Shown piece by piece: positions 1 through 64,000 of a stretch of DNA of 64,000 nt. The DNA is from Carboxylicivirga linearis (GTDB lineage: Bacteria; Bacteroidota; Bacteroidia; Bacteroidales; Marinilabiliaceae): positions 1 through 64,000 of the forward strand of contig NZ_JAGUCO010000024.1 in NCBI RefSeq assembly GCF_018271995.1, read 5' to 3'. Made by a program: the position numbers and the translations under genes. Each line of letters opens with the position of its first letter. The first letter of the stretch is position 1. The notes below the pieces were generated by a model. That model did no database searches, was not told the DNA's origin, and was given only the letters and a program-made list of their open reading frames with translations.

Positions 1-2
1 AA

Positions 3-80
3 GTGTATATTGACGAAAGAATAGCGGGCTATTTTGAGTCGATTGCACGAAGAAAATTGCTGTTTGTAAGTGGAAATTAG
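3..80 (+). CDS. C-terminal tail of a protein cut by the window edge
   Basis: A reading frame is open from the left edge to a TAG at 78-80 and would encode the last 25 residues of a protein, ending in LLFVSGN. Nothing in it identifies a family. It is supported only by the absence of an earlier stop and by the gene-free, terminator-bearing sequence after it. Confidence 0.35.
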   Translation: MYIDERIAGYFESIARRKLLFVSGN

Positions 81-248
81 CAAGCTTTGAATAAAGAACT
101 GATTAACTGCTTCAAATTTTATCGCAATAGTTCACTATTACTCTAAAATTATTCATTGTAAATCAGTTTTTTATTTCAATCTGAGTTTTAAAATTTAAAT
201 CGAACTCAGGTTATTAGCTTCTAATGTTGTAATTCAAAAAAATAAAAA

Positions 249-271
249 GGAGTGCTTCCTGGAAACACTCC
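249..271 (-). terminator. Second hairpin downstream of the small lipoprotein gene
   Basis: GGAGTG at 249-254 pairs with CACTCC at 266-271. On the - strand the hairpin is followed by a T-rich run. It lies beyond the stronger hairpin at 349-397 and may be a back-up terminator. Apart from these two hairpins I see nothing in 81-421. Confidence 0.5.
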
Positions 272-348
272 TCTTTCATTAAAACTAAGAAACCAATTAT
301 TCTTGAACAATAAGCAGTATCTGCTTGCTGTAATATCTTTTTTTACAA

Positions 349-397
349 AAAACCGGAAATGTATACCTACTAGCTAAAAGTATACATTCCCGGTTTT
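349..397 (-). terminator. Strong intrinsic terminator of the small lipoprotein gene
   Basis: An 18-bp stem with one mismatch (349-366 against 380-397, core AAAACCGG / CCGGTTTT) sits 25 bases past the stop codon of the lipoprotein gene. Read on the - strand it is followed by six Ts. Confidence 0.8.
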
Positions 398-421
398 ATA
401 TTTTCAGTTCCTAAACTAAAA

Positions 422-604
422 TTAGTTTTGTGGCACTTTGTCAAAATCTGGAGCAATTGGCAAATCCACCTCAGGTGCCATTGGAAGTTGTACATCTGCA
501 TCATCAGATGGAGTGTAGTTATCGCTGTCGCTTGAACAAGAAGCGAATCCTAATCCGGCTACAAAAGCCATTGCTACGAAAATGTTTTTAAAATTTACTT
601 TCAT
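422..604 (-). CDS. Small exported lipoprotein, 60 aa, unknown function
   Basis: The 60-residue product has a lysine-bearing N-terminus, a hydrophobic stretch (residues about 8-20) and a lipobox-like FASC at 20-23, followed by an acidic serine-rich linker. This is the pattern of a Bacteroidota outer-membrane or surface lipoprotein processed by signal peptidase II. The mature part is only about 38 residues, contains a repeated LPxAP motif and has no recognisable domain. It is monocistronic, with a terminator at 349-397. Upstream it carries the cleanest copy of the 21-bp direct-repeat operator (682-723) and a -7 element at 653-660, so it is probably a highly regulated member of the AraC-linked group in this region. 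The function is unknown. Confidence 0.75.
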   Translation of the reverse strand: MKVNFKNIFVAMAFVAGLGFASCSSDSDNYTPSDDADVQLPMAPEVDLPIAPDFDKVPQN

Positions 605-652
605 GATTACTTGTTTTAATTGTTATAAAATTGCTTTGTTTTAATTTCATTA

Positions 653-723
653 CAAAGATGAGGCTCTGAGCCCGTTATTTCTTACCCAAAATGGTCAAGC
701 GTTTATCCAAAACAGTCAAGATG
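653..723 (-). promoter_or_regulatory. AraC-type promoter: two 21-bp half-sites plus -7 element
   Basis: Half-sites at 682-702 and 703-723 are near-perfect direct repeats (ACCCAAAATGGTCAAG and ATCCAAAACAGTCAAG). A 21-base spacer leads to CATCTTTG on the - strand (660-653), a match to the Bacteroidota -7 box TAnnTTTG. The start codon at 604 lies about 45 bases downstream. There is no separate -33 TTTG box, which suggests that the promoter depends on an activator. This is the type example of 13 such promoters in the window. Confidence 0.8.
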
Positions 724-773
724 ATTACATTGAATTAAAAGCAATTACACTTTAATTTCGGTCTAACCGTACT

Positions 774-1634
774 TTAGTGTCTGTCTGGTTTATCGTTTTC
801 CCATTTCCCATCAAATAGTACTTTTTTATCTTTATCCAACAGTACACCTTTTCCGTGGCGCAAATCGTTACGCCAATCGCCAATGTATTGTTCTCCACTT
901 TTAAATTGATAAATTCCAAAACCATTCCTTAAGTCATTACTGTATTCGCCCTCATAAACATCACCATTTTGCCACGAGTACTTTCCTTGCCCATTGCGCA
1001 AACTGTTTTTCCAGTTGCCCTCATAAAATCCTTTATTATCAAAAATGGCATATCCAAAACCATGTGCCTTGCCACTCTTTACTTCACCCAAATATTTAAT
1101 ACTTACTCCCTGACCACAATAAATAGTTAAGGTGTCGGTAATATGAATAGAGCTGATACTATCGTTTAATTCATTTACACGCAGCTCAATGTTACTATTA
1201 CAAATCAGTACAGAATCAAACTCGGTTTGTAATACATAAAGGGTAGTTTTTACCTTTTCCAGGCTATCGTTTAGCTCATCTTTGTTTTTATACAATTGGC
1301 GGATAACCTTTCCTCTTTCGCGAATTTTGTTTGATAGCAAACTATTATTCTGATGAGTTTTATTTCGCTCTTCAAAAATAGAATTAGCATGATGGGTATA
1401 AGCTTCATTATTATTGATCTGATCAAGGATAGCAAACTGCTCCAAGGCCAATTCCAGCTCATCGTTGTTTAATAATGAATCGGCTTTTGATTTTATCTTA
1501 TAATAATCAAGCTCTGCTGCTATATCATTTATAAATGTGTTCCTTTCGTTCAGTTCATTTTTGCTTTTAGCAAGCATGGCAACCAAAATAAGCATGGCTA
1601 ATAGCAATACCGATATTATATATTTTTTATTCAT
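774..1634 (-). CDS. Membrane-anchored coiled-coil protein with C-terminal MORN repeats
   Basis: The 286-residue product has an N-terminal hydrophobic segment (about residues 5-22) that could be a signal anchor. A long charged helical region follows (about 25-165, including a hydrophilic coiled coil). The C-terminus (about 180-280) holds four or five MORN repeats, recognisable from recurring YEGxWxNxxRNGxGxY patterns such as FYEGNWKNSLRNGQG. MORN repeats usually mediate membrane-lipid or protein contact; the role here is unknown. The start lies 64 bases after the DUF2490 gene and no operator copy precedes it, so the two genes are probably co-transcribed from the promoter at 2545-2615. Confidence 0.85.
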   Translation of the reverse strand: MNKKYIISVLLLAMLILVAMLAKSKNELNERNTFINDIAAELDYYKIKSKADSLLNNDELELALEQFAILDQINNNEAYTHHANSIFEERNKTHQNNSLLSNKIRERGKVIRQLYKNKDELNDSLEKVKTTLYVLQTEFDSVLICNSNIELRVNELNDSISSIHITDTLTIYCGQGVSIKYLGEVKSGKAHGFGYAIFDNKGFYEGNWKNSLRNGQGKYSWQNGDVYEGEYSNDLRNGFGIYQFKSGEQYIGDWRNDLRHGKGVLLDKDKKVLFDGKWENDKPDRH

Positions 1635-1698
1635 ATCTATTCGTTCATTCGGTTATCAAATTTCTTAAATAGCTTATTGACAATACTGAGGTTTGTAA

Positions 1699-2508
1699 TT
1701 AGTATCCTAAATTAATGCCAGGTAAACGCTTCTCTAACTTGCGGAAGTCGAGACCGATTAATACATTAAAACGTAATATATGGGTTGTTTTATAAGAGGC
1801 TCCATCACTTTTCTGTCCTAAAGTCCACATATGACCGGCAAAAAAAGTAATGTTATTATTAAGCACATAACCAAACCCATTATAGGTTCTGAAATCCTCC
1901 ATTGGATTGGCAACAATAGATTTTCCGGAGTGCATAAAAATTTCGGCACTGGGCGAAAAGTATAAGGTCTTTTCTTTAATAGTTGGTGAATTAATGGGGA
2001 TATATGCAAAAAACTTATAACGGTATCGGTTAGTATAATCGTATTCGGCTCCTACATCATTGTTTCTTTTCCAGCGGTGCTCAAACCTGAACTGATGATA
2101 AAGATTAAACCTTCCCAGATCGGTTGTTTTAAATAACCACTGATGCCATATACGAGGTTCTAATGTAATTTTTTCATACTGATCATTTCCCGGATCGGGA
2201 GTATAATTAACGATTAAGGCAGGACCAATAACAGCTTCAAAATTTTTACTGAAAAAGAAATTGATACCGGCACGATTATAAATTTGTCTGTCCCGGCCAA
2301 TAAATGAAGTTACATTATCGGCTGCATTACGCACCCTGTAGTGATGTTCGGCATAATACCCGATTTTATCGCTTAAACGGGCTTTCAGGTATAATCCGTT
2401 CCATATACCGGTTTCTTCCAGGCTGGCAGTACTGCTACCAGCATCATTAAACTGTGCCTTACTAATAGTACTTGCAAACAGCAAGATAATTGCAATTTTA
2501 TATTTCAT
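1699..2508 (-). CDS. DUF2490 outer-membrane beta-barrel protein
   Basis: I start this gene at the ATG at 2508, which gives 269 residues beginning MKYKIAIILLF with a classical signal peptide ending near SKAQ. A longer in-frame reading would begin at 2565, but that falls among the -7 and spacer bases of the promoter. The body has alternating aromatic/hydrophobic strands and the DUF2490 signature region (WNGLYLKARLSDKIGYYAEH, then RxxYNRAG, then FEHRWKR). DUF2490 proteins are predicted outer-membrane barrels of unknown substrate. It is the first gene of a probable two-gene operon with the MORN protein and is preceded by a 21-bp double operator. Confidence 0.85.
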   Translation of the reverse strand: MKYKIAIILLFASTISKAQFNDAGSSTASLEETGIWNGLYLKARLSDKIGYYAEHHYRVRNAADNVTSFIGRDRQIYNRAGINFFFSKNFEAVIGPALIVNYTPDPGNDQYEKITLEPRIWHQWLFKTTDLGRFNLYHQFRFEHRWKRNNDVGAEYDYTNRYRYKFFAYIPINSPTIKEKTLYFSPSAEIFMHSGKSIVANPMEDFRTYNGFGYVLNNNITFFAGHMWTLGQKSDGASYKTTHILRFNVLIGLDFRKLEKRLPGINLGY

Positions 2509-2544
2509 TGAAATGATGATTAGTTGAGATAAAAATTGAGCTAA

Positions 2545-2615
2545 CAAAGGAAGACAGATCCCCAAGGAGGTACTTATCCAAAATAATCATTCATAAACCC
2601 AATCAGGTCATTAAA
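2545..2615 (-). promoter_or_regulatory. AraC-type promoter of the DUF2490/MORN operon
   Basis: Half-sites lie at 2574-2594 (TATCCAAAATAATCATTC) and 2595-2615 (ACCCAATCAGGTCATT), directly abutting. Exactly 21 bases separate them from TTCCTTTG on the - strand (2552-2545). It has the same geometry as the promoter at 653-723. Confidence 0.75.
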
Positions 2616-2996
2616 TAATTGAATGATTACTTAACATTATTTAAAGCCATAGAAAAGTAAGTGCAAAAGAATTGATGAACATAGCGATAAAAATGTAAGA
2701 TAATGCTGCTTTTTAGTATAATAGCTGCTTAATTAACAACAATGCAACGATAGTGCTAAGTACTCTGATTCTTCTTTACTTTGTGAACTCTTGTATACAA
2801 ATACCAACCAGAAGATCCGATCATTTTTTATTATTTATCGCGCCCCTAACAATAAGGTCCACGGCTGCCTTTGGCATCTGGTTATTATGAAATCATTCAA
2901 TTTACAACCGTCTTTTGCATTAATTACAATTGATACCAACTACAGCAATCAAGTAAACACCATGGCATCAAAACAATAACACATCAATATGCTATT
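2616..2996. other. Gene-free stretch
   Basis: No convincing gene, RNA or repeat is visible in this 381-bp AT-rich stretch. A 62-codon open frame at 2791-2979 has no signal, motif or upstream element to support it. Confidence 0.5.
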
Positions 2997-3830
2997 CTAC
3001 AATTTACTAATCTGTATCAGATCCACTGAAAATTGCAAGTAGCTTTTTTGTGCAAGCGGATTCAATATAGCAGCTACTTTTACCGGCAATTTGGTATTCT
3101 CGTTCACCTTTACTTTTCGGGTAAAAGCAAAACCTATGTCATTAAACCCGGGTTTAGCACCATAAAAATGCCCTGCTGTTGGATCGCTTAAACTGAAAGA
3201 TCCACCCACATGGGCTTTTACTTTATTGTCGCCCCAGTACCAGCCATATTCCAAAGCCAGGTATTGTGTATAACGCTGATCGCCACGACGAGTGATGGCA
3301 TTTCCGTTTTCGTCCTGACCAATGGTTTCAATCACATTATCGCGACCAAAAACCAAGGTGGACGATTTCAGGTTCCAATGCCCCTTTTTATCTAACTGTA
3401 CATTTACAATCAAATCGAGCAAACCGCGTGTAGTTTGTTTGTTAAAGTCGAACAATCCGCTTGGCGTTGGTATATCGGTAATACCTTGTGTAAAGTTGTA
3501 ATAATATTCGAGGTGAGCATTCCAACGCGGCTGGCGATACACCACAATAAAATCGGTTTCCTGATAAACACCGTTTAAACCAACACCACCGTACATGGCA
3601 AAAATCCAGTCCTTCCAGATTACACCGGCCTGTGTAGCCATAGCCGGAGAAGCAGAAGGTAACAATCCACGAAAGACATTTTGCGATTTAAGAGCCAAAC
3701 TCATATCCCAATCGGCTTTCGAGGCTTCTTTGGTATATAAACTATCAGCTACTACTTTATTTTCGTTTTGGGCATTTACAACATTTATAAACGCTGCAAA
3801 GCCCAGTAATAGAGTTACTATTTTTTTCAT
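2997..3830 (-). CDS. Exported outer-membrane barrel, Gcw_chp/TorF-like
   Basis: The 277-residue protein starts with a clean signal peptide (MKKIVTLLLGFAAFINVVNAQ). The rest has the look of an outer-membrane barrel: amphipathic strands rich in Tyr, Trp and Phe, and a C-terminal strand ending with hydrophobic and charged residues (VDLIQISKL). The segment LALKSQNVFRGLLPSASPAM resembles the opening of Gcw_chp/TorF-type proteins (a strand followed by FRG). The substrate is unknown. It is monocistronic and has its own 21-bp double operator with a perfect TAATTTTG -7 element, which places it in the AraC-linked group. Confidence 0.75.
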   Translation of the reverse strand: MKKIVTLLLGFAAFINVVNAQNENKVVADSLYTKEASKADWDMSLALKSQNVFRGLLPSASPAMATQAGVIWKDWIFAMYGGVGLNGVYQETDFIVVYRQPRWNAHLEYYYNFTQGITDIPTPSGLFDFNKQTTRGLLDLIVNVQLDKKGHWNLKSSTLVFGRDNVIETIGQDENGNAITRRGDQRYTQYLALEYGWYWGDNKVKAHVGGSFSLSDPTAGHFYGAKPGFNDIGFAFTRKVKVNENTKLPVKVAAILNPLAQKSYLQFSVDLIQISKL

Positions 3831-3891
3831 TTTGCTTTATCTTAAATTTCGAGCATCAATTACAGTAAAACCTACCATTGATTACGTGCAG

Positions 3892-3962
3892 CAAAATTAG
3901 TTTTGAACCGGTTCCGGCACTTTACCATTTTCTTCAAACACATACCCGATGTAGTCAAACTT
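3892..3962 (-). promoter_or_regulatory. AraC-type promoter of the 277-aa barrel gene
   Basis: Half-sites lie at 3921-3941 (TTTACCATTTTCTTCAAAC) and 3942-3962 (ATACCCGATGTAGTCAAAC). The 21-base spacer ends at a perfect TAATTTTG -7 element on the - strand (3899-3892). The leader to the ATG is about 60 bases. Confidence 0.8.
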
Positions 3963-4584
3963 TATGACTATTAGGTATGCATAAAGGTCAATTCAGTTTT
4001 TTTTGAATATCGCAGGTTGTAGGTAACCATGCAACAACAATAATTATTCATATAGTTGAACAAAATTAAGCCAGGTATTTTCGCTTATACTTTTTGTATT
4101 ACTAAGCACTTGTAATTGATCGTTTATATTATCTATTATTACTTACCATCTTGAATAACATAATAAAGGCTAAACGATATGCAATCCCACCGCGATTGTT
4201 AGTGATAAGTCAGGTATATTGATTCTATAAATAGTCAAGCAACCTCAGCAAGGTTGAATATAAATTTAGCCGGTTATTAATAAGTTTTTATGTCAATATT
4301 TTTTTGAGATTCTCAAACTCTACTACCTCCTTTTACACATTCATCTCTAACCCTTTATTGATGGCGCATTTCATAATTTATTTTAGTCACTTTCAGCATA
4401 ACGTTTAATGAATAACATTAACCATAATTTTCTATTATTATCACATTAATGCTTTTAATTTGACCATAAATTAACTACTTTAAATGTGTTTTTTAATACA
4501 TAAAAGTTGCAGACTAAGTATTGATTAAAAATTTTAACAGAAGAGGAAAATGTAAATCATCAAAATAAATTTCATTCAAAAAAA
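3963..4584. other. Gene-free AT-rich stretch
   Basis: I see no gene here. The sequence is AT-rich with scattered homopolymer runs and stops in all frames. It separates the barrel promoter from the phased 21-bp repeat array at 4585-4731. Confidence 0.5.
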
Positions 4585-4731
4585 GCCTGTGAAAAATGAT
4601 TTATCATCACAAAATAATCGTTTATAGTCACTCACTTTTTATTCCGGGTCACAAAAAAATCATTCCCGGTCAGTGAAAAATGATTTCGGGTCAGTAAAAA
4701 ATGGCTTAAGGTCAATGAAAAATGAAAAGTT
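4585..4731. repeat. Array of seven degenerate, exactly phased 21-bp units
   Basis: Units start at 4585, 4606, 4627, 4648, 4669, 4690 and 4711. Five begin with GTCA and one with ATCA at exact 21-base intervals. The best-conserved inner part is GTCAGTGAAAAATGATTT (4669), echoed at 4690 and 4711, and at 4585 from base five onward. The units at 4606 and 4648 share TCACAAAANAATC. Each unit of this type contains stops on the + strand. The - strand frame through the last units encodes a repeated SFFTDPK heptapeptide, probably by chance of the 21-base period. Period and GTCA core match the 21-bp operators elsewhere in the window, but the YCC part of that consensus is not consistently present. Confidence 0.75.
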
Positions 4732-4903
4732 GATGACCTTGAACGAAAATTTTAGGGATTTTATCAAAAGAGAGTGACCAGAAATGAAATTTTTCAACCA
4801 GGCATTATAAAATTCAGCCAAAAGGCAAAAGAAATAATCCATAGCAATAAAAATTCCATAAATAAATAAAAAATAATCGCCCTTAATCAATCAAACTAAT
4901 ACC

Positions 4904-5551
4904 ATGAATAAAAAAATCAATGAATTAATTAAAAAATCTGGAATTGCAATCGAAAATGGCACTAATCAACCAGAAATTGCAGACGCCTTGCTTCCCTATG
5001 GTTATACGCCTGAAAGAATGACCGAGGGTAAAGGACATTTAGATGAAGCATCGCGATTGAACAGCAAACAAATACAAGAGGATGCTCAGCAGCAGGCGGC
5101 CACCAAAGAGTTAAACCTGGCCATTGAGGAGGCCAATAAAGAGTATATACCTCTTTTAAAAATAGCGCGTATCGCCTTTAAAAATGATTCGAACCGATGG
5201 GTACAGTTTCAATTGTCGGGAGCAAGAGAAACCAATCAGGCCGATTGGCTGACGCAAACCAATGTGTTTTATAACAATTTACTGGTGGATGAAGATGCAC
5301 AGGCAAAAATGGCCTTATTTGGTCAAACCAAAGAAAAGCTTGAGGCAGGGTTTGAACTGGTTAAAAAGGTTGAACAAAAACTGGCCTTACGCAAAAAAGA
5401 AATGGGGGATGCCCAGAGTGCCACCAACGCACGTAACAAGGCTGCTGACTTATTGCAGAACTGGTATGAAGATTATATTGAGATAAGCCGGCTGGCATTG
5501 GCCGAACAGCCACAATACCTTGAAATGTTAGGTATTGTTGAGCCATCGTAA
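4904..5551 (+). CDS. Helical 215-aa protein of unknown function
   Basis: The 215-residue protein has no signal peptide or membrane segment and is almost wholly alpha-helical by composition, with heptad-like stretches between residues about 50 and 180. The N-terminus (NKKINELIKKSGIAIENGTNQPEIADALLPYGYTPERM) resembles a short helical pair. I do not recognise a family. It is the only + strand gene in the first 10 kb of the cluster that is not a regulator, and it has no copy of the 21-bp double operator in the usual position. The phased array at 4585-4731 lies about 170 bases upstream. A perfect hairpin terminator follows at 5567-5617. Confidence 0.8.
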   Translation: MNKKINELIKKSGIAIENGTNQPEIADALLPYGYTPERMTEGKGHLDEASRLNSKQIQEDAQQQAATKELNLAIEEANKEYIPLLKIARIAFKNDSNRWVQFQLSGARETNQADWLTQTNVFYNNLLVDEDAQAKMALFGQTKEKLEAGFELVKKVEQKLALRKKEMGDAQSATNARNKAADLLQNWYEDYIEISRLALAEQPQYLEMLGIVEPS

Positions 5552-5566
5552 GATAAAGACAAAATA

Positions 5567-5617
5567 AAAACACACCCCTTGTTTCGAAACGGGCGATCGA
5601 TACAAGGGGTGTGTTTT
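5567..5617. terminator. Bidirectional intrinsic terminator
   Basis: A perfect 16-bp stem (AAAACACACCCCTTGT at 5567-5582 against 5602-5617) lies between the convergent helical-protein and serine-hydrolase genes. The stem has A and T flanks that can serve both strands. Confidence 0.85.
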
Positions 5618-5679
5618 ATATTTATAACTATGGCTATATTATTATGCCATATAGTTTAGTTATTTAAGAAGTAAGTTTT

Positions 5680-6999
5680 TTACTTATCAAACAATCCGGA
5701 TTTAACGATAGGGCGAAGGTACTTTTGTATACGATGTGTTGGCTCTGTTGAGAAAAAGGCAATAACCAAATCGCGATCGGGTGATACATACATACCCTGA
5801 GCATTTAAACCTGATTTAAAGAAATCGCCGTCTTCAAAAATGGCATCCCATTGACGTGCGGCTGTTCGAATGGAAGTATCGCCCAGGCGATCCATAAATC
5901 GCTGACCCGAACCAGCACTTCCATCCATATAAAATTCTTGCGTACGAGGTGAGTTTGATATACGGTCAATAATTGCAGGCGTAACTATGCGCTCTGTTGA
6001 TATGGTACTCCAGCTTGGGGTATAAAGTGTACCTACACGAGCCAAATCTCTAAGGTTTGAGGATGCCGGACCATGAACAATGGCAACACCATCGGGTGAA
6101 AGGTGCATTTGTAAAGGACCCTCAACACCCATTTTTGACCATACTCGCTGGTTAAAGAAATCAGACCAGCTTTGGCCACTAACTGCTTCAACCAAAAACA
6201 CCAGCGATTGAGTAACAGCCGATGAGTAAGCATAGTATTTTCCTGGCTCATCTACCTTTTTAGCATCCAGCATAACATCCAGCATATATTCTACTTTGCC
6301 ATCTGTTGCTTCACCTAACTCGGCTCTGAACATACGCGAGGTAACCGAAGCAGGATCGGCAAACTGAGTTGCATTATCCAATGCATCTAAACCGGCCGAC
6401 ATATCAAGAGCATCCATAACTTTTACATCTTCCCAGGCCGAACCCTTAAACTCAGGCACATAATTACCCAATGGTAAATTTTCATCAATAAGCCCATCCT
6501 CAATTAGCAAATCTACTGCCAACGAAGCCAGTACTTTTGTTGTAGAGGCCCAAAAATGAGGATCTAGTTCGTGCATTCCGGGATAAGACTCATAAGCTAT
6601 TTGTCCTTTATGAATTACAACAAAACCCTGAGCAAAACTTTGGGGGTGTGTCAGGTATTCATCCAACGATAAAGTACCCAAATCAGTTTCTACTTCAATG
6701 GCCCCAATCTCGGGCTGTAATGTTTGCTGATATTCCATAATGGGCTGACGACGCAACAGAATAGCTGTTTTATTGGTTTGCGATGCATGAGCATGAAACC
6801 ATAAAGCAGCCGGTTCGCCTAAGGTAAGTTCTGCAACACTAAAGTTACGAATGTAATTTAAGTTTTCTTCTGCTGACCATCCATCTAACGCTTTTTGAAC
6901 GGGTGCAGGCCCCTTTCTTTCTTGTGCCATACTGTTTGATGATATTACAATCATCATTGCCGCAGCAAATAATGTTTTGATGATATTTAATCGTTTCAT
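5680..6999 (-). CDS. Exported serine hydrolase, beta-lactamase/NylB-like fold (paralog 1)
   Basis: The 439-residue precursor has a signal peptide ending near SMAQ. It carries the SxxK motif of the beta-lactamase/penicillin-binding-protein fold at S152-T-T-K155, within FWASTTKVLASL. The usual second motif Y-x-N is replaced by Y258-S-S, followed by a Thr-Gln pair, as in the two paralogs at 11751 and 21144. That pattern recalls 6-aminohexanoate-dimer hydrolase and esterase members rather than true beta-lactamases. Predicted role: a periplasmic or surface hydrolase of an amide or ester; the substrate is unknown. It is the most divergent of the three paralogs. It is monocistronic, with its own double operator at 7057-7098. 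Confidence 0.85.
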   Translation of the reverse strand: MKRLNIIKTLFAAAMMIVISSNSMAQERKGPAPVQKALDGWSAEENLNYIRNFSVAELTLGEPAALWFHAHASQTNKTAILLRRQPIMEYQQTLQPEIGAIEVETDLGTLSLDEYLTHPQSFAQGFVVIHKGQIAYESYPGMHELDPHFWASTTKVLASLAVDLLIEDGLIDENLPLGNYVPEFKGSAWEDVKVMDALDMSAGLDALDNATQFADPASVTSRMFRAELGEATDGKVEYMLDVMLDAKKVDEPGKYYAYSSAVTQSLVFLVEAVSGQSWSDFFNQRVWSKMGVEGPLQMHLSPDGVAIVHGPASSNLRDLARVGTLYTPSWSTISTERIVTPAIIDRISNSPRTQEFYMDGSAGSGQRFMDRLGDTSIRTAARQWDAIFEDGDFFKSGLNAQGMYVSPDRDLVIAFFSTEPTHRIQKYLRPIVKSGLFDK

Positions 7000-7027
7000 A
7001 ACTATTTGTTTTAAATGATTACATTAG

Positions 7028-7098
7028 CAAAGATGAGAAAGAAGTAACACTATGATATACCCATATTAAGCAGAAGCTTACCCAAAATAATTTACCCC
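7028..7098 (-). promoter_or_regulatory. AraC-type promoter of serine hydrolase paralog 1
   Basis: Half-sites lie at 7057-7077 (ATACCCATATTAAGCAG) and 7078-7098 (TTACCCAAAATAATTTAC). The 21-base spacer leads to CATCTTTG on the - strand (7035-7028). The distal half-site is the only one that loses the CA at positions 15-16. Confidence 0.65.
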
Positions 7099-7120
7099 TT
7101 AGCCAGTTCTATAAAAATAA

Positions 7121-7154
7121 AAATCGGCTACCCTTAACAGAAGGATAGCCGTTT
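7121..7154 (-). terminator. Terminator of the amidohydrolase gene
   Basis: CGGCTACCCTT at 7125-7135 pairs with AAGGATAGCCG (one mismatch). It is followed on the - strand by a T-rich run. It lies 31 bases past the stop codon at 7185. Confidence 0.8.
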
Positions 7155-7184
7155 GACATAGATATACTATATCATGAAGCAACT

Positions 7185-8897
7185 TTATTCAACCTTATAA
7201 ACAACCTCACCGTTTAGCCAGGTAGATAATACTTTAATAGCTGATATCTTCTCTGGATTCACCTTTCTTGGATCTTTTTCCAGTATCACAAAGTCGGCCA
7301 GTTTACCTGCTTCAATAGAACCAATTTCGTGCTCTGACATACATTGCCATGCTGCTTCGCTGGTTAAGGCCCTAATGGCCGATTCTACAGAAACGCTTTC
7401 GTCTGGCGAAATCTTATAATCCGGCTCTTTAAATGTTCTGCGGTTTACTGCAATTTCAATCATCTCGAGCGGATCGGGATTAGTCACCATAAAATCAGAG
7501 TGAAGGGTGTAACTGATATTGTTACATTCGGCCGAATGAGCACGATCTAATAGTTGTACTTTTTCTTCGCCAAAAACCATATCGCGCAACCAAACGCCCC
7601 AATAATGCACATGCCCAATCAAGAAACTGGCTGAAATACCATATTTCTTCATCTTTTCAAATTGTTCATCATGTATGATAGATGCATGCTCAATTCGAAT
7701 GCGCAATGGAGCCACATCAATACCTTGCTCCATCAGGTTTTCAACCGCAGTAATAATATTATCAATAGCTGCATCTCCATTTCCGTGAATGGCTAGCTGC
7801 CAGCCCTCGTTACCTCTTTGTGTGGCAAATTTAGTTAAAGCCTCAACCGAAGTATATTCTTTTCCATAAGTTCCCTGATGCATACCACAGCAATAAGGTT
7901 CGCGTTGCAAACCGGTATATCCCTGGTTAGATCCATCGGCTACCAACTTAAATCCAACTAAGCGTACCATTTCGTTGCCATCGTTGGGCATAATACCTGC
8001 TTCAGTCCATTCATCGTTTTTAAGGTAAGAAGGGTAAGCACGAATACGAGCCGTTAAGTCTGGATTTTGGCCGATAGCCTGAAGCAATTGCCATTCAGCT
8101 GCACCTGAAGTAACACCTAAAGCCAATTCAGTGGTGGTGGTGATACCTTTTGAATTCCAGTCGCTGGTAAGAGCCAATAAGGCTTTAGCAGGATCTAAGG
8201 TCTGTGCTTCAGGCATAGTCATCCAAACTTGTAAAAAGCTGGCCATATTTTTCATCACCCCCGTTAATTCACCATTCTTATCTTTTACAAATTCTGCACC
8301 TTCAGGATTAGTAACGTCGTTGGTAATACCTGCTACTTCAAATGCCTTAGAGTTGGCATATGCCAGGTGACCTGAAGCATTGAGTACAAATATAGGATGC
8401 TCGGTAGATACTGCATCCAGTTCTTTTATGGTTAGTTCTTCGGGACCATCCTGAATAGATGGATCCCAGTTACGGGCCGCAATCCATTGACCAGATTCTT
8501 TCTCAGCAGCTATTTCTTTTAACCGAGCCAACACCTCATCTGTTGTTTTAAAACTGGACATTCCCACATACTCCATTAGATAATCTACCGAAGCACCAGC
8601 CACCACATGAGCATGTGGATCAATAAACCCTGGCAACATCACATTTCCTTGCAGGTCTATTGTTTCTGATTGCTTTCCATATTGTTTTTTAAGCGTACTT
8701 AAATTCCCTACAGCAACTATCTCCTTACCTTGCACTACAACAGCCTCTTCTTCCGAAAATTCAGCATCAACAGTAAGAATGGTTCCTCCATGAAATAATT
8801 TATATTCCTTTGTTTTTTCAGTTGTACAAGTACCCAAAACTAATATGGGAATGAGTGCTATTATAATTGCTTTCAATACTATCTTATATCGCATCAT
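7185..8897 (-). CDS. Lipoprotein amidohydrolase, YtcJ/amidohydrolase_3 family
   Basis: The 570-residue protein belongs to the metal-dependent amidohydrolase superfamily (COG1574, YtcJ-like). Visible metal and active-site motifs are GFIDPHAHV (first HxH), AIHGNGDAAID, RIRIEHAS and LHSDFMVTNPDP, in the family's order, followed by the C-terminal composite-domain signature GKLADFVILEKDP. The N-terminus is a lipoprotein signal with LGTC at the cleavage site, so the enzyme is probably tethered in the periplasm or at the outer membrane. The substrate is unknown; relatives hydrolyse C-N bonds such as N-formyl or N-acyl groups. It lies 96 bases after the BamA-like gene, has no operator of its own and is probably the second gene of that operon. 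Confidence 0.9.
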   Translation of the reverse strand: MMRYKIVLKAIIIALIPILVLGTCTTEKTKEYKLFHGGTILTVDAEFSEEEAVVVQGKEIVAVGNLSTLKKQYGKQSETIDLQGNVMLPGFIDPHAHVVAGASVDYLMEYVGMSSFKTTDEVLARLKEIAAEKESGQWIAARNWDPSIQDGPEELTIKELDAVSTEHPIFVLNASGHLAYANSKAFEVAGITNDVTNPEGAEFVKDKNGELTGVMKNMASFLQVWMTMPEAQTLDPAKALLALTSDWNSKGITTTTELALGVTSGAAEWQLLQAIGQNPDLTARIRAYPSYLKNDEWTEAGIMPNDGNEMVRLVGFKLVADGSNQGYTGLQREPYCCGMHQGTYGKEYTSVEALTKFATQRGNEGWQLAIHGNGDAAIDNIITAVENLMEQGIDVAPLRIRIEHASIIHDEQFEKMKKYGISASFLIGHVHYWGVWLRDMVFGEEKVQLLDRAHSAECNNISYTLHSDFMVTNPDPLEMIEIAVNRRTFKEPDYKISPDESVSVESAIRALTSEAAWQCMSEHEIGSIEAGKLADFVILEKDPRKVNPEKISAIKVLSTWLNGEVVYKVE

Positions 8898-8993
8898 ACT
8901 ATTATACTTTAAACAATTGTCTTATTATCTATTGAATAATTTTCAAACTTGAAGAGTTGTAATACAACTTGATTTTTTAGGTATTGTTCTAGT

Positions 8994-10283
8994 TTAGAAA
9001 TACTCAGTAAGGTTAATATATAAGGCACGGGTACCATCGTGTCCCCAACCATAATCGATACCCAGATTGGTTCGTGTTGCCTTTTGTATTTGAATACGCA
9101 AACCTACACCGGCAGCGGCAGCCCAATTGTCGAATAATTTTACATTGGCATCGTGGGCCGAAGCAGAAGTGGCGTTGGCAAACACTACACCTCCGAATAA
9201 ATCAGGGTTCTTAGCTAACAAAGGTAGTCTGAATCGATATTCTGCTTCGGCATAGAACATATCATTACCTCTCCAGCGGCCCTGAGCAAATCCTCTTCCC
9301 GAGCGCCCCATTTGGTCCCAGGCTGTTGCCGGTAAAGCCATATAAGGAAGGTTGCCATGGGTTGTAATATTGGCATAGGTCCAAAATGCGATAACATTGC
9401 GTGGCACATCTTTTGAAACTGAAAAATAGTCGCGATACTCCATCCATAAGGTTGAAGAGCTTTGATCGCTACCCAAGACTTCGGCATTATATCTGAATGA
9501 TACATTGGCAAAACGTCCCGAATATGGATTGGCAAGGTTATCGCGTGTATCGTACAATGCATTTGCCGATACGCCTACCAGGTTATATCCCGATGGATCA
9601 AACCCATGTTTAGTACTATAGATGTAATGGTTGGTATAAATACCATTTTCTAAATCCAGCAGGTTATCATCAATATTATAATACCTATCGAAATGAATTC
9701 CACCTCCAAGATATAACGAAGGTTTTACCTTGCGCAGGCCTGTTTGGTGCATTCTTATAAAGTTAAAATCCATTCCTTCTCCTTCGTATAATTCATCATC
9801 AAAAGGAGAAACTCCGGGTAATAAGGTATTGCCATCGCTCCCAGTTCCTAAACCAAAGGTTGGTTGCGAAGAATTAAAGAAACGGTAATCGCTTTGTAAC
9901 ATCCACTTGTTTTGGTTGGTATACACGTTCCCTCTCAATGTTATCATCAGCTGTTTCTTGCTGGTATGCGTAGCCGTTACCATCATATTTGACATATTTG
10001 TGGTTGACGGATCGCCCAGAAATATACTACCCGAAGCAGCGGCTCCATACACAAAACCATACGCTGGATTGGACGCAATAGCCGGAATGGGTGTAAAATA
10101 TAGCTTCCCCACTTTAATATCGGGTTGCACATTTTCAGCAGCCACTTTTTCTGCCTGTTCCTTTCTTTCTTTTTCAATTTCAGGTGTTACTTCCTGATTG
10201 TTTTGAATAGGAGGCGATTGTGCCTCTACTCTAACAGCAATGACCATCATTGCCATCAGAAAAATTAATTTTATTGTCTTCAT
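8994..10283 (-). CDS. BamA/TamA-type surface-antigen barrel (paralog 1)
   Basis: The 429-residue protein has a signal peptide ending near EAQ and a short Glu/Lys-rich linker. A C-terminal 16-strand-type barrel of the Omp85 family follows, recognisable from the start of the domain (PAYGFVYGAAASGSIFLG), the internal RGFAQGRWRGNDMFYAEAEYRF motif (the conserved RGF/Y...G signature) and the final strand ending in LTEYF. No POTRA domain is visible, so it is a short Omp85-like protein rather than BamA itself. A close paralog lies at 27234, sharing the QSPPIQNNQEVTPEIEKER linker. It heads an operon with the amidohydrolase and is preceded by a double operator at 10343-10384. Confidence 0.85.
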   Translation of the reverse strand: MKTIKLIFLMAMMVIAVRVEAQSPPIQNNQEVTPEIEKERKEQAEKVAAENVQPDIKVGKLYFTPIPAIASNPAYGFVYGAAASGSIFLGDPSTTNMSNMMVTATHTSKKQLMITLRGNVYTNQNKWMLQSDYRFFNSSQPTFGLGTGSDGNTLLPGVSPFDDELYEGEGMDFNFIRMHQTGLRKVKPSLYLGGGIHFDRYYNIDDNLLDLENGIYTNHYIYSTKHGFDPSGYNLVGVSANALYDTRDNLANPYSGRFANVSFRYNAEVLGSDQSSSTLWMEYRDYFSVSKDVPRNVIAFWTYANITTHGNLPYMALPATAWDQMGRSGRGFAQGRWRGNDMFYAEAEYRFRLPLLAKNPDLFGGVVFANATSASAHDANVKLFDNWAAAAGVGLRIQIQKATRTNLGIDYGWGHDGTRALYINLTEYF

Positions 10284-10313
10284 GATTGTATACTTTAATT
10301 TCTATTTACAGCA

Positions 10314-10384
10314 CAAAACTAGAGATTGAACAAATGAAAGACATGACCATTTTAACCATACACTTATCCAATTTGCGCATAGTA
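10314..10384 (-). promoter_or_regulatory. AraC-type promoter of the BamA-like/amidohydrolase operon
   Basis: Half-sites lie at 10343-10363 (ATGACCATTTTAACCATAC) and 10364-10384 (TTATCCAATTTGCGCATAG). The 21-base spacer ends at TAGTTTTG, a perfect -7 match on the - strand (10321-10314). The divergent AraC gene starts 117 bases to the right. Confidence 0.75.
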
Positions 10385-10500
10385 TTAAACTGAATTAATA
10401 AGTGGAGAACATTTTACATCGTGTCAAAACAAAAAGCAATAGTTACCCAACTAAAGAAACCTTGATTTGTTTGTAGTATATTTACAAAAAGTACAGAGGT

Positions 10501-11484
10501 ATGGAAAAACAGCAGCCCACTACCCTAAAGTTTAAAGAAGGGTATATTTTAAATTATTATCAGGCGTTTTACGATCGTTTTGGAGGCAAACTGGAGAATG
10601 ATTCCTATCAATTAAATAAAAATGGGATTTATATTGATGGAACCGTTCATGAGATAATAGATGAAGTTCAGCTGTCACTTGTCGATACTCAAATAGCATT
10701 TCCTATACGAATAGATCGCACACCGGATAACAACCCGGAGATGCTGCATCTGGTACTAATCAAAGAAGGAGGCTATTCACAGGCCTATCAAAATCAACTT
10801 GTAAATCTGGAAGCAGATAGTACCAAAGGTGTATTTTTTTATAACGGGCTATTTCCGTTAGCCGCTGATTTTCCTGCTAATGCCTCATACAAATCTATTG
10901 CATTTAAATTCTCTAAAACAGGTCTAAAAAAGATATTACCGGAAGCAACAACACCTATTAACCAATTATTTGGTAATGAAGAAGGAGTTGCCTATCACAT
11001 TCCTTTGCCAACCGAAGTGAATCGTTTGATGGAAGATATCTTTTCATACTCGTTAGACTCATTTGGTTCAAAAGCCATGATAAGAGTGCGTGGGCAAGAA
11101 ATACTAATCACCCTATTGAAGGTAATGATACAAATGGAGCACGATGATTTAAATGGGCTTCATACCCATGATTATCAACGCATCATGATGATTAAAAACC
11201 GTTTATTGTCTTCACTTAACGATACGATTAATGTTGAGGAGATTGCCCATGAATTTGGAGTGAGCGTATCAAAGTTAAACCGCGATTTCAATAGTTTATT
11301 CAATACTTCAATCTATAAGTTTTACACCTATGCCAAAATCGATGAGGCTTATCGTCGCTTAAAAACAGGCAAATACAGTGTGAGCGAAGTGAGCTATGAT
11401 ATGGGCTATACCAACCCGGCCAAATTTTCAAGCATGTTTAAAAAACTAAAAGGCATCCCTCCTGTTAAGGTAATTCCGTTGTAA
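10501..11484 (+). CDS. AraC-family regulator 1
   Basis: The 327-residue protein has a C-terminal AraC/XylS double helix-turn-helix (about residues 230-327). It contains a first HTH (INVEEIAHEFGVSVSKLNRDF) and the second-HTH signature YSVSEVSYDMGYTNPAKFSSMFKK. The N-terminal 220 residues form a sensor-like domain shared by all five paralogs, with the motifs HLVLIKEG, FFYNGLFPL and SIAFKFSK. The layout recalls PchR-type regulators that bind a small ligand. A -7-like TATATTTAC lies at 10477-10485, 16 bases before the ATG. It is divergent from the BamA-like operon and is likely to act on the 21-bp operators around it. Confidence 0.9.
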   Translation: MEKQQPTTLKFKEGYILNYYQAFYDRFGGKLENDSYQLNKNGIYIDGTVHEIIDEVQLSLVDTQIAFPIRIDRTPDNNPEMLHLVLIKEGGYSQAYQNQLVNLEADSTKGVFFYNGLFPLAADFPANASYKSIAFKFSKTGLKKILPEATTPINQLFGNEEGVAYHIPLPTEVNRLMEDIFSYSLDSFGSKAMIRVRGQEILITLLKVMIQMEHDDLNGLHTHDYQRIMMIKNRLLSSLNDTINVEEIAHEFGVSVSKLNRDFNSLFNTSIYKFYTYAKIDEAYRRLKTGKYSVSEVSYDMGYTNPAKFSSMFKKLKGIPPVKVIPL

Positions 11485-11693
11485 TCCAATTGACCAAAGT
11501 GTGTCTAATTATCAGAGATTAAACCAACCCAACAACTGGACATGGCAGTTTTTAAGTTTTAAATACCAGACAAGACATAACAGCTCCCGTGTAAGTGCAA
11601 TCTCATTAACCAAGATAATTTCTGATATAGCTTCTTAAAGTGTTATATTCAGCATACTAAAATGTTTATTTTCGATCGAATTGTTTAAACCAC

Positions 11694-11727
11694 AAAAAGG
11701 GCATTTCTCACGTGAAATACCCCTTTT
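11694..11727. terminator. Terminator between regulator 1 and serine hydrolase 2
   Basis: AAAAAGGGCATTTC pairs with GAAATACCCCTTTT around the loop TCACGT. It lies 24 bases past the stop of the - strand hydrolase, with a T run on both strands. Confidence 0.8.
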
Positions 11728-11750
11728 ATATCTTTGATTTTTACAATCGT

Positions 11751-13049
11751 TTATCTGTAATTCTGTTTTACAATCTGACGGGCGAAGTCAGGGAAATAGA
11801 TCTTGTTCATATACACACTTGAAAAGAATACCACTACCGTGTTGGTTTCGGGCGATACATATATACCTTGACCGTAACGTCCGGCTTTAAACAAATCGCC
11901 ATCATCAAATACTAAATCCCACTGGTAAGTAGCGTGCGACTGTCCATCTTTGAAAAATTTAGCCTTTTCGGTTTCCACCCCACGTTTTAAAGCTTCGGCA
12001 TAGGTTGTATCGTAAACTTTTTCGAAATAACTATCGCTTACAATCTGCTCATCAGCAACCTTTCTCCAGCTAGGTGTGAATAACATGGCAAAACGTCCAA
12101 AATCGCGCAAACGTGATCCAAAATAACCAGCTGCCAATGGCTCGCCCTGAGCCGACAGGGCAAAATGGCCGTCGCTTTCCATTCCGATTTTTGTCCATAT
12201 TTTTTCGCTTATTACTTCTTCGTATTTTTGACCGGTAACACGCTCAATAATAAATCCAAGTACTTGCGTATTAGGCGATGCATAATCATATTTAACACCG
12301 GGCTCGATATAACTCTTAACTCCCTTTATTAAATCAAAAGCCGATATTCCACCATCCTCGTGGCGAGAAGCCAGCGAATAGGTAGTTATTTGCGACAATG
12401 CATGATCGGGATTCATAAAGTTGGCATTGGTTTCTACATAGTCCATACCCGAAACATGATGTAACAGATGCTTCACCTTCACCTTTTTCCAATCCTCGCT
12501 GTCGTACTCAGGAATATAATGGTTAACCGACTGCTCCAGATCAATTAATCCCTCTTCGCTTAATATATGAATGGCAACACCGGTTAGCTGCTTTGATGCT
12601 GAAAACCAGCTATGCTTATCCAGTTCGCGCATTCCCGGATATTCTTCCATCACAATTTTACCATTGTGAATAACCAGTACTCCTTGAATTTGAGCTTTCT
12701 CATTTGTTAATAATTCGCCCACTGACATTTTACCCAGGTCGGTATCGGTTTTTGTATCTAAAAGTGACTTATCTAATTTTTTCTTCAACATTGCAACCTG
12801 CCCTGCCCCTCGATATACAGTGGCTGTTTGATAAAACTCAGGCATGTTTAAAAAGCTATAATTCCCCTGGTCTCCATTAACCAAAAAATCAACACTTCTA
12901 TAGTTTCTTCTGTATTCCTGAACCTTTTCAGGAGGCGTACTCTCCGTAAAGATAGATACTGGTGATGGTTCAACCTCCTGAGCATTTGCCTGAGATAAAC
13001 CGGTTCCGCCTACTAACAAGGCAAGTATTAATGTTTTTATTATTTTCAT
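11751..13049 (-). CDS. Exported serine hydrolase, beta-lactamase/NylB-like fold (paralog 2)
   Basis: The 432-residue precursor has a signal peptide ending near ANAQ. The SxxK motif is S150-A-S-K153 (WFSASKQLTG). The second motif region reads YDYASPNTQVLG, where the canonical Tyr-x-Asn of class C enzymes is not present in standard spacing. The pattern Y-[AS]-[ST]-x-x-T-Q is shared with the paralogs. The context HHVSGMDYVETN is identical in the copy at 21144, making these two the closer pair. It is predicted to cleave an amide or ester outside the cytoplasm. It is monocistronic under a double operator at 13118-13159, whose half-site CCCAAAGGAACCAAAA resembles that of the paralog at 21144. Confidence 0.88.
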   Translation of the reverse strand: MKIIKTLILALLVGGTGLSQANAQEVEPSPVSIFTESTPPEKVQEYRRNYRSVDFLVNGDQGNYSFLNMPEFYQTATVYRGAGQVAMLKKKLDKSLLDTKTDTDLGKMSVGELLTNEKAQIQGVLVIHNGKIVMEEYPGMRELDKHSWFSASKQLTGVAIHILSEEGLIDLEQSVNHYIPEYDSEDWKKVKVKHLLHHVSGMDYVETNANFMNPDHALSQITTYSLASRHEDGGISAFDLIKGVKSYIEPGVKYDYASPNTQVLGFIIERVTGQKYEEVISEKIWTKIGMESDGHFALSAQGEPLAAGYFGSRLRDFGRFAMLFTPSWRKVADEQIVSDSYFEKVYDTTYAEALKRGVETEKAKFFKDGQSHATYQWDLVFDDGDLFKAGRYGQGIYVSPETNTVVVFFSSVYMNKIYFPDFARQIVKQNYR

Positions 13050-13088
13050 CTTACTATAATTTATAGGTTTTAATCAATTTGATATCTA

Positions 13089-13159
13089 CAAATATAGCGG
13101 AATAAACCCTGCAAGACGTACCAAATAGATTCACTATAACACCCAAAGGAACCAAAAAA
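13089..13159 (-). promoter_or_regulatory. AraC-type promoter of serine hydrolase paralog 2
   Basis: Half-sites lie at 13118-13138 (GTACCAAATAGATTCACT) and 13139-13159 (ACACCCAAAGGAACCAAAA). The 21-base spacer ends at a perfect TATATTTG -7 element on the - strand (13096-13089). The distal half-site runs into the terminator hairpin of the preceding gene at 13156. Confidence 0.75.
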
Positions 13160-13184
13160 GGCCACAACTAACTGTTGCGACCTT
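13156..13184 (-). terminator. Hairpin terminator, copy 1 of a recurring family
   Basis: AAGGCCACAAC pairs imperfectly with GTTGCGACCTT. On the - strand it is followed by six Ts. Similar hairpins (AAGGCCNNCAAC...GTTGCGGCCTT) lie at 19488, 24346 and 27174, always 3' of operons in this cluster. Confidence 0.65.
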
Positions 13185-13304
13185 CATTAATCAATAATCA
13201 GAATTATCCTAAATATTTTAATTATTGGCGCTTCACCCAAACCCAATACCGAATCATCGCGACAAAGAAAGATGAATTGTATTTACGTTGATTCTTTATT
13301 TATT

Positions 13305-13476
13305 GAACCCTTTCAGGGTTCTTGACGGCTGAATTTACACAACCACAGGTTGCACCTGTGGCTATTATTGTTAATATCCTTCGGACATTTTCAAATCCTG
13401 AAAGGATTTAATATGAATAGCCACGGGTGGAACCCGTGGAATATGAACGTATCATAAAGGAACCCAAAGTGGGTTC
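13305..13476. repeat. Composite palindromic (REP-like) element
   Basis: At least five short palindromes lie side by side: GAACCCTTTCAGGGTTC (13305-13321), CCACAGGTTGCACCTGTGG (13343-13361), AAATCCTGAAAGGATTT (13393-13409), CCACGGGTGGAACCCGTGG (13421-13439) and GAACCCAAAGTGGGTTC (13460-13476). The same words recur at 23778-24289. Such elements are often moved by REP-associated tyrosine transposases, but no transposase gene is in the window. Confidence 0.8.
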
Positions 13477-13508
13477 AACTGTTGATTCGCATTATAATAA
13501 CCTTACAT

Positions 13509-14870
13509 TTATTTCTGCAAAATTTCTAACGCTACCAATGCCGATAATTTTGATCCAAAAGTAATGCCATCAAGGTCTACCTGATAAGTTGGTTCATGTG
13601 GCATAAATGGAAACTCTTTTCCCTCGGCTTGCGCTTCGGCAAATAATTTTGGTTGGGCAGTACCCACAAACAGGTAAGCTCCTTTCACATCTTCCAGTCC
13701 GTCAATAAGTGCAAATGCATCTTCAGACCCGGGAACGCTAATATTATCAACGCGGTGTTTTACAAAACCGGTACGCTCTGTTGCACTTCTAATGGTTGCC
13801 ATTAAGGCTTCGTCGTTGTAGATAGCCGGACCAAAACCACTTTGGGTAATGGTAGGCATCATATCCTCTGATAGACCATTTGCCATGGCAATACCGTTGC
13901 AGATATCATGAATACCTTTAATCATCTTATCCATTACTTCATTGGTTGAGAAGTGTAACTTTAGTTTAAGGTGCGAAGAAGTAGGAATAACATTATGCTC
14001 TACACCGGCCTGTACACTTCCGATAGTTAATACAGCAACCTCTTCCGGATCGGTGTAACGCGACACTACCGTTTGCAACTGTACAATAGCCATACCTGCC
14101 ATCACAACCGGATCTTTGGCATGGTGAGGCGATGAGCCATGACCGCCAATTCCGTGAAAGGTAACATCAATATGTGTTGTACCCGTTGTTAAACGTCCAT
14201 CGGTAGCTAAAAACGAACCTGTTGGAAACGCTGCCGTGTGTTGCGCCAAAAAATAATCGGGCTTTGGTACATTGTATTGGGTATATAAACCGGCATCAAC
14301 CATTGCCTGTGCTCCTTGAACATTTTCTTCGGCAGGCTGTGCAATTAATACCAGTGTTCCACTCCATTTATCTTTCATTTCAACCATGGTATGGGCCAAA
14401 GCAACCACAAAAGTTGTATTGGCATCGTGCCCACAGGCATGCATAACCGGCGACTCATTACCATCCATATCGGTTGCAATTTTTGTACTGGCATATGGCA
14501 AATCGGTTTCTTCCTTTACAGCTAGCGCATCCATATCGCCCCTATACATTAATACCGGTCCATCGCCATTACGAAGAATTGCTGCTACGCCGGTTACACC
14601 TATTCCGGTGTGCACTTCAAAACCCAGTTTTTTAAATTCAGCGGCTACAATACCCGAGGTACGCACTTCCTGAAACGGAAGCTCAGGGTTAGCATGCAAA
14701 TCTTTAAAAATATCTTGTATATACTCAGCGTTATCATCTACAACTTTTTCCATTTGGTTGATTACCTCCTGCGGAAGGGTGCTTTCCTGAGCCATCAAAC
14801 TGCTTCCGGAAAAAACCAATACCATGGTTACCATGGTAAGCGTCAATGCATTTTTTATAATCTTTTTCAT
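13509..14870 (-). CDS. Exported M20D-type amidohydrolase
   Basis: The 453-residue protein has a signal peptide ending near LMAQ and a full M20 metallopeptidase fold. The metal/Cys motif HACGHD is at 144-149 (M20D members use this Cys as a ligand in place of an Asp), the general-base pair Glu-Glu is at 181-182, and the dimerisation domain shows GIGGHGSSPHHAKDP. M20D enzymes such as hippurate and N-acyl-amino-acid hydrolases split an acyl group from an amino acid. Secretion is a notable difference from the cytosolic relatives. The gene is about 200 bases from its predicted promoter at 15085-15156, and the leader contains an inserted palindromic element. Confidence 0.9.
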   Translation of the reverse strand: MKKIIKNALTLTMVTMVLVFSGSSLMAQESTLPQEVINQMEKVVDDNAEYIQDIFKDLHANPELPFQEVRTSGIVAAEFKKLGFEVHTGIGVTGVAAILRNGDGPVLMYRGDMDALAVKEETDLPYASTKIATDMDGNESPVMHACGHDANTTFVVALAHTMVEMKDKWSGTLVLIAQPAEENVQGAQAMVDAGLYTQYNVPKPDYFLAQHTAAFPTGSFLATDGRLTTGTTHIDVTFHGIGGHGSSPHHAKDPVVMAGMAIVQLQTVVSRYTDPEEVAVLTIGSVQAGVEHNVIPTSSHLKLKLHFSTNEVMDKMIKGIHDICNGIAMANGLSEDMMPTITQSGFGPAIYNDEALMATIRSATERTGFVKHRVDNISVPGSEDAFALIDGLEDVKGAYLFVGTAQPKLFAEAQAEGKEFPFMPHEPTYQVDLDGITFGSKLSALVALEILQK

Positions 14871-14952
14871 GATATAATTCTTTAATGTATTTATACAATC
14901 TGTTTAATGCATGGTGTTTATTGTACCAGTCATAGATGTTAATTTTCTCAAT

Positions 14953-15022
14953 TACCCCAACCCTAAAGGGAGTTGAGAAAATCAGTTGCTCCCTTTAGGG
15001 ATGGGGTTAATCAACTGATTTT
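14953..15022. repeat. Nested inverted repeat in the leader of the M20 gene
   Basis: CCCTAAAGGGAG (14961-14972) is inverted as CTCCCTTTAGGG (14989-15000), the pairing extending into ACCCC/GGGGT. AAAATCAGTTG (14978-14988) is inverted as CAACTGATTTT (15012-15022), so two alternative pairings overlap. It looks like a small mobile palindrome inserted between the promoter and the M20 start codon. Confidence 0.7.
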
Positions 15023-15084
15023 GATGCACCCGTTTTTAACTTGGTATTATAAAGACTAAGCATAATCTGTTTCTTTTTATATGA

Positions 15085-15156
15085 CAAAGAAACGTCATGA
15101 TCAGGGCTGAAAACGAATCCCTGTAGGTCAAGATCCCCTCCTGTTTGGTCAAAAGG
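15085..15156 (-). promoter_or_regulatory. AraC-type promoter for the M20 gene, overlapping the regulator 2 promoter
   Basis: Half-sites lie at 15115-15135 (ATCCCTGTAGGTCAAG) and 15136-15156 (CTCCTGTTTGGTCAAAAG). A 22-base spacer leads to TTTCTTTG on the - strand (15092-15085). The distal half-site covers the TTTG -33 box of the divergent regulator gene, so bound protein could also act on regulator 2. Confidence 0.7.
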
Positions 15157-15175
15157 TAGATTGGTCGTACTTTAG
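15144..15175 (+). promoter_or_regulatory. Promoter of AraC-family regulator 2
   Basis: TTTG at 15144-15147, 20 bases, then TACTTTAG at 15168-15175 form a good Bacteroidota promoter. It places the transcript start near 15180 and so excludes the TTG at 15176 as the start codon. Confidence 0.75.
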
Positions 15176-15211
15176 TTGAAGTTAAACCTAGGCCTTGTAA
15201 AGAATTCATTA

Positions 15212-16204
15212 ATGGAACACCACGATCAACAAATAATTTGCCTGCAGGAAGGAAGCGGCTATAAATACCTGGATATTCTGGAAGAATCCTATCCCAAAGG
15301 CAAACGAACCGAAAACGGTTTTGACTATGAGTTGGGAAACGATCTAATTAAAATAGATATCTCGCCTATATCGAAAGATTTTGAGTTAATATTACTACAG
15401 CTACAATTGCAAAAGTCACTACTTGTTAAACGCTTACCTGACGATCAGACCGATTATTTCCATTTAACATTGATAAAAGAAGGACAGGTAACACGTCAGT
15501 ACCAAAACGAGCAGAAGAACGCCGAAGCGGGTACTTCCATGGGCTTGTTTTTACACAACGGCCTGTTTCCGCTTGACTCGCATTACCCGTCCAGAGTGGG
15601 CATTCGCTCGGTAAGCTTTAAGTTTTCGCTGAGTGGTATTTCCAGTCTAATCCCGGAGGCCATTCCTCTTTTACAATCGTTATTTCCTGATGATGAGCCC
15701 AAGGGCTATCATACCCAGGTGAGTGCCGAACTGGAAAAACTAATGGACGACCTCTTTTTTTATGAAACCCTTGATTTTGGCAGACAAGCATTGGTTACCA
15801 GCGACGGACTAAAACTATATACGCTGTTAATGAGTTCGCTGAAAAACCAACTGGATAAAGAAAATTTGCACGGATTGCATATTGATGATTACAAACGACT
15901 GCTTGAGGTAAAGCAATTCATTCTCGATCACCTCAACCAGAAAGTGAGTATGGATGAGATAGCAAATAAATTTGGTGTTAGTGGCTCCAAGCTAAAACGC
16001 GATTTTAAAGCCCTGTTCGATTGCAATGTGGGTGAGTTTTATACCCATGCCAAAATGGACGAAGCTTACCGTCGTTTGAAATCGGGTAAATATACCGTAA
16101 CCGAAGTAGGCTATGATATGGGCTATCAGAATGCTTCGAAATTCTCAACCATGTTTAAAAAAGTAAAGGGCATCAATCCTAAAGATGTGATACCCTTGCA
16201 GTAG
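15212..16204 (+). CDS. AraC-family regulator 2
   Basis: I start at the ATG at 15212 (330 residues, MEHHDQQ). A TTG 36 bases upstream lies inside the promoter, and the shorter form matches the 325-330 residue length of the other four paralogs. The C-terminal double HTH includes VSMDEIANKFGVSGSKLKRD and YTVTEVGYDMGYQNASKFST. The N-terminal sensor-like domain carries HLTLIKEG, LFLHNGLFPL and SVSFKFS. It is divergent from the M20 gene and nearly abuts the convergent barrel gene (11 bases). Because a 21-bp half-site overlaps its -33 box, it may be autoregulated. Confidence 0.9.
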   Translation: MEHHDQQIICLQEGSGYKYLDILEESYPKGKRTENGFDYELGNDLIKIDISPISKDFELILLQLQLQKSLLVKRLPDDQTDYFHLTLIKEGQVTRQYQNEQKNAEAGTSMGLFLHNGLFPLDSHYPSRVGIRSVSFKFSLSGISSLIPEAIPLLQSLFPDDEPKGYHTQVSAELEKLMDDLFFYETLDFGRQALVTSDGLKLYTLLMSSLKNQLDKENLHGLHIDDYKRLLEVKQFILDHLNQKVSMDEIANKFGVSGSKLKRDFKALFDCNVGEFYTHAKMDEAYRRLKSGKYTVTEVGYDMGYQNASKFSTMFKKVKGINPKDVIPLQ

Positions 16205-16215
16205 CTAAAATGCTG

Positions 16216-17016
16216 TTATTTAGAAAATACAAATGTTGTTGTAAACCTCAATTCGCTTTTACCTAAGTAATCAGGTCGTACCACATTATTGTAATACTGA
16301 ACTCCAAACTGGGTTGGAAGCTTACCTAAAAATACCAGCTTACTTACTCCACCACCAACAGGAACTGTCCATTGCTGTCCACTGTCAGCATTCCAATTGG
16401 CTGTAATAGTTGGATAGGTATTTACCACCCATCCTTTTCCTAAACTGTAGGCAATTAATGTTTGGCTGACAAAACGGTTTACATCAGCTCTTTGATCGTC
16501 TCCGGCAAAAGAGTTCGTCTGACGAAAAACCATGTCCAGCGTCCACTTGTTCTTTTGATATACAGCCACCAAACTGGCACCAGCACTCCACTTACCACTA
16601 CCTAACAGATCATCACTTGCTGTTGGCATATCAATAGATGGCCCAACTCCAAAGGCTAAGTTCCCCAACTTCTTTTTAGGTGCAAAATAGAACGAGTAAT
16701 TTAAATCGGTTGTACCAAAAGTACTCCCATTGCCTAAAGTAGTTGAAGGCAAATGCGTAGTACCAATTACAGCTCGGTGTACCATACTGAAGTTACCATA
16801 TTCAAAGGCCATAACCGGTTGAAATGAGGTGGTATAAGTTGCTCCCTCGTATTGCGGTGTTCCTAATCCAAAGTTATGTTGGATGGGTAACGCTGTAATG
16901 TTCGACAATGGATTTTGTAACTTTTGTGCAATTGCGTCTTGGTCACTTTGTGCATAAACGCCAGAAAAACTTATTAATGCCAATAAGGTAATGGCAATAT
17001 TTTTTAATGTATTCAT
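16216..17016 (-). CDS. Outer-membrane barrel, transporter-like (paralog A)
   Basis: The 266-residue precursor has a signal peptide ending near VYAQ. It begins DAIAQKLQNPLSNITALPIQ and continues with strands typical of the outer-membrane transporter-like family often annotated as neutral-zinc-metallopeptidase-adjacent or MetA-pathway barrels. I do not assign a substrate. It is nearly identical over its length to the protein at 20029 (for example KKKLGNLAFGVGPSIDMPTA in both), so the pair arose by recent duplication. It has no operator of its own and follows the choloylglycine-hydrolase-like gene by 109 bases, with a perfect hairpin between them that may act as a partial terminator. Confidence 0.8.
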   Translation of the reverse strand: MNTLKNIAITLLALISFSGVYAQSDQDAIAQKLQNPLSNITALPIQHNFGLGTPQYEGATYTTSFQPVMAFEYGNFSMVHRAVIGTTHLPSTTLGNGSTFGTTDLNYSFYFAPKKKLGNLAFGVGPSIDMPTASDDLLGSGKWSAGASLVAVYQKNKWTLDMVFRQTNSFAGDDQRADVNRFVSQTLIAYSLGKGWVVNTYPTITANWNADSGQQWTVPVGGGVSKLVFLGKLPTQFGVQYYNNVVRPDYLGKSELRFTTTFVFSK

Positions 17017-17083
17017 GATTGCTTATAATACTTATTTAGACTAGTGTGTCTTTTAAAAATGATGATATAGGAGGTGTTTTAAA

Positions 17084-17110
17084 TTGGCCTGCAGAACGTG
17101 TGCAGGCCAA
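17084..17110 (-). terminator. Intercistronic hairpin after the choloylglycine-hydrolase-like gene
   Basis: A perfect 10-bp stem, TTGGCCTGCA (17084-17093) against TGCAGGCCAA (17101-17110), lies 15 bases past the stop codon. The following - strand run is only moderately T-rich, so read-through into the barrel gene is plausible. Confidence 0.6.
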
Positions 17111-17125
17111 ATAAGGTCAGCCCTA

Positions 17126-18244
17126 TTATAAATCAAGCTTTACTTCAATCTTGTCCTGCTCTTTTTTCTCATCTAAAGAGAGGTGGATAATTTCTTTACC
17201 AATTTTTGAAAAATTAATATTTTTCAAGTCAACCATTCTTACACGTCTGTTGTGCTGTGTATGGTAGTTTAATTGTCTGTCCTGTATATTCCAGGCCGTA
17301 GTCCATAACGTTGTTGAGCGCATCGAATCATCGAAAAAATTAGCGCTGGCACCTTCCCCTCCATCAGGGCCCAAAGGAAGGTTGAAGTTATCTAGTATTC
17401 TGAAAACCTCATAAACAGTTTCATCAGCATCATTTGTTTTGCGGGCTGATTGAGACCATGCTACGGCTCTTACAAATCGAGACACAGGTGTATTATCGCC
17501 GGGCATTCCTAAAAACCCCGAACCTGCACCCATCGGGCTAATCGTAATGTCGTTTAATTTCTTAGGACTTTGCGGGTGAGCCGTAAGGTTTACATAGTTA
17601 TTTAAGTTGGTCATGTGCCAGTCGTATTTTGGAGCATTCGTAATAACCCCAAGTGGAGCATCGTGTAGCATTAACTCACCTTCTGAATACTCAATTACTA
17701 AAGATGTACCATTAGCATCTGTAACAATCCAATGCGCACCAACTTCCATTCCGATTGCTTTCTCAATTACACCAACTACCGATATTTCCTGCATACCTTT
17801 TTTCACCTCTTCTACATCTTTAAAGCTTGAAAGAATATAGGTAAGGAGTTCTTGCGATGAGATAGTTTTTGAAGCATCAGCACTATTATACTCCTGAAAT
17901 TTTGCATAATTTGGATGGTAAAACATACCTGCTGCCAAACCGGCTTCATTCATCCCATCACCAAAATAGTCTTTGCCAATTATATCTAATGCTACAAATC
18001 CATACTTTACTTTGTATGCCATACCATTATCACCTTCCGGAGTTAAGCTGCTAAATTTAAATCCCTCTGGAACAACGGCCACTCTTGAGTTAAGATCAAA
18101 AGCTCCCCACTCCATGGTTCTGCCATATACTACTCCACCATCTTCAGCTATTAACCGAATTCCTGTACAAGCATCTGACTTACTTGGTACCAAAAACATT
18201 AGAGCCATTGATAAAACCGCTCCTATTCTACTTAATTTATTCAT
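17126..18244 (-). CDS. Choloylglycine-hydrolase-family (Ntn) amidase, exported
   Basis: The 372-residue precursor has a signal peptide whose predicted cut leaves Cys26 at the new N-terminus (SKSDA-CTGIRL). That matches the N-terminal nucleophile cysteine of the choloylglycine hydrolase/penicillin V acylase family. Other family marks are YGRTMEWG (active-site Arg), TNAPKYDWHMTNLNNY (equivalent of the substrate-site TNxPxFDxQxxNLxNY) and RFVRAVAW. Members hydrolyse bile-salt, penicillin V, N-acyl-homoserine-lactone or N-acyl amides; the substrate here cannot be told from sequence alone. It heads an operon, with a double operator at 18339-18380 shared with the divergent regulator 3 region. Confidence 0.9.
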   Translation of the reverse strand: MNKLSRIGAVLSMALMFLVPSKSDACTGIRLIAEDGGVVYGRTMEWGAFDLNSRVAVVPEGFKFSSLTPEGDNGMAYKVKYGFVALDIIGKDYFGDGMNEAGLAAGMFYHPNYAKFQEYNSADASKTISSQELLTYILSSFKDVEEVKKGMQEISVVGVIEKAIGMEVGAHWIVTDANGTSLVIEYSEGELMLHDAPLGVITNAPKYDWHMTNLNNYVNLTAHPQSPKKLNDITISPMGAGSGFLGMPGDNTPVSRFVRAVAWSQSARKTNDADETVYEVFRILDNFNLPLGPDGGEGASANFFDDSMRSTTLWTTAWNIQDRQLNYHTQHNRRVRMVDLKNINFSKIGKEIIHLSLDEKKEQDKIEVKLDL

Positions 18245-18309
18245 AATTTCTATTTTTTATTTGTTTATTGCTCTTTTTGCCGAATAGTTTTCAATTACTA
18301 TTACAGAGG

Positions 18310-18380
18310 CAAATTTAGAGCAACGCAGCACCGATATTTTACCACTTATCGCCAAGTGAATGTCCAATAACGTCAGGCAA
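18310..18380 (-). promoter_or_regulatory. AraC-type promoter of the choloylglycine-hydrolase-like gene
   Basis: Half-sites lie at 18339-18359 (TTACCACTTATCGCCAAG) and 18360-18380 (ATGTCCAATAACGTCAGG). The 21-base spacer ends at a perfect TAAATTTG -7 element on the - strand (18317-18310). Confidence 0.75.
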
Positions 18381-18428
18381 ATAATGTTTGAATTAAAAAA
18401 ACTCAGCACTACCAATAGGTTTCACACA

Positions 18429-18459
18429 TTGTCATCTAGTTTATTAGCCTTATCTTTAG
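18429..18459 (+). promoter_or_regulatory. Promoter of AraC-family regulator 3
   Basis: TTG at 18429-18431, 19 bases, then TATCTTTAG at 18451-18459. The transcript would start near 18465, which rules out the longer upstream reading frame and supports the ATG at 18489. Confidence 0.7.
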
Positions 18460-18488
18460 CAGAACGTCTGATAAATCCTTATATAAAA

Positions 18489-19466
18489 ATGAACAACAAG
18501 ACACTTAACATAAAGGAAGGGGGAAGTGACAACTATTTCAATGGCCTTGAAAAAGCTTTTAATGTTAAGAGAATTGGCAACCGCTTTGACTTTAGAGAAG
18601 GTAAACACCATGTTTCGGTAATAAATTATAAATTATTCGATGATTTTGAAATGATGGTGCACAGCCTTAATGTTAAAGATAACTGGACTTTAGAGCGGAT
18701 ACCTGATGAGCAGCCCGACTTTTACCATTTTGCCCTTATTAGTGAAGGGAGTCTCCGGCAGGATTTTAGTAACGAAGAACATTTAATAGAAGCCGGATCG
18801 AATAAAGGCATGTTTATTTATAATGGCCTATTCCCATTAAAAACACATTTCCCCAATAACACGGAATACAAATCGATCGTATTTAAATTTTCAAAAACCG
18901 CTTTTACTAAAAGCATTCCTGATTCCTTAGGTATTTTGGAATCGCTTTTTGAAGGAAATGAGGCAAAAGCGTATCACACCAGTATCCCTGTGGCATTACA
19001 AAAAGTAATTGAGGATTTATTTTTATACCAGCAAGATAAACTGACTGCCAACATTTTGGTCACATCGAAAGGCCTGGAGTTATTCGCCCTTTTAATTAAA
19101 TCGGTAAAAAAACTATTGGACGATGATGAGTTAAACGGCTTGCATATTGATGACTATAACAGGGTTCTACAGATTAAAGACGAGATTATTAAGCATGTGG
19201 AGGGAAAAATAAACATTGAGGATATTGCCAGTCAATTCGCCATTAGTGTTTCGAAACTACAACGCGATTTTAAAGCATTGTACAACTGTACTGTATACAA
19301 CTTTTTTACACAGGCTAAAATGGACGAAGCCCAACGCAGGTTACGCTCCGGTCAATACTCGGTTACAGAAGTAGGCTACGATCTGGGTTATAGCAGCATC
19401 TCAAAGTTCTCAACCATGTTTAAAAAAATGAAAGGCATTAATCCAAGTGATGTAATTCCGATTTAA
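18489..19466 (+). CDS. AraC-family regulator 3
   Basis: I use the ATG at 18489 (325 residues, MNNKTLNIKEGG). An in-frame extension back to 18360 crosses both an operator half-site and the promoter, and no paralog has it. The C-terminal double HTH shows INIEDIASQFAISVSKLQRD and YSVTEVGYDLGYSSISKFST. The N-terminal sensor-like domain has HFALISEG, MFIYNGLFPL and SIVFKFSK. It is divergent from the choloylglycine-hydrolase-like operon and convergent with the lumazine-binding-like gene across a shared terminator. Confidence 0.9.
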   Translation: MNNKTLNIKEGGSDNYFNGLEKAFNVKRIGNRFDFREGKHHVSVINYKLFDDFEMMVHSLNVKDNWTLERIPDEQPDFYHFALISEGSLRQDFSNEEHLIEAGSNKGMFIYNGLFPLKTHFPNNTEYKSIVFKFSKTAFTKSIPDSLGILESLFEGNEAKAYHTSIPVALQKVIEDLFLYQQDKLTANILVTSKGLELFALLIKSVKKLLDDDELNGLHIDDYNRVLQIKDEIIKHVEGKINIEDIASQFAISVSKLQRDFKALYNCTVYNFFTQAKMDEAQRRLRSGQYSVTEVGYDLGYSSISKFSTMFKKMKGINPSDVIPI

Positions 19467-19487
19467 AAATCAGTTTTAGAAATTAAA

Positions 19488-19517
19488 AAAGGCCAACAAC
19501 AATCTGTTGCGGCCTTT
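19488..19517. terminator. Hairpin terminator, copy 2 of a recurring family
   Basis: AAAGGCCAACAAC pairs with GTTGCGGCCTTT around a short loop. It separates regulator 3 from the convergent - strand operon. T runs occur on both sides, with the longer one on the - strand. Confidence 0.8.
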
Positions 19518-19551
19518 CATTTATCATTAATCGTTAGTCAATAATCATTTA

Positions 19552-20007
19552 TCAGTCACCCACGGTGTAATAAATCTTATTTACGATTTTCCATCCATCA
19601 GGAAATTTATACAGCTGCATAAAGTCGATATACACCGGTTTACCTTCCAGTATGTACTCCATTTTTAGTGTGGCTGCATATTTTTCAACCTGAATATCTA
19701 AATAATTTACACTAACCTGCTTATCAGCTGCACGAGGAAGAACGCCATTATCAATATTATCTTGTGCCATTTGCTTCCATCCTTCGCGGCCTACATTGTT
19801 CAAGGTTCCGTCTTTCTCCAGCACCTGCATACGAAAATCGGGATGAAAACCAGCATCAATCTTATCCATATCGCCTATATTCTGAGTTCCCTCGAGGTAC
19901 GATGTTTCAATAAGCTGTTTAATGGCTGTTACTTCTTTGTCTTCAGGGGCATTACAGGATGCTAATCCAATTAGCGCTGAAAATAATACGATTGCTATAT
20001 TTTTCAT
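19552..20007 (-). CDS. Small exported NTF2/lumazine-binding-like protein (paralog a)
   Basis: The 151-residue lipoprotein has a hydrophobic N-terminus with the lipobox-like LASC at 15-18. The mature part has the layout of the putative lumazine-binding (NTF2-like) family: IKQLIETSYLEG, then HPDFRMQVLE, then a strand-rich C-terminus ending VYIDFMQLYKFPDGWKIVNKIYY. Such cone-shaped folds often bind small hydrophobic ligands. A very similar protein is encoded at 24403. It follows barrel paralog B by only 21 bases and is almost certainly co-transcribed with it. Confidence 0.82.
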   Translation of the reverse strand: MKNIAIVLFSALIGLASCNAPEDKEVTAIKQLIETSYLEGTQNIGDMDKIDAGFHPDFRMQVLEKDGTLNNVGREGWKQMAQDNIDNGVLPRAADKQVSVNYLDIQVEKYAATLKMEYILEGKPVYIDFMQLYKFPDGWKIVNKIYYTVGD

Positions 20008-20028
20008 GTCAATAATGTTTAAATGCTG

Positions 20029-20826
20029 TTATTTAGAAAATACAAATGTTGTTGTAAACCTTAGTTCGCTTTTGCCAACGTAATCAGGTCGTACCACATT
20101 ATTGTAATACTGAACTCCAAACTGTGTTGGAAGCTTACCTAAAAATACCAGCTTACTTACTCCTCCTCCTACTGGAACAGTCCATTGTTGTCCCTTATCA
20201 GCATTCCAGTTGGCAGTAATAGTTGGAAAAGTATTTACCACCCAACCTTTTCCTAAACTGTAGGCTACTAAGGTTTGACTGACAAAACGGTTTACATCAG
20301 CTCTTTCGTCATCTCCGGCAAAGGAATTGGTCTGACGGAATACCATATCCAGAGTCCACTTGTTTTTTTGGTACACAGCAACAATACTGGCTCCGGCATT
20401 CCACTTACCACTACCTAACAAAGGATCACTGGCTGTAGGCATATCGATAGATGGCCCAACACCAAAGGCTAAATTCCCCAACTTCTTTTTAGGAGCAAAA
20501 TAGAACGAGTAGTTTAAATCGGTTGTTCCAAAAGTACTTCCATTACCTAAAGTAGTAGATGGTAGGTACGATGTACCAATAACAGCTCGGTGTACCATAC
20601 TAAACTTACCATAGTCAAAGGCCATTACCGGTTGAAATGAGGTAGTGTAAGTTGTTCCCTCGTAATCTGGTGTTCCTAATCCAAAGTTATATTGAATAGG
20701 TAGCGCAGTAATGTTTGACAATGGATTTTGTAATTTCTGCGCTATCTCTTCTTGTGTTTGAGCAAAACTCAGGATATTACCAAACGCGAGTATTCCTGTA
20801 AGTATTAATGCTTTTAGATAATTCAT
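20029..20826 (-). CDS. Outer-membrane barrel, transporter-like (paralog B)
   Basis: I start at the ATG at 20826 (265 residues, MNYLKALILTGIL), where a signal peptide ending near SFAQ begins. The in-frame extension to 20877 adds 17 residues with no signal character. The sequence is nearly the same as the 266-residue protein at 16216 along its whole length, and the 3' ends match even at base level around the stop codon, so this is a recent duplication. It heads an operon with the lumazine-binding-like gene under the double operator at 20940-20981. Confidence 0.85.
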   Translation of the reverse strand: MNYLKALILTGILAFGNILSFAQTQEEIAQKLQNPLSNITALPIQYNFGLGTPDYEGTTYTTSFQPVMAFDYGKFSMVHRAVIGTSYLPSTTLGNGSTFGTTDLNYSFYFAPKKKLGNLAFGVGPSIDMPTASDPLLGSGKWNAGASIVAVYQKNKWTLDMVFRQTNSFAGDDERADVNRFVSQTLVAYSLGKGWVVNTFPTITANWNADKGQQWTVPVGGGVSKLVFLGKLPTQFGVQYYNNVVRPDYVGKSELRFTTTFVFSK

Positions 20827-20910
20827 AATATATTGCTTTATTTTAATTTCACATAAGCTTAATGGCAATTCAATCAATAGTTTCTATTCCGTGATATCCA
20901 CTTTATGATG

Positions 20911-20981
20911 CAAAAATGATATATCTATTCATGAACAAAGGCTCCAAACAGATCAAGCTATGACCTCATTTGGTCAAATTG
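20911..20981 (-). promoter_or_regulatory. AraC-type promoter of barrel paralog B operon
   Basis: Half-sites lie at 20940-20960 (GCTCCAAACAGATCAAGC) and 20961-20981 (TGACCTCATTTGGTCAAAT). The 21-base spacer ends at CATTTTTG on the - strand (20918-20911). Confidence 0.75.
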
Positions 20982-21109
20982 AATTGTAGCTATTGCACAA
21001 CTAAGAATTTACTAGTCGTATTTTAAGTTAGTGGTAGTATTATTTAGGCATAAGTATGGCCGGGAGACAAAGATTATTCAATATCTCCAATACTTATTTT
21101 TTTTAAACT

Positions 21110-21132
21110 AAGGGGTTCTTAATGAACCCCTT
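21110..21132 (-). terminator. Hairpin after serine hydrolase paralog 3
   Basis: AAGGGGTTC (21110-21118) and GAACCCCTT (21124-21132) form a perfect 9-bp stem 12 bases past the stop. The T run after it on the - strand is weak. Confidence 0.6.
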
Positions 21133-21143
21133 TACCAATATGC

Positions 21144-22454
21144 TTAGCGATAATTTTGATCAATTATTTGACGTGCAAAACCGGGGAAGTATAACAGGTT
21201 TTCGTATACAGTAGAGAACCATACAATCACAGTATTCGTTTCGGGCGATACATAAATACCCTGACCATAACGACCGGCCTTATACATATCTCCATCATTA
21301 AACACTGCATCCCACTGGTAGCTTGCATGCGAAGGAACTTCGCCAAAGTATTTTGCATTGTTAGTACCCTGCTCACCTTTTAAATATGCGTCGCTGTATG
21401 TTTTGTCATTTACTTTTTCGAAGTAACTATCCGAAACAACTTTCTCTTGAGACACCTTATTCCAACTATCGGTAAATAACAATCCGAAACGTCCCATATC
21501 TCTCAATCGAGATGAAAAGATAGCTCCATTTAAGATCTCACCATATGGAGTTAGTGCATAATGGCCTTCACTCTCCATGCCACTTTTTCCCCATACGCGC
21601 TGACTTAATACATCTTCGAACTTCTGATTGGTTACTTTTTCGATTATAAGACCCAGGATCTGTGTATTCATGGTTGAATAGTCAAAAGCCTCACCCGGTT
21701 CTCTATACAATTTTACGTCCTTCATAATATCAAAAAGTGATTTTTCTGATGGCTCGTGGCGCGTAGCAATCGCATAAGCAAAACCAATAGCCAATGGATG
21801 TCCGGGAGTTTTAAAGTTTTTGTTTGTTTCAACATAATCCATACCCGATACGTGATGCAATAAGTGTTTTACTTTCACTTTTTGCCAATCAGCGCTGTTA
21901 AACTCAGGTATATAATGCGTAACTGATTCCTCCAGATCAATCTTTCCTTCTTCTTCTAAAATGTGTACCAATATTCCGGTTAGTGTTTTGGATGCAGAAA
22001 ACCACACATGCTTATCTGTTTCGCGCATGCCCATGTATTTTTCAAGAGCAATTTTACCATCATGAATAACTAACAACCCCTGCATACGGGCACTGTCGTT
22101 TTGTACTAATTCAGATAAAGGCATGGTTCCGGCATTGGTTTTGGTAATCGTATTCCAAAGCTCTTCATTCAAATTTTCTTCTAAAAAAGAAACCTGTCCG
22201 TTTCTGTAGACTGTTGCTGTTGGCGAAACTTCGGGTAGGTTTAAAAAACCGTAAGCTCCCGTTTGATCGGCCTTAATAAAATTTAATGCCCTGTATTCGG
22301 TACGATACTTCTGAGCATCTGTTGAATTAATATCTTCCTTAAATTCTGAAATTGGTTGCAAACCATCGGTTCCATCCAGCTTGTTACTTGTCTTTTGTGC
22401 AAAACTCATTGTCGATATCAGGAACAATCCTGAAAGTAATAATGTAATTCTCAT
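21144..22454 (-). CDS. Exported serine hydrolase, beta-lactamase/NylB-like fold (paralog 3)
   Basis: The 436-residue precursor has a signal peptide ending near SFAQ. The SxxK motif is S153-A-S-K156 (WFSASKTLTGILVH), and the second motif region is FDYSTMNTQILG. It shares long stretches with paralog 2, such as KVKVKHLLHHVSGMDYVETN and AGRYGQGIYVSPETNTV. That level of identity suggests a duplication within the cluster. It is probably a hydrolase of an amide or ester in the periplasm or outside the cell. It is monocistronic, and its operator half-site CCCAAAGAACCCAAAAG is the closest match to that of paralog 2. Confidence 0.88.
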   Translation of the reverse strand: MRITLLLSGLFLISTMSFAQKTSNKLDGTDGLQPISEFKEDINSTDAQKYRTEYRALNFIKADQTGAYGFLNLPEVSPTATVYRNGQVSFLEENLNEELWNTITKTNAGTMPLSELVQNDSARMQGLLVIHDGKIALEKYMGMRETDKHVWFSASKTLTGILVHILEEEGKIDLEESVTHYIPEFNSADWQKVKVKHLLHHVSGMDYVETNKNFKTPGHPLAIGFAYAIATRHEPSEKSLFDIMKDVKLYREPGEAFDYSTMNTQILGLIIEKVTNQKFEDVLSQRVWGKSGMESEGHYALTPYGEILNGAIFSSRLRDMGRFGLLFTDSWNKVSQEKVVSDSYFEKVNDKTYSDAYLKGEQGTNNAKYFGEVPSHASYQWDAVFNDGDMYKAGRYGQGIYVSPETNTVIVWFSTVYENLLYFPGFARQIIDQNYR

Positions 22455-22538
22455 ATCAATTATTTTTAGTAGTTACAAAATTGATCAGCTATTTAGGCTT
22501 ACTAAAGCATTGCTGAACTTGTATTTAAATTAACAATT

Positions 22539-22609
22539 CAAATATCAGGATTATGGAGGTTACAATCATCTCCGTTTGTACCAACCCAATTCCCAAAGAA
22601 CCCAAAAGC
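22539..22609 (-). promoter_or_regulatory. AraC-type promoter of serine hydrolase paralog 3
   Basis: Half-sites lie at 22568-22588 (ATCTCCGTTTGTACCAAC) and 22589-22609 (ATTCCCAAAGAACCCAAAAG). The 21-base spacer ends at GATATTTG on the - strand (22546-22539). Confidence 0.7.
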
Positions 22610-22670
22610 ATAATTTAAGGCCAAAAATAAAACATAACGGTAGTATTGTATGAGCAAACTATTCAAATAA

Positions 22671-22700
22671 TTGTAAACACTAAATGATTCTTTAACTTTA
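22671..22700 (+). promoter_or_regulatory. Promoter of AraC-family regulator 4
   Basis: TTG at 22671-22673, 19 bases, then TAACTTTA at 22693-22700. The transcript start would fall about 15 bases before the TTG start codon at 22721. Confidence 0.65.
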
Positions 22701-22720
22701 CGTGAGTAAACAGATACACA

Positions 22721-23698
22721 TTGGACACAACAATTTTAAAGGTTACTGAAGGCGGAATGAACAACTACTTTAAGGTAGTTGAGGAGGTTTTTGAGCAAAA
22801 GAGAATAAAAAACAGGTTTGAGATACAAAAAGGTTCTAACTATTTTCATCTCTCTTCGCAGCTTATTGCAGCTGATTTTGAACTGGGGGTACTTAGTACC
22901 AACTTCTATAATAATATTGTAGTTGATAGAATTGCAAATGAAAGACCCGACTATTATCATTTTAATATGATTAAAGAGGGTAAAATAATGCAGGACTATG
23001 ATAACGAAGAGAAAACTGCAGAAGCCGGCACTAATAAAGGTGTATTTGTATACAATGGTGGTTTCCCTTTAAAATCAAACATACCAGCCAATCAGGATTA
23101 CAAGGCTATTGTTTTTAAAGTATCAAAACAAGCTATAGCCGAAATAATGCCCGAAGCATTGCCCATTATTGAAACCTTATTTGAAAACGATGAGCCAACT
23201 GCCTATCACACCCAATTACCTATTGAGATGGAAAGGCTTTTGACTGAACTTTATGAATTTAACAGTGGTATTTTTGGCAAAAACACTATGGTATTATCTC
23301 GCGGGCTGGAATTATTTACCATGCTTTTAAATTCCATTAAACAATTATTAGAAAAAGATGAGTTACATGGTTTACACATTGATGACTATAATCGTTTACT
23401 TTTAATTAAAAAGGAAATGTTAGATAATATTGAGGGTAAAATCAATGTTGAAGAAATTGCCAAACAGTTTGCTATCAGCAAATCAAAATTGCAGCGCGAC
23501 TTTAAAACACTATTTGACATTTCAGTCTATCAGTTTTTTGCTCAAGCCAAAATGGATGAAGCCTATCGCCGTCTAAAAACAGGTAAATTTACCGTAATGC
23601 AAGTGGGTTACGATCTTGGATATAATAGCATTCCCAAATTCTCGATCATGTTTAAAAAAAATAAAGGAATTAATCCAAGTGATGTGATACCGGGTTAA
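22721..23698 (+). CDS. AraC-family regulator 4
   Basis: The start is a TTG at 22721 (325 residues). It is preferred because the following DTTILKVTEGGMNNYF aligns directly with the ATG-initiated start of regulator 3, whereas the first ATG (residue 12) would remove conserved residues. The C-terminal double HTH shows INVEEIAKQFAISKSKLQRD and FTVMQVGYDLGYNSIPKFSI. The N-terminal domain has HFNMIKEG and VFVYNGGFPL. It is divergent from serine hydrolase paralog 3. The gene is followed by a composite palindromic element rather than a simple terminator. Confidence 0.9.
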   Translation: MDTTILKVTEGGMNNYFKVVEEVFEQKRIKNRFEIQKGSNYFHLSSQLIAADFELGVLSTNFYNNIVVDRIANERPDYYHFNMIKEGKIMQDYDNEEKTAEAGTNKGVFVYNGGFPLKSNIPANQDYKAIVFKVSKQAIAEIMPEALPIIETLFENDEPTAYHTQLPIEMERLLTELYEFNSGIFGKNTMVLSRGLELFTMLLNSIKQLLEKDELHGLHIDDYNRLLLIKKEMLDNIEGKINVEEIAKQFAISKSKLQRDFKTLFDISVYQFFAQAKMDEAYRRLKTGKFTVMQVGYDLGYNSIPKFSIMFKKNKGINPSDVIPG

Positions 23699-23777
23699 AA
23701 TATAAGATTGATAGTACAAAAACAATTGACGTAGATATTGATTCCGTCGAGATGGATATTTATACACATTAACAGTT

Positions 23778-24289
23778 GAACCCCTTCAGGGTTCTTTTTG
23801 TCAGGTTGATCAGAAAACACAGGTTGCACCTGTGGCTATTATTGTTAATGCCCTTTGGGCATTCTTGTTTTGTACAATTGTGAGAAATGGGTTTCTGCCA
23901 TAATTTGTAAGTTTTATTCCAACGATATTTATTTTATTGGCAGGTTGGTAATTAATTCCGAAGGAATTAAACAATAGTAGTTCCGGGTGTCAACTCGGAA
24001 AAATAAGTAATGAAAGCAAATAAAGACCTTTCAGGGTTCTAGGGATCCGATTGGGACTTAAAGTCTATAGGTTGCACCTGTGGCTATTGTTGTTAATGCC
24101 TTTTAGGCATTCATGTTTTGTACAATTGTGAGAAATAGGTTTCTGCCATAATTTGTAAGTTGCATTCGAACGAGATTTGTTTTATTGGCTGGTTAGTAAA
24201 TAATTCCGAAGGAATTAAACAATAATAGCACCGGGTGTTAACCCGGAGAAACTGACAGCAAACCGAAACAGAACCCTTAACAAGGGTTC
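23778..24289. repeat. Tandemly doubled REP-like palindromic element
   Basis: Two copies of a roughly 250-bp block repeat with a period of 247-248 bases (AGGTTGCACCTGTGG at 23821 and again at 24068; AATTCCGAAGGAATT at 23954 and 24202). Each block is built of small palindromes and ends with a CCGG-containing inverted repeat. The whole is framed by GAACCCCTTCAGGGTTC (23778-23794) and GAACCCTTAACAAGGGTTC (24271-24289). The element shares its words with the one at 13305-13476. Confidence 0.85.
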
Positions 24290-24345
24290 AACTATGACCA
24301 CATCAAACAAGCAAGCTTTTACTTGAAGTTATTTACCACCAAAAG

Positions 24346-24375
24346 AAAAGGCCAACAACAATCTGTTGCGGCCTT
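24346..24375 (-). terminator. Hairpin terminator, copy 3 of a recurring family
   Basis: AAAAGGCCAACAAC pairs with GTTGCGGCCTT. It is almost base-for-base the same as the hairpin at 19488, and both follow a lumazine-binding-like gene, so gene and terminator were duplicated together. Confidence 0.8.
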
Positions 24376-24402
24376 CATTAATCTTTAATCAATCATCATT
24401 TT

Positions 24403-24858
24403 TTAATCACCCACGGTGTAATAAATCTTATTTACGATTTTCCATCCTTCGGGGAATTTATACAGTTGCATATAATCGATGTAAACCGACTTTCCTTCGA
24501 GGATGTAATCCATTTTTAGGGTGGCCGCATATTTACTTACATCGATACTTAAAAACTCAACGCTTACCTGTTTTCCTTCGGGGCGAGGCAGTACACCTTT
24601 ATCGATGTTGTTTTTTACCCGTTGTTTAAATTCGTCGAGCGACACGTTTGACAGGCTTCCGTCCTTTTCCAACACCTGCATCCGAAAATCGGGATGAAAA
24701 CCGGCATCGATCAAGTCCATATTACCAATATTTTGAACGCCATTGAGATAAGCTGTTTCAATTACCTTTTTTATGGCTTCAACTTCTTTCTTATCCGATT
24801 GCGCAGAGGCCCATAAGCCTGTTAGTGCAATAACTAGTGATAAAACAAGTTTCTTCAT
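24403..24858 (-). CDS. Small exported NTF2/lumazine-binding-like protein (paralog b)
   Basis: I start at the ATG at 24858, giving 151 residues, the same length as paralog a. An ATG nine bases upstream is possible, but the TGACATGAA context of the chosen start is shared by both copies. A signal peptide ends near WASAQ; unlike paralog a there is no lipobox cysteine, so this copy is probably soluble in the periplasm or secreted. The mature parts are very alike (AGFHPDFRMQVLEKDG and MQLYKFPEGWKIVNKIYYTV). It is the second gene after the esterase (54-base gap to its own upstream ATG) and shares that promoter. Confidence 0.82.
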   Translation of the reverse strand: MKKLVLSLVIALTGLWASAQSDKKEVEAIKKVIETAYLNGVQNIGNMDLIDAGFHPDFRMQVLEKDGSLSNVSLDEFKQRVKNNIDKGVLPRPEGKQVSVEFLSIDVSKYAATLKMDYILEGKSVYIDYMQLYKFPEGWKIVNKIYYTVGD

Positions 24859-24921
24859 GTCATTCATTTTTAATTAGGCCAGCCTGCACTAAAGTAGTAC
24901 AGGCTTAGCTTTTTTAAATGC

Positions 24922-25932
24922 TTATTGCAGCTTCTCTTTTAAAAACCCCAGCGTTCTTTCTATAAGTGGTGCTTTATCGCCCTCATCAGATAAAGTTACT
25001 GCTCCTCCCGGATAAAAATGCCCGAAACCCGGAACCCAGTTAAAATGGTATTCTACGTTATTCGCTTTAAAAATTTGAATCAGTGGTTGGGTAAACATAG
25101 ATACTACAGGGTAGTCATTATCACTCATAAACATCATAATGGGAGGATTGCTGTCCGATGCAGCAATTTTGTTTGCCACTTTCAGTCCGGCCACAAATCC
25201 CGAGTTGATAAATACAGCCGATACATCTTCCTGCATTCCGTATGCCACATTAATAGAGGTTACTGCTCCGGCAGAGAATCCACCCAATGCAATCTTATCA
25301 GGGTTAATATTATAAGTTTTGTTTTCAGCTTTAACATGGTGGATGGCTGTGCGCAAATCTTCGGCAGCCGCTAAAACAGTAGCTTTCAAAACCGGTTCGG
25401 CATTTTCATCTGTTAAAGGCTCCAATCCCATCTGCTGGCGAATAACATTTGTTTGTGCTACCGCAGCTGGATTTGTAAATATACTTACGTCAATATCGTC
25501 TTCAGTGTATCCTGAGTATTCGTCTACAATAGGATTATCGGGAGCTACGCGATAATTAATGGTAAATACCACAAAACCTTCGGCAGCATAACGCATGGCA
25601 TACTGGCTCATTGATGTTGTTTGCCCTCCAAATCCGGTATAGGGAGAACGAGGATTACCACGGTGAAAACTACCACCGTAAGTTAAAATAACAGCAGGAC
25701 GTGGCTCGCTTGATTCAGCTTTTGGATAATATACATCCATGGTTAGGTCCTTCATGGCAACTTTGCCGTTTGCATTAACTTTGCCTTCTCCGTACTTTAC
25801 ATCAGGTGTTACTTCGTACTGAACAATGTCGGGTACTTCCGGATTAAAAAATGATTTCTGTGCCTGGGCATTAGACGCTACTAAAAGCGACACACCCAAA
25901 ATTGTCATCAAAAAAAATTGCTTTATATTCAT
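24922..25932 (-). CDS. Exported alpha/beta-hydrolase esterase
   Basis: The 336-residue precursor has a signal peptide ending near AQAQ and an alpha/beta-hydrolase fold. It carries the oxyanion-side motif LTYGGSFHRGNP, the nucleophile elbow GGFSAGA with Ser220, a likely acid residue in MSDNDYP (Asp271 or Asp273) and His305 in GFGHFYPGG. It resembles the BD-FAE/carboxylesterase group that removes acyl or feruloyl groups. The substrate is unknown. It heads a two-gene operon with lumazine-binding-like paralog b, under the double operator at 26000-26041, and is divergent from regulator 5. Confidence 0.88.
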   Translation of the reverse strand: MNIKQFFLMTILGVSLLVASNAQAQKSFFNPEVPDIVQYEVTPDVKYGEGKVNANGKVAMKDLTMDVYYPKAESSEPRPAVILTYGGSFHRGNPRSPYTGFGGQTTSMSQYAMRYAAEGFVVFTINYRVAPDNPIVDEYSGYTEDDIDVSIFTNPAAVAQTNVIRQQMGLEPLTDENAEPVLKATVLAAAEDLRTAIHHVKAENKTYNINPDKIALGGFSAGAVTSINVAYGMQEDVSAVFINSGFVAGLKVANKIAASDSNPPIMMFMSDNDYPVVSMFTQPLIQIFKANNVEYHFNWVPGFGHFYPGGAVTLSDEGDKAPLIERTLGFLKEKLQ

Positions 25933-25970
25933 ATCTAATAGCTTTTAAATTTTACTAATTTTTACTGTTA

Positions 25971-26041
25971 CAAATATCATTTAAGATTTGTAAGAGTCCA
26001 GTCCCAATTCTATCAACCCTCAACCCTTTTGCAGCATTTAA
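25971..26041 (-). promoter_or_regulatory. AraC-type promoter of the esterase operon
   Basis: Half-sites lie at 26000-26020 (AGTCCCAATTCTATCAACC) and 26021-26041 (CAACCCTTTTGCAGCATTT). The 21-base spacer ends at GATATTTG on the - strand (25978-25971). Confidence 0.75.
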
Positions 26042-26136
26042 CAAGTAATCAAAACAAAATGAGTACTACTTCAAAGTCGTTTTGTTCTTTATTAACAAAG
26101 GATTTCGATTAACTTTAAAGCCAGAACTTGACACCA

Positions 26137-27123
26137 ATGAAAACACAAGATCCTTTATACATAAAGATAAAAGAAGGTGATATTCAAACCTATTTAAGAG
26201 CTTTTGAAGAAAGTTTTAAAGCCGAAGTAAAAGATAAACGACTCATATATAAAAGAGGTAATAGCGAATGGAAAATTACTGCCTACTCTTATTTCCCTGA
26301 GTTTGAGTTTATGGTTGTACAGGGAAACTACGATTATAACATCGTTATTGACAGAACTCCGGACGAAATACCCGATTATTATCACATTAATATTGTGAAA
26401 GAAGGAAAAGTGGTGCAGGATTACAATAATGAACAACAATTGATGGAGGCTGGTTCTCCTCAAGGTATTTTTATATATAATGGATTATTTCCATTAAAAT
26501 CAGAATTTCATGCCAATCATCAGCATCAATCTGTATCGTTTAAACTGTACAGAAAGGGACTTCAGGAATTAATGCCCGAAGCCGTGGATATTTTTGATAA
26601 ATTATTCGAAAACGATGAAGCAAAAGGCTATCATCTGCATTTAACAACTGAGATGGATCGTCTGTTATTTGATCTCTTACATTACGATAATAGCGATTCG
26701 GGTAGAATTTTATTGGTGCATGCCAAAGCGTTTGAATTATTTACGACTCTAATGCAATCGGTTCAGAAGTTATTGAATAAAGATGAATTACACGGACTAC
26801 ATGTTGATGATTACAATCGCTTAATGATAATCAAAGACAAAGTAATCCAAAGCGTTGAGTCCAAAATCAATCTGGAAGATTTGGCCAATGAATTTGCTGT
26901 AAGTGTATCAAAGCTTCAGCGCGATTTTAAAGCTTTGTTCAACTGCTCGGTTTACCAGTTTTATACCCATGCCAAAATGGATGAAGCCTATCGACGCTTA
27001 AAAACCGGCCAGTATACAGTAATGGAAGTAGGTTTTGACATGGGATATAACAGCGTATCGAAATTCTCGCTGATGTTTAAAAAAGTAAAAGGTGTTAATC
27101 CCAAAGAAGTAATTCCCGGATAA
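26137..27123 (+). CDS. AraC-family regulator 5
   Basis: I use the ATG at 26137 (328 residues, MKTQDPLYIKIKEG). A TTG nine bases upstream is too near the -7-like TAACTTTA at 26110-26117. The C-terminal double HTH shows INLEDLANEFAVSVSKLQRD and YTVMEVGFDMGYNSVSKFSL. The N-terminal sensor-like domain has HINIVKEG, IFIYNGLFPL and SVSFKLYR. It is divergent from the esterase operon and convergent with the second BamA-like gene. Confidence 0.9.
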   Translation: MKTQDPLYIKIKEGDIQTYLRAFEESFKAEVKDKRLIYKRGNSEWKITAYSYFPEFEFMVVQGNYDYNIVIDRTPDEIPDYYHINIVKEGKVVQDYNNEQQLMEAGSPQGIFIYNGLFPLKSEFHANHQHQSVSFKLYRKGLQELMPEAVDIFDKLFENDEAKGYHLHLTTEMDRLLFDLLHYDNSDSGRILLVHAKAFELFTTLMQSVQKLLNKDELHGLHVDDYNRLMIIKDKVIQSVESKINLEDLANEFAVSVSKLQRDFKALFNCSVYQFYTHAKMDEAYRRLKTGQYTVMEVGFDMGYNSVSKFSLMFKKVKGVNPKEVIPG

Positions 27124-27173
27124 TAAAATTCATACATTCCTGTCATAAACTTATTGAAAGTGTTTCAATATCT

Positions 27174-27210
27174 CAAAAAAGGCCGCTAATAAAACTGTTG
27201 CGACCCTTTT
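27174..27210. terminator. Hairpin terminator, copy 4 of a recurring family
   Basis: AAAAAAGGCCGC and GTTGCGACCCTTTT form an imperfect stem between regulator 5 and the convergent BamA-like gene. It is the least regular member of the family. Confidence 0.6.
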
Positions 27211-27233
27211 ATCATTAACAATTAACCATTATT

Positions 27234-28520
27234 TTAAAAATACTCGGTAAGGTTTATATAAAAGGCACCAGTACCATCATTAGCTACACCATAATCGAAT
27301 CCAAGATTAGTACGCGTTGCTTTTTGGATTTGAATACGCAAACCAGCACCAGCTGCAAAAGCCCAGTTGTCAAATAAGTTTACATTGGCATCGCGAGCAG
27401 AGGCCGAAGTAGCATTGGCAAATACTACACCACCAAATAAATCAGGGTTTTTAGCCAAAAGAGGTAAACGGAACCTGTATTCAGCCTCAGCATAAAACAT
27501 ATCATCACCTCTCCAGCGTCCCTGAGCATAACCACGACCTGATCGTCCCATCTGATCCCAGGCAGTTGCAGGCATTAACATATAAGGTAGATGTCCGTGT
27601 GTTGTAATATTAGCATAGGTCCAAACGGCAAGTACATTTCGGGGTACATTTTTACTTACACTAAAATAATCACGATATTCCATCCAAAGAGTAGATGAGC
27701 TTTGATCACTACCTAAAAAGTCGGCATTGTACTTATAAGAAATGTTAGCAAAACGTCCTGAATATGGATTAGCCATATTATCACGGGTATCATATAAAGC
27801 ACTTGCCGAAACACCCACCAAATTATAACCAGTTGGATCATAACCATGCTTCATACTATAAGTATAATGATTAGAATAAATACCATTTTCTTTATCCAAT
27901 ATGTTATCATTAATATCCGAAAAACGATCAAAATGAATACCTCCACCGAAATACAACGAGGGTTTTATTTGCCTCAGTGCTGTTTGGTGGGCCCGTATAA
28001 AATTAAACTCCATACCTTCTCCTTCATATAGTTCATCTTCGCCCAAAGGTGATACTCCAGGAATTAAGGTATTTCCATCGGCACCTGTTCCTAAGCCAAA
28101 AGTGGGCTGCGAAGAATCAAAAAATCTATAATCACTCTGTAACATCCATTTATTTTCGTTGGTGTATAAGTTACCACGTAGAGCAATCATTAACTGATTT
28201 TTTGTTGTGTATGTGGCTATTGCCATCAAATTAGACATATTGGTAGTTGACGGATCACCTAAAAATATACTACCTGATGCAGCTGCTCCATAAATAAAAC
28301 CATATGCCGGATTAGATGCTAATGCAGGAAGTGCCGTTAGATACAGTTTTCCAACTTTGATATCAGTTTTAGCATTGGCTTCTGCTTTTTCTGCTTCTGC
28401 TCTTTCCTTTTCGATTTCAGGGGTAACTTCCTGGTTGTTCTGAATTGGAGGCGACTGCGCTCCTACTGTCACAACCATACTCATTAAGGCTGCTGCTAAA
28501 GTTAAACGTATCGTCTTCAT
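27234..28520 (-). CDS. BamA/TamA-type surface-antigen barrel (paralog 2)
   Basis: I start at the ATG at 28520 (428 residues, MKTIRLTLAAALM), which begins the signal peptide; the frame is open a further 11 codons upstream. The protein is collinear with the one at 8994: the same QSPPIQNNQEVTPEIEKER linker after the signal, the same barrel start (AYGFIYGAAASGSIFLG), the RGYAQGRWRGDDMFYAEAEY motif and the final LTEYF. No POTRA domain is visible. Unlike paralog 1 it has no amidohydrolase partner. It is monocistronic, with a clear double operator at 28597-28638. Confidence 0.85.
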   Translation of the reverse strand: MKTIRLTLAAALMSMVVTVGAQSPPIQNNQEVTPEIEKERAEAEKAEANAKTDIKVGKLYLTALPALASNPAYGFIYGAAASGSIFLGDPSTTNMSNLMAIATYTTKNQLMIALRGNLYTNENKWMLQSDYRFFDSSQPTFGLGTGADGNTLIPGVSPLGEDELYEGEGMEFNFIRAHQTALRQIKPSLYFGGGIHFDRFSDINDNILDKENGIYSNHYTYSMKHGYDPTGYNLVGVSASALYDTRDNMANPYSGRFANISYKYNADFLGSDQSSSTLWMEYRDYFSVSKNVPRNVLAVWTYANITTHGHLPYMLMPATAWDQMGRSGRGYAQGRWRGDDMFYAEAEYRFRLPLLAKNPDLFGGVVFANATSASARDANVNLFDNWAFAAGAGLRIQIQKATRTNLGFDYGVANDGTGAFYINLTEYF

Positions 28521-28567
28521 GATTGATTTATTTATTAATTGTTTGTTTTTCAAAAATTATTCTGATA

Positions 28568-28638
28568 CAAATATCCATGATTCCACTATGATCTTTTACT
28601 CCAAAAATGTCATCAGGTATCCCAAAACTGTCAAACCG
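28568..28638 (-). promoter_or_regulatory. AraC-type promoter of BamA-like paralog 2
   Basis: Half-sites lie at 28597-28617 (ACTCCAAAAATGTCATC) and 28618-28638 (ATCCCAAAACTGTCAAAC), a clear direct repeat. The 21-base spacer ends at GATATTTG on the - strand (28575-28568). Confidence 0.8.
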
Positions 28639-28724
28639 AAATATGTAGCACTCTAAAATCCAGCAGAAATATTAACTAATCGTAACCCTGTTAAAGGATT
28701 CACTAGGAATGAAGACCAGAAACT

Positions 28725-29444
28725 TTAAAAATTGTAGTAAAAACCAATTCCACCATAGGCTTTAAATAAAACCTGATGTCTCACACGGTTGGTATAAAAG
28801 GCATTTAATCCACTCCTACTACCTAATTTATATCCTGCATCTACTCGTGCATATATTACAAATGCATCCTGATTAAAAACAGCACGATTATCTAAACTGA
28901 AAGCTGCCGACCACTTATCTGAAGTAAATCCAAACTTCGGTTCGAAGCGAAGTAAAATGGGAGGCTCGGGCCACTCTCCTGTATTAGCTAGCGGAAAGTT
29001 ATAACGCCATTTGTTGCTGATATAAAAACGTTGATCTTTTAACAACCATTTATATTGCACCGCCGGTTCCAATAGCCAATGACCAAAAATAGCTGCATTT
29101 GCCGGATCACCTGTTGGCATAACCAATTTTACAATAGGCGACCATCCTTGCCAGCCACTTGAACCAACTTTTGATGAAGCATAGCTGCGCGAATAGGTAA
29201 TACTGAAATCGCCAGGAGTCCAATCTGTAATTCCGTCTCGTGTATAATATGCCCCAATCACTTCAAGGTTTATTGCATCGCGAGAACTTAAAGCTATTCG
29301 CCCGTTGGTTACCCAATGCAATGCTTTTTCTCCTCCATTAAACTCATAAGCCTCCATATTAGAATGGACCCGTGTAAGCTTTATCTGAGAGTTTGCAACG
29401 AAAGGAATTATTAATAGCGAAAGTAATAGGACTAACGTTTTCAT
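28725..29444 (-). CDS. Exported outer-membrane barrel, 239 aa, unknown substrate
   Basis: The 239-residue precursor has a signal peptide ending near ANSQ. Strand-like segments rich in Trp, Tyr and Phe follow, ending with KAYGGIGFYYNF, a typical barrel C-terminus with a final aromatic residue. The internal segment PIVKLVMPTGDPANAAIFGHW resembles outer-membrane transporter-like barrels, but I cannot name a family with confidence. It is the last gene of the AraC-linked cluster, is monocistronic, and has a double operator at 29503-29544 with a one-base-longer spacer. Confidence 0.75.
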   Translation of the reverse strand: MKTLVLLLSLLIIPFVANSQIKLTRVHSNMEAYEFNGGEKALHWVTNGRIALSSRDAINLEVIGAYYTRDGITDWTPGDFSITYSRSYASSKVGSSGWQGWSPIVKLVMPTGDPANAAIFGHWLLEPAVQYKWLLKDQRFYISNKWRYNFPLANTGEWPEPPILLRFEPKFGFTSDKWSAAFSLDNRAVFNQDAFVIYARVDAGYKLGSRSGLNAFYTNRVRHQVLFKAYGGIGFYYNF

Positions 29445-29472
29445 TATTTAATCAGGTTTGAAAAATTTGTCA

Positions 29473-29544
29473 CAAAATTACTTTGGCCATCATTTATGAA
29501 TAGCACCTAATCATGTCATATAATATCCCAAAAAGATCAATAAA
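29473..29544 (-). promoter_or_regulatory. AraC-type promoter of the 239-aa barrel gene
   Basis: Half-sites lie at 29503-29523 (GCACCTAATCATGTCATAT) and 29524-29544 (ATCCCAAAAAGATCAATA). A 22-base spacer leads to a perfect TAATTTTG -7 element on the - strand (29480-29473). Confidence 0.7.
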
Positions 29545-29853
29545 TTATAAAAGAACGATTATACACCCAAAAATAGGTTTTACTTCTTTTAGCAGCACTT
29601 AGAAAAAAGAAGCATCCAAGATCAGTAGTTTGTAAGGTAGAGTCCATCTAACAAACCTCATTAGTAGAGAGTTAATGATATATAAAACTTTTTTTTGTTA
29701 AACTAAAAAGCTGTAATTGAAAAATTTCTGCCATTTAATTGTTTACTCTTCAATACTCTTAATTCTGCCGAGACTATTTTTCGACCGAAAATGAATAGGT
29801 CTCGATTTAGTACCCCCCTATTTTAATGCTTTTTGATGGTTTTTCGAGAAAAC
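29545..29853. other. Gene-free stretch at the right border of the AraC-linked cluster
   Basis: No gene, repeat or RNA is visible. The sequence is AT-rich with a run of Ts near 29691-29698. No copy of the 21-bp operator was found to the right of 29544. Confidence 0.5.
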
Positions 29854-29889
29854 AAAAAAGCACTTAAAACATTAGTTTTAAGCGCTTTT
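29854..29889 (-). terminator. Terminator of the tRNA operon
   Basis: AAAAGC-CTTAAAAC pairs with GTTTTAAG-GCTTTT with one mismatch. On the - strand it is followed by six Ts. It lies 26 bases past the tRNA-Leu 3' end. Confidence 0.8.
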
Positions 29890-29914
29890 CTACTTTTTTT
29901 GGAATCCTATCCAG

Positions 29915-29997
29915 TGCCCAAGGCGGGACTTGAACCCGCACGTCCGTAGGACACACGGCCCTCAACCGTGCCTGTCTACCAATTTCAGCACTTGGGC
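29915..29997 (-). tRNA. tRNA-Leu (GAG)
   Basis: The - strand folds as an 83-base tRNA with acceptor GCCCAAG/CTTGGGC. The anticodon stem-loop is CACGG-TTGAGGG-CCGTG (anticodon GAG), with a long class II variable arm and T-loop GGTTCAAGTCC. The CCA end is not encoded. It follows tRNA-Gly by 37 bases on the same transcript. Confidence 0.95.
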
Positions 29998-30034
29998 GAC
30001 AATAAAAAAGGAAGTTAAACTTCCTCTTCAAGCG

Positions 30035-30107
<73 letters not shown>

Positions 30108-30118
30108 AATAGCGATTG

Positions 30119-30148
30119 CAAAATTATAAAATTTCCTGTTTTCGACAA
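30119..30148 (-). promoter_or_regulatory. Promoter of the tRNA operon
   Basis: On the - strand TTG (30148-30146), 19 bases, then TAATTTTG (30126-30119), a perfect -7 box. Transcription would start about eight bases before tRNA-Gly. Confidence 0.8.
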
Positions 30149-30189
30149 TAGGTATTTTGTCATTTTATGAAGGTAATTCAGCCACAAAC

Positions 30190-31215
30190 CTACTTTACAT
30201 GCGCCATAAAGTTACGACGAAGGCTGCTTTTAGTCTCTAATTTTGCGTAGAACTCTTCTATCTCACTCAAACACCTTTGTTTACACTCCAATGACATTTG
30301 AGGTAGATCTAAAATCATATTAAGAACCTCATTTTTGGTTTCGGTAAAATGAGTAACCTGTTTTCTTAATTCATCAAATTTAACCTTATCTCCTTTATAT
30401 ATTGTAGCAGTTTCAACAGGCCCTGTAATTTCTTTTCTATAAGGAGGATTTACAAAATATGACATGTCAAAGTCATATGGTATGGCTATATAGGGGCTGT
30501 GATTGTCATCTTTTACTAATATTACATTGTGCATCATAGGAACTGACCAATCTTCATTACCGATCATATATTGAAACATCGACATCTTAACCATCTCTTG
30601 TTCCTCTATTTGATCCAATCTTACATTCATTACTTTGTATTCCTTGGCTCCTAATCTATCACACATATCATCCTTATCCTCAATAAAGAAACCATATTTT
30701 TGAAAAGACGTTCCATCGTTACTATCAACATAATTGATCTCAACCAAACGAACACGCAAACTATACTCTGAAATTGAATTATAAATACGATATGCTGTGT
30801 ACTCGCGGATAACGCTATTTAGCATTTCATCATTTTCCTGACAATGAGTGACTAGTTTAACTTTCCTATTATTACGAAATATTGTTCGCCCAACATCTGA
30901 TTTTGAGAATTTAAGTTTTAAAGGGGCAAATTCACATGTAGTTTCTTTTAAGCGATAATTACCTCTGACTTTTACTTTAACAGGTAATTCAACTTCTTTT
31001 TTATCATTGTAAATAACTTTTCCTTCCAAATAACCGGCAGATTTATCTCTTTCGGTGTTTAGCTTATTAAAATCAGCAATTAAAGTAAGCTTTAATACAT
31101 CATCTGAGTCAAAGACTCCTTTCGGACGTATATTATTAGCATTTACACTTGAAACACAACTTAACACCAAAAGCATAAAAACAAATCCTATTTTAACTCT
31201 TTCAATTGTCATCAT
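30190..31215 (-). CDS. CotH-like exported protein
   Basis: The 341-residue precursor has a signal peptide (about residues 8-26). The body resembles CotH-family proteins, which are atypical kinase-like folds: LPVKVKVRGNYRLKETTCEF (the RGN motif near the start of the domain), a conserved KVKLVTHCQ segment, and IPYDFDMSYF with the YDFD motif where metal-binding acidic residues lie. It starts 46 bases after the VTC-domain gene and is probably in the same operon. CotH and VTC proteins are found as neighbours in other bacteria. A role in surface or matrix phosphorylation is possible but not shown here. Confidence 0.8.
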   Translation of the reverse strand: MMTIERVKIGFVFMLLVLSCVSSVNANNIRPKGVFDSDDVLKLTLIADFNKLNTERDKSAGYLEGKVIYNDKKEVELPVKVKVRGNYRLKETTCEFAPLKLKFSKSDVGRTIFRNNRKVKLVTHCQENDEMLNSVIREYTAYRIYNSISEYSLRVRLVEINYVDSNDGTSFQKYGFFIEDKDDMCDRLGAKEYKVMNVRLDQIEEQEMVKMSMFQYMIGNEDWSVPMMHNVILVKDDNHSPYIAIPYDFDMSYFVNPPYRKEITGPVETATIYKGDKVKFDELRKQVTHFTETKNEVLNMILDLPQMSLECKQRCLSEIEEFYAKLETKSSLRRNFMAHVK

Positions 31216-31261
31216 TGCTATGTTTATTATTGAATTACTTATTTTTTATTTATCACTATTT

Positions 31262-32038
31262 TTATACTACTGCTGCAAAAGCATTATCTTCCTTATTCAT
31301 CAAACCGCTTACCGTACGCAATTTTGGTTTGAACCGATTGTACTTTACATCATTATTCAATGCTATTGTACCAAGGCAATACTTACTAATTGAAAGAGGT
31401 AAGAAACCATGCTTCTTAATTGTTCTGGCAAAAGAAGAGTAAACATCTTCACGGTTACGCTTAACCTCAACAATTACACAATTATCAAGATCCTTTGTAG
31501 ACTGCTTATCAGAGAATTGAATATTTAAATCAATAGTAATACGTTCACACGTAGTCTTACTAACTAATGTAATACGCTCAAAATCTGTAGATAAAACAGA
31601 TATCAAATCATTAGCATGATATGGTGAATTTACATCAACAAATTGTTTTTCATCACCTTTAATACTTTCTTCAAAGCCATTTACAGCAACTCTTTTCTTA
31701 TGAGTTCTGCCTTTATGTTTCATTTTTATTTCTAAAAACTCATCACCACTTTCAGCATATTTTCTATAGCGAACTTTATATCTTCTATTTTTACCATTAT
31801 GGTGCTCATAGTACATTCTCAGATCATTTGTATCGTAATAATTGGTATGATATGAAAGTATTCGTCTGCCTTTAATTTCAACCACTTTGTAGTCTTCAAT
31901 ATGTTCAGACAAACATGAAATCAACACTTTTGGAGACAATAAAAATTTTGTATCAATACGGTTCATTAGTTTCACCTGTCCCATATCTTCCATTCCTATC
32001 GAATCGTAAAAGCTTACTATTTCTCTTAATACATTCAT
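31262..32038 (-). CDS. VTC-domain polyphosphate-polymerase-like protein
   Basis: The 258-residue cytosolic protein matches the VTC/polyphosphate polymerase tunnel domain. It has NRIDTKFLL near the start, SYHTNYYDT with YYDT forming the first strand pair, basic KVRYRKYAESGDEFLEIKMK, and the C-terminal acidic VIVEVKR plus the SISKYC segment. These Arg/Lys/Glu positions line the ATP and phosphate tunnel in the family. Eukaryotic VTC4 makes polyphosphate; the bacterial members are presumed to do so. It is the first gene of a two-gene operon with the CotH-like protein. Confidence 0.88.
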   Translation of the reverse strand: MNVLREIVSFYDSIGMEDMGQVKLMNRIDTKFLLSPKVLISCLSEHIEDYKVVEIKGRRILSYHTNYYDTNDLRMYYEHHNGKNRRYKVRYRKYAESGDEFLEIKMKHKGRTHKKRVAVNGFEESIKGDEKQFVDVNSPYHANDLISVLSTDFERITLVSKTTCERITIDLNIQFSDKQSTKDLDNCVIVEVKRNREDVYSSFARTIKKHGFLPLSISKYCLGTIALNNDVKYNRFKPKLRTVSGLMNKEDNAFAAVV

Positions 32039-32564
32039 AATTCTCCGTTTTATAAATGATCTATAACTGCTACTATCTTTATATAGTCTCGTTTCGGGTA
32101 CAAAAAAGAATTAATTACAAATTATAAATCATGATCTAAATCAATTCGACTACTCCCAACATTCTATTTATAACCTCCAATCCAATTTAAAAATCCTTAA
32201 ACAATTCTTAAACCTTGTTTTTCTGCACTTTAAAAAACCTTTCAATTTATAACTTGTAGCATTTTACGTATTGTTAAAAATCGTTAATCTGTTATTAAAC
32301 ATCTTTTCCAATGTAAAAATTGAAAGCACTTTTAACCTGCATCAACAATTACTATACATCAACCATCGATCCAAAAAGCACATATCGCTTACCCACTGTA
32401 TTTTATAAATAATACATCCAACCAAACCTGTTCGTTAACGAACAAATAAGTGATCAAAAACGCACAACATTTTACAACTATTAAAAAATTAGCCCTTTTA
32501 AGTTAACTTTATTCTAATTCTACCGTATGAACTGTATAATTAATGCCCATAAACCGATTAAATA
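32039..32564. other. Divergent intergenic region
   Basis: The 526-bp gap lies between the divergent VTC-domain gene and the helical-repeat/GH16-like gene. The only element I can point to is a -7-like TAACTTTAT at 32504-32512 for the + strand gene, with no clear -33 partner. I see no gene or repeat. Confidence 0.45.
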
Positions 32565-34019
32565 ATGGCCTCATTTTTAAACTCACTTTTTGGAAGCAAA
32601 TATCCTCAGACAGCTAAATACGAAGCTGAACAGGAAAAATTAAAAAGCGATTATCAACGCTTAATCGACTTTGAAAATTCTAGTAACTATAATAGATTTA
32701 AAGAATTAGACACACTCGTTCATTCTGGCGACTTTATTAAAAAAGTAGAGCAGCTAAAGAGCGAAAAGTTTAAGGATACACCTGAATACAGAAAGTTAAA
32801 GGATTTTGAATCTTTAAGAAAGTCTAGCGATTTAAAGAAGTATTTTAAATATAAAGCCTCTCATAATCCTGAAAGAATTAACTCCATTGCTCAATCAGAC
32901 ATCTTAAAACAGTACAGCGAAATTAAAAAATGGATTGATAGCGCTGAATTCAGAGAAGCAAAGAGCAAAAAGGACTACAAAAAATCAGAAGCTTATACAA
33001 AATTCAAGGAGTTTAAAAGTCTTCAAAAGGATTCAGACATCAAGTTCTATTATAAAGAAACCAACAAGGCCATTTATAAGAACTTTATCAATATTGATAA
33101 TTCAGAAAGACTGGCAACCTTTGAAAGTTTAAAAGAAGAGGTTGAATCAGCTGATTTCATCGCTTTCAAGAAAGATCTTGAAGATCCTAAACGTTTTGCA
33201 AAATCAAAGGAACATGCGCTAATTTCGGAATATGAAGACATCAAGAAAACACCGGAATTTAAATGGTTCGAGAAAATTAAGAATAAAGATTTATTTAAAG
33301 AAATAGATAAGTGGCAAGTAACATTTGAAGATGATTTTGACAGTGCTCAAATCGATCAGAACAAATGGATTAATGGCTATTATTGGGGAAAAGCTCTTTT
33401 AAACGATGTATATGTACTAAAAGATGAAAAGCAATTTTTTAGCGATTCAAATATACAATTAAGAGATAGTGTAGCTCATTTAACCACCAAAGAAGGTAAA
33501 ATAAAAGGTAAAGTATGGGATGACAAATTAGGATTTGTACCAAAAGAATTCAATTTCTCATCAGCATTAATTAGCACAGGACAAAGTTTTCGTCAGCTTT
33601 ACGGTAAGTTTGAAGCTAAAGTGAAGGTTAATGACTCTTCTCCTTTAAATCATGCATTCTGGATGGTTGGTGAAAGCATTGCCCCTCAAATAGACATTTT
33701 TAGATTTGCTGAAGGAGGCGCTAAAAATTTCAAAGCTGGTAGTCACACCATCGACAACAGCAATAATGCTTTACACAATGTTACAACCGTTAATGGCGTA
33801 AAATTCGATTCAGACTATTATATCTATGGTTTGGAATGGAGCAAAGACAAACTTACGTGGACTGTAAATGGGGTTACTGTGCACGAACAAACTAAAAACA
33901 TACCTCAACACCCCATGTACCTTGTTTTTAGCTCTCATCTGCTTAAGGATGTAGAGAAAATTAATTTACCATCAGCATTAAGTGTTGACTGGATAAGATG
34001 CTATCAACAAAGAGCCTAA
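32565..34019 (+). CDS. Helical-repeat protein with a catalytically dead GH16-like domain
   Basis: The 484-residue protein has no signal peptide (MASFLNSLFGSK), so it should be cytosolic. Residues about 20-245 are a lysine/glutamate-rich array of degenerate helical repeats of about 30-40 residues, each with a [ST]xDF/EF ... FK pattern. Residues about 250-484 form a GH16-type beta-sandwich, starting WQVTFEDDFD and including YGKFEAKVKV, FWMVGE and the terminal VDWIRCYQ. The GH16 catalytic motif E-I-D-I-x-E reads Q375-I-D-I-F-R380, so both catalytic carboxylates are lost. A non-enzymatic glycan-binding or structural role is inferred. A strong terminator follows at 34035. Confidence 0.85.
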   Translation: MASFLNSLFGSKYPQTAKYEAEQEKLKSDYQRLIDFENSSNYNRFKELDTLVHSGDFIKKVEQLKSEKFKDTPEYRKLKDFESLRKSSDLKKYFKYKASHNPERINSIAQSDILKQYSEIKKWIDSAEFREAKSKKDYKKSEAYTKFKEFKSLQKDSDIKFYYKETNKAIYKNFINIDNSERLATFESLKEEVESADFIAFKKDLEDPKRFAKSKEHALISEYEDIKKTPEFKWFEKIKNKDLFKEIDKWQVTFEDDFDSAQIDQNKWINGYYWGKALLNDVYVLKDEKQFFSDSNIQLRDSVAHLTTKEGKIKGKVWDDKLGFVPKEFNFSSALISTGQSFRQLYGKFEAKVKVNDSSPLNHAFWMVGESIAPQIDIFRFAEGGAKNFKAGSHTIDNSNNALHNVTTVNGVKFDSDYYIYGLEWSKDKLTWTVNGVTVHEQTKNIPQHPMYLVFSSHLLKDVEKINLPSALSVDWIRCYQQRA

Positions 34020-34034
34020 ATATTTTAGCACAAT

Positions 34035-34070
34035 AAAAAACGGGATTGAATTTCATCAATCCCGTTTTTT
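34035..34070. terminator. Bidirectional terminator
   Basis: A perfect 15-bp stem (AAAAAACGGGATTGA, 34035-34049, against 34056-34070) with T and A runs lies between two convergent genes. Confidence 0.9.
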
Positions 34071-35207
34071 TTATTCTTTCGGTAAAGTAAACCGATTCCA
34101 AAAACTGTCATCGGTTTGCTGAGTCGTATAATAAGATCTACCTTTTATTTGTGTATCCATTTCAGAACGATAGTCATAATTTACCCAAATCATATCTATC
34201 GTTGTAGATCCGGAACCTGAATATTCTATTTTACTAAGTGCATATTTATTATCTATAGCTTTTCGGTAACTTGTATTAACCTTATAACTATACTCCCCAC
34301 TACTACTTACTAAACCTGACGCTCGGCCAGCATGATGATAACCTTTACTTACCACTTCTAACTCATTTCGAAGAATTGCATAATCAACCGAGGATATATA
34401 AACAACTCCTATATATGAAATCACCTGTTCATCTCCTGTGGCAGCAAAATCGGGTTTAGAAAGGCTATATTTTATTACCCACACAGAATCTTTGGGAGAA
34501 CTATCGTTTTTAACTAATTCCAGGTCGAATTGATCTACCACATCAGCATCCAACACATTCCCCCTAACTCTTACAATATCAAATTCCAAAACATCATCAG
34601 CTCTGAGCATCCCTTTCTTTAAAGGTTTTTGTTCAAAATTCCTTCGAACTTCCTTTACTTTATAGTCACGCTTCTGGTAGGCATTATTATAACTTCTGTC
34701 TCCATACCCCGAAGCATCTGCATAATCCAATGCCACTTCAGTTTTCTGGCTTTTACTAACTGTTTGAGAAAAATAAACATTGGAAGCATATGCCTGCATG
34801 TAATTATCTGAAATCATATTGGCAGCTGTCTTTAAAATACCGTACAACCGCTTTGATTCTGCCATCACCTCAACCTGATCAATTCCATAGCTTTGTTGGA
34901 TAAGTTTCACATTAACACCAATCTCATCTATTAAATCTCCTACCCTTAATTCTTTTGGTTGATAACCGACTGCAGAAATCCTTACCGGGTAACTTCTAAA
35001 TTCTTCACTAATGGTAAGTTCGAAGCCTCCATTAAAATCGGAAGCTGTTCCCATAAACGATCCTACAATACCAATATTAGCAAACTCAACAGGTTGATTG
35101 GTTTCTGCATCCAACACCTTACCTTTTATGGTTATATTCTGAGAAAAAACTGTTCCGCTTACAAATAACATGAACAGTAAGACGACTTTTAAAATTCGAA
35201 TTTGCAT
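34071..35207 (-). CDS. Exported carboxypeptidase-regulatory-like domain protein
   Basis: The 378-residue precursor has a signal peptide ending near VFSQ. A CarboxypepD_reg-like beta-sandwich follows at about residues 25-105 (ITIKGKVLDAETNQPVEFANI...FELTIS...VRISAVGYQPKEL), as found at the N-terminus of TonB-linked outer-membrane proteins. The remaining 270 residues are strand-rich, resemble the accessory part of DUF5686-like proteins and lack a plug or an obvious full barrel. It may be a periplasmic or outer-membrane accessory protein. It is divergent from the coiled-coil lipoprotein gene across a 55-base gap. Confidence 0.75.
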   Translation of the reverse strand: MQIRILKVVLLFMLFVSGTVFSQNITIKGKVLDAETNQPVEFANIGIVGSFMGTASDFNGGFELTISEEFRSYPVRISAVGYQPKELRVGDLIDEIGVNVKLIQQSYGIDQVEVMAESKRLYGILKTAANMISDNYMQAYASNVYFSQTVSKSQKTEVALDYADASGYGDRSYNNAYQKRDYKVKEVRRNFEQKPLKKGMLRADDVLEFDIVRVRGNVLDADVVDQFDLELVKNDSSPKDSVWVIKYSLSKPDFAATGDEQVISYIGVVYISSVDYAILRNELEVVSKGYHHAGRASGLVSSSGEYSYKVNTSYRKAIDNKYALSKIEYSGSGSTTIDMIWVNYDYRSEMDTQIKGRSYYTTQQTDDSFWNRFTLPKE

Positions 35208-35262
35208 TGTAGAAGTTTTTTATAATTTTGATAAAATTAAAAATCATTTTTAAAGTCTGGCC

Positions 35263-35982
35263 ATGATTAAGAACATTTTCATATTACTCGCTATTTCTCT
35301 AACATTAAATTCATGCATTGTTTCAAAAAAGAAATACGAAGCTTTAATGCTTGAGAAAAATGAATTAGCAGATGAATTAACTGAAAAAAAGAAAGAAAAT
35401 AAGGCATTACAAAGTGACTTGAATCAAGCCATTGATGATTTTGAAGAGATTAAGACAGATTTTGGAAAAAGCAATTCACTTCGATCGGATGAGATTGCTG
35501 ATTTGATGATAAAGGTTACACAATTGGAAGATGAATCTTCTGAGTTAAATCAAAAACTAAAAGAAACCTTAGGTAAATTCAAAGCCAAGGAAAAGGCAGG
35601 GTATCTGGCCGAAGAAGAATTAAAAGGAACATTACAAACTATTACAACCCTAAAAAGAGACACGGCCAACCTTCAGTATTCAATAAAAATGGCCAAACAA
35701 CGAAGCGAGGCTTTACAGGCAGAACTGGCCGCAACTAAAACTAAACTTACCGAATCAAACTCAAAGAAATACGAACTTTCAAAGGCCGTTGAAGCACAAG
35801 CAACTGAAGTAAAGGGTATGGAACAAAAATTGGTTAAAAGCCAACAAAACTTAACCGAAATATCAGATGCTTTTATTGAGCTTAGAAAAGAACTTCTTTC
35901 TGCAAAATCCAATAACAAAGCCATTGATCCCAATCAAAACAAATACATCAACCGTATAGCCAAATTATTGGGACATTACTAA
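35263..35982 (+). CDS. Coiled-coil outer-membrane lipoprotein
   Basis: The 239-residue precursor has a lipobox LNSC at residues 15-18, followed by a nearly unbroken charged heptad pattern from residue 25 to about 210. It predicts a long parallel coiled coil tethered to a membrane by its lipid. It resembles the N-terminal half of OmpA-like lipoproteins of Bacteroidota that carry a C-terminal peptidoglycan-binding domain, but that domain is absent here. The stop codon lies in clean sequence with no sign of a frameshift. Confidence 0.8.
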   Translation: MIKNIFILLAISLTLNSCIVSKKKYEALMLEKNELADELTEKKKENKALQSDLNQAIDDFEEIKTDFGKSNSLRSDEIADLMIKVTQLEDESSELNQKLKETLGKFKAKEKAGYLAEEELKGTLQTITTLKRDTANLQYSIKMAKQRSEALQAELAATKTKLTESNSKKYELSKAVEAQATEVKGMEQKLVKSQQNLTEISDAFIELRKELLSAKSNNKAIDPNQNKYINRIAKLLGHY

Positions 35983-36095
35983 AACCAGACTATTAAAAAA
36001 TACAATTGGATTCGGATTAAAATGATAATTAGTTGTTCATTCTCAAAACGCAGTAATCAAACTTAAGCCTTAGTGAATAAATAACGTTTAGAAAA

Positions 36096-37874
36096 TTAAA
36101 AATACATATAGCTTAAAACAGCTACTGTCACTATCATGTAGAGTACTGTTAGTGGGAAACCTATCTTAAAGAAATCCTTAAAGTTATATCCACCCGGACC
36201 ATAAACCATTAAGTTAGTCTGATAACCTATAGGTGTTAAAAAATTAGCTGCTGCTCCAAATGAAACAATCAAAATAAAAGGCATTGGATCTAATCCCAGG
36301 TTTTTAGCGGCTGTAATTGATATAGGGAATACGATAGCTACAGCTGCCTTATTTGTTATGTAAGCTGCCAGTACTGAGGTGATCAAAAAGATACCAATCA
36401 ATAAAGATATCCTTCCTAACGGCAGAAATACCGATATTACAAAGTTTGCAATCATATCAGCCACACCCGTTTTCATCATAGCAGTTCCTAAGGCCAACGA
36501 TAGTGCGATAATCACAGCAAGATTATAATCAATACTTTTCGGCAAGTCTTTAGCTGATACTACTCGTAGTATGTTAATTGCCGCCAGCACTATTAATAGT
36601 CCAATGAAAAGAGGCACCAACTTTACTGCAGCTAAAAAGATTGCTAATAATGTACCTCCAAATAAAACCCATATTTTATAACGTTCAGGCTTTCTTAATT
36701 CTTTCACCCTAGAAATAACATAGAAGTCAATCTGGTTTTGTATATGACTGGTAAAATTTTCTCCAGCCAGTAATAACAATACGTCACCTGCCTTAAGTTT
36801 AATCTCCTCAATAGCACCTGTTATTCTCTCTCCATTACGATGAATAGCCAACAAAGCAGAATCGTATCTACCCCTGAAATATATTTCCTTTATCTGTTTT
36901 GTTATCAATGAACTATTATGTGAAATCACAATTTCAACAATCTGCGATCGCTTCAATTTTGACATCATTCCAACAGAAGGTACAGTTAAATCGCTATTAT
37001 CAGAAAGCAAACTTGCAATATTATTATTATCCCCGGCAAATCGCAATAAATCACCTTCCCGTAATATAAATTTATCTTTTAGAATTTGTATGATTTGCTT
37101 ACCTCTGATTACTTCAACCAACAACAGTCCATACTGCCCATTCAGATCAGCATCTTTTAATGATTTACCAATCAACTTCGAATTCTTTCTCACTTCCGCT
37201 TCAACCAGGTATTTCCTCTCTGACTCCTTAAAATCTTCAATTGCAGTGCTTCTATCAGGTAATAACCTATAGCTAAATATGTACAGATACAAAAATCCTA
37301 CAACCAGCATCGGAAAACCCACCCAGAAAAAGTCAAACATCTCCAAAGGTCGAAGTCCTGGCATAATATCCTGATCGGTTACCATTCCTCCCACAATAAG
37401 GTTGGTAGAAGTACCTATTAATGTTACGCAACCTCCTAAAATAGCCGCATAAGATAAGGGTATTAATAACTTAGAAGAGGACACTCCATTCCGCTTACTC
37501 CATTGATGCACATAGGGCATCATGACTGCCACCAAAGGGGTGTTATTTAAAAATGCAGAAAAACCGCCAACCCATAACATCATCCTTCCAAGAAAACTTC
37601 GATAGGTTGAGGAGACAGGAAATATGCGGGCAAAGAATATTTCGATAACAGACGTCTGACGAATAGCATCCCCCAATAACAACAGCATGATAATTACAGC
37701 AATCTGTTCATTAGCAAATCCAGCTAATATCTCCGCTGGTGTTAGAATCTTAAAAATTCCTAAAACCATCACAGCAACGAAAAATGTGAATGCTGCACCC
37801 ATTATTTCCTTGTATAGCGATACAAGAATAAATGCAATAACCACAAATACTATAATCACATCAAAATATTGCAT
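36096..37874 (-). CDS. SLC13-type permease with two RCK_C domains
   Basis: The 592-residue protein has about ten membrane segments in two halves (about residues 1-210 and 395-592). Between them are two RCK_C (TrkA-C) domains, recognisable as VEAEVRKNSKLIGKSLKDAD...LREGDLLRFAGD and VEIVISHNSSLITKQIKEI...LKAGDVLLLLAG. The membrane signature GGCVTLIGTSTNLIVGG and the second-half match (ITNKAAVAIVFPISITAA, then LTPIGYQTNLMVYGPGGY) are typical of the DASS/CitT/SAC1-like group. Sulfate, molybdate or dicarboxylate are possible substrates. It is divergent from the U32 gene. Confidence 0.88.
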   Translation of the reverse strand: MQYFDVIIVFVVIAFILVSLYKEIMGAAFTFFVAVMVLGIFKILTPAEILAGFANEQIAVIIMLLLLGDAIRQTSVIEIFFARIFPVSSTYRSFLGRMMLWVGGFSAFLNNTPLVAVMMPYVHQWSKRNGVSSSKLLIPLSYAAILGGCVTLIGTSTNLIVGGMVTDQDIMPGLRPLEMFDFFWVGFPMLVVGFLYLYIFSYRLLPDRSTAIEDFKESERKYLVEAEVRKNSKLIGKSLKDADLNGQYGLLLVEVIRGKQIIQILKDKFILREGDLLRFAGDNNNIASLLSDNSDLTVPSVGMMSKLKRSQIVEIVISHNSSLITKQIKEIYFRGRYDSALLAIHRNGERITGAIEEIKLKAGDVLLLLAGENFTSHIQNQIDFYVISRVKELRKPERYKIWVLFGGTLLAIFLAAVKLVPLFIGLLIVLAAINILRVVSAKDLPKSIDYNLAVIIALSLALGTAMMKTGVADMIANFVISVFLPLGRISLLIGIFLITSVLAAYITNKAAVAIVFPISITAAKNLGLDPMPFILIVSFGAAANFLTPIGYQTNLMVYGPGGYNFKDFFKIGFPLTVLYMIVTVAVLSYMYF

Positions 37875-37877
37875 GCG

Positions 37878-37906
37878 TTGGAGGTCAAATAAATATGCTA
37901 TTTTTG
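37878..37906 (+). promoter_or_regulatory. Promoter of the U32 family gene
   Basis: TTG (37878-37880), 18 bases and a perfect TATTTTTG -7 element (37899-37906). It implies a leader of roughly 88 bases. Confidence 0.6.
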
Positions 37907-37999
37907 CGCTGTTGCAGACAAATCTGCCATTAACAAAAATAGAAATTATAAATTAATTACCGAATTTTTCAATGATTTGGTCTGCTGATATCATTGTCG

Positions 38000-39832
38000 A
38001 TGAATATAAACAAAAGACATATTGAACTATTATCACCCGCTAAAAATTTGGAGTGCGGTTTGGCTGCCATTAATAATGGAGCGGATGCTGTTTACATTGG
38101 AGGTCCGGGATTTGGAGCCAGAAAACAGGCAGGTAACTCATTAGAAGACATTGAGAAATTAATCAAGCATGCCCATTTATTCAATGCCAAAATATACATA
38201 ACGCTTAATACCGTTTTAAAGGACAGTGAGATTGAGGAAGCTAACCAATTAATTCATTCGCTTTATAAAATTGGAGCTGATGCTGTAATCATTCAGGATA
38301 TGGGATTGTTGGAAACAGACCTTCCTCCTATTCCCATTCATGCCAGCACGCAAACTGATAATCGAACCGTTGAGAAAGTTCAATTTCTTGAGAAAGCAGG
38401 ATTCGATCAGGTTGTGTTAGCTCGCGAGTTGTCTGTCAATCAGATCAAAAATATCAGCTCGCAAACACAGGTTCCACTTGAGTATTTCATTCATGGGGCA
38501 TTATGTGTATGTTATAGTGGTCAATGTTATATGAGCGCATCAATTAACGGACGCAGTGCCAACCGTGGTGAGTGTGCTCAACCCTGCCGATTAAAATATT
38601 CGTTAAAAGATAAAGATGGTAACCTATTATATAAAGACAAACACCTTCTTTCGCTCAAAGACTTAAACCAAACACCTAACCTCGAAGAATTAATTGATGC
38701 CGGCATTACCTCTTTTAAGATTGAAGGCCGTTTAAAGTCGAAAGATTATGTTGCCAATGTGACGGCTCATTACAGAAAAGAGTTAGATCGAATAATGGCC
38801 AAACGAACGGATATTAATAAAGCATCATCCGGAAACATATTAACCAGCTTTACACCTGCACCTGATAAGAGTTTTAACCGTAGTTTTACCGAATACTTTC
38901 TGCACGATAGAGATGACAAGGTTTGGTCGATTGATACACCTAAAGCTTTGGGTGAATATATCGGAAAAATTAGTAAAGTTGGTAAAGATTTCTTTACGAT
39001 TGATGGATCGACTAGAATTGCGAATGGCGATGGACTTTGTTTCTTCGATCAGTATAAAAATCTGGTAGGTGTTCGTGTAAATACCAGTAATGGAAATAAG
39101 ATTTTTTCAAATCAGACTAAAGGGTTAAAGCAAGGCACAGATATTTATCGCAACAACGATGTGGCTTTTCAACAAGCCATTTCAAAAAAAGAAAGCGAAA
39201 GAAAAATAGCACTTGATCTTATATTGGAAGAGACTGAAGAAGTACTGAAATTAACCTTAATTGATGAAGACGGAATAAGCTCATCCAGTTTTAAGGAGTT
39301 AAGCGAGAAAGAAGTAGCTCAAAACAAAGAGCGCTTGGCGAGCCAAACAGAAAAGCAATTGAGTAAACTTGGAAACACGCCTTACGTTGCTCAATCAATT
39401 CAGATGAATCACAAATACTATTGGTTTGTTCCCGCAGCCATACTCAATGAACTGCGCAGATCAGCTATTGAGAACCACACCAATCTCCGCCTTCAATCAT
39501 ATCAACCTAAAAATATAGAGTTTAAAAAGACAGACCATCCGTTTATTAAAACAGAGCTTGATTTTAAAGCAAATATTACTAATCAGCTGGCCAAACAATT
39601 TTATGAACGTCATGGTGTAACGCAGTTGGATTGGGGATTTGAAAAACAAGCTATTAAAAACAATGTAGAAGTGATGACGACCAAACATTGCTTATTATAC
39701 ATGACTAATAAATGCCTGAAGTTTCATCCGGAGGCAAGAAAATATTTACCTCTAACACTGTTTAACAAACAAGATACATACAAACTTCAATTCGATTGTA
39801 AAGCTTGTGAGATGCATATTATTAAGAAATAA
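38000..39832 (+). CDS. U32 peptidase-family protein, probable RNA hydroxylation factor
   Basis: I start at the ATG at 38000 (610 residues, MNINKRHIELLSPAK) rather than the in-frame TTG two codons upstream. The N-terminal TIM-barrel-like region has the U32 signature (LLSPAKNLECGLAAINNGADAVYIGG). The conserved cysteine cluster reads HGALCVCYSGQCYMS then NRGECAQPCR, where U32 proteins bind an iron-sulfur cluster. Two further cysteines close the protein (FDCKACEMH). Length and domain layout resemble E. coli RlhA (YdcP), required for 23S rRNA C2501 hydroxylation, more than the shorter TrhP; that assignment is inference. Confidence 0.88.
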   Translation: MNINKRHIELLSPAKNLECGLAAINNGADAVYIGGPGFGARKQAGNSLEDIEKLIKHAHLFNAKIYITLNTVLKDSEIEEANQLIHSLYKIGADAVIIQDMGLLETDLPPIPIHASTQTDNRTVEKVQFLEKAGFDQVVLARELSVNQIKNISSQTQVPLEYFIHGALCVCYSGQCYMSASINGRSANRGECAQPCRLKYSLKDKDGNLLYKDKHLLSLKDLNQTPNLEELIDAGITSFKIEGRLKSKDYVANVTAHYRKELDRIMAKRTDINKASSGNILTSFTPAPDKSFNRSFTEYFLHDRDDKVWSIDTPKALGEYIGKISKVGKDFFTIDGSTRIANGDGLCFFDQYKNLVGVRVNTSNGNKIFSNQTKGLKQGTDIYRNNDVAFQQAISKKESERKIALDLILEETEEVLKLTLIDEDGISSSSFKELSEKEVAQNKERLASQTEKQLSKLGNTPYVAQSIQMNHKYYWFVPAAILNELRRSAIENHTNLRLQSYQPKNIEFKKTDHPFIKTELDFKANITNQLAKQFYERHGVTQLDWGFEKQAIKNNVEVMTTKHCLLYMTNKCLKFHPEARKYLPLTLFNKQDTYKLQFDCKACEMHIIKK

Positions 39833-39888
39833 CTAATAATTAATCATCAACTTAAAGCATCAAACAGGAATTCTTCAATAACACAGGC

Positions 39889-39934
39889 CACCAATAACAC
39901 AAATATCAGAATCTAATAATATGTGTTATTGGTG
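39889..39934. repeat. Long perfect inverted repeat 3' of the TonB receptor gene
   Basis: CACCAATAACACA (39889-39901) is inverted perfectly at 39922-39934, around a 20-base loop. There is no T run at its end on either strand. It lies 11 bases past the receptor stop codon and may protect the mRNA end or bind a protein. Confidence 0.6.
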
Positions 39935-39944
39935 AGATCACGTA

Positions 39945-41987
39945 TTACCAATCAAGGCTCACTTGAACACCTGCTTTAATCCACCTTCCGGGCTGCGGTA
40001 CATTTCCTAAATCGTAATAAGTATTATCAAATAAGTTACTGGCATCAACATATACTTTATACTTCGCTTCATTCCATTGCAAACGCATATCGGTCAACCA
40101 AAACGGTTGATAATCTGTAGCTACTTCTTCTCCTGTTTCTAAATACTTCTGATATCCACCTTCACGATCCTGCCACTGTACATTAACACCTGCTGTAAGT
40201 TTTTTCAATATTTGAAAATTAGCAGCCACATTAAATTTATGCTTTAAATAATCCAATACGTAAACCGATTCATAATCATCCGGAGCATTTTTATCCTGAT
40301 CAATAAAAGCATATCCAAAATCGATAGAAGTAAGAGGTGATGAAGCAGCCAACTCTTTTACATTTACTCGTCCTTGAAAAGTTAACCCATAACTATCCAT
40401 ATCCGATAAGTTGCGGGTTTGATACTCTACTTCACCTTCCAAACGTCCCCAATCAATCAGATTTTCCGACTGACGATAATAAGCACTTACCTGACCACTA
40501 AACCAATCATTCAGATATTTAACTCCTCCTTCGTATGTCAATGCTTCTTCTGGTTTTAAATCAGGATTACCAATATTGGTTGGGCCATCGTAAAACAAAT
40601 CAGTAAATGTAGGCAGACGCAACGATTTGTTTACACTACCAAATAGCTTCACATTATTAGAAGCCCAATAACTCACATCTACTCCCGGGAAGAAATCTAC
40701 CCCAATACCTAAAGACGAATTCCAATTCATTAACACACCCGCTGAAACAGAGAACTTATTATAATTGTATACATGCTCCAAAAAGGTTGACATGTTGGTT
40801 CTCTCATAAAACTTTGTAAACTGGGCATCTTCACCGGGTACGTCAATAGGTTCTTCCATATCAACTCCAATATTATTACTCCATATATTCTCACCTCGCA
40901 ACTCACCTCCAAAAGATGTTTTACCCAATTTCCATGGAATAACAGCATTTACATTGGCTCCGTATACATCTGTGAGATGATAATTGTGAGTAGTATACCA
41001 GCTGGGTGCTTCATTTCGAAATAGCTCAAAACGATCCTGATGGCGTCTCCAATACAAAGCAGGAGTAATCTTCACCTTTGTTCCGGTTGTCATTTTAACA
41101 GAGGCAAAAGTTGTTTTATTCTGTTCAAACTGCTCTGGATATTTGGGTGTATAAAAGGCATTGGCTCCGTATTCTTTATCATTATAACCGACCTGAAAGT
41201 CTATTTTCTCAGTTCCCAAATCCAATAAGCCTTGGTAGAAAATACTATGGTTTTTAAAATCGGTATTATCGATATAACCGTCGCTGTTTGCCACATTAGC
41301 TGCCGCATAGCTTTTTAGTTTTCCTGTTTTGATGGTGGTATTTGCTGCCACATTATACAAACCATTCTGCCCGGCCATAGCATTAACTGTGGCATTATTG
41401 GTAGATTTCGATCCCGTAACAAAGTTAATAGCTCCACTAAAGGCACCGGGCCCGTAGACACGCGCTCCTGGTCCTTCCAAAATTTCAACACTCTCGATAC
41501 TTTGCATATCAACCGGCAGGTTCAGACTTAAATGACCAGTTTGAGGATCAGTAACATTAATACCATTGAAAAGTATCATTACCTGATCAAACGAACCTCC
41601 ACGAATACTCACATCGGCCTGAACACCCAAAGGGCCTCGCTGACGTACATCCACATTCATGGCATATCGTAGTAAATCCTGAACACTGTAAACAGGTAGT
41701 TTTTCAATTTCTTTCCGACTGATCACATGGAGTATTCGCCCCACTTCGGAATAGACGGCCGTTGAGCGACGAGCACTCACCTCCACCTCTTCGAGACTAA
41801 TTTTCTTATTAATGGACAATGAATCAGTCTGAGCAATAGTTTGCTTAAAACCAAACCAACTAAGATATACAGCCAGCATGGTTCCGATGCGCACCACTTT
41901 ATGAAGACTATTAAATGCGGCGTAGTTAACACCTTGCCATTGCTTAAACGAGATTACTGAATTTTTTATGTACTCTATTTTTTTCAT
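39945..41987 (-). CDS. TonB-dependent outer-membrane receptor beside bioB
   Basis: The 680-residue protein has a TonB-box-like region (ISLEEVEVSARRS), a plug domain (about residues 75-190, with SIRGGSFDQVMILFNGINV and GPGARVYGPGAFSGAINFVTG) and a 22-strand-type barrel ending in QVSLDW. The N-terminus is unusual. The signal region is preceded by about 35 residues with SFKQWQGVNYAAFNSLHKVV, a motif also found in the short ORF upstream of bioB. It follows bioB by 34 bases and is probably co-transcribed. Context makes biotin or a precursor a candidate substrate, but vitamin-B12-type receptors have similar barrels. Confidence 0.88.
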   Translation of the reverse strand: MKKIEYIKNSVISFKQWQGVNYAAFNSLHKVVRIGTMLAVYLSWFGFKQTIAQTDSLSINKKISLEEVEVSARRSTAVYSEVGRILHVISRKEIEKLPVYSVQDLLRYAMNVDVRQRGPLGVQADVSIRGGSFDQVMILFNGINVTDPQTGHLSLNLPVDMQSIESVEILEGPGARVYGPGAFSGAINFVTGSKSTNNATVNAMAGQNGLYNVAANTTIKTGKLKSYAAANVANSDGYIDNTDFKNHSIFYQGLLDLGTEKIDFQVGYNDKEYGANAFYTPKYPEQFEQNKTTFASVKMTTGTKVKITPALYWRRHQDRFELFRNEAPSWYTTHNYHLTDVYGANVNAVIPWKLGKTSFGGELRGENIWSNNIGVDMEEPIDVPGEDAQFTKFYERTNMSTFLEHVYNYNKFSVSAGVLMNWNSSLGIGVDFFPGVDVSYWASNNVKLFGSVNKSLRLPTFTDLFYDGPTNIGNPDLKPEEALTYEGGVKYLNDWFSGQVSAYYRQSENLIDWGRLEGEVEYQTRNLSDMDSYGLTFQGRVNVKELAASSPLTSIDFGYAFIDQDKNAPDDYESVYVLDYLKHKFNVAANFQILKKLTAGVNVQWQDREGGYQKYLETGEEVATDYQPFWLTDMRLQWNEAKYKVYVDASNLFDNTYYDLGNVPQPGRWIKAGVQVSLDW

Positions 41988-42021
41988 GTTTAATAATTGA
42001 TATGTGTTTATATTATTAGTT

Positions 42022-42984
42022 TTAATTTATATCAAAACCAGCCCTTATAAAAGCTTGTTTATCCTCTTCAATATTAGAACCAATGGTGGTTAATAAGTCA
42101 CCAACCAAAGCAGCATTCACTCCTGCTGCCAGCGCTTTTTGCTGAAGATGCTTTATCTGCATTCGTCCTCCTGCAAAGCGAATCTTAGCTTTTGGGTTGA
42201 TAAAGCGAAACAGGGCAAAACTGGTTAGCACTTCTTCATCGCTTAAAGGAGAGGTTCCTTCTAAAGGTGTTCCTGCCACCGGATTTAGTATGTTTACCGG
42301 AATGGAATCAATGCCCAACTTATTCAGTTCAAAAGCCAATTCAATCCTGTCATTCATGGTTTCGTCCATACCAATAATTCCACCAGAACATACCTTCATA
42401 CCTAGCTCCTGAGCCCATCGTATGGTTTGTATCTTCTGATTATAGGTATGTGTTGAACAAAGTGCCGGGAAATACGAACGCGATGTTTCTAGATTGCAAT
42501 GATAATGCTCCACACCTGCGTCCTTCAGCTTTTTAAGAGCCTCTTTATCAAGCAGCCCCATTGAAGCACACAGCCCTATTTTAGCTTTAACTTTTATCTG
42601 CCTATAAATCGAAAGTAATTGATTAAGATTAGCTTCCGACAAAGCCTTTCCACTGGTCACCAACGAATATTTTTGCACCCCTTGATTGGCATTCAGACAT
42701 GCCTGCTGCACTGCTTTTTGCTCATCAACCAACTCATACGATTCAACTTTTGTATGATAAAACGACGACTGCGAACACCATTTACAATCCTCGCTGCATA
42801 GGCCCGATTTAGCATTTATAATAGAGCACATATCAAACTGCCTTCCTGAGAAATGATCGCGTATTTCGCCGGCAGCCTTATACAGATCTTCCTTATTGCT
42901 AACAAGGCTTAAATCTTTAGCCTCTTGTAACGAAATAGACAGGCCATTAAGTACTTTTTGTTTAATTGATTCTATATCTATCAT
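42022..42984 (-). CDS. bioB: Biotin synthase
   Basis: The 320-residue radical-SAM enzyme inserts sulfur into dethiobiotin in the last step of biotin synthesis. The radical-SAM cysteines are C63-x3-C67-x2-C70 (SGLCSEDCKWCSQS). Other marks are YHCNLETS, GGIIGMDETMNDR, NILNPVAGTPLEG and the C-terminal GGR. Full length agrees with the family. Its ATG overlaps the stop of the short upstream ORF (ATGA), and a TonB receptor gene follows, so a small bioB operon seems likely. No other bio genes are in the window. Confidence 0.96.
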   Translation of the reverse strand: MIDIESIKQKVLNGLSISLQEAKDLSLVSNKEDLYKAAGEIRDHFSGRQFDMCSIINAKSGLCSEDCKWCSQSSFYHTKVESYELVDEQKAVQQACLNANQGVQKYSLVTSGKALSEANLNQLLSIYRQIKVKAKIGLCASMGLLDKEALKKLKDAGVEHYHCNLETSRSYFPALCSTHTYNQKIQTIRWAQELGMKVCSGGIIGMDETMNDRIELAFELNKLGIDSIPVNILNPVAGTPLEGTSPLSDEEVLTSFALFRFINPKAKIRFAGGRMQIKHLQQKALAAGVNAALVGDLLTTIGSNIEEDKQAFIRAGFDIN

Positions 42985-43403
42985 AGCTGTTTGATTATAG
43001 GCAATACAAATTCAGGCCACTTCAATACTGAAGTAGCCTTTATTAAATGATAATCAGCCGTGAGCCAATTATTTTCCGATACGTTATAAGTTGATGAATT
43101 CCCCGAAGGGGACGGAAGATCAAGTGTTAAAACAGGCAACAAAAACAGCATTAAGCTCTCCCACATAAGATTATTCTCTTCAACCGTATCGCTATCTACT
43201 GCGTCTAAATCATCGAAAGAATATTCTGATTGAATAACATAACTGTTACGAAGTGCTTTTTTCAAAGCCTGTCCTGCTACAGGCACATCCAGATGACCAA
43301 TCGACACCTCGCGCCCCAGACTGTTAAACACAGCCCAGCTCTTGCGAATCCATCGGCTAAAGCGAACGCTTGCCTTTTTGATATGTTGGTTAATCTGTTT
43401 CAC
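42981..43403 (-). CDS. Short ORF sharing an N-terminal motif with the TonB receptor
   Basis: The frame is open to a TTG at 43421, but that triplet is the end of a perfect TATCTTTG -7 element (43426-43419). I therefore prefer the GTG at 43403, giving 140 residues beginning with KQINQHIKKASVRF after the initiator. Residues about 14-35 (FSRWIRKSWAVFNSLGREV, then SIG) match the start of the downstream TonB receptor. The rest has no signal peptide and no recognised domain. The 4-base ATGA overlap with bioB indicates translational coupling. It could be a real small protein or a leader; the function is unknown. Confidence 0.6.
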   Translation of the reverse strand: MKQINQHIKKASVRFSRWIRKSWAVFNSLGREVSIGHLDVPVAGQALKKALRNSYVIQSEYSFDDLDAVDSDTVEENNLMWESLMLFLLPVLTLDLPSPSGNSSTYNVSENNWLTADYHLIKATSVLKWPEFVLPIIKQL

Positions 43404-43496
43404 GATAATATAGGAGCCCAAAGATAGGATTATTTTTAAAAGATTGAAGGCAGGAGACTGCAGACTGAAGCTAAAAGCAACCTACCGTTTTAGCGA

Positions 43497-43536
43497 ATCG
43501 CATCTTAATTAAGGATATTGTTTCTAAAGATGCGAT
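43497..43536 (-). terminator. Probable terminator of the LRR gene
   Basis: ATCGCATCTT (43497-43506) pairs perfectly with AAGATGCGAT (43527-43536), 22 bases past the stop codon of the - strand LRR gene. The following T run is short. Confidence 0.55.
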
Positions 43537-43557
43537 CCGTTACTTAGTAGATCAAAT

Positions 43558-45807
43558 CTATTTCTTTAAAAGCTTGACTGTTTGACTTAATCCTGAGGTA
43601 GTTTTTACTTTTATAAAGTAGACACCGCCTGGGTAACTGCTTAAATTAACTGAAACTTGTTGAGCATGGATACCGAATTGACTAAAAACCAGCTGCCCAT
43701 TAATATCATATAATTCATAACTAGTTATTAAAGTCTCATTTATTTCAATGATTACTTTGTCTGAAGTAGGATTTGCGCACACCTTAAAAGCATTATCATT
43801 CATCATCTTTATGCCGGTACTAACAAACATAATTTCTTCAACCACATTAGATCCATTAATAGTAATAGTTCCATCTATTTCAGAACCAGATTCATCAATG
43901 GCCGTATAGTTAATGACACCATTGGGTTGATTAACCAGATAGACTTTACCAAAACAATCAGTAGTATATACTACCCCATCAACAATAACATCAACACCCT
44001 CCAAAACACCACTATTCGCATCGGTTACTACAAGCGTAACCAGGTAAACAGATTCATATTGCCTTTGAAAAATTACGTCAGTAAATCTGCCAGACCGAAC
44101 GTTAATTAACTCACTCTGATATCCCTGAGCTTCAATATTTACTGTACAATCTGTATTAAGTCCCAGATTCTTCATTACTACAACACCAATTGCATCAGAA
44201 ATAGCAGAAAACCCTTCCCCATCTAAAAATATACAATTCTCAGAATCAGGCGTAATAGTAATTGGAACACCTTTTAATAAATTATCATTCTCATCTAAAA
44301 GAGTGAGTATAGCTGAAGTTTGCAAGGGATTAAATTCAGCTTTATATTCTAAAGAATAATCGTTTACCTCTAAATTAGCAGAGTAAAAGTTACCTTTATT
44401 ATCGGTCCATCCAATATTTTCGCACCCTTCTTTATGCGATTCAGGTAAAACAATGCTCTGTAACGTCTGATTTATTTCATTATCATAATTACTGGCAAAC
44501 ACTCCTGATCCTATTACTAGCATCCTGCTATCATCTTCAAAAACTACTTTTTTTATTCTATTCCGACTAAAAGCTCCTCCCTTTAAGGTAACTACTGAAC
44601 TTGGAATAGATACAAAAGCAAGCTCATTATATGAAAACACTGAATAATTAATTTTTGTTAATGAAGATGATAACTTCAAGGAATCAATATAATTATAACT
44701 AAAAGCAGAATATCCAATATTATTTACTGAATTTGGAAGAGTCACTCTTTTTAATTGGTTTTCACAAAAAGCTTTATCACCAATTTTTTGAAGCGAATTA
44801 GAGAAAGTCACTGAAGTAAGTTCATTGTCATAGAATGCCTTATGACCTATTCTAACCAACGAACCAGACAAATCAATAGATGTTAATTCATTCTCGAAAA
44901 AGGCAAAATTATCTATTTCAATAACTGAAGGTGGTATTGTAATTGATTCCAGAATATTTCCGGCAAAAGCATATTCTCCAATATACTCTATTGAGGAGGG
45001 CAATTCAACTGAAACTAGATGACTCTCTCTAAAGCTATCATGAACATATTCATTAAAGTCATTATCATAGCTTATACCTCTTACTTTTTTGCCTTGCAAC
45101 ACCTCTGGAATAATAATATCAGTTCCTAAAAAATAAGAACACGATGTTATATAACCGTCTTCATTCATTACTACATCATCATCCGTGAGGGTATATTTTA
45201 TAATTGCAAGATATGAACTAAGAAAATTACTAATCTCATAAGGTGATGGTACAAAAGTATTGTAATCAGTTATCCATTTTACAAAATTGGGTTGCTTAGA
45301 TGGCAACACTATACTATCCAGGTCTAAATTATTATCAAAAGCTTTTTTACCTATAAAAGTAATTTCACTATTCTCTTCAAAGCAAACTTCAGTTAAATTA
45401 TTAGTATCAAAAGCCGAAAAACCAATTTTCCGCACCTTTGACGGTATCTCCATCTTTTCAATTCTATTATCATAAAAAGCCTTTTTCCCAACAAACTCTA
45501 GCGTTGAGGGAAGATGTAAGGCTAGTAATTTTTTATGCTGAAATACTCCTGTTGAATCAAAAAGAGTCCAACCTGATGATATAAGTTTAGCATTGTTTAT
45601 TCCTTTTACAACAACCCCTTGTAATATTTCGGGTATAGTAAGGTTAGTACCCTCCTCATGAACTGAGAAATCATAGAGACAATCAGTTATATAACCGTTC
45701 TCATCAATATTAACATCATTATCTTGTAAAATATAATCGATTTGAGCTGAAATGGGGAAAAGTGTTACAAAAAGAAAAAAACTTATTGTAATTAGTGGGA
45801 ATTTCAT
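43558..45807 (-). CDS. Secreted BspA-like leucine-rich repeat protein with type IX tail
   Basis: The 749-residue precursor has a signal peptide ending near ISAQ. Two blocks of LRR_5 (BspA-type) repeats follow, about residues 65-160 and 230-430, each repeat with a form like VIEIDNFAFFENELTSIDLSGS. Two beta-sandwich segments (about 500-660) resemble carboxypeptidase-regulatory-like domains (GVPITITPDSENC, LEGVDVIVDGVVYTTD). The last 80 residues (NPTSDKVIIEIN... YELYDINGQLV ... GGVYFIKVKT) are a type A sorting domain for the type IX secretion system. It is probably a cell-surface adhesin or binding protein. Confidence 0.9.
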   Translation of the reverse strand: MKFPLITISFFLFVTLFPISAQIDYILQDNDVNIDENGYITDCLYDFSVHEEGTNLTIPEILQGVVVKGINNAKLISSGWTLFDSTGVFQHKKLLALHLPSTLEFVGKKAFYDNRIEKMEIPSKVRKIGFSAFDTNNLTEVCFEENSEITFIGKKAFDNNLDLDSIVLPSKQPNFVKWITDYNTFVPSPYEISNFLSSYLAIIKYTLTDDDVVMNEDGYITSCSYFLGTDIIIPEVLQGKKVRGISYDNDFNEYVHDSFRESHLVSVELPSSIEYIGEYAFAGNILESITIPPSVIEIDNFAFFENELTSIDLSGSLVRIGHKAFYDNELTSVTFSNSLQKIGDKAFCENQLKRVTLPNSVNNIGYSAFSYNYIDSLKLSSSLTKINYSVFSYNELAFVSIPSSVVTLKGGAFSRNRIKKVVFEDDSRMLVIGSGVFASNYDNEINQTLQSIVLPESHKEGCENIGWTDNKGNFYSANLEVNDYSLEYKAEFNPLQTSAILTLLDENDNLLKGVPITITPDSENCIFLDGEGFSAISDAIGVVVMKNLGLNTDCTVNIEAQGYQSELINVRSGRFTDVIFQRQYESVYLVTLVVTDANSGVLEGVDVIVDGVVYTTDCFGKVYLVNQPNGVINYTAIDESGSEIDGTITINGSNVVEEIMFVSTGIKMMNDNAFKVCANPTSDKVIIEINETLITSYELYDINGQLVFSQFGIHAQQVSVNLSSYPGGVYFIKVKTTSGLSQTVKLLKK

Positions 45808-45834
45808 AGTTGTAGGTTTAGTTTGTTAGCTGAA

Positions 45835-45865
45835 TAAAAGTAAGCACATTTATCAAAACAACAAA
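45835..45865 (-). promoter_or_regulatory. Promoter of the LRR protein gene
   Basis: On the - strand TTTG (45865-45862), 19 bases, then TACTTTTA (45842-45835), leaving a leader of about 25 bases before the ATG at 45807. Confidence 0.65.
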
Positions 45866-46214
45866 ACTAAAGCCATATCTATAATACTTATAATTATCAT
45901 TTTCAATTATCTAAAATCAACCTTAATACAATCTTGATAAATTCAATTTTCTCATCAATAATAACTTGCAAAATTGAGCGTTTCAATAGTTTAAGAGATA
46001 ATGAAAAACAACAATTTGAATCCATTAAAGAACAACTACACTAATTAACAATAATAAAACAACTACAGATTAATGAATAACACCTGATTTATTGACATAC
46101 TGAAGCAACTCAATTTTGAGAAATAAAGACTATAAGATAGCGGTACCTTGACTTCAACTAAATTTTAATACCCCTTTTATTTTAATTAAATTAGCCCTCT
46201 GAATACAGATTATC
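45866..46214. other. Gene-free stretch between divergent genes
   Basis: AT-rich, with stops in all frames and no repeat. The promoter of the + strand DUF4097-like gene must lie here, but I cannot choose among several weak TAnnTTT matches. Confidence 0.45.
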
Positions 46215-47285
46215 ATGATGAAACAACTATATAGGACAATAACCTTCTGCATACTTATTTTATTATCTTTCAAAACCATAACTAATGCTCAAGATAAATA
46301 TGCAACAACAGGAAATGGTTACGGAGTAAGAGAAATACTGGAGTTTGATGCTTCGGACTACAATATGCTAAAAATAACCAATCAACATGGAAACATTACG
46401 ATTAAGGGTTGGGACAGAGATACCATTGAAGTTCAATCTCTTATTAATGTGGAAGCTCCTGGCAGTAACTCTGCAGAGGAAGTATTAGATTACATTTCTA
46501 TTGAAAGAGCAAACAGAGCAGGTATGCTTATTTTCCGCACACAGTTCGATGATGAATTCTTTTCAAACTATCCATTTAGTGTTGAATACACTGTTCATTT
46601 GCCCAAACAGTTAATGCTTGACATTACTAACAATCTGGGAGATGTTTTAATTCAAAATATTGATGGTAAAATAAGCCTTCATCTTGATTATGGTAATTTA
46701 CATCTGATCAACTCAAATAGTAAAAAAGCTCATACCTTTAATTTAAATTTTGCTGAGGCTAAATTGGATTCTTGCCAAAGCGTAAAAGGATTTCTTAATA
46801 ACTGTACGCTAACAGCTGATAATGTTACCAAATTAGATTTTAAAAGTGAATATTCCTTATTAAAATTAGGTAAGACTAAAAGTATAGCACTTCATTCATC
46901 TACCGATAGAATTAATATTACTGAAAGCGACAGCATTAAAATAACAGGCAACCAACTACTTGTTAATATTAAAAAAGTAAATACCTATGGCTTCTTCGAG
47001 ATTGAAAAAGGACAGTTGATGATAAAAGGAGCAAACCAATTAGCTCACCTTTCAGTGTCAAATAAAATGGCCAATACAATCATATCGCTACCATCTGAAT
47101 ATACCTATGTTTTGAATGGGGAAATAACCAATGGTGAGTTGAATCATCCAAATATAAACCAATTACAGGTTTTAAGAGAAGGAACTAAAGAATCATTTAC
47201 CGGCCATATTGGTACAGAGGGGAATACTACCGGACAATTAATCTTATTCAACGAAAATAGCGATCTAACTATAAAAACTTACTAA
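46215..47285 (+). CDS. Exported beta-helix-like (DUF4097-type) protein
   Basis: The 356-residue precursor has a signal peptide ending near TNAQ. The mature protein is built of short repeating strands (KITNQHGNITIKGWDRDTIEVQ, then LDITNNLGDVLIQNIDGKISLHL), the pattern of DUF4097 or GIN-type adhesin-head beta-helices. No catalytic motif is visible. It ends one base before the PepP start codon region (47287), so the two genes are translationally close and share a transcript. Confidence 0.78.
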   Translation: MMKQLYRTITFCILILLSFKTITNAQDKYATTGNGYGVREILEFDASDYNMLKITNQHGNITIKGWDRDTIEVQSLINVEAPGSNSAEEVLDYISIERANRAGMLIFRTQFDDEFFSNYPFSVEYTVHLPKQLMLDITNNLGDVLIQNIDGKISLHLDYGNLHLINSNSKKAHTFNLNFAEAKLDSCQSVKGFLNNCTLTADNVTKLDFKSEYSLLKLGKTKSIALHSSTDRINITESDSIKITGNQLLVNIKKVNTYGFFEIEKGQLMIKGANQLAHLSVSNKMANTIISLPSEYTYVLNGEITNGELNHPNINQLQVLREGTKESFTGHIGTEGNTTGQLILFNENSDLTIKTY

Positions 47286-47286
47286 T

Positions 47287-49065
47287 ATGTCAGCAGCCGA
47301 TAATTTATTCAAGTTGAGGAACTTCATGGCTACCATTGGAGTAGATGCTTATGTTGTAACCAGCAGCGATCCACATTTAAGTGAGTACCTGGCCGATCAC
47401 TGGAAATTTCGCGATTGGTTATCTGGCTTTACTGGTTCGGCGGGCACTTTAGTGGTTACCAGTGAATACGCCGGTTTATGGACTGACTCACGATATTTTC
47501 TGCAAGCCGAGCAACAATTAGATGACTCAGGCATTGATTTGTTTCGAATGGGAGAACCTGACACTCCCGATTTTAAAGAATGGTTAACCGTTCAGCTACA
47601 TCCGGGCTGTGTAGTAGGTATTAATGGCAAAACCATTACGGTTAATGCCTATCGCGAATTGGCCAAAACACTTAAAAAGGTTGACATCCGCCTGGATGGA
47701 AAAGTATTTCTTGAAGAAGACGTTTGGGAAGGTCGTCCGCAAATACCCGACGAGGGTATATTTGAATTAAAAACCGAATATTGCGGATTAAGTCGAAGCG
47801 AGAAAATAGCACTGATAAGAAAACTGATGCTCGAAAAAGGAGCAACCCATTACATTATTGCTTCATTAGACGAGATTGCCTGGGCTTTAAATTTTCGTGG
47901 TAAAGACATACCCTATAATCCTGTTTTTCATTCCTATTTAATCATTACTGAAAATCAGGTTAACCTATTTATCGATCCGCATAAATTAACCTCTTCTATT
48001 GGCAAACAACTGGCACAAGAAGATATTAAGGTTTATTTGTACAACGATTTTTACGAATTCATTAAAGATATGCTTCAGGATAGTATTATCCTGATAGATC
48101 CTGACAGAACTAACAGCTCTATTTTTAGCAGTCTACCTTCTCAATCGGCTAAAATAGAACAAGCCAGTTTAATAACTCAATTAAAAGCTCGCAAGAATGA
48201 GGTAGAAATAGCTAATATTAAAAAAGCTATGATTAAAGACGGTGTAGCAATGGTACAATTCATACACTGGCTTGAAAAATCTGTTGGCAAGGAAGATTTG
48301 GATGAATATAGCGTTGCTGAAAAATTAGGTTCCTTCAGAGCTCAACAAGAAAATTATCAGGGAGACTCATTTACGACAATTAGTGGTTATGGCCCAAATG
48401 GAGCAATTGTTCATTATTCGGTTGAGAAAGATTCCGCTGCCAAGGTTGAAGCTAAGGGATTATATTTGGTTGACTCTGGCGGGCAATACCTTGAAGGAAC
48501 TACCGACATAACCAGAACAGTTGCTTTGGGAGAATTAAGCCCTGAAGAAAAAAGAGATTTCACCTTAGTATTAAAAGGACATATTGCTTTAGATAAAGCG
48601 GTATTCCCAAAAGGCACCAGAGGTGTACACCTCGATATTCTTGCTCGCCAGGCATTGTGGACTGGAGGATTAAATTACGGACACGGTACAGGTCATGGTG
48701 TCGGCCATTTTTTGAATGTTCACGAAGGACCTCAGAGTATCCGTCCACAGGATAACGGCATTGCATTTGAAGAAGGAATGATCACTTCCAATGAACCAGG
48801 ATTGTATCGCACCGGGAAATATGGTATCAGAATTGAAAACCTTATTCTTTGCTCTGCGGATAAAACAACAGAATTTGGTGATTTCCTTAAATTTGAAACA
48901 TTAACACTTTGCCCCATCGATATAAATGCCATTGATGTAAAACTACTTAGCATAGATGAAAAAGTCTGGTTGAATAACTATCATCGCAAAGTTCGTGAAG
49001 CATTAATCGATCATTTAAGCGATATGGACAGAGAGTGGTTGATTAGTAAAACACAGGAAATTTAA
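47287..49065 (+). CDS. pepP: Xaa-Pro aminopeptidase (M24B)
   Basis: The 592-residue cytosolic enzyme cleaves the N-terminal residue before proline. It has two creatinase-N-like domains (about 1-310) and a C-terminal pita-bread metallopeptidase domain. The metal ligands are in YLVDSGGQYLEGTTDITRT (two Asp), GHGTGHGVGHFLNVHEGP (His), TSNEPGLY (Glu) and GIRIENL (Glu). Length fits the eukaryote-like long form common in Bacteroidota. It is the second gene of a + strand run; the glycosyltransferase follows within two bases. Confidence 0.94.
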   Translation: MSAADNLFKLRNFMATIGVDAYVVTSSDPHLSEYLADHWKFRDWLSGFTGSAGTLVVTSEYAGLWTDSRYFLQAEQQLDDSGIDLFRMGEPDTPDFKEWLTVQLHPGCVVGINGKTITVNAYRELAKTLKKVDIRLDGKVFLEEDVWEGRPQIPDEGIFELKTEYCGLSRSEKIALIRKLMLEKGATHYIIASLDEIAWALNFRGKDIPYNPVFHSYLIITENQVNLFIDPHKLTSSIGKQLAQEDIKVYLYNDFYEFIKDMLQDSIILIDPDRTNSSIFSSLPSQSAKIEQASLITQLKARKNEVEIANIKKAMIKDGVAMVQFIHWLEKSVGKEDLDEYSVAEKLGSFRAQQENYQGDSFTTISGYGPNGAIVHYSVEKDSAAKVEAKGLYLVDSGGQYLEGTTDITRTVALGELSPEEKRDFTLVLKGHIALDKAVFPKGTRGVHLDILARQALWTGGLNYGHGTGHGVGHFLNVHEGPQSIRPQDNGIAFEEGMITSNEPGLYRTGKYGIRIENLILCSADKTTEFGDFLKFETLTLCPIDINAIDVKLLSIDEKVWLNNYHRKVREALIDHLSDMDREWLISKTQEI

Positions 49066-49067
49066 GA

Positions 49068-50195
49068 ATGAGTTTCTGTTTGCATGTTGTTTCATTAACA
49101 ATTCCGTACCCTCCTAATTACGGAGGCGCAATAGATATATATTACAAACTGAAAGCTCTTGCTGAAAACAACATTGAGATAATCCTCCACTGTTATCAGT
49201 ACGATAGAGGCCAAGAAAGTCAGCTTGAAAAAATATGCAAACAGGTATTCTATTACAAAAGATCAACGGGTATTTTCAAACATTTTAGCAGTAAACCATA
49301 CATTGTTGTTTCACGAAGTAACCGTCAATTATTTAAAATTCTTAATAAGGACAACTACCCTATTTTAGCTGAAGGGCTTCATTGCTCCGATGTTTTAAAT
49401 TACGTAAATCCCAAAAGAGTATTTGTAAGAACTCATAACATTGAGCATTCTTATTATAACGAGCTTAGTAATTCAACTCAAAACCTTATTAAAAAGATAT
49501 TTTTCAAAACAGAAAGTATCAAGCTTAAAAAGTACGAGTCTATATTACAAAAAGCAGCAGGTATCTTTTGTATTTCTGATTTTGAGCTTCCTCATTTTAA
49601 AAAAACAAATTCAAACTCATTCTTACTCCCCCCTTTCCATCAATACTCTGCTTGTTTAAGCAAAGAAGGTACGGGTAATTACATTCTTATACACGGCAAT
49701 TTAAGCGTAGAAGAAAACATCAAGTCTGTATTATTACTAATGAATGAGGTAATTCCTAATATTGACTTTAGGATTGTAATTGCAGGTATGAATCCTGATC
49801 CTATTCTTAAAAAGAAAATTTCACAGTTATCAAATACCGAACTAATACCTAACCCATCACATGAGAAGATGAAAGAACTAATAAGCCAGGCGCAAATCAT
49901 TTTGCTTCATACACATCAGGCTACCGGAGTTAAACTTAAATTAGTCAATTCTTTGTTTGATGGAAGACATTGCATTTGTAATGACAAAATGATTGAAGGC
50001 ACTAACTTAAAGAACATTTGTCATCAGGCTAATAATACCAAAGAGTGGATTGATAAAATAAATGAGTTAAAGACGAAACCTTTTACAATGGAAGAAAAGT
50101 ACAATAGAGAAAAGCAACTTGATGCTCTGTTCAATAATAATAGAAATATTCAAACACTCATTAATCAAATATATAAGAATGTTAATATGATGTAA
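49068..50195 (+). CDS. GT4-type glycosyltransferase
   Basis: The 375-residue protein has the GT-B architecture. Its N-terminal Rossmann half opens with LTIPYPPNYGGAIDIYYKL, the usual glycine-rich acceptor-side loop. The C-terminal half shows LIHGNLSVEENIKSVLLL, VIAGMNPDP and a late ATGVKLKLVNSLFDGRH segment, where GT4 members bind the nucleotide-sugar. The EX7E pair is not obvious, so family membership rests on fold-level resemblance. It starts two bases after the pepP stop. It does not lie in a polysaccharide cluster; the target glycan is unknown. Confidence 0.8.
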   Translation: MSFCLHVVSLTIPYPPNYGGAIDIYYKLKALAENNIEIILHCYQYDRGQESQLEKICKQVFYYKRSTGIFKHFSSKPYIVVSRSNRQLFKILNKDNYPILAEGLHCSDVLNYVNPKRVFVRTHNIEHSYYNELSNSTQNLIKKIFFKTESIKLKKYESILQKAAGIFCISDFELPHFKKTNSNSFLLPPFHQYSACLSKEGTGNYILIHGNLSVEENIKSVLLLMNEVIPNIDFRIVIAGMNPDPILKKKISQLSNTELIPNPSHEKMKELISQAQIILLHTHQATGVKLKLVNSLFDGRHCICNDKMIEGTNLKNICHQANNTKEWIDKINELKTKPFTMEEKYNREKQLDALFNNNRNIQTLINQIYKNVNMM

Positions 50196-50249
50196 ACATC
50201 AAACCGATTGGAGTATTAAATTATATATTTACAAAAAATCTTAATATAT

Positions 50250-51659
50250 ATGAAATCTATAGTTTCTACACTAATTATTACTTTCTTCTATACTCTTGTT
50301 AGCCAAGCCCAAACATGTAAAATTGATGTAACAATTGATGAATTTAGTAAAGATACTATCATATTGGGTTATTATTTCAATAAACAGATGTTTGTTGAGG
50401 ATACAATCCCTTCCAATTCTGCAGGTAAGTTTATTATTGAAAAAGAAGAACCTCTTAAACAAGGCGTTTATATCATCTATTTAAATAGCGAACAATACTT
50501 TGATGTGTTAATTGGTGAAGACCAAACATTCTCAATCAAAACATCCACCAACGAGTTATTGAATAATCTGGAAGTAAAAGGAGCGACAGAAAGCGCTTCA
50601 TTCCTTAATTATCAGCAACTTTTACGTACCAAACAAAAAGAAGCCAAAGACATACAAGAGCAACTTAAAGCTACTGTGGACGAAGATTTAAAAGCCAAAT
50701 TAACCCAACAACTACAAGGATTTGGCGAAGAAGTAAAACAGAAATCCTCAAGCTTGATTGATGATAATCCCGACACCTTTCTGGCCATATTTTTAAAAGG
50801 ACTGCAAGAGGTTGAAGTACCTGAGATGCAAGCTCCGGCAGGAAGTGAAAATCCCGATCAGGATGTTCAAAGAATGCGCTTTAACTATTACAAAGAGCAT
50901 TACTTCGATAATATTGACCTGTCAGACGAACGATTATTACGCACACCCTATTTTACTGATAAAATAGACCGCTATTTATCACAGGTTTTGGTCATACCTG
51001 ACACTATCATCATTGGTTGTCATAGGATGATTGCTGCTACAGAAGGAAGCGATGAAATGCAGAAATACCTTATTCAGCATCTTTTTAATTGGGCTAACGA
51101 AAGTAAAACAATGGGAATGGATGCAGTCATGGTAGATATGGCTGATGCCTACTATTTAAATGGAAGAGCAGACTGGGTTGATGAAGAATTCTTAACTAAG
51201 CTTCAGGAAAGAGTGGACAAAATTAAACCCACCTTATTAAATAAGGTAGCCAAGGATTTTAAAATGCAATCGTATACCGGCGAGTTTCATCGATTAAGTG
51301 AAGTCAGAGCTCCTTTTACAATTCTGGTATTTTGGGAACCTGAATGTGGCCATTGCAAAAAAGAAATTCCTAAATTAAATGAAGAGGTTTGGAAGAATTA
51401 TGCAGATAAAGGCATAAAAATTGTGGCTGTATACACCCAAAATAACAAAGAAGAATGGGAAGAATTTATTACTGAACATGCTTTGGAAGAATGGATTCAT
51501 TTATACGATCCTTATAATCAAAGTGGATTTAGGAATAACTATGACATTTACAGCACACCGGTGATTTATATATTAGATAAAGACAAAAAAATATTAGCTA
51601 AACGCTTAGGGGTAGAACAAATTCCAGGTTTTCTGGATCATCATTTAAAGAATTTATAA
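50250..51659 (+). CDS. TlpA-like thioredoxin with DUF4369 N-terminal domain
   Basis: The 469-residue precursor has a signal peptide ending near SQAQ. A DUF4369-type beta-sandwich follows (about residues 22-115), then a helical DUF5106-like linker and a C-terminal thioredoxin fold with the redox motif C366-G-H-C369 (FWEPECGHCKKEIP). The cis-proline segment is YSTPVIYILDKD. Such proteins act as thiol-disulfide oxidoreductases in the periplasm. Its stop codon is immediately followed by the ATG of the DUF4465 lipoprotein gene, so translation is coupled. Confidence 0.9.
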   Translation: MKSIVSTLIITFFYTLVSQAQTCKIDVTIDEFSKDTIILGYYFNKQMFVEDTIPSNSAGKFIIEKEEPLKQGVYIIYLNSEQYFDVLIGEDQTFSIKTSTNELLNNLEVKGATESASFLNYQQLLRTKQKEAKDIQEQLKATVDEDLKAKLTQQLQGFGEEVKQKSSSLIDDNPDTFLAIFLKGLQEVEVPEMQAPAGSENPDQDVQRMRFNYYKEHYFDNIDLSDERLLRTPYFTDKIDRYLSQVLVIPDTIIIGCHRMIAATEGSDEMQKYLIQHLFNWANESKTMGMDAVMVDMADAYYLNGRADWVDEEFLTKLQERVDKIKPTLLNKVAKDFKMQSYTGEFHRLSEVRAPFTILVFWEPECGHCKKEIPKLNEEVWKNYADKGIKIVAVYTQNNKEEWEEFITEHALEEWIHLYDPYNQSGFRNNYDIYSTPVIYILDKDKKILAKRLGVEQIPGFLDHHLKNL

Positions 51660-52616
51660 ATGAAACTGAATTTTTTCATTGCTATTATAATTATCGTCTT
51701 CATTGGTTTTTCATGTAATAAAGATGACAAAGCGATTCCGGCACCTACTATTTATCTTTCTATGCCGGAACAAGGTTTTGATGTTGACATTGATAGCTCA
51801 TTTATTATTGAGCCTAAAATAACCTACGATATATCCTCGAGCTATGCGTGGATATTAGAGGATGAAATTATTTCAACTGATAAAGATTTTACCTTTTTTG
51901 ATTATGGATACGGATCTTTTGATTTTACCTTTACGGTAACTACACCTTCAGGTGTTGATAGCATGTTCATACCAATTTATGGGATCGATTTCTGCACATT
52001 TGAAGAAATTGAATTCCCCGAAGACAGCACCTATCACAACTCTCCAGATAATGGATTTTTTAGTTTTAAATACATTCAATTAAGCAACGATTATAATGGT
52101 AATTATATCGATTGGAGTGGCTTTGCCGTTAGCAGCGAAACCAATCAATCATCGTATGCTATCAGCAATCAATTTAGCGTTTATAACAACTCTGGCTCAG
52201 ATGATTCTGATAAATTTGGTGTATTCAAACAGTCAGACAATATTAATCATCAGATATCTTTTTCCGACGGCCAAGCCCATCAATTAAAATCTATTGACGT
52301 GAATAACTCAACTTTAGCTTATTTAACAATGAATGAAGGCTTTAAAAGAAGAGATACAGTTGATTTTTTCCGCTTAACCATTAGTAGTTATGATGAAAAT
52401 AACATGGTTAAAGATAGCATTGAATATTATTTGGCTGACTATAGATACCCTCGGACTTCTGACAAATTTATTATCTCAACATGGAAGACTGTTGATCTTT
52501 CTGCATTAGGGGAAGTTAATGCCATTGGGTTTAAATTAGCATCTTCATTTGACAATGATACCGTTTACACCATGCCCAACTATTTTTGCTTCGATAATTT
52601 AAAAATTAATAATTAG
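51660..52616 (+). CDS. DUF4465 lipoprotein
   Basis: The 318-residue precursor has lipobox FSC at 18-20. A PKD-like domain (about 30-110) precedes a DUF4465 beta-sandwich (about 115-318) with the typical YHNSPDNGFFSFKYIQLSNDYNGNYIDWSGFAVS opening region in shortened form and a terminal FCFDNLKI. DUF4465 proteins are extracellular or surface proteins of unknown binding target. It starts directly after the thioredoxin gene. Its 3' end overlaps the convergent protease gene by four bases. Confidence 0.88.
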   Translation: MKLNFFIAIIIIVFIGFSCNKDDKAIPAPTIYLSMPEQGFDVDIDSSFIIEPKITYDISSSYAWILEDEIISTDKDFTFFDYGYGSFDFTFTVTTPSGVDSMFIPIYGIDFCTFEEIEFPEDSTYHNSPDNGFFSFKYIQLSNDYNGNYIDWSGFAVSSETNQSSYAISNQFSVYNNSGSDDSDKFGVFKQSDNINHQISFSDGQAHQLKSIDVNNSTLAYLTMNEGFKRRDTVDFFRLTISSYDENNMVKDSIEYYLADYRYPRTSDKFIISTWKTVDLSALGEVNAIGFKLASSFDNDTVYTMPNYFCFDNLKINN

Positions 52617-54736
52617 GGTATAATCAATATTTTTTGAGGAATGGTTGAAACCGGGTTCTTAAATACAGCAATGTACAATCCTTGCGTAATATTTGATGGT
52701 AGAACAAGATTATCACTTTTCTCACCATTGCGATTGTATATATATACTAACGATCCATTTGAGCTGTACAATTCAATACTTGATAAATGCTCAAGATTAG
52801 TAGCGTAATTAAGATATCCATTCACACAAGGGTTGGGTTTGATTACCACTTGTTTTTCTTCTAAACTATCAACTGTTGTTGCTAATTCAAAATCAGAACC
52901 AAGAAAATCAATCCAAAACACTCCATTTTCACCCGTAGGATTTAACTGATCAAAGCCCTTCCATGATCCATTATCTCTGATATATGCTCTATTGCGAACA
53001 AAAGAACCTATGTTTTTATGCACATTGTACAAAGCAAAGGTATCTGCACTTGCCGGGTTAGTTAATTCAACACCGATAAAAAACTCACCATTGATTTGTA
53101 ATGCATTATTAAGTTCAACAAAATACTCTCGTCTCTTTATTTCAGCGAGAGAAAGATCCGAAGCTTCAAAAACAACATTTGCAGGAGCACCTCCTATACT
53201 ATTCCATATTTTAACATTAATACTCGATGTTAGAGAGTAATCGCAAATAGCTGGAATAATATAAATACCATGTATCTTCACTGAGCTATAGTCGTAGAAA
53301 TATTGTGCGAAACCATCGTATCCTTCGCTATTGGTTCCTGACCATGGTCCGGAAAAAGAATCACCATATAGCAATACTGGTGTCATTTCATCATCGGCAA
53401 AACTTTTCCTTTTTATAGCTCCTTTATAAAAATCAAAACCATCAATTGTAGAAGTCTTTGATTGTAAAGGATCAAGCCAATAAGCCAATTGCTCTGTCGA
53501 ATCTGAATGCATCTCCCAAGCCTTGTTAATACGCGCATAGTAATCTTCATGGGGATAACTACATGAACCATAGCCACCTGATAAAGTACCTATTATTCTA
53601 CCGTCCTGGGTAAACAACCCAGAACCGGAAGATCCTCCTTCGGTAGTTCCACTCACCCAATCCTCAATTAACCAATGTCCATCCTGTATAAATCCATAAG
53701 CATTAAAAGTAGTAGCCTCTGGCGCAGCCCCAGACCACGATACTTTCTTAACATCTCCCTCGGGATGATGCACTGAATATACTGCATCTGAAAATACGGT
53801 ATTTATATCCCAACCAATCCAATAAGGTCTGTATGAAGCAGGAGGAATAGCTTCTAATTCAACTAATGAGAAGTCCATATTCTCAACTCCAGATTTAAAT
53901 TGAGCACCACTCATCTGTTGCTGATCCGTTCCAGCAATGCTATCAATGCATGAAGGAGAATCAAAATTGAAATAAAAAACCATATTTCCTGCTTCACTCT
54001 GATTACTAACACAGTGTGCTGCCGTTAGAAAATACGGAGTACCGTCGTTATTGGTATTATTGACCAATGTACCTGAACATAAATAGCCATTAACAAGATA
54101 CTTTACCACAGAACGTCTGACTTCATCCGGCACTCGTGAGTCGCAACCAACATCCACATTACAATCGCCAGACATACCAAAGTCCATATTCCTCTTCAGG
54201 TAATCATTAATTCCTAAAAAATCGTGATATACTTCACCAATAACTAATTGCTGTTCATCAGCTATATTCTGGGCCGTTTGTAATTCCACAACTATTTCAT
54301 CACCCAAAACAGGTGAAGTAGCCAATTTACCAAATTCCTTATTATTTGCCTCTGTGAAACTCCCAAGTATTACAGACCGATCATTATTATAAATAAAAAC
54401 TTTTGAATCTCCGGTAAGCTTAAACTCACTAAAGTTAATACTTAAACTCTTGGCAGTTTGAGATTTTAAAACTAATTGCCAAACTAATGTTCCATCTCCC
54501 TGATCATACCATATACCAGAATTTACAGGTGAATAATCGACATAAATTGGATAAGCATATCGCAATGGACCATTTCCGGTAGACGCCTCTTCTTTCAAGG
54601 CAATTATACTTGGCTCGCCAACTAATTGAAGGGATTCTGTGGAGAAGATATCTGATGGTCTCCCTCCATGTGAAATTTGTGCATATATTGTAACACTGCA
54701 TAAAATCAGCAGTATTGTAACTATTCTTTTTAACAT
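52613..54736 (-). CDS. Secreted trypsin-like serine protease with type IX tail
   Basis: The 707-residue precursor has a signal peptide ending near YAQ and a prodomain (about 21-185). A chymotrypsin-fold domain follows with the triad His241 (FLTAAHC), Asp288 (NMDFSLVEL) and Ser370 (GGSSGSGLF). It resembles lysyl endopeptidase-type enzymes. A jelly-roll-like region spans about 440-600. The C-terminal 80 residues (KPNPCVNGYLNYATN ... SIELYSSNGSLVYIYNRNG) are a type A sorting domain for type IX secretion. Disulfide-prone Cys residues near 192, 198, 220 and 242 agree with an extracellular enzyme. Confidence 0.92.
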   Translation of the reverse strand: MLKRIVTILLILCSVTIYAQISHGGRPSDIFSTESLQLVGEPSIIALKEEASTGNGPLRYAYPIYVDYSPVNSGIWYDQGDGTLVWQLVLKSQTAKSLSINFSEFKLTGDSKVFIYNNDRSVILGSFTEANNKEFGKLATSPVLGDEIVVELQTAQNIADEQQLVIGEVYHDFLGINDYLKRNMDFGMSGDCNVDVGCDSRVPDEVRRSVVKYLVNGYLCSGTLVNNTNNDGTPYFLTAAHCVSNQSEAGNMVFYFNFDSPSCIDSIAGTDQQQMSGAQFKSGVENMDFSLVELEAIPPASYRPYWIGWDINTVFSDAVYSVHHPEGDVKKVSWSGAAPEATTFNAYGFIQDGHWLIEDWVSGTTEGGSSGSGLFTQDGRIIGTLSGGYGSCSYPHEDYYARINKAWEMHSDSTEQLAYWLDPLQSKTSTIDGFDFYKGAIKRKSFADDEMTPVLLYGDSFSGPWSGTNSEGYDGFAQYFYDYSSVKIHGIYIIPAICDYSLTSSINVKIWNSIGGAPANVVFEASDLSLAEIKRREYFVELNNALQINGEFFIGVELTNPASADTFALYNVHKNIGSFVRNRAYIRDNGSWKGFDQLNPTGENGVFWIDFLGSDFELATTVDSLEEKQVVIKPNPCVNGYLNYATNLEHLSSIELYSSNGSLVYIYNRNGEKSDNLVLPSNITQGLYIAVFKNPVSTIPQKILIIP

Positions 54737-54767
54737 ACTTCTACTAACAATTTACCGTCCAAAATTT

Positions 54768-56060
54768 TTATTCGTCAGCATCACTCTGTCTACTGGTTTT
54801 ATCTTCGTCTTCCCTACTTAATCCCACCTTTTTAACAACCTTCAACAAAGGTAAAACACGTTTAATTCGTCCCATTCGCCCTAACCTGTCATGAACTAAA
54901 GCCCATGCCATTACAATACTGGTTACTATAATTGACAATGTCAATATCCCCAATTCAAAGTCATTTATTCTGAATTCAATTGGAATAGCGAAAAACAAAA
55001 GTACAGATATTAAACCTCTGGGTGCAATTAAAAATTGAGGAAAATAGTTCTTTCTAAACATTACTTTAAATAAACCCCATCTAAAACCATAAACCCCAAC
55101 CATAAAATAGGCAGTTAACAGCAATATTTTAGGCACAAACACCCCTGCCAGAGTAATTGATAAGCCCAAAACAAAGAAGAAGAAAGTACGCACAACAAAT
55201 GAACTTTCTTTGGTTATTAGCTTAAAGTCAACTAATACTTTTGATACATTTTCTTCGATCAGATACTTCTTGAGAGGTCCAAAAAAGAATAATTTCCTGT
55301 TCTCAAGAATAACTCCAAACACCAAAATCATAAGCAAGGAAGATAAATGAAACAGCTTTCCTATATCATAGATTAGAATTAAAACAGCAAAAAACAAAAA
55401 CAGTTTTACATCAGATCTAATTCGTTGAAATGCAAATATCATTGCATACGATAAAAGCACACTTAATATTAGGGTACCTCCTATATTTGAGATGATATTT
55501 ACACCAATCATGGTAGCACCATTCTCATTAATGTTTTCAAGTAACAGATAGAAGAACATGATACCCAATATATCAGAAAGAGTACTCTCGTATATTAAAA
55601 ACTCTTTCTTCTCTTTAGGTAACCCACTTACACTGGGAATTACAATAGCACTACTTGTAATTGCTAAAGGAATGGCATAAATAATTGCTGACAACCAATC
55701 GATATTACCGATAAAATACTGAATACCAATAGCCAATAAAAAAGTATTAAAGAACAGAGACAGAGCCGACACTAATAAAGCACTTCCAATTTGTTTCAGG
55801 TTCTCTTTTTTTAACTCTAAATCAAGAGCTGCCTCCAAAACAATTAATACCAACCCAACTATACCTAATAACTCTAATGGAAGAAACCAATCAGCTTCAT
55901 TAAAATTAAATCCCAGCAACTCCTTTGCCAGGTAACCACTTGAAATTAGAAGTATTACACTGGGAACATTTGTTTTTTTTGCAATTAAATTAAACAAATA
56001 AGAAACAATAATAATAATTGCGGCACCTATTAAAATATAATATGCACTGACTCCTTCCAT
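54768..56060 (-). CDS. Cation/proton antiporter (CPA family)
   Basis: The 430-residue membrane protein has about twelve hydrophobic segments and a short charged cytosolic tail (about 395-430). The sequence fits the Na+/H+ exchanger fold. GLVLIVLEAALDLELKKENL and PLAITSSAIVIPSV correspond to the crossing transport helices, and an acidic position occurs in YESTLSDILGIMFF (Asp in the ND/SD-type motif of the family). RGLISVLLFFAIP is the conserved late helix. Sodium or potassium cannot be distinguished. It lies downstream of the buk terminator and is transcribed separately from the fermentation operon. Confidence 0.9.
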   Translation of the reverse strand: MEGVSAYYILIGAAIIIIVSYLFNLIAKKTNVPSVILLISSGYLAKELLGFNFNEADWFLPLELLGIVGLVLIVLEAALDLELKKENLKQIGSALLVSALSLFFNTFLLAIGIQYFIGNIDWLSAIIYAIPLAITSSAIVIPSVSGLPKEKKEFLIYESTLSDILGIMFFYLLLENINENGATMIGVNIISNIGGTLILSVLLSYAMIFAFQRIRSDVKLFLFFAVLILIYDIGKLFHLSSLLMILVFGVILENRKLFFFGPLKKYLIEENVSKVLVDFKLITKESSFVVRTFFFFVLGLSITLAGVFVPKILLLTAYFMVGVYGFRWGLFKVMFRKNYFPQFLIAPRGLISVLLFFAIPIEFRINDFELGILTLSIIVTSIVMAWALVHDRLGRMGRIKRVLPLLKVVKKVGLSREDEDKTSRQSDADE

Positions 56061-56099
56061 ACAGATAGTTTAGATTTGATGCATAAGATATAAAAAAAA

Positions 56100-56121
56100 T
56101 GCCGCAGAATGTTCTACGGCA
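56100..56121 (-). terminator. Terminator of the pta-buk operon
   Basis: TGCCGCAGAA (56100-56109) pairs with TTCTACGGCA (56112-56121) with one wobble. On the - strand it is followed by eight Ts. It lies 24 bases past the buk stop codon. Confidence 0.9.
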
Positions 56122-56144
56122 ATTCAAATCTATTTATTTGTTAC

Positions 56145-57221
56145 TTATTCATACACCTTGCATTCTACTTCACCTGCTAAAACACTAATGGCATTATCAG
56201 CTAAAGCTTTCATCTCATCCTCTCCGGGATAAATTTTTATTGGAGCTACCCAGCCCACCATATCTTTAATATAGTCAGTTACTGTTTTATCATGAGCTAT
56301 ACCTCCTGTAATGATTATACCGTCAACTTCTCCCTTTAAAACAGCTGCACATCCGCCAATGGTTTTTCCTATCTGATAAGACATTGCCTTCAAAATCAGC
56401 ATATGATGCTCATCACCGGCTAAAGCCTTTTCCTCAACTTCATTAGCTTGATTAGTACCTAAATGAGCTACCATTCCTCCTTTACCATTTACCAACTTAC
56501 GCATTTCTTCATAGGTATATTTACCGCTAAAGCAAGCATCAATTAAAGCTCCTGTCGGCAAAGTACCGGCTCTTTCAGGCGAAAAAGGTCCGTAACCATC
56601 TAAGGCATTATTTACATCTATAACACGACCTTTATGATGTGCACCAACAGATATACCTCCACCTAAATGTGCTACAATCACATTAATATCTTCATATCTT
56701 TTATCGATGGATTTGGCAAAATTCTTAGCAACAGCTTTCTGGTTAAGAGCATGAAAAACAGATCGACGTGGCATTTCCGGATGACCAGTTACCCGGGCAA
56801 CATCCTCCAGTTCATCAACTACAACAGGATCCGCAATAAAAGCTCGCGCTTCTGGTATCACCTTGGCTATATCGTCGGCTATTAAGCCTCCCAAGTTACT
56901 AGCATGTTGCCCTAATATACCTTTTCGCAAATCAGCTTTTAAGGCTTCATTTACTTCATATACACCAGAGGATATCGGTTTTACTAAACCACCACGCCCA
57001 ACAATGGCATCAAAATCATCAATATCTATTTCGGCCTGAATCAGTTCGCTTAAGATACATTCTTTCCTAAATTCGAATTGAGCGGCAATATTTTCAAATT
57101 GAGCTAATTGCTCTGCCGAATGTCTTAAAGTTTTCAGAAAAATAGATTCACTACCCTCATACACCGCTATTTTTGTTGAGGTAGATCCGGGATTTATCAC
57201 TAAAACTTTACTTCGTTTCAT
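56145..57221 (-). CDS. buk: Butyrate kinase
   Basis: The 358-residue ASKHA-fold kinase forms ATP from butyryl phosphate. It has the phosphate-1 loop VLVINPGSTSTKIAVYEG at the N-terminus, VAHLGGGISVGAH and the adenosine region IDGIIITGGIAHDK. It is the last gene of the six-gene operon, 48 bases after ptb. With ptb it gives the classic butyryl-CoA to butyrate route. Branched acyl-CoAs from amino-acid breakdown are possible alternative substrates in the family. Confidence 0.93.
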   Translation of the reverse strand: MKRSKVLVINPGSTSTKIAVYEGSESIFLKTLRHSAEQLAQFENIAAQFEFRKECILSELIQAEIDIDDFDAIVGRGGLVKPISSGVYEVNEALKADLRKGILGQHASNLGGLIADDIAKVIPEARAFIADPVVVDELEDVARVTGHPEMPRRSVFHALNQKAVAKNFAKSIDKRYEDINVIVAHLGGGISVGAHHKGRVIDVNNALDGYGPFSPERAGTLPTGALIDACFSGKYTYEEMRKLVNGKGGMVAHLGTNQANEVEEKALAGDEHHMLILKAMSYQIGKTIGGCAAVLKGEVDGIIITGGIAHDKTVTDYIKDMVGWVAPIKIYPGEDEMKALADNAISVLAGEVECKVYE

Positions 57222-57269
57222 TACACGTATTGATTTAAGGGAATATTCAAATAAATTGTAAGCCTGGAA

Positions 57270-58166
57270 TCAGGCCATTGCTGCAAGCAAGATACTATTA
57301 TATTTCGATTCTTCTGAATCGCTTCTTGAAGTGAGCACAATAGGCGCTGAAGCTCCTAATATTACTGAAGCTACTTTTGCTTTAGCAAAAAACACCAAAG
57401 TCTTGTACAGAACATTACCCACCTCAATATCAGGCATTAATAAAAGATCAGTATCACCAGCAACCCCACTTTTAATACCTTTATGCTTTGCACTTTCAAA
57501 ACTAACTGCATTATCAAAAGCTAAAGGTCCATCAATAATACAATTTTTAATCTGATCGCGCTGATTCATTTTAGATAACAAAGCTGCATCAAGAGTGGCT
57601 TGCATGCTTTCATTCACCATCTCAATAGCACCGAGCACAGCTACTTTGGGTTTTGGAATTCCCATTTTATTTAAATAACCTACCGAATTATTTACAATAT
57701 CGATTTTGTCTTTCAGGTTGGGAGCTATATTCATAGCAACATCTGTTACAGCTATCAATTTATGATAGGTATCAACCTCAAACAAAGCAAAGTGTGACAA
57801 TAACCTACCTGTACGTAGGCCCCATTCTTTATTTAGTACTCCTTTTAACAAGGTAGGAGTTGCCACCTTACCTTTCATTAGAATATCAGCCTGACTATCG
57901 TGAACCATTCGAACTGCTATTTCAACAGCTTTCTCATTATCAGATTCGTCAATGAAAGAAGCTTGGGAGAAATCATAGCCTTTGGCAGCTATAATAGCTT
58001 CTGTTTCGGATTGCGATCCAATTAAGATAGGTTCGATAATACCGGCCTGATAAGCATTATGAACCGCGTCGAGGGAATGACCATCCTGCGACACGGCTAA
58101 TGCTAATTTCTTCTTAACCTTCTTTTGAAGAATTAGTTTCTGAAGATCATTAAGGGATTTAAACAT
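57270..58166 (-). CDS. ptb: Phosphate butyryltransferase
   Basis: The 298-residue enzyme exchanges CoA for phosphate on butyryl-CoA. It belongs to the phosphate acyltransferase fold, with LALAVSQDGHSLDAV near the start, the segment DILMKGKVATPTLLKGVLNKEWGLRTG, and the C-terminal GASAPIVLTSRSDSEESKYNSILLA, where family members bind phosphate and CoA. The length and the absence of extra domains separate it from pta. It lies between ackA (33-base gap) and buk (48-base gap). Confidence 0.93.
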   Translation of the reverse strand: MFKSLNDLQKLILQKKVKKKLALAVSQDGHSLDAVHNAYQAGIIEPILIGSQSETEAIIAAKGYDFSQASFIDESDNEKAVEIAVRMVHDSQADILMKGKVATPTLLKGVLNKEWGLRTGRLLSHFALFEVDTYHKLIAVTDVAMNIAPNLKDKIDIVNNSVGYLNKMGIPKPKVAVLGAIEMVNESMQATLDAALLSKMNQRDQIKNCIIDGPLAFDNAVSFESAKHKGIKSGVAGDTDLLLMPDIEVGNVLYKTLVFFAKAKVASVILGASAPIVLTSRSDSEESKYNSILLAAMA

Positions 58167-58199
58167 AAAATTGAAATTTGTTGATTGAGTTCTTTCTAT

Positions 58200-59414
58200 T
58201 TAACGATTAGCTAATTCCTCAACAATGTTTTTGGTATCTAATGCGATTACTAACTCTTCATTAGTTGGGACAACCATAACCGTTGTTTTGGAATTTTCAG
58301 TGCTTACTACTTTTTCATCTCCAATAACACCAATATTTACCTCTTTGTTAACTTCAATACCTAAAAACTCAAGATCTTTACAGATTACTTCTCTTCTGAA
58401 ACCTGAATTTTCGCCAATTCCGCCAGTAAAAATTAAGATATCAACACCTCCCATAGCAGCTGCATAAGCACCAATATACTTCTTCACTCTATAGTCGTAA
58501 ACGTCTAATCCAAGCTGTGCTATTTCATCTCCTTCGGAAGCGGCATCCTGTATTTCTCTCATATCAGACGAAATACCTGTCAGACCTAACAAACCACTGT
58601 GCTTATTAAATAATACACTAGCAGAACGAGTACCAATTTTTTCTTTGTCCATAATGTAAGTAACTGCACCTAAATCTAGATCACCGGCACGTGTACCCAT
58701 TACTAACCCCTCCAGTGGAGTAAAACCCATTGAAGTATCAACTGATTCGCCATTTTGAATGGCTGCAATTGAAGCACCATTACCCAAATGACAAGAAATA
58801 ATTTTTTGCTCTTTATAATCTACTCCAAGCATGTCGCAGGCACGGCTTGATACATATCGATGACTGGTTCCATGGAAACCATAACGTCGGATACCATACT
58901 GATTATAAAGCGTTTTAGGAATAGCATACATATATGCCTTCTTAGGCATTGTTTGATGGAATGCAGTATCAAACACACCACACTGAGGTACGTTTGGCAA
59001 CAATTGAGTAATAGCCTCAATACCCTTAAGGTTTGGTGGGTTATGCAATGGAGCCAAATCTATGCATTCTTCCATTTTTTTGATTACATCATCAGTAATG
59101 TAAACACTTGAGTTAAATTCCTCTCCTCCATGCACAACTCGGTGCCCTACTGCATCAATCTCATCCAGACTTGCAATACATCCGTGCTTCTCACTTAATA
59201 ATACTCCTAAAATATAATCGATACCAGCCTGATGATCTAAAATCTCACCTTCGAGCAATACTTTTTTACCATCTTTTTGATGCTTCAGAAAAGATCCTTT
59301 TAAACCAATTTTCTCAACAACACCGGCAACTAATACGTCCCATTCGGTGCCGTCCATATTAAATAACTGATATTTTATTGATGAACTACCACAGTTCAAT
59401 ACTAATATTTTCAT
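58200..59414 (-). CDS. ackA: Acetate kinase (first copy)
   Basis: The 404-residue ASKHA-fold kinase makes ATP from acetyl phosphate. It has ILVLNCGSSSIKYQLF (phosphate loop), AVGHRVVHGG, DTAFHQTMP with the catalytic-region His, RRYGFHGTSHRYVS, SCHLGNGASI and IFTGGIGENS. All residues expected for catalysis are visible. It is one of two acetate kinases of the same length in this operon. It sits between hbd and ptb, which raises the possibility of a broader acyl specificity such as propionyl phosphate. Confidence 0.95.
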   Translation of the reverse strand: MKILVLNCGSSSIKYQLFNMDGTEWDVLVAGVVEKIGLKGSFLKHQKDGKKVLLEGEILDHQAGIDYILGVLLSEKHGCIASLDEIDAVGHRVVHGGEEFNSSVYITDDVIKKMEECIDLAPLHNPPNLKGIEAITQLLPNVPQCGVFDTAFHQTMPKKAYMYAIPKTLYNQYGIRRYGFHGTSHRYVSSRACDMLGVDYKEQKIISCHLGNGASIAAIQNGESVDTSMGFTPLEGLVMGTRAGDLDLGAVTYIMDKEKIGTRSASVLFNKHSGLLGLTGISSDMREIQDAASEGDEIAQLGLDVYDYRVKKYIGAYAAAMGGVDILIFTGGIGENSGFRREVICKDLEFLGIEVNKEVNIGVIGDEKVVSTENSKTTVMVVPTNEELVIALDTKNIVEELANR

Positions 59415-59483
59415 GCTTATTTTTTCTTTGTTTTGATGATGCTAATAACATCATTTAACTATATTTATCAACCAGGTTGCTAA

Positions 59484-60461
59484 TTAAAACTTGCGTACAA
59501 GATCTTCGTTTGGTAAGATATTGCCATCTTTATCATAGCGATAAAAACCAACTCCTACGTTCTTACCCAGACGTTTAGCCCTAACCAATCGACGAATCAA
59601 TGGCGAAGGAGTAAACTTCTGATTACCGAACTCCTCATGTAAGTTAGTCATCCAACGCATAACCTTGTCTAATCCAATAATATCAGCTGATTTAAACGGA
59701 CCAAAGCGCATTCCCAGGCCTACTTCCATGGTTTTATCAATATCCTCAAGAGTTGCAACACCCTCCATTAAGGTTGCACAGGCTTCGTTAAGTAATGTTA
59801 CATACAAGCGTACGCTAACAATACCTGCTGATTCCTCAACCGGAATTACATCACGATTAATCAACTTAACAAACGTACATACACGTTGATAAACCTCATC
59901 TGAAGTATATAATCCTTTAACAACTTCTATAATTCGAGCTTCAGGTGACGTTACAAAGAAATGCAGACTAACACAACGTTCTCTGATTTTTAACTCTGAA
60001 GCTAATTCAGTTATAACAATGGTTGTTGCATTGGTTGCTATGATGGCATCACTACTTACAACTTCTTCCACTCTTCTGAAAACTTCCTTACGTGTTTCAA
60101 TATTACGAACACCTGTTTCATCAGCACGAATTGCTTCAATAACAAAGTCACAACCAGCTAAATCTTTGTAATCCAAAGATCCTTTAATGCGGCTCATTAT
60201 TGCACGCTTATCACCCGGTGTTAATCCCCAGTTTTCAATTCGATTATCAAGTTCACCACCAATATTTTCTATTGCCTGATTTATTTTTTCATCGCTTAGC
60301 TCAATGAAAACTACTTCCATGCCATGCCAAGCAGCAATACGAGCAATACTTTGCCCTTCTTTACCACATCCTACAACCCCTACTTTTGAAAAAAGTGTTT
60401 TACCTTTCTTTTTTTGTCCTAAAGCATACGATTCAATAGGTTCTACAAGAATTTCAGCCAT
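59484..60461 (-). CDS. 3-hydroxyacyl-CoA (3-hydroxybutyryl-CoA) dehydrogenase
   Basis: The 325-residue NAD-dependent enzyme has a short N-terminal extension (about 25 residues). A Rossmann domain follows with KVGVVGCGKEGQSIARIAA, then the catalytic His in RCVSLHFFVTSPEARIIEVV. The C-terminal dimer domain has PVEESAGIVSVRLYVTLLNEA, MRFGPFKSADIIGLD and GKNVGVGFYRYDKDG. The glycine-rich loop reads GCGKEG where most members have GxGxMG. It converts 3-hydroxyacyl-CoA and acetoacetyl-CoA. Its place between two acetate kinases, upstream of ptb-buk, points to a role in the butyrate branch. Confidence 0.9.
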   Translation of the reverse strand: MAEILVEPIESYALGQKKKGKTLFSKVGVVGCGKEGQSIARIAAWHGMEVVFIELSDEKINQAIENIGGELDNRIENWGLTPGDKRAIMSRIKGSLDYKDLAGCDFVIEAIRADETGVRNIETRKEVFRRVEEVVSSDAIIATNATTIVITELASELKIRERCVSLHFFVTSPEARIIEVVKGLYTSDEVYQRVCTFVKLINRDVIPVEESAGIVSVRLYVTLLNEACATLMEGVATLEDIDKTMEVGLGMRFGPFKSADIIGLDKVMRWMTNLHEEFGNQKFTPSPLIRRLVRAKRLGKNVGVGFYRYDKDGNILPNEDLVRKF

Positions 60462-60478
60462 TTATATTTGTTTTATAA

Positions 60479-61693
60479 TTATCCTTTATTCGTATTATTT
60501 AATATTCCGTAAGTTTCGCGTGCAATTACAAGTTCCTCATTTGTATTGACAACAGCAACCGATACGCTAGATTCATGTGAAGAAATAATTCCTGTTTGGC
60601 CACATGTTTCCATATTTCGATGGCTATCTACCTGTAAACCCAGAAAACTTAGTTTTTTACAAACCTCTTCTCTTACTCTATAAGAATTCTCTCCTATTCC
60701 ACCAGTAAATACAAGCATATCAATTCCATCTAAAGCACCAATAAATGAAGCTATCTTTTTACGCAATCGATATACATACATGTCCAGAGCTAATTGAGCC
60801 CTATAAATTCCTTCACCTGCAGCTTGTTCAATATCTCTCATATCTGATGAAATGCCAGATATTCCTTGCAAGCCACTTTGTTTATTAATCAAACTAGAGA
60901 TTCCCCTTATACTTAATTGCTCTTTTTCTTCGAGAAACAACAAAATTCCGGGATCCAGAGAACCACATCGTGTTCCCATCATTAATCCGGTAACAGGGGT
61001 AAACCCCATTGATGTATCTATTGATTCGCCATTTTCTATTGCCGTAATGGAAGCCCCATTACCTAGATGGCAGGTTATAATCTTGGATTTAGTGAATTCT
61101 TTGTTGCAAAGTTTTGCCCCAATTTGCGCCACATATTTATGACTAATTCCATGAAAACCATAACGGCGAATTTTATATTTTTCATAAAACTGATATGGAA
61201 TTCCGTAAAGAAATGCATGTTTGGGCATTGTTTGATGAAAAGAAGTATCAAAAACGGCCACCTGCTGTACATCTGGTAATAAAACTTCAACAGATAATAT
61301 CCCCTTTAAGTTGGCAGGGTTATGCAAAGGTGCAAGTTCAGCACATTCTACAACCTGTTGCTTAACGTTATCGTTAATAACAATACTTTCTTTAAACAAC
61401 TCCCCCCCGTGTACCACTCTATGCCCTACTGCATCAATCTCTGATAATTCTTTTAAGACTCCTCCTTCAGCACTTGTTAAATGATCAAATATTAGTTTTA
61501 AACCAACAGTGTGGTCGGGTATACTCTTTTCAACAATCAGCTGCGAAACGCCATTAACGCAATGTTTAAGAGCCCCTCCTTCTATTCCAATACGCTCAAC
61601 AATACCTTTAGCAAGCAACTGCTCCTGCTCTTCAATATTGAATAGCTGATACTTGATAGATGAACTACCACTATTTAAAACCAGAATAATCAT
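60479..61693 (-). CDS. ackA: Acetate kinase (second copy)
   Basis: I start at the ATG at 61693, giving 404 residues (MIILVLNSGSSSIKYQLF), the same length as the other copy. The longer in-frame reading to 61789 overlaps the 3' end of pta and adds residues with no homologous counterpart. All kinase motifs are present: AVGHRVVHGG, DTSFHQTMP, RRYGFHGISHKYV, TCHLGNGASI and VFTGGIGENS. It follows pta by 46 bases, as in a standard pta-ackA pair, and is probably the main acetate kinase. The two copies are clearly diverged from one another. Confidence 0.95.
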   Translation of the reverse strand: MIILVLNSGSSSIKYQLFNIEEQEQLLAKGIVERIGIEGGALKHCVNGVSQLIVEKSIPDHTVGLKLIFDHLTSAEGGVLKELSEIDAVGHRVVHGGELFKESIVINDNVKQQVVECAELAPLHNPANLKGILSVEVLLPDVQQVAVFDTSFHQTMPKHAFLYGIPYQFYEKYKIRRYGFHGISHKYVAQIGAKLCNKEFTKSKIITCHLGNGASITAIENGESIDTSMGFTPVTGLMMGTRCGSLDPGILLFLEEKEQLSIRGISSLINKQSGLQGISGISSDMRDIEQAAGEGIYRAQLALDMYVYRLRKKIASFIGALDGIDMLVFTGGIGENSYRVREEVCKKLSFLGLQVDSHRNMETCGQTGIISSHESSVSVAVVNTNEELVIARETYGILNNTNKG

Positions 61694-61739
61694 TTTCTCC
61701 GGAATAAATAAAGAGCCGGACAACCGGCTCTTAAAAATA

Positions 61740-62744
61740 TTATACAGTTCCAGCGGCCTGGTTAGCTGTAATTGCAACAAGATTAACAATATCGCTTACC
61801 GAACAACCTCGTGACAAATCATTAATTGGTGCTGCCATCCCCTGCAAAATAGGACCAATTGCTTCTGCATGCCCCATACGTTGCACTAATTTGTATGCAA
61901 TATTACCAGTTTCAAGTGTTGGAAAAACCAATACATTTGCCTGACCTGCAATTTCGCTATCAGGTGCTTTTTTCTGACCAATAGCAGGAATAATTGCAGC
62001 ATCGGATTGTAACTCGCCATCAATTTTCATATCAGGAGCCTGTGCTTTAGCCAACTCAGTAGCTTTTACCACTTTATCAACCATATCATGCTTAGCACTT
62101 CCTTTGGTTGAGAAACTTAACATGGCAATTTTAGGCTCAAAACCAGCAATTGCTCTGGTTGTCTGACCTGTTGCAACGGCAATTTGAGCTAATTCTTCTG
62201 CTGTTGGATCAGGGTGTACAGCACAGTCGGCAAAAACCATCATTCCATCTTCACCAAATTCTTTATCTTTTAAAATCATGATAAAGGCACCAGAAACAAC
62301 ACTTATACCAGGTGCAGTTTTTACATACTGAAAAGCTGGACGAAGCACATCACCTGTTGCATTATCAGCTCCGGCTACTTCTCCATCAGCATCACCAGCC
62401 TTAATCATCATTACAGCTAAAAACAACGGATTCTTAATCAACTTCACCGCCTCTTCTTTTGTAAGACCCTTCTTTTTTCTGATCTCAACCATCATATCTG
62501 TATAGGCATCAATCTTATCATGATTCTCAGGATCAACAATAGTAGCTTTACCAATATTCTGCAATCCTAATTTGGTAGCTTCAGCTTTTACTTTATCAGT
62601 ATTGCCAATCAAAATAATTTCTGAAAACCCTTCACCTAAAATTGTATCTGCTGCTTTTAATGTTCGTTCTTCCAATCCCTCAGGAAGAACAATCCTTTTT
62701 TTGTTTTGGCTTGCCTTAAGCTTAAGCTGTTCTATGAATTCCAT
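61740..62744 (-). CDS. pta: Phosphate acetyltransferase
   Basis: The 334-residue short-form enzyme exchanges CoA for phosphate on acetyl-CoA. Visible motifs are RIVLPEGLEERTLKAADTIL, EVAGADNATGDVLRPAFQYV, SFSTKGSAKHDMVDKV and the C-terminal MAAPINDLSRGCSVSDIVNL, where phosphate and CoA are bound. It lacks the N-terminal regulatory domain of long enteric Pta enzymes. It is the first gene of the operon, and its promoter lies about 40 bases upstream. The downstream ackA (46 bases) completes the acetyl-CoA to acetate route. Confidence 0.95.
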   Translation of the reverse strand: MEFIEQLKLKASQNKKRIVLPEGLEERTLKAADTILGEGFSEIILIGNTDKVKAEATKLGLQNIGKATIVDPENHDKIDAYTDMMVEIRKKKGLTKEEAVKLIKNPLFLAVMMIKAGDADGEVAGADNATGDVLRPAFQYVKTAPGISVVSGAFIMILKDKEFGEDGMMVFADCAVHPDPTAEELAQIAVATGQTTRAIAGFEPKIAMLSFSTKGSAKHDMVDKVVKATELAKAQAPDMKIDGELQSDAAIIPAIGQKKAPDSEIAGQANVLVFPTLETGNIAYKLVQRMGHAEAIGPILQGMAAPINDLSRGCSVSDIVNLVAITANQAAGTV

Positions 62745-62781
62745 TTTATATCTTAATAAGGTTATTTTATAACAATTCCCA

Positions 62782-62789
62782 CAAAGCTA
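62782..62789 (-). promoter_or_regulatory. -7 element of the pta operon promoter
   Basis: TAGCTTTG on the - strand (62789-62782) is a perfect TAnnTTTG. It lies about 38 bases before the pta ATG. The -33 position is weaker, reading TATG 19 bases upstream. Confidence 0.65.
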
Positions 62790-62972
62790 ATGCGAAAATT
62801 GCATATTTCATATGTATTTTATCATCTATTTAAAATGTTTAAAAACAGAAAAACTCCTGAAAAAATAGCAAGTTCAGAGGCTCTGTCAAATTGAAAGCAA
62901 CCTTCATAAAATCACCATCAAACATCTTTAAATTTACAAATTTCAGCTATCAAAACAGAATACAACTTACAA

Positions 62973-63004
62973 TTTGACATTGGTCAATTTGTTTTCTAAT
63001 TTGA
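62973..63004 (+). promoter_or_regulatory. Promoter of the DUF1338 gene
   Basis: TTTG (62973-62976), 20 bases, then TAATTTGA (62997-63004), 14 bases before the ATG at 63018. Confidence 0.55.
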
Positions 63005-63017
63005 ATTAAAAAATAAG

Positions 63018-63824
63018 ATGAAGAACAACGCAACACTTTTCAATCGTCTTTTTGATGAGTACCAGAATCTAAATCCTTCGGTTAAGAAAATTCATCAACT
63101 TTTTAACTCAAACAACGAAACAATCGTTAATGATCACATCGCCTTCAGAACATTCAATTATTCGCATGTTAACGTAAATGTCTTGGCTAAGCCATTTCTT
63201 GAAAGAGGTTACAAAGAAAAGGGTAATTATCGTTTTGAACAAAAAAAACTGACAGCAAAACACTTTGAAATGGAAAATAATTCTTCCGCCCCCAAAATTT
63301 TCATAAGTCAATTAATGATTGAAGAACTTTCTGATAAAACAAAAGAATTATTGGATACTCATATTAAGGAACCGAATATTAGTATACCTACCAGTGATGA
63401 TCTGTTATTTGCGGGTAACATTTGGGGAACTCCCAGTTACAGTGTATACCAGGAATTATTAAAAGAATCGGAATATGCAGCCTGGTTGTATGTGTTTGGT
63501 TACCGAGCCAATCATTTTACTGTTTTGATCAACAAACTAAAACACATTCAAAGTTTAGAAGAATTAAACTCCTTTATTGAAGAAAATGGTTACCAGCTAA
63601 ATAGTTCCGGAGGAAAAATAAAAGGTACTCCCGATCAATTCCTTGAACAATCAAGTACGTTAGCCGATATTGTTGAAATGAAATTTAAAGAAGGGAGTTA
63701 CAAAGTGCCGGCATGTTATTACGAGTTTGCACGGCGCTATCCTCTGCCTTCCGGAGAATTATTCGGCGGTTTTATTGCAAAATCAGCCGATAAAATTTTT
63801 GAGAGCACCAATTACAGGAAATAA
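63018..63824 (+). CDS. DUF1338 (2-oxoadipate dioxygenase/decarboxylase-like) protein
   Basis: The 268-residue cytosolic protein matches DUF1338, whose characterised member HglS (YdcJ) is an iron(II)-dependent enzyme that converts 2-oxoadipate to 2-hydroxyglutarate in lysine breakdown. Probable metal residues lie in NDHIAFRTF, YRANHFTVLIN and DIVEMKFKEG; substrate-side ACYYEFARRYP and GFIAKSADKIFEST are conserved at the C-terminus. At 268 residues it is shorter than the HglS enzymes, so a related but different substrate is possible. It is divergent from pta and ends at a hairpin terminator. Confidence 0.87.
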   Translation: MKNNATLFNRLFDEYQNLNPSVKKIHQLFNSNNETIVNDHIAFRTFNYSHVNVNVLAKPFLERGYKEKGNYRFEQKKLTAKHFEMENNSSAPKIFISQLMIEELSDKTKELLDTHIKEPNISIPTSDDLLFAGNIWGTPSYSVYQELLKESEYAAWLYVFGYRANHFTVLINKLKHIQSLEELNSFIEENGYQLNSSGGKIKGTPDQFLEQSSTLADIVEMKFKEGSYKVPACYYEFARRYPLPSGELFGGFIAKSADKIFESTNYRK

Positions 63825-63831
63825 AATAATA

Positions 63832-63855
63832 AAACCCATCGTAACGGATGGGTTT
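63832..63855. terminator. Terminator after the DUF1338 gene
   Basis: AAACCCATC (63832-63840) pairs with GATGGGTTT (63847-63855) around a six-base loop, seven bases past the stop codon. Confidence 0.8.
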
Positions 63856-63925
63856 GCTTATTAATCAATTAAATAGATGGCATGATTTAATCTAAAAGAA
63901 AAATACACATTTTAGATTACGAACT

Positions 63926-64000
63926 TTAGTACACCGGGGGTGTACCTCTTTTAGTTGTCATAACGACCACCCCATTCTTACCTTTATCTCCGTATAAAGC
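63926..64000 (-). CDS. C-terminal tail of a TonB-plug-type protein, cut by the window edge
   Basis: The - strand frame is open from the right edge to a TAA at 63928-63926 and encodes 24 residues, ALYGDKGKNGVVVMTTKRG followed by a short tail. This is the final plug-domain signature of SusC-type receptors (YGxxGxNGVVxITTK). The protein stops five residues later, so it is not a barrel. It is probably a BlaR1-like M56 peptidase or a stand-alone plug protein, both of which end this way in Bacteroidota. The window does not show which. Confidence 0.75.
   Translation of the reverse strand, partial: ALYGDKGKNGVVVMTTKRGTPPVY

Follow-up and report, generated by a model that had tools for sequence, protein, structure and literature searches.

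Thirteen promoter sites on the - strand of a 64,000-nucleotide stretch of DNA (the window) from the marine bacterium Carboxylicivirga linearis serve, with a probability of about 0.86, as operators for a single subfamily of one-component AraC regulators, which would activate from promoter-proximal doubled half-sites. Control by AraC-type regulators is thus very probable for the gene cluster concerned, whose products are exported enzymes and outer-membrane proteins.

Operator–promoter architecture

Read on the - strand, all 13 promoters carry a TTGAC-like box, four bases and a TTGGGW-like box, repeated at 21 bp (half-site consensus TTGAC-N4-TTGGGW, variable), followed by an octamer ending in TTTG. 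They are listed here with bit scores from the search models R1 and R2, described below, and with the genes behind them.

653..727, - strand: operator-promoter 1; R1 33.8 bits, the best R1 match in the genome; precedes 60-aa lipoprotein 422-604
2545..2619, - strand: operator-promoter 2; R1 31.2 bits; precedes DUF2490 protein 1699-2508; possible second gene, MORN-repeat protein 774-1634
3892..3966, - strand: operator-promoter 3; R1 32.3 bits; precedes exported protein 2997-3830, no Pfam match
7028..7102, - strand: operator-promoter 4; R1 27.1 bits; precedes exported beta-lactamase-family hydrolase 5680-6999
10314..10388, - strand: operator-promoter 5; R1 32.1 bits; divergent from AraC 10501; Omp85-like 8994-10283, then amidohydrolase 7185-8897
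13089..13163, - strand: operator-promoter 6; R1 29.0 bits, weakest in leave-one-out; precedes beta-lactamase-family hydrolase 11751-13049
15085..15160, - strand: operator-promoter 7; 24-bp spacer; R1 19.3 bits (weakest), R2 14.4; divergent from AraC 15176; M20 hydrolase 13509-14870, leader to ATG 214 bp
18310..18384, - strand: operator-promoter 8; R1 24.4 bits; divergent from AraC 18360, whose listed ORF start it overlaps; choloylglycine-hydrolase-family 17126-18244, then 16216-17016
20911..20985, - strand: operator-promoter 9; R1 29.7 bits; precedes 20029-20826, then lumazine-binding-like 19552-20007
22539..22613, - strand: operator-promoter 10; R1 27.7 bits; divergent from AraC 22721; beta-lactamase-family hydrolase 21144-22454
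25971..26045, - strand: operator-promoter 11; R1 22.7 bits, R2 15.5; divergent from AraC 26128; alpha/beta hydrolase 24922-25932, then 24403-24867
28568..28642, - strand: operator-promoter 12; R1 28.4 bits; precedes Omp85-like paralog 27234-28520
29473..29548, - strand: operator-promoter 13; 24-bp spacer; R1 25.6 bits; precedes exported protein 28725-29444, no Pfam match
13509..14870, - strand: M20-family amidohydrolase, exported
17126..18244, - strand: choloylglycine-hydrolase-family (CBAH) enzyme, exported; does not reach the bile salt hydrolase or penicillin V amidase cut-off of NCBIfam

The 13 phased, doubled 21-base sites of the preliminary description are thus all present, and its constant spacing holds; its spacer lengths of 21 and 22 bases reflect a half-site boundary set about 2 bp nearer the promoter, and measurement from repeat end to octamer gives 23 bp at 11 promoters and 24 bp at 15115 and 29503. 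The reported absence of a separate -33 box is borne out across 71 sites, where TTG turns up at most once at each position between -24 and -17 ahead of the octamer. The octamer itself ends in TTTG in 69 of these 71 sites, its commonest first four bases being CATC and GATA. The Bacteroidota sigma-A promoter box is given as TAnnTTTG, at -12 to -5, in the accessible text of PMC9723704; compared with it, the predicted promoters here keep TTTG and relax the TA part.

When half-sites in external loci were scored singly, with neither the 21-bp phase nor the TTTG offset imposed, pairing at 21 bp occurred 63 times on the strand opposite AraC, compared with 4 times at 20 bp and 9 times at 22 bp, and TTTG followed the second half-site at 27 bases in 50 cases, 26 in 5 and 28 in 1. 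A second strong peak, at 9 bp, with 40 pairs opposite AraC and 22 on its own strand, corresponds to the distance between the two TTG elements (TTG..TTG) inside a single half-site. Two same-orientation half-sites about 21 bp apart, adjoining the polymerase site, constitute a direct repeat of the AraC type.

Coverage of the - strand between 0.4 and 29.5 kb is as nearly total as had been claimed: the 17 ORFs of at least 120 aa comprise 12 directly behind a site and five second genes, so classed by position behind a first gene in predicted operons, with the 60-aa ORF 422-604 as the 13th gene directly served. Several targets are paralogs, namely an Omp85-like pair (81% identity), a barrel-like pair (87%), a lumazine-binding-like pair (68%) and three beta-lactamase-family proteins (30–56%), as would be expected had genes been duplicated together with upstream DNA, the repeat having no regulatory role. 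This origin of the likeness is extremely improbable. Mean pairwise identity among the 13 promoters is 0.70 in the boxes, which were defined from the motif, and 0.28 in the linkers, and between boxes the promoters are no more similar than chance; even in four pairs of paralog promoters the equally motif-defined boxes are 0.67 identical and the linkers 0.20–0.33, about chance. Moreover, DNA similarity in the Omp85 pair spans the gene start, not the operator, and the boxes also precede unrelated gene families in other genera and orphan lipoproteins.

Site searches within and beyond the genome

In a leave-one-out matrix analysis of both window strands, 12 of the 13 sites outscored every non-site position, the exception, 13118, being outranked by three; this test was not accepted alone, being partly circular because the sites had been picked in the preliminary description. 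A whole-genome scan, proposed beforehand, bore out the motif: with model R1 (6.05 Mb; 150 of 10505 first-look candidates scored), 14 matches were obtained at E<0.01, comprising the 13 training sites and one untrained match in trans, C137:130765-130836. The next match was partial and weaker, and no further trans targets in this genome are claimed among the remaining matches (R1 at most 17.2 bits, R2 at most 17.8). With R2, a wider, family-wide model, 11 of the 13 sites stand clear, and 25971 and 15085 drop to 15.5 and 14.4 bits, among background despite their training-set membership.

The shuffled-type control that had been called for was favourable, the matrix finding 76 distinct sites in 45 loci around related AraC genes against 0–8 for 30 column-permuted matrices. 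Five of the 50 related loci (L180-L184), with HTH-only similarity, were kept out of the matrix and cmsearch counts and gave no R1 match at E up to 1. Sites lay opposite AraC in 73 of 76 cases by matrix and 62 of 66 by cmsearch, and in other genera the site is upstream of AraC and directed away from it. A site scoring above 14 within 450 bp was present at 25 of 42 AraC loci; a geometry-only look at the other 17 yielded diverged candidates at L137 and L175 and nothing convincing elsewhere. No site above 10 occurred within 550 bp upstream of 11 of the 45 AraC genes, and the AraC-adjacent sites of the window mostly rank below the best R1 matches.

Since the operator lies between two genes, with 127–212 bp separating its TTTG end from the start of the AraC match at 21 of 25 site-bearing loci, the regulator might instead repress its targets or chiefly control its own divergent gene. 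This is unlikely: the site ends at about -36, which leaves the core promoter free, and the missing -33 box suggests the need of an activator, while many sites stand at genes with no adjacent AraC. Only 3 of 76 sites are oriented along AraC, and autoregulation from such a site was rejected as a general rule. Activation of the target genes is the preferred reading.

The AraC subfamily and its co-variation with the operator

Full-length members of the subfamily number just five in this genome, namely the AraC paralogs noted among these genes, and every one is located among the sites.

10501..11484, + strand: AraC paralog A
15176..16204, + strand: AraC paralog B
18360..19466, + strand: AraC paralog C, conserved part from about 18495
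22721..23698, + strand: AraC paralog D, predicted structure (model m229e24f95484)
26128..27123, + strand: AraC paralog E

They combine a C-terminal two-HTH AraC DNA-binding domain with an N-terminal cupin-type ligand/dimerisation domain, as in one-component AraC/XylS members, and the predicted structure of paralog D resembles AraC-family structures in both domains. At 325–368 aa, with no kinase or receiver match (Pfam, E 0.001), they are not hybrid two-component systems (HTCS). AraC-domain proteins longer than 900 aa are also encoded in the genome.

Across 60 genomes, 36 of the 37 R1 matches of at least 20 bits fall in the 14 genomes that bear this AraC (13 of the 36 in the genome studied here, 12 of them training sites) and one in the 46 that lack it, where weaker, mostly partial matches (E<=0.05) occur in 10. 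Three AraC-bearing genomes (G007, G032, G034) have no R1 match at E<=0.05; in G007, which has one AraC, the matrix does detect sites, at two loci. The regulator was found in Carboxylicivirga, Saccharicrinis, Labilibacter, Draconibacterium, Maribellus, Tamlana, Flammeovirga and Lutibacter, each with sites in at least one locus.

For the comparison of helices with boxes, the AraC alignment left out L150, which has an in-frame stop, L152 and three fragments (L171, L177 and L179), and Mantel tests used 31 AraC–operator pairs (45 minus 11 with site score below 10 and three near-duplicates). HTH1 correlated with box A (r=0.35, p=0.0014; partial on N-domain distance 0.29, p=0.0066) and HTH2 with box B (r=0.28, p=0.0026; partial 0.24, p=0.0114), while the crossed pairings of the same 31 pairs showed no significant correlation (HTH1–box B, p=0.23; HTH2–box A, p=0.68). 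Common descent contributes to this covariation, because N-domain distance also correlates with both boxes and the linker DNA (p 0.0002–0.001), and a few clades drive it. In these comparisons operator variation follows the recognition helices, HTH1 with the upstream and HTH2 with the downstream box. A proposed link between a GAC-to-GTC swap and an SPTKL helix was discarded, because L169, L170 and L178, whose helix is ordinary, also have GTC in half-sites.

The operator could in principle belong to another regulator, for instance an AraC-type HTCS, with the AraC paralogs as bystanders: the available portion of PMC3878776 describes B. thetaiotaomicron HTCS motifs as direct repeats averaging 21 bp apart, and the long AraC-domain proteins would supply candidates. 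Such ownership is very unlikely, as site occurrence tracks the AraC subfamily, site variation tracks its two HTHs box by box, and sites adjoin subfamily AraC genes across genera. Assignment to the AraC paralogs, offered in the preliminary description as inference, now gains sequence-level support from subfamily exclusivity, the 60-genome co-occurrence, placement upstream of AraC and box-by-helix covariation.

Small lipoproteins as probable targets

The two strongest R2 sites precede proline-rich lipoproteins of 60 and 63 aa, one of them in trans.

422..604, - strand: 60-aa lipoprotein with a signal peptide, a lipobox Cys, the residues SSDSD and a tail rich in proline; no Pfam match

Its family recurs behind the operator in other genomes, far from any AraC gene. 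Four lipoprotein genes found by protein alone, on contigs without a listed AraC gene, have upstream scores of 40.3, 42.6, 35.2 and 27.4 (G009, G011, G007 and G013), against a null 99th percentile of 4.3 drawn from loci holding real sites. That percentile is exceeded upstream of 15 of 28 lipoprotein genes, which were chosen from a longer list and include three previously seen loci (L190-L192), one of the 15 positives, L192, having belonged to the matrix training set. The 13 genes without a site comprise 10 of a sibling type (PQPEQPVQP tails), two tandem second copies and one near a contig end. Within the genus, the lipoprotein occurs in 12/12 genomes with the AraC and 0/2 without, a partly circular count, as nine of the 12 contributed operator-found members to the search alignment and only G004, G009 and G011 are free of this.

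More broadly, a home-made, lenient signal-peptide rule passes 67 of 71 downstream ORFs and 161 of 401 controls; of the four downstream failures, L118 and L135 look exported by eye. The lipoprotein export signal is described in the accessible part of PMC5080379 as the lipobox Cys, a polar residue and then acidic residues (SDDDD in B. fragilis, SDDFE in F. johnsoniae); mature starts such as CSSDDKY and CGSDDKY resemble these signals without being identical, and surface exposure is a prediction. Unusually rapid tail evolution of the trans lipoprotein between G000 and G001 was set aside as unproved, since the flanking DNA is itself just 75–86% identical.

It is conceivable, if rather unlikely, that the AraC genes and small lipoproteins together make up a response or signalling system based on lipopeptides, in which the regulator's strongest target would be a 52–65-aa surface-type proline-rich lipoprotein with a variable tail, encoded at several scattered loci, and five paralogs with more diverged N-domains and similar DNA-reading helices would feed different cues into one operator class.

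Proposed mechanism and significance

In the proposed mechanism, each 21-bp half-site would take one AraC monomer, whose HTH1 would contact the TTGAC box upstream and whose HTH2 the TTGGGW box downstream. A pair of monomers would bind head-to-tail on the same DNA face, the second ending at about -36, in the usual place of the -33 box, and thus positioned for activator contact with RNA polymerase at a TAnnTTTG-type promoter. The AraC protein, probably with a ligand, would then turn on genes close by, and a few farther away, that encode exported hydrolases, outer-membrane proteins and small lipoproteins. We infer binding, activation, ligand and overlapping paralog specificity; one regulon common to the five regulators is plausible.

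In the literature searched, no earlier description of the AraC subfamily, operator, regulon or lipoprotein link was found. A Bacteroidota AraC subfamily gains an operator whose boxes are putatively assigned to helices and whose distance to the promoter is fixed, together with a predicted regulon; a family of very short lipoproteins, of a kind that ordinary annotation may miss, is exposed; and five paralogous regulators beside one operator class provide a case for how co-resident paralogs avoid or use crosstalk.

Comparison with known systems

At araI1-araI2, E. coli AraC recognises two half-sites in head-to-tail order with a spacing of about 21 bp, of which the second reaches the -35 region; the promoter is of the sigma-70 type, looping occurs from a distant site, and the half-site sequence differs from that of the operator here. 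Predicted paralog D shares 12–18% identity with the ToxT, Rns, CsvR and CuxR structures (rmsd about 15–17 A over both domains), a likeness that extends no fatty-acid binding to it.

The geometry is already known for Bacteroides AraC-type regulators, as the accessible parts of PMC3878776 and PMC3870299 make clear. According to the former, the operators of Bacteroides HTCS are direct repeats spaced by 21 bp on average, or two helical turns, with dimers on one face, and a common motif and joint regulon are proposed for paralog pairs, with targets in neighbouring loci; the repeats 21 bp apart, the paralogs and the neighbouring targets are thus common to both. As far as that text goes, those regulators are hybrid two-component systems of polysaccharide loci, whereas here five paralogous one-component AraC proteins are associated with hydrolases, outer-membrane proteins and lipoproteins, through an operator that keeps a set distance of 23 bp to the -7 octamer. 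Bacteroides RhaR, also of the AraC family, has a direct repeat of 21-bp periodicity in the portion of PMC3870299 available, a likeness of periodicity and not of motif or protein alignment; unlike the present regulators, it serves rhamnose catabolism.

Operator architecture and promoter logic

The preliminary description proposed thirteen minus-strand promoters in which two abutting 21-bp half-sites keep a constant spacing to a -7 box whose last bases are TTTG, and this design is present in 13/13. Aligned on TTTG and read in the direction of transcription, every site contains two variable copies of TTGAC-N4-TTGGGW (box A, N4, box B) at 21 bp, with 23 bp between half-site 2 and the TTTG-ending octamer (24 bp at the sites starting at 15115 and 29503); the described geometry therefore stands, while the half-site boundaries were off by about 2 bp, which is of no consequence. 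Information is highest at TG in box A and GG in box B, and mean identity across the 13 promoters is 0.70 in the boxes and 0.28, near chance, in the linkers. On leave-one-out scoring, 12/13 sites exceed all non-site positions in the window, the exception being site 13118, which three such positions outscore.

A study on Flavobacterium psychrophilum places TAnnTTTG at -12 to -5 (PMC9723704); with the 23-bp spacer, half-site 2 would then end at -36. TTTG closes 69 of the 71 sites collected, and TTG, common at the four box positions, hardly ever occupies the expected place of a -33 box, as had been claimed. This layout matches a promoter that needs an activator in contact with polymerase, and from it we infer activation.

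Distribution within and across genomes

A sequence-only model from the 13 window sites (R1) was run against the whole 6.05-Mb genome. Among the 150 of 10505 candidates scored, 14 matches reached E<0.01, namely the 13 training sites and one untrained trans site on contig C137 (29.2 bits); the next-best match was partial, at 17.2 bits. Under the strict filters of a 60-genome comparison (14 genomes with the AraC subfamily, 46 without), the own genome yielded 13 R1 matches of at least 20 bits (12 being training sites), the remaining 13 AraC-bearing genomes 23, and the 46 AraC-lacking genomes 1. At E<=0.05, a match occurred in 11/14 versus 10/46 genomes, those in AraC-lacking genomes scoring 15.8-20.4 bits.

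In 45 loci around AraC relatives, many of which belong to one genus so that site counts are not fully independent, the position matrix found 76 distinct sites scoring >14, and 30 column-permuted matrices found 0-8. The strand was opposite AraC for 73/76 (binomial p 2e-18). Half-sites scored singly on that strand formed 63 pairs at 21 bp, 4 at 20 bp and 9 at 22 bp; both strands also show a second peak, at 9 bp, which corresponds to TTG..TTG within one half-site. In this scoring, TTTG came 27 bases after half-site 2 in 50 cases, 26 bases after it in 5 and 28 in 1.

The AraC subfamily as candidate reader

The genome encodes exactly five full-length members of the AraC subfamily, all in the cluster (the query and four paralogs at 43-53% identity), and its other 23 AraC matches show similarity largely limited to the DNA-binding domain. 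This exclusivity, together with site placement and box-helix covariation, supports at the sequence level the earlier guess that these five proteins read the sites. Outside the window, a site scoring >14 and directed away from AraC lies no more than 450 bp upstream in 25/42 AraC loci; in 21 of these 25, 127-212 bp separate its TTTG end from the AraC match start. A wider matrix placed a site scoring >10 within 550 bp of 34/45 AraC genes, 20 of these being its own training sites.

Across 31 AraC-operator pairs, distance in the first helix-turn-helix unit (HTH1) correlates with box A but not with box B, and for the second (HTH2) it is box B that correlates and box A that does not. Both relations hold after removal of N-terminal-domain distance (partial p 0.0066 and 0.0114, respectively, among nine simple and six partial tests). 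Part of this signal comes from shared descent, since N-terminal-domain distance is also correlated with the two boxes and with linker DNA. Where NFS replaces KFS in HTH2 (loci L155, L156, L158 and L159), box B of the best sites, which are weak (11-20 bits), is without the GG doublet. The covariation pattern would orient the protein with HTH1 upstream and HTH2 beside the promoter.

Two atypical frames were also observed. At L177:8001-8321 (G009:C45:226829-227146), a short AraC frame of about 150 aa matches the DNA-binding domain alone, with an operator immediately upstream on the other strand; it may be what is left of a longer gene, or a regulator consisting of this domain only. In Tamlana (L150), the matched part of an AraC-like frame is interrupted by one in-frame stop, with the divergent operator and hydrolase gene still there.

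Predicted regulon and small lipoproteins

The predicted window targets include enzymes, namely three hydrolases of the beta-lactamase family, one enzyme of the choloylglycine hydrolase family, an M20 amidohydrolase, a further amidohydrolase and an alpha/beta hydrolase. The others are two Omp85-like proteins, lumazine-binding-like proteins, a DUF2490 protein, a 60-aa lipoprotein and several exported proteins that match no Pfam family. The gene of a 286-aa MORN-repeat protein (774-1634; PF02493) follows that of the DUF2490 protein and may be the second in its operon. Relatives of window second genes (amidohydrolase, 16216-type, lumazine-binding-like) have their own site in other genomes (L140, L143, L137, L177). 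Targets in other genera include sulfatases, an alkyl-sulfatase-like enzyme, DUF3604, alpha/beta hydrolases and a TonB receptor; one target (L137) is a TetR-type regulator. By a lenient rule, 67/71 first ORFs behind sites look exported versus 161/401 control ORFs. The common theme may be extracytoplasmic cleavage of amide, ester and sulfate bonds.

Site 682 precedes the 60-aa protein, which has a signal peptide, lipobox and proline-rich tail, and C137 precedes a 63-aa lipoprotein of the same kind. Under a family-wide model (R2), trained with 682 and without C137, these two outscore all other sites in the genome (C137 39.3 bits, 682 36.9 bits). Fourteen aligned small lipoproteins span 52-64 aa, with one exception at 96 aa. 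The lipoprotein occurs at E<1e-15 in 12/12 AraC-bearing genomes of the genus, nine of which gave members to the search alignment, leaving G004, G009 and G011 alone as independent; in the two genus genomes without AraC (G005, G006), the best match reached only 0.006.

Lipoprotein copies on contigs without a listed AraC gene also have the site (G009:C100 40.3, G011:C11 42.6, G013:C103 27.4, G002:C33 19.4, G007:C98 35.2), with 42-44 bases from TTTG to ATG, or 145 at G007:C98, so one AraC appears, from sequence, to serve several loci. Overall, 15/28 lipoprotein genes tested have an upstream site, and among these 28 a sibling type (10 genes) has none. The siblings (L193, L195, L198-L202; G003, G004, G007, G008, G013) have similar PQPEQPVQP-type tails, with two neighbouring copies in three loci.

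Evolution of the cluster

The close relative G001 shares large blocks at 94.8-97.9% identity. Window positions 11458-19208 (about 7.7 kb, AraC and target genes) have no collinear counterpart there (L116), only diverged or paralogous matches. The flanking alignments overlap at their edges inside AraC coding DNA, which suggests that recombination between AraC paralogs removed or added regulator-target units.

Comparison with known systems

No description of this AraC subfamily, operator, hydrolase regulon or lipoprotein link was found in the open-licence literature searched. The geometry itself is already known: direct repeats with a spacing of about 21 bp have been described for the HTCS regulators of Bacteroides, for whose paralog pairs joint operators have been proposed (PMC3878776), and for Bacteroides RhaR (PMC3870299), a spacing that the present site has in common with both.
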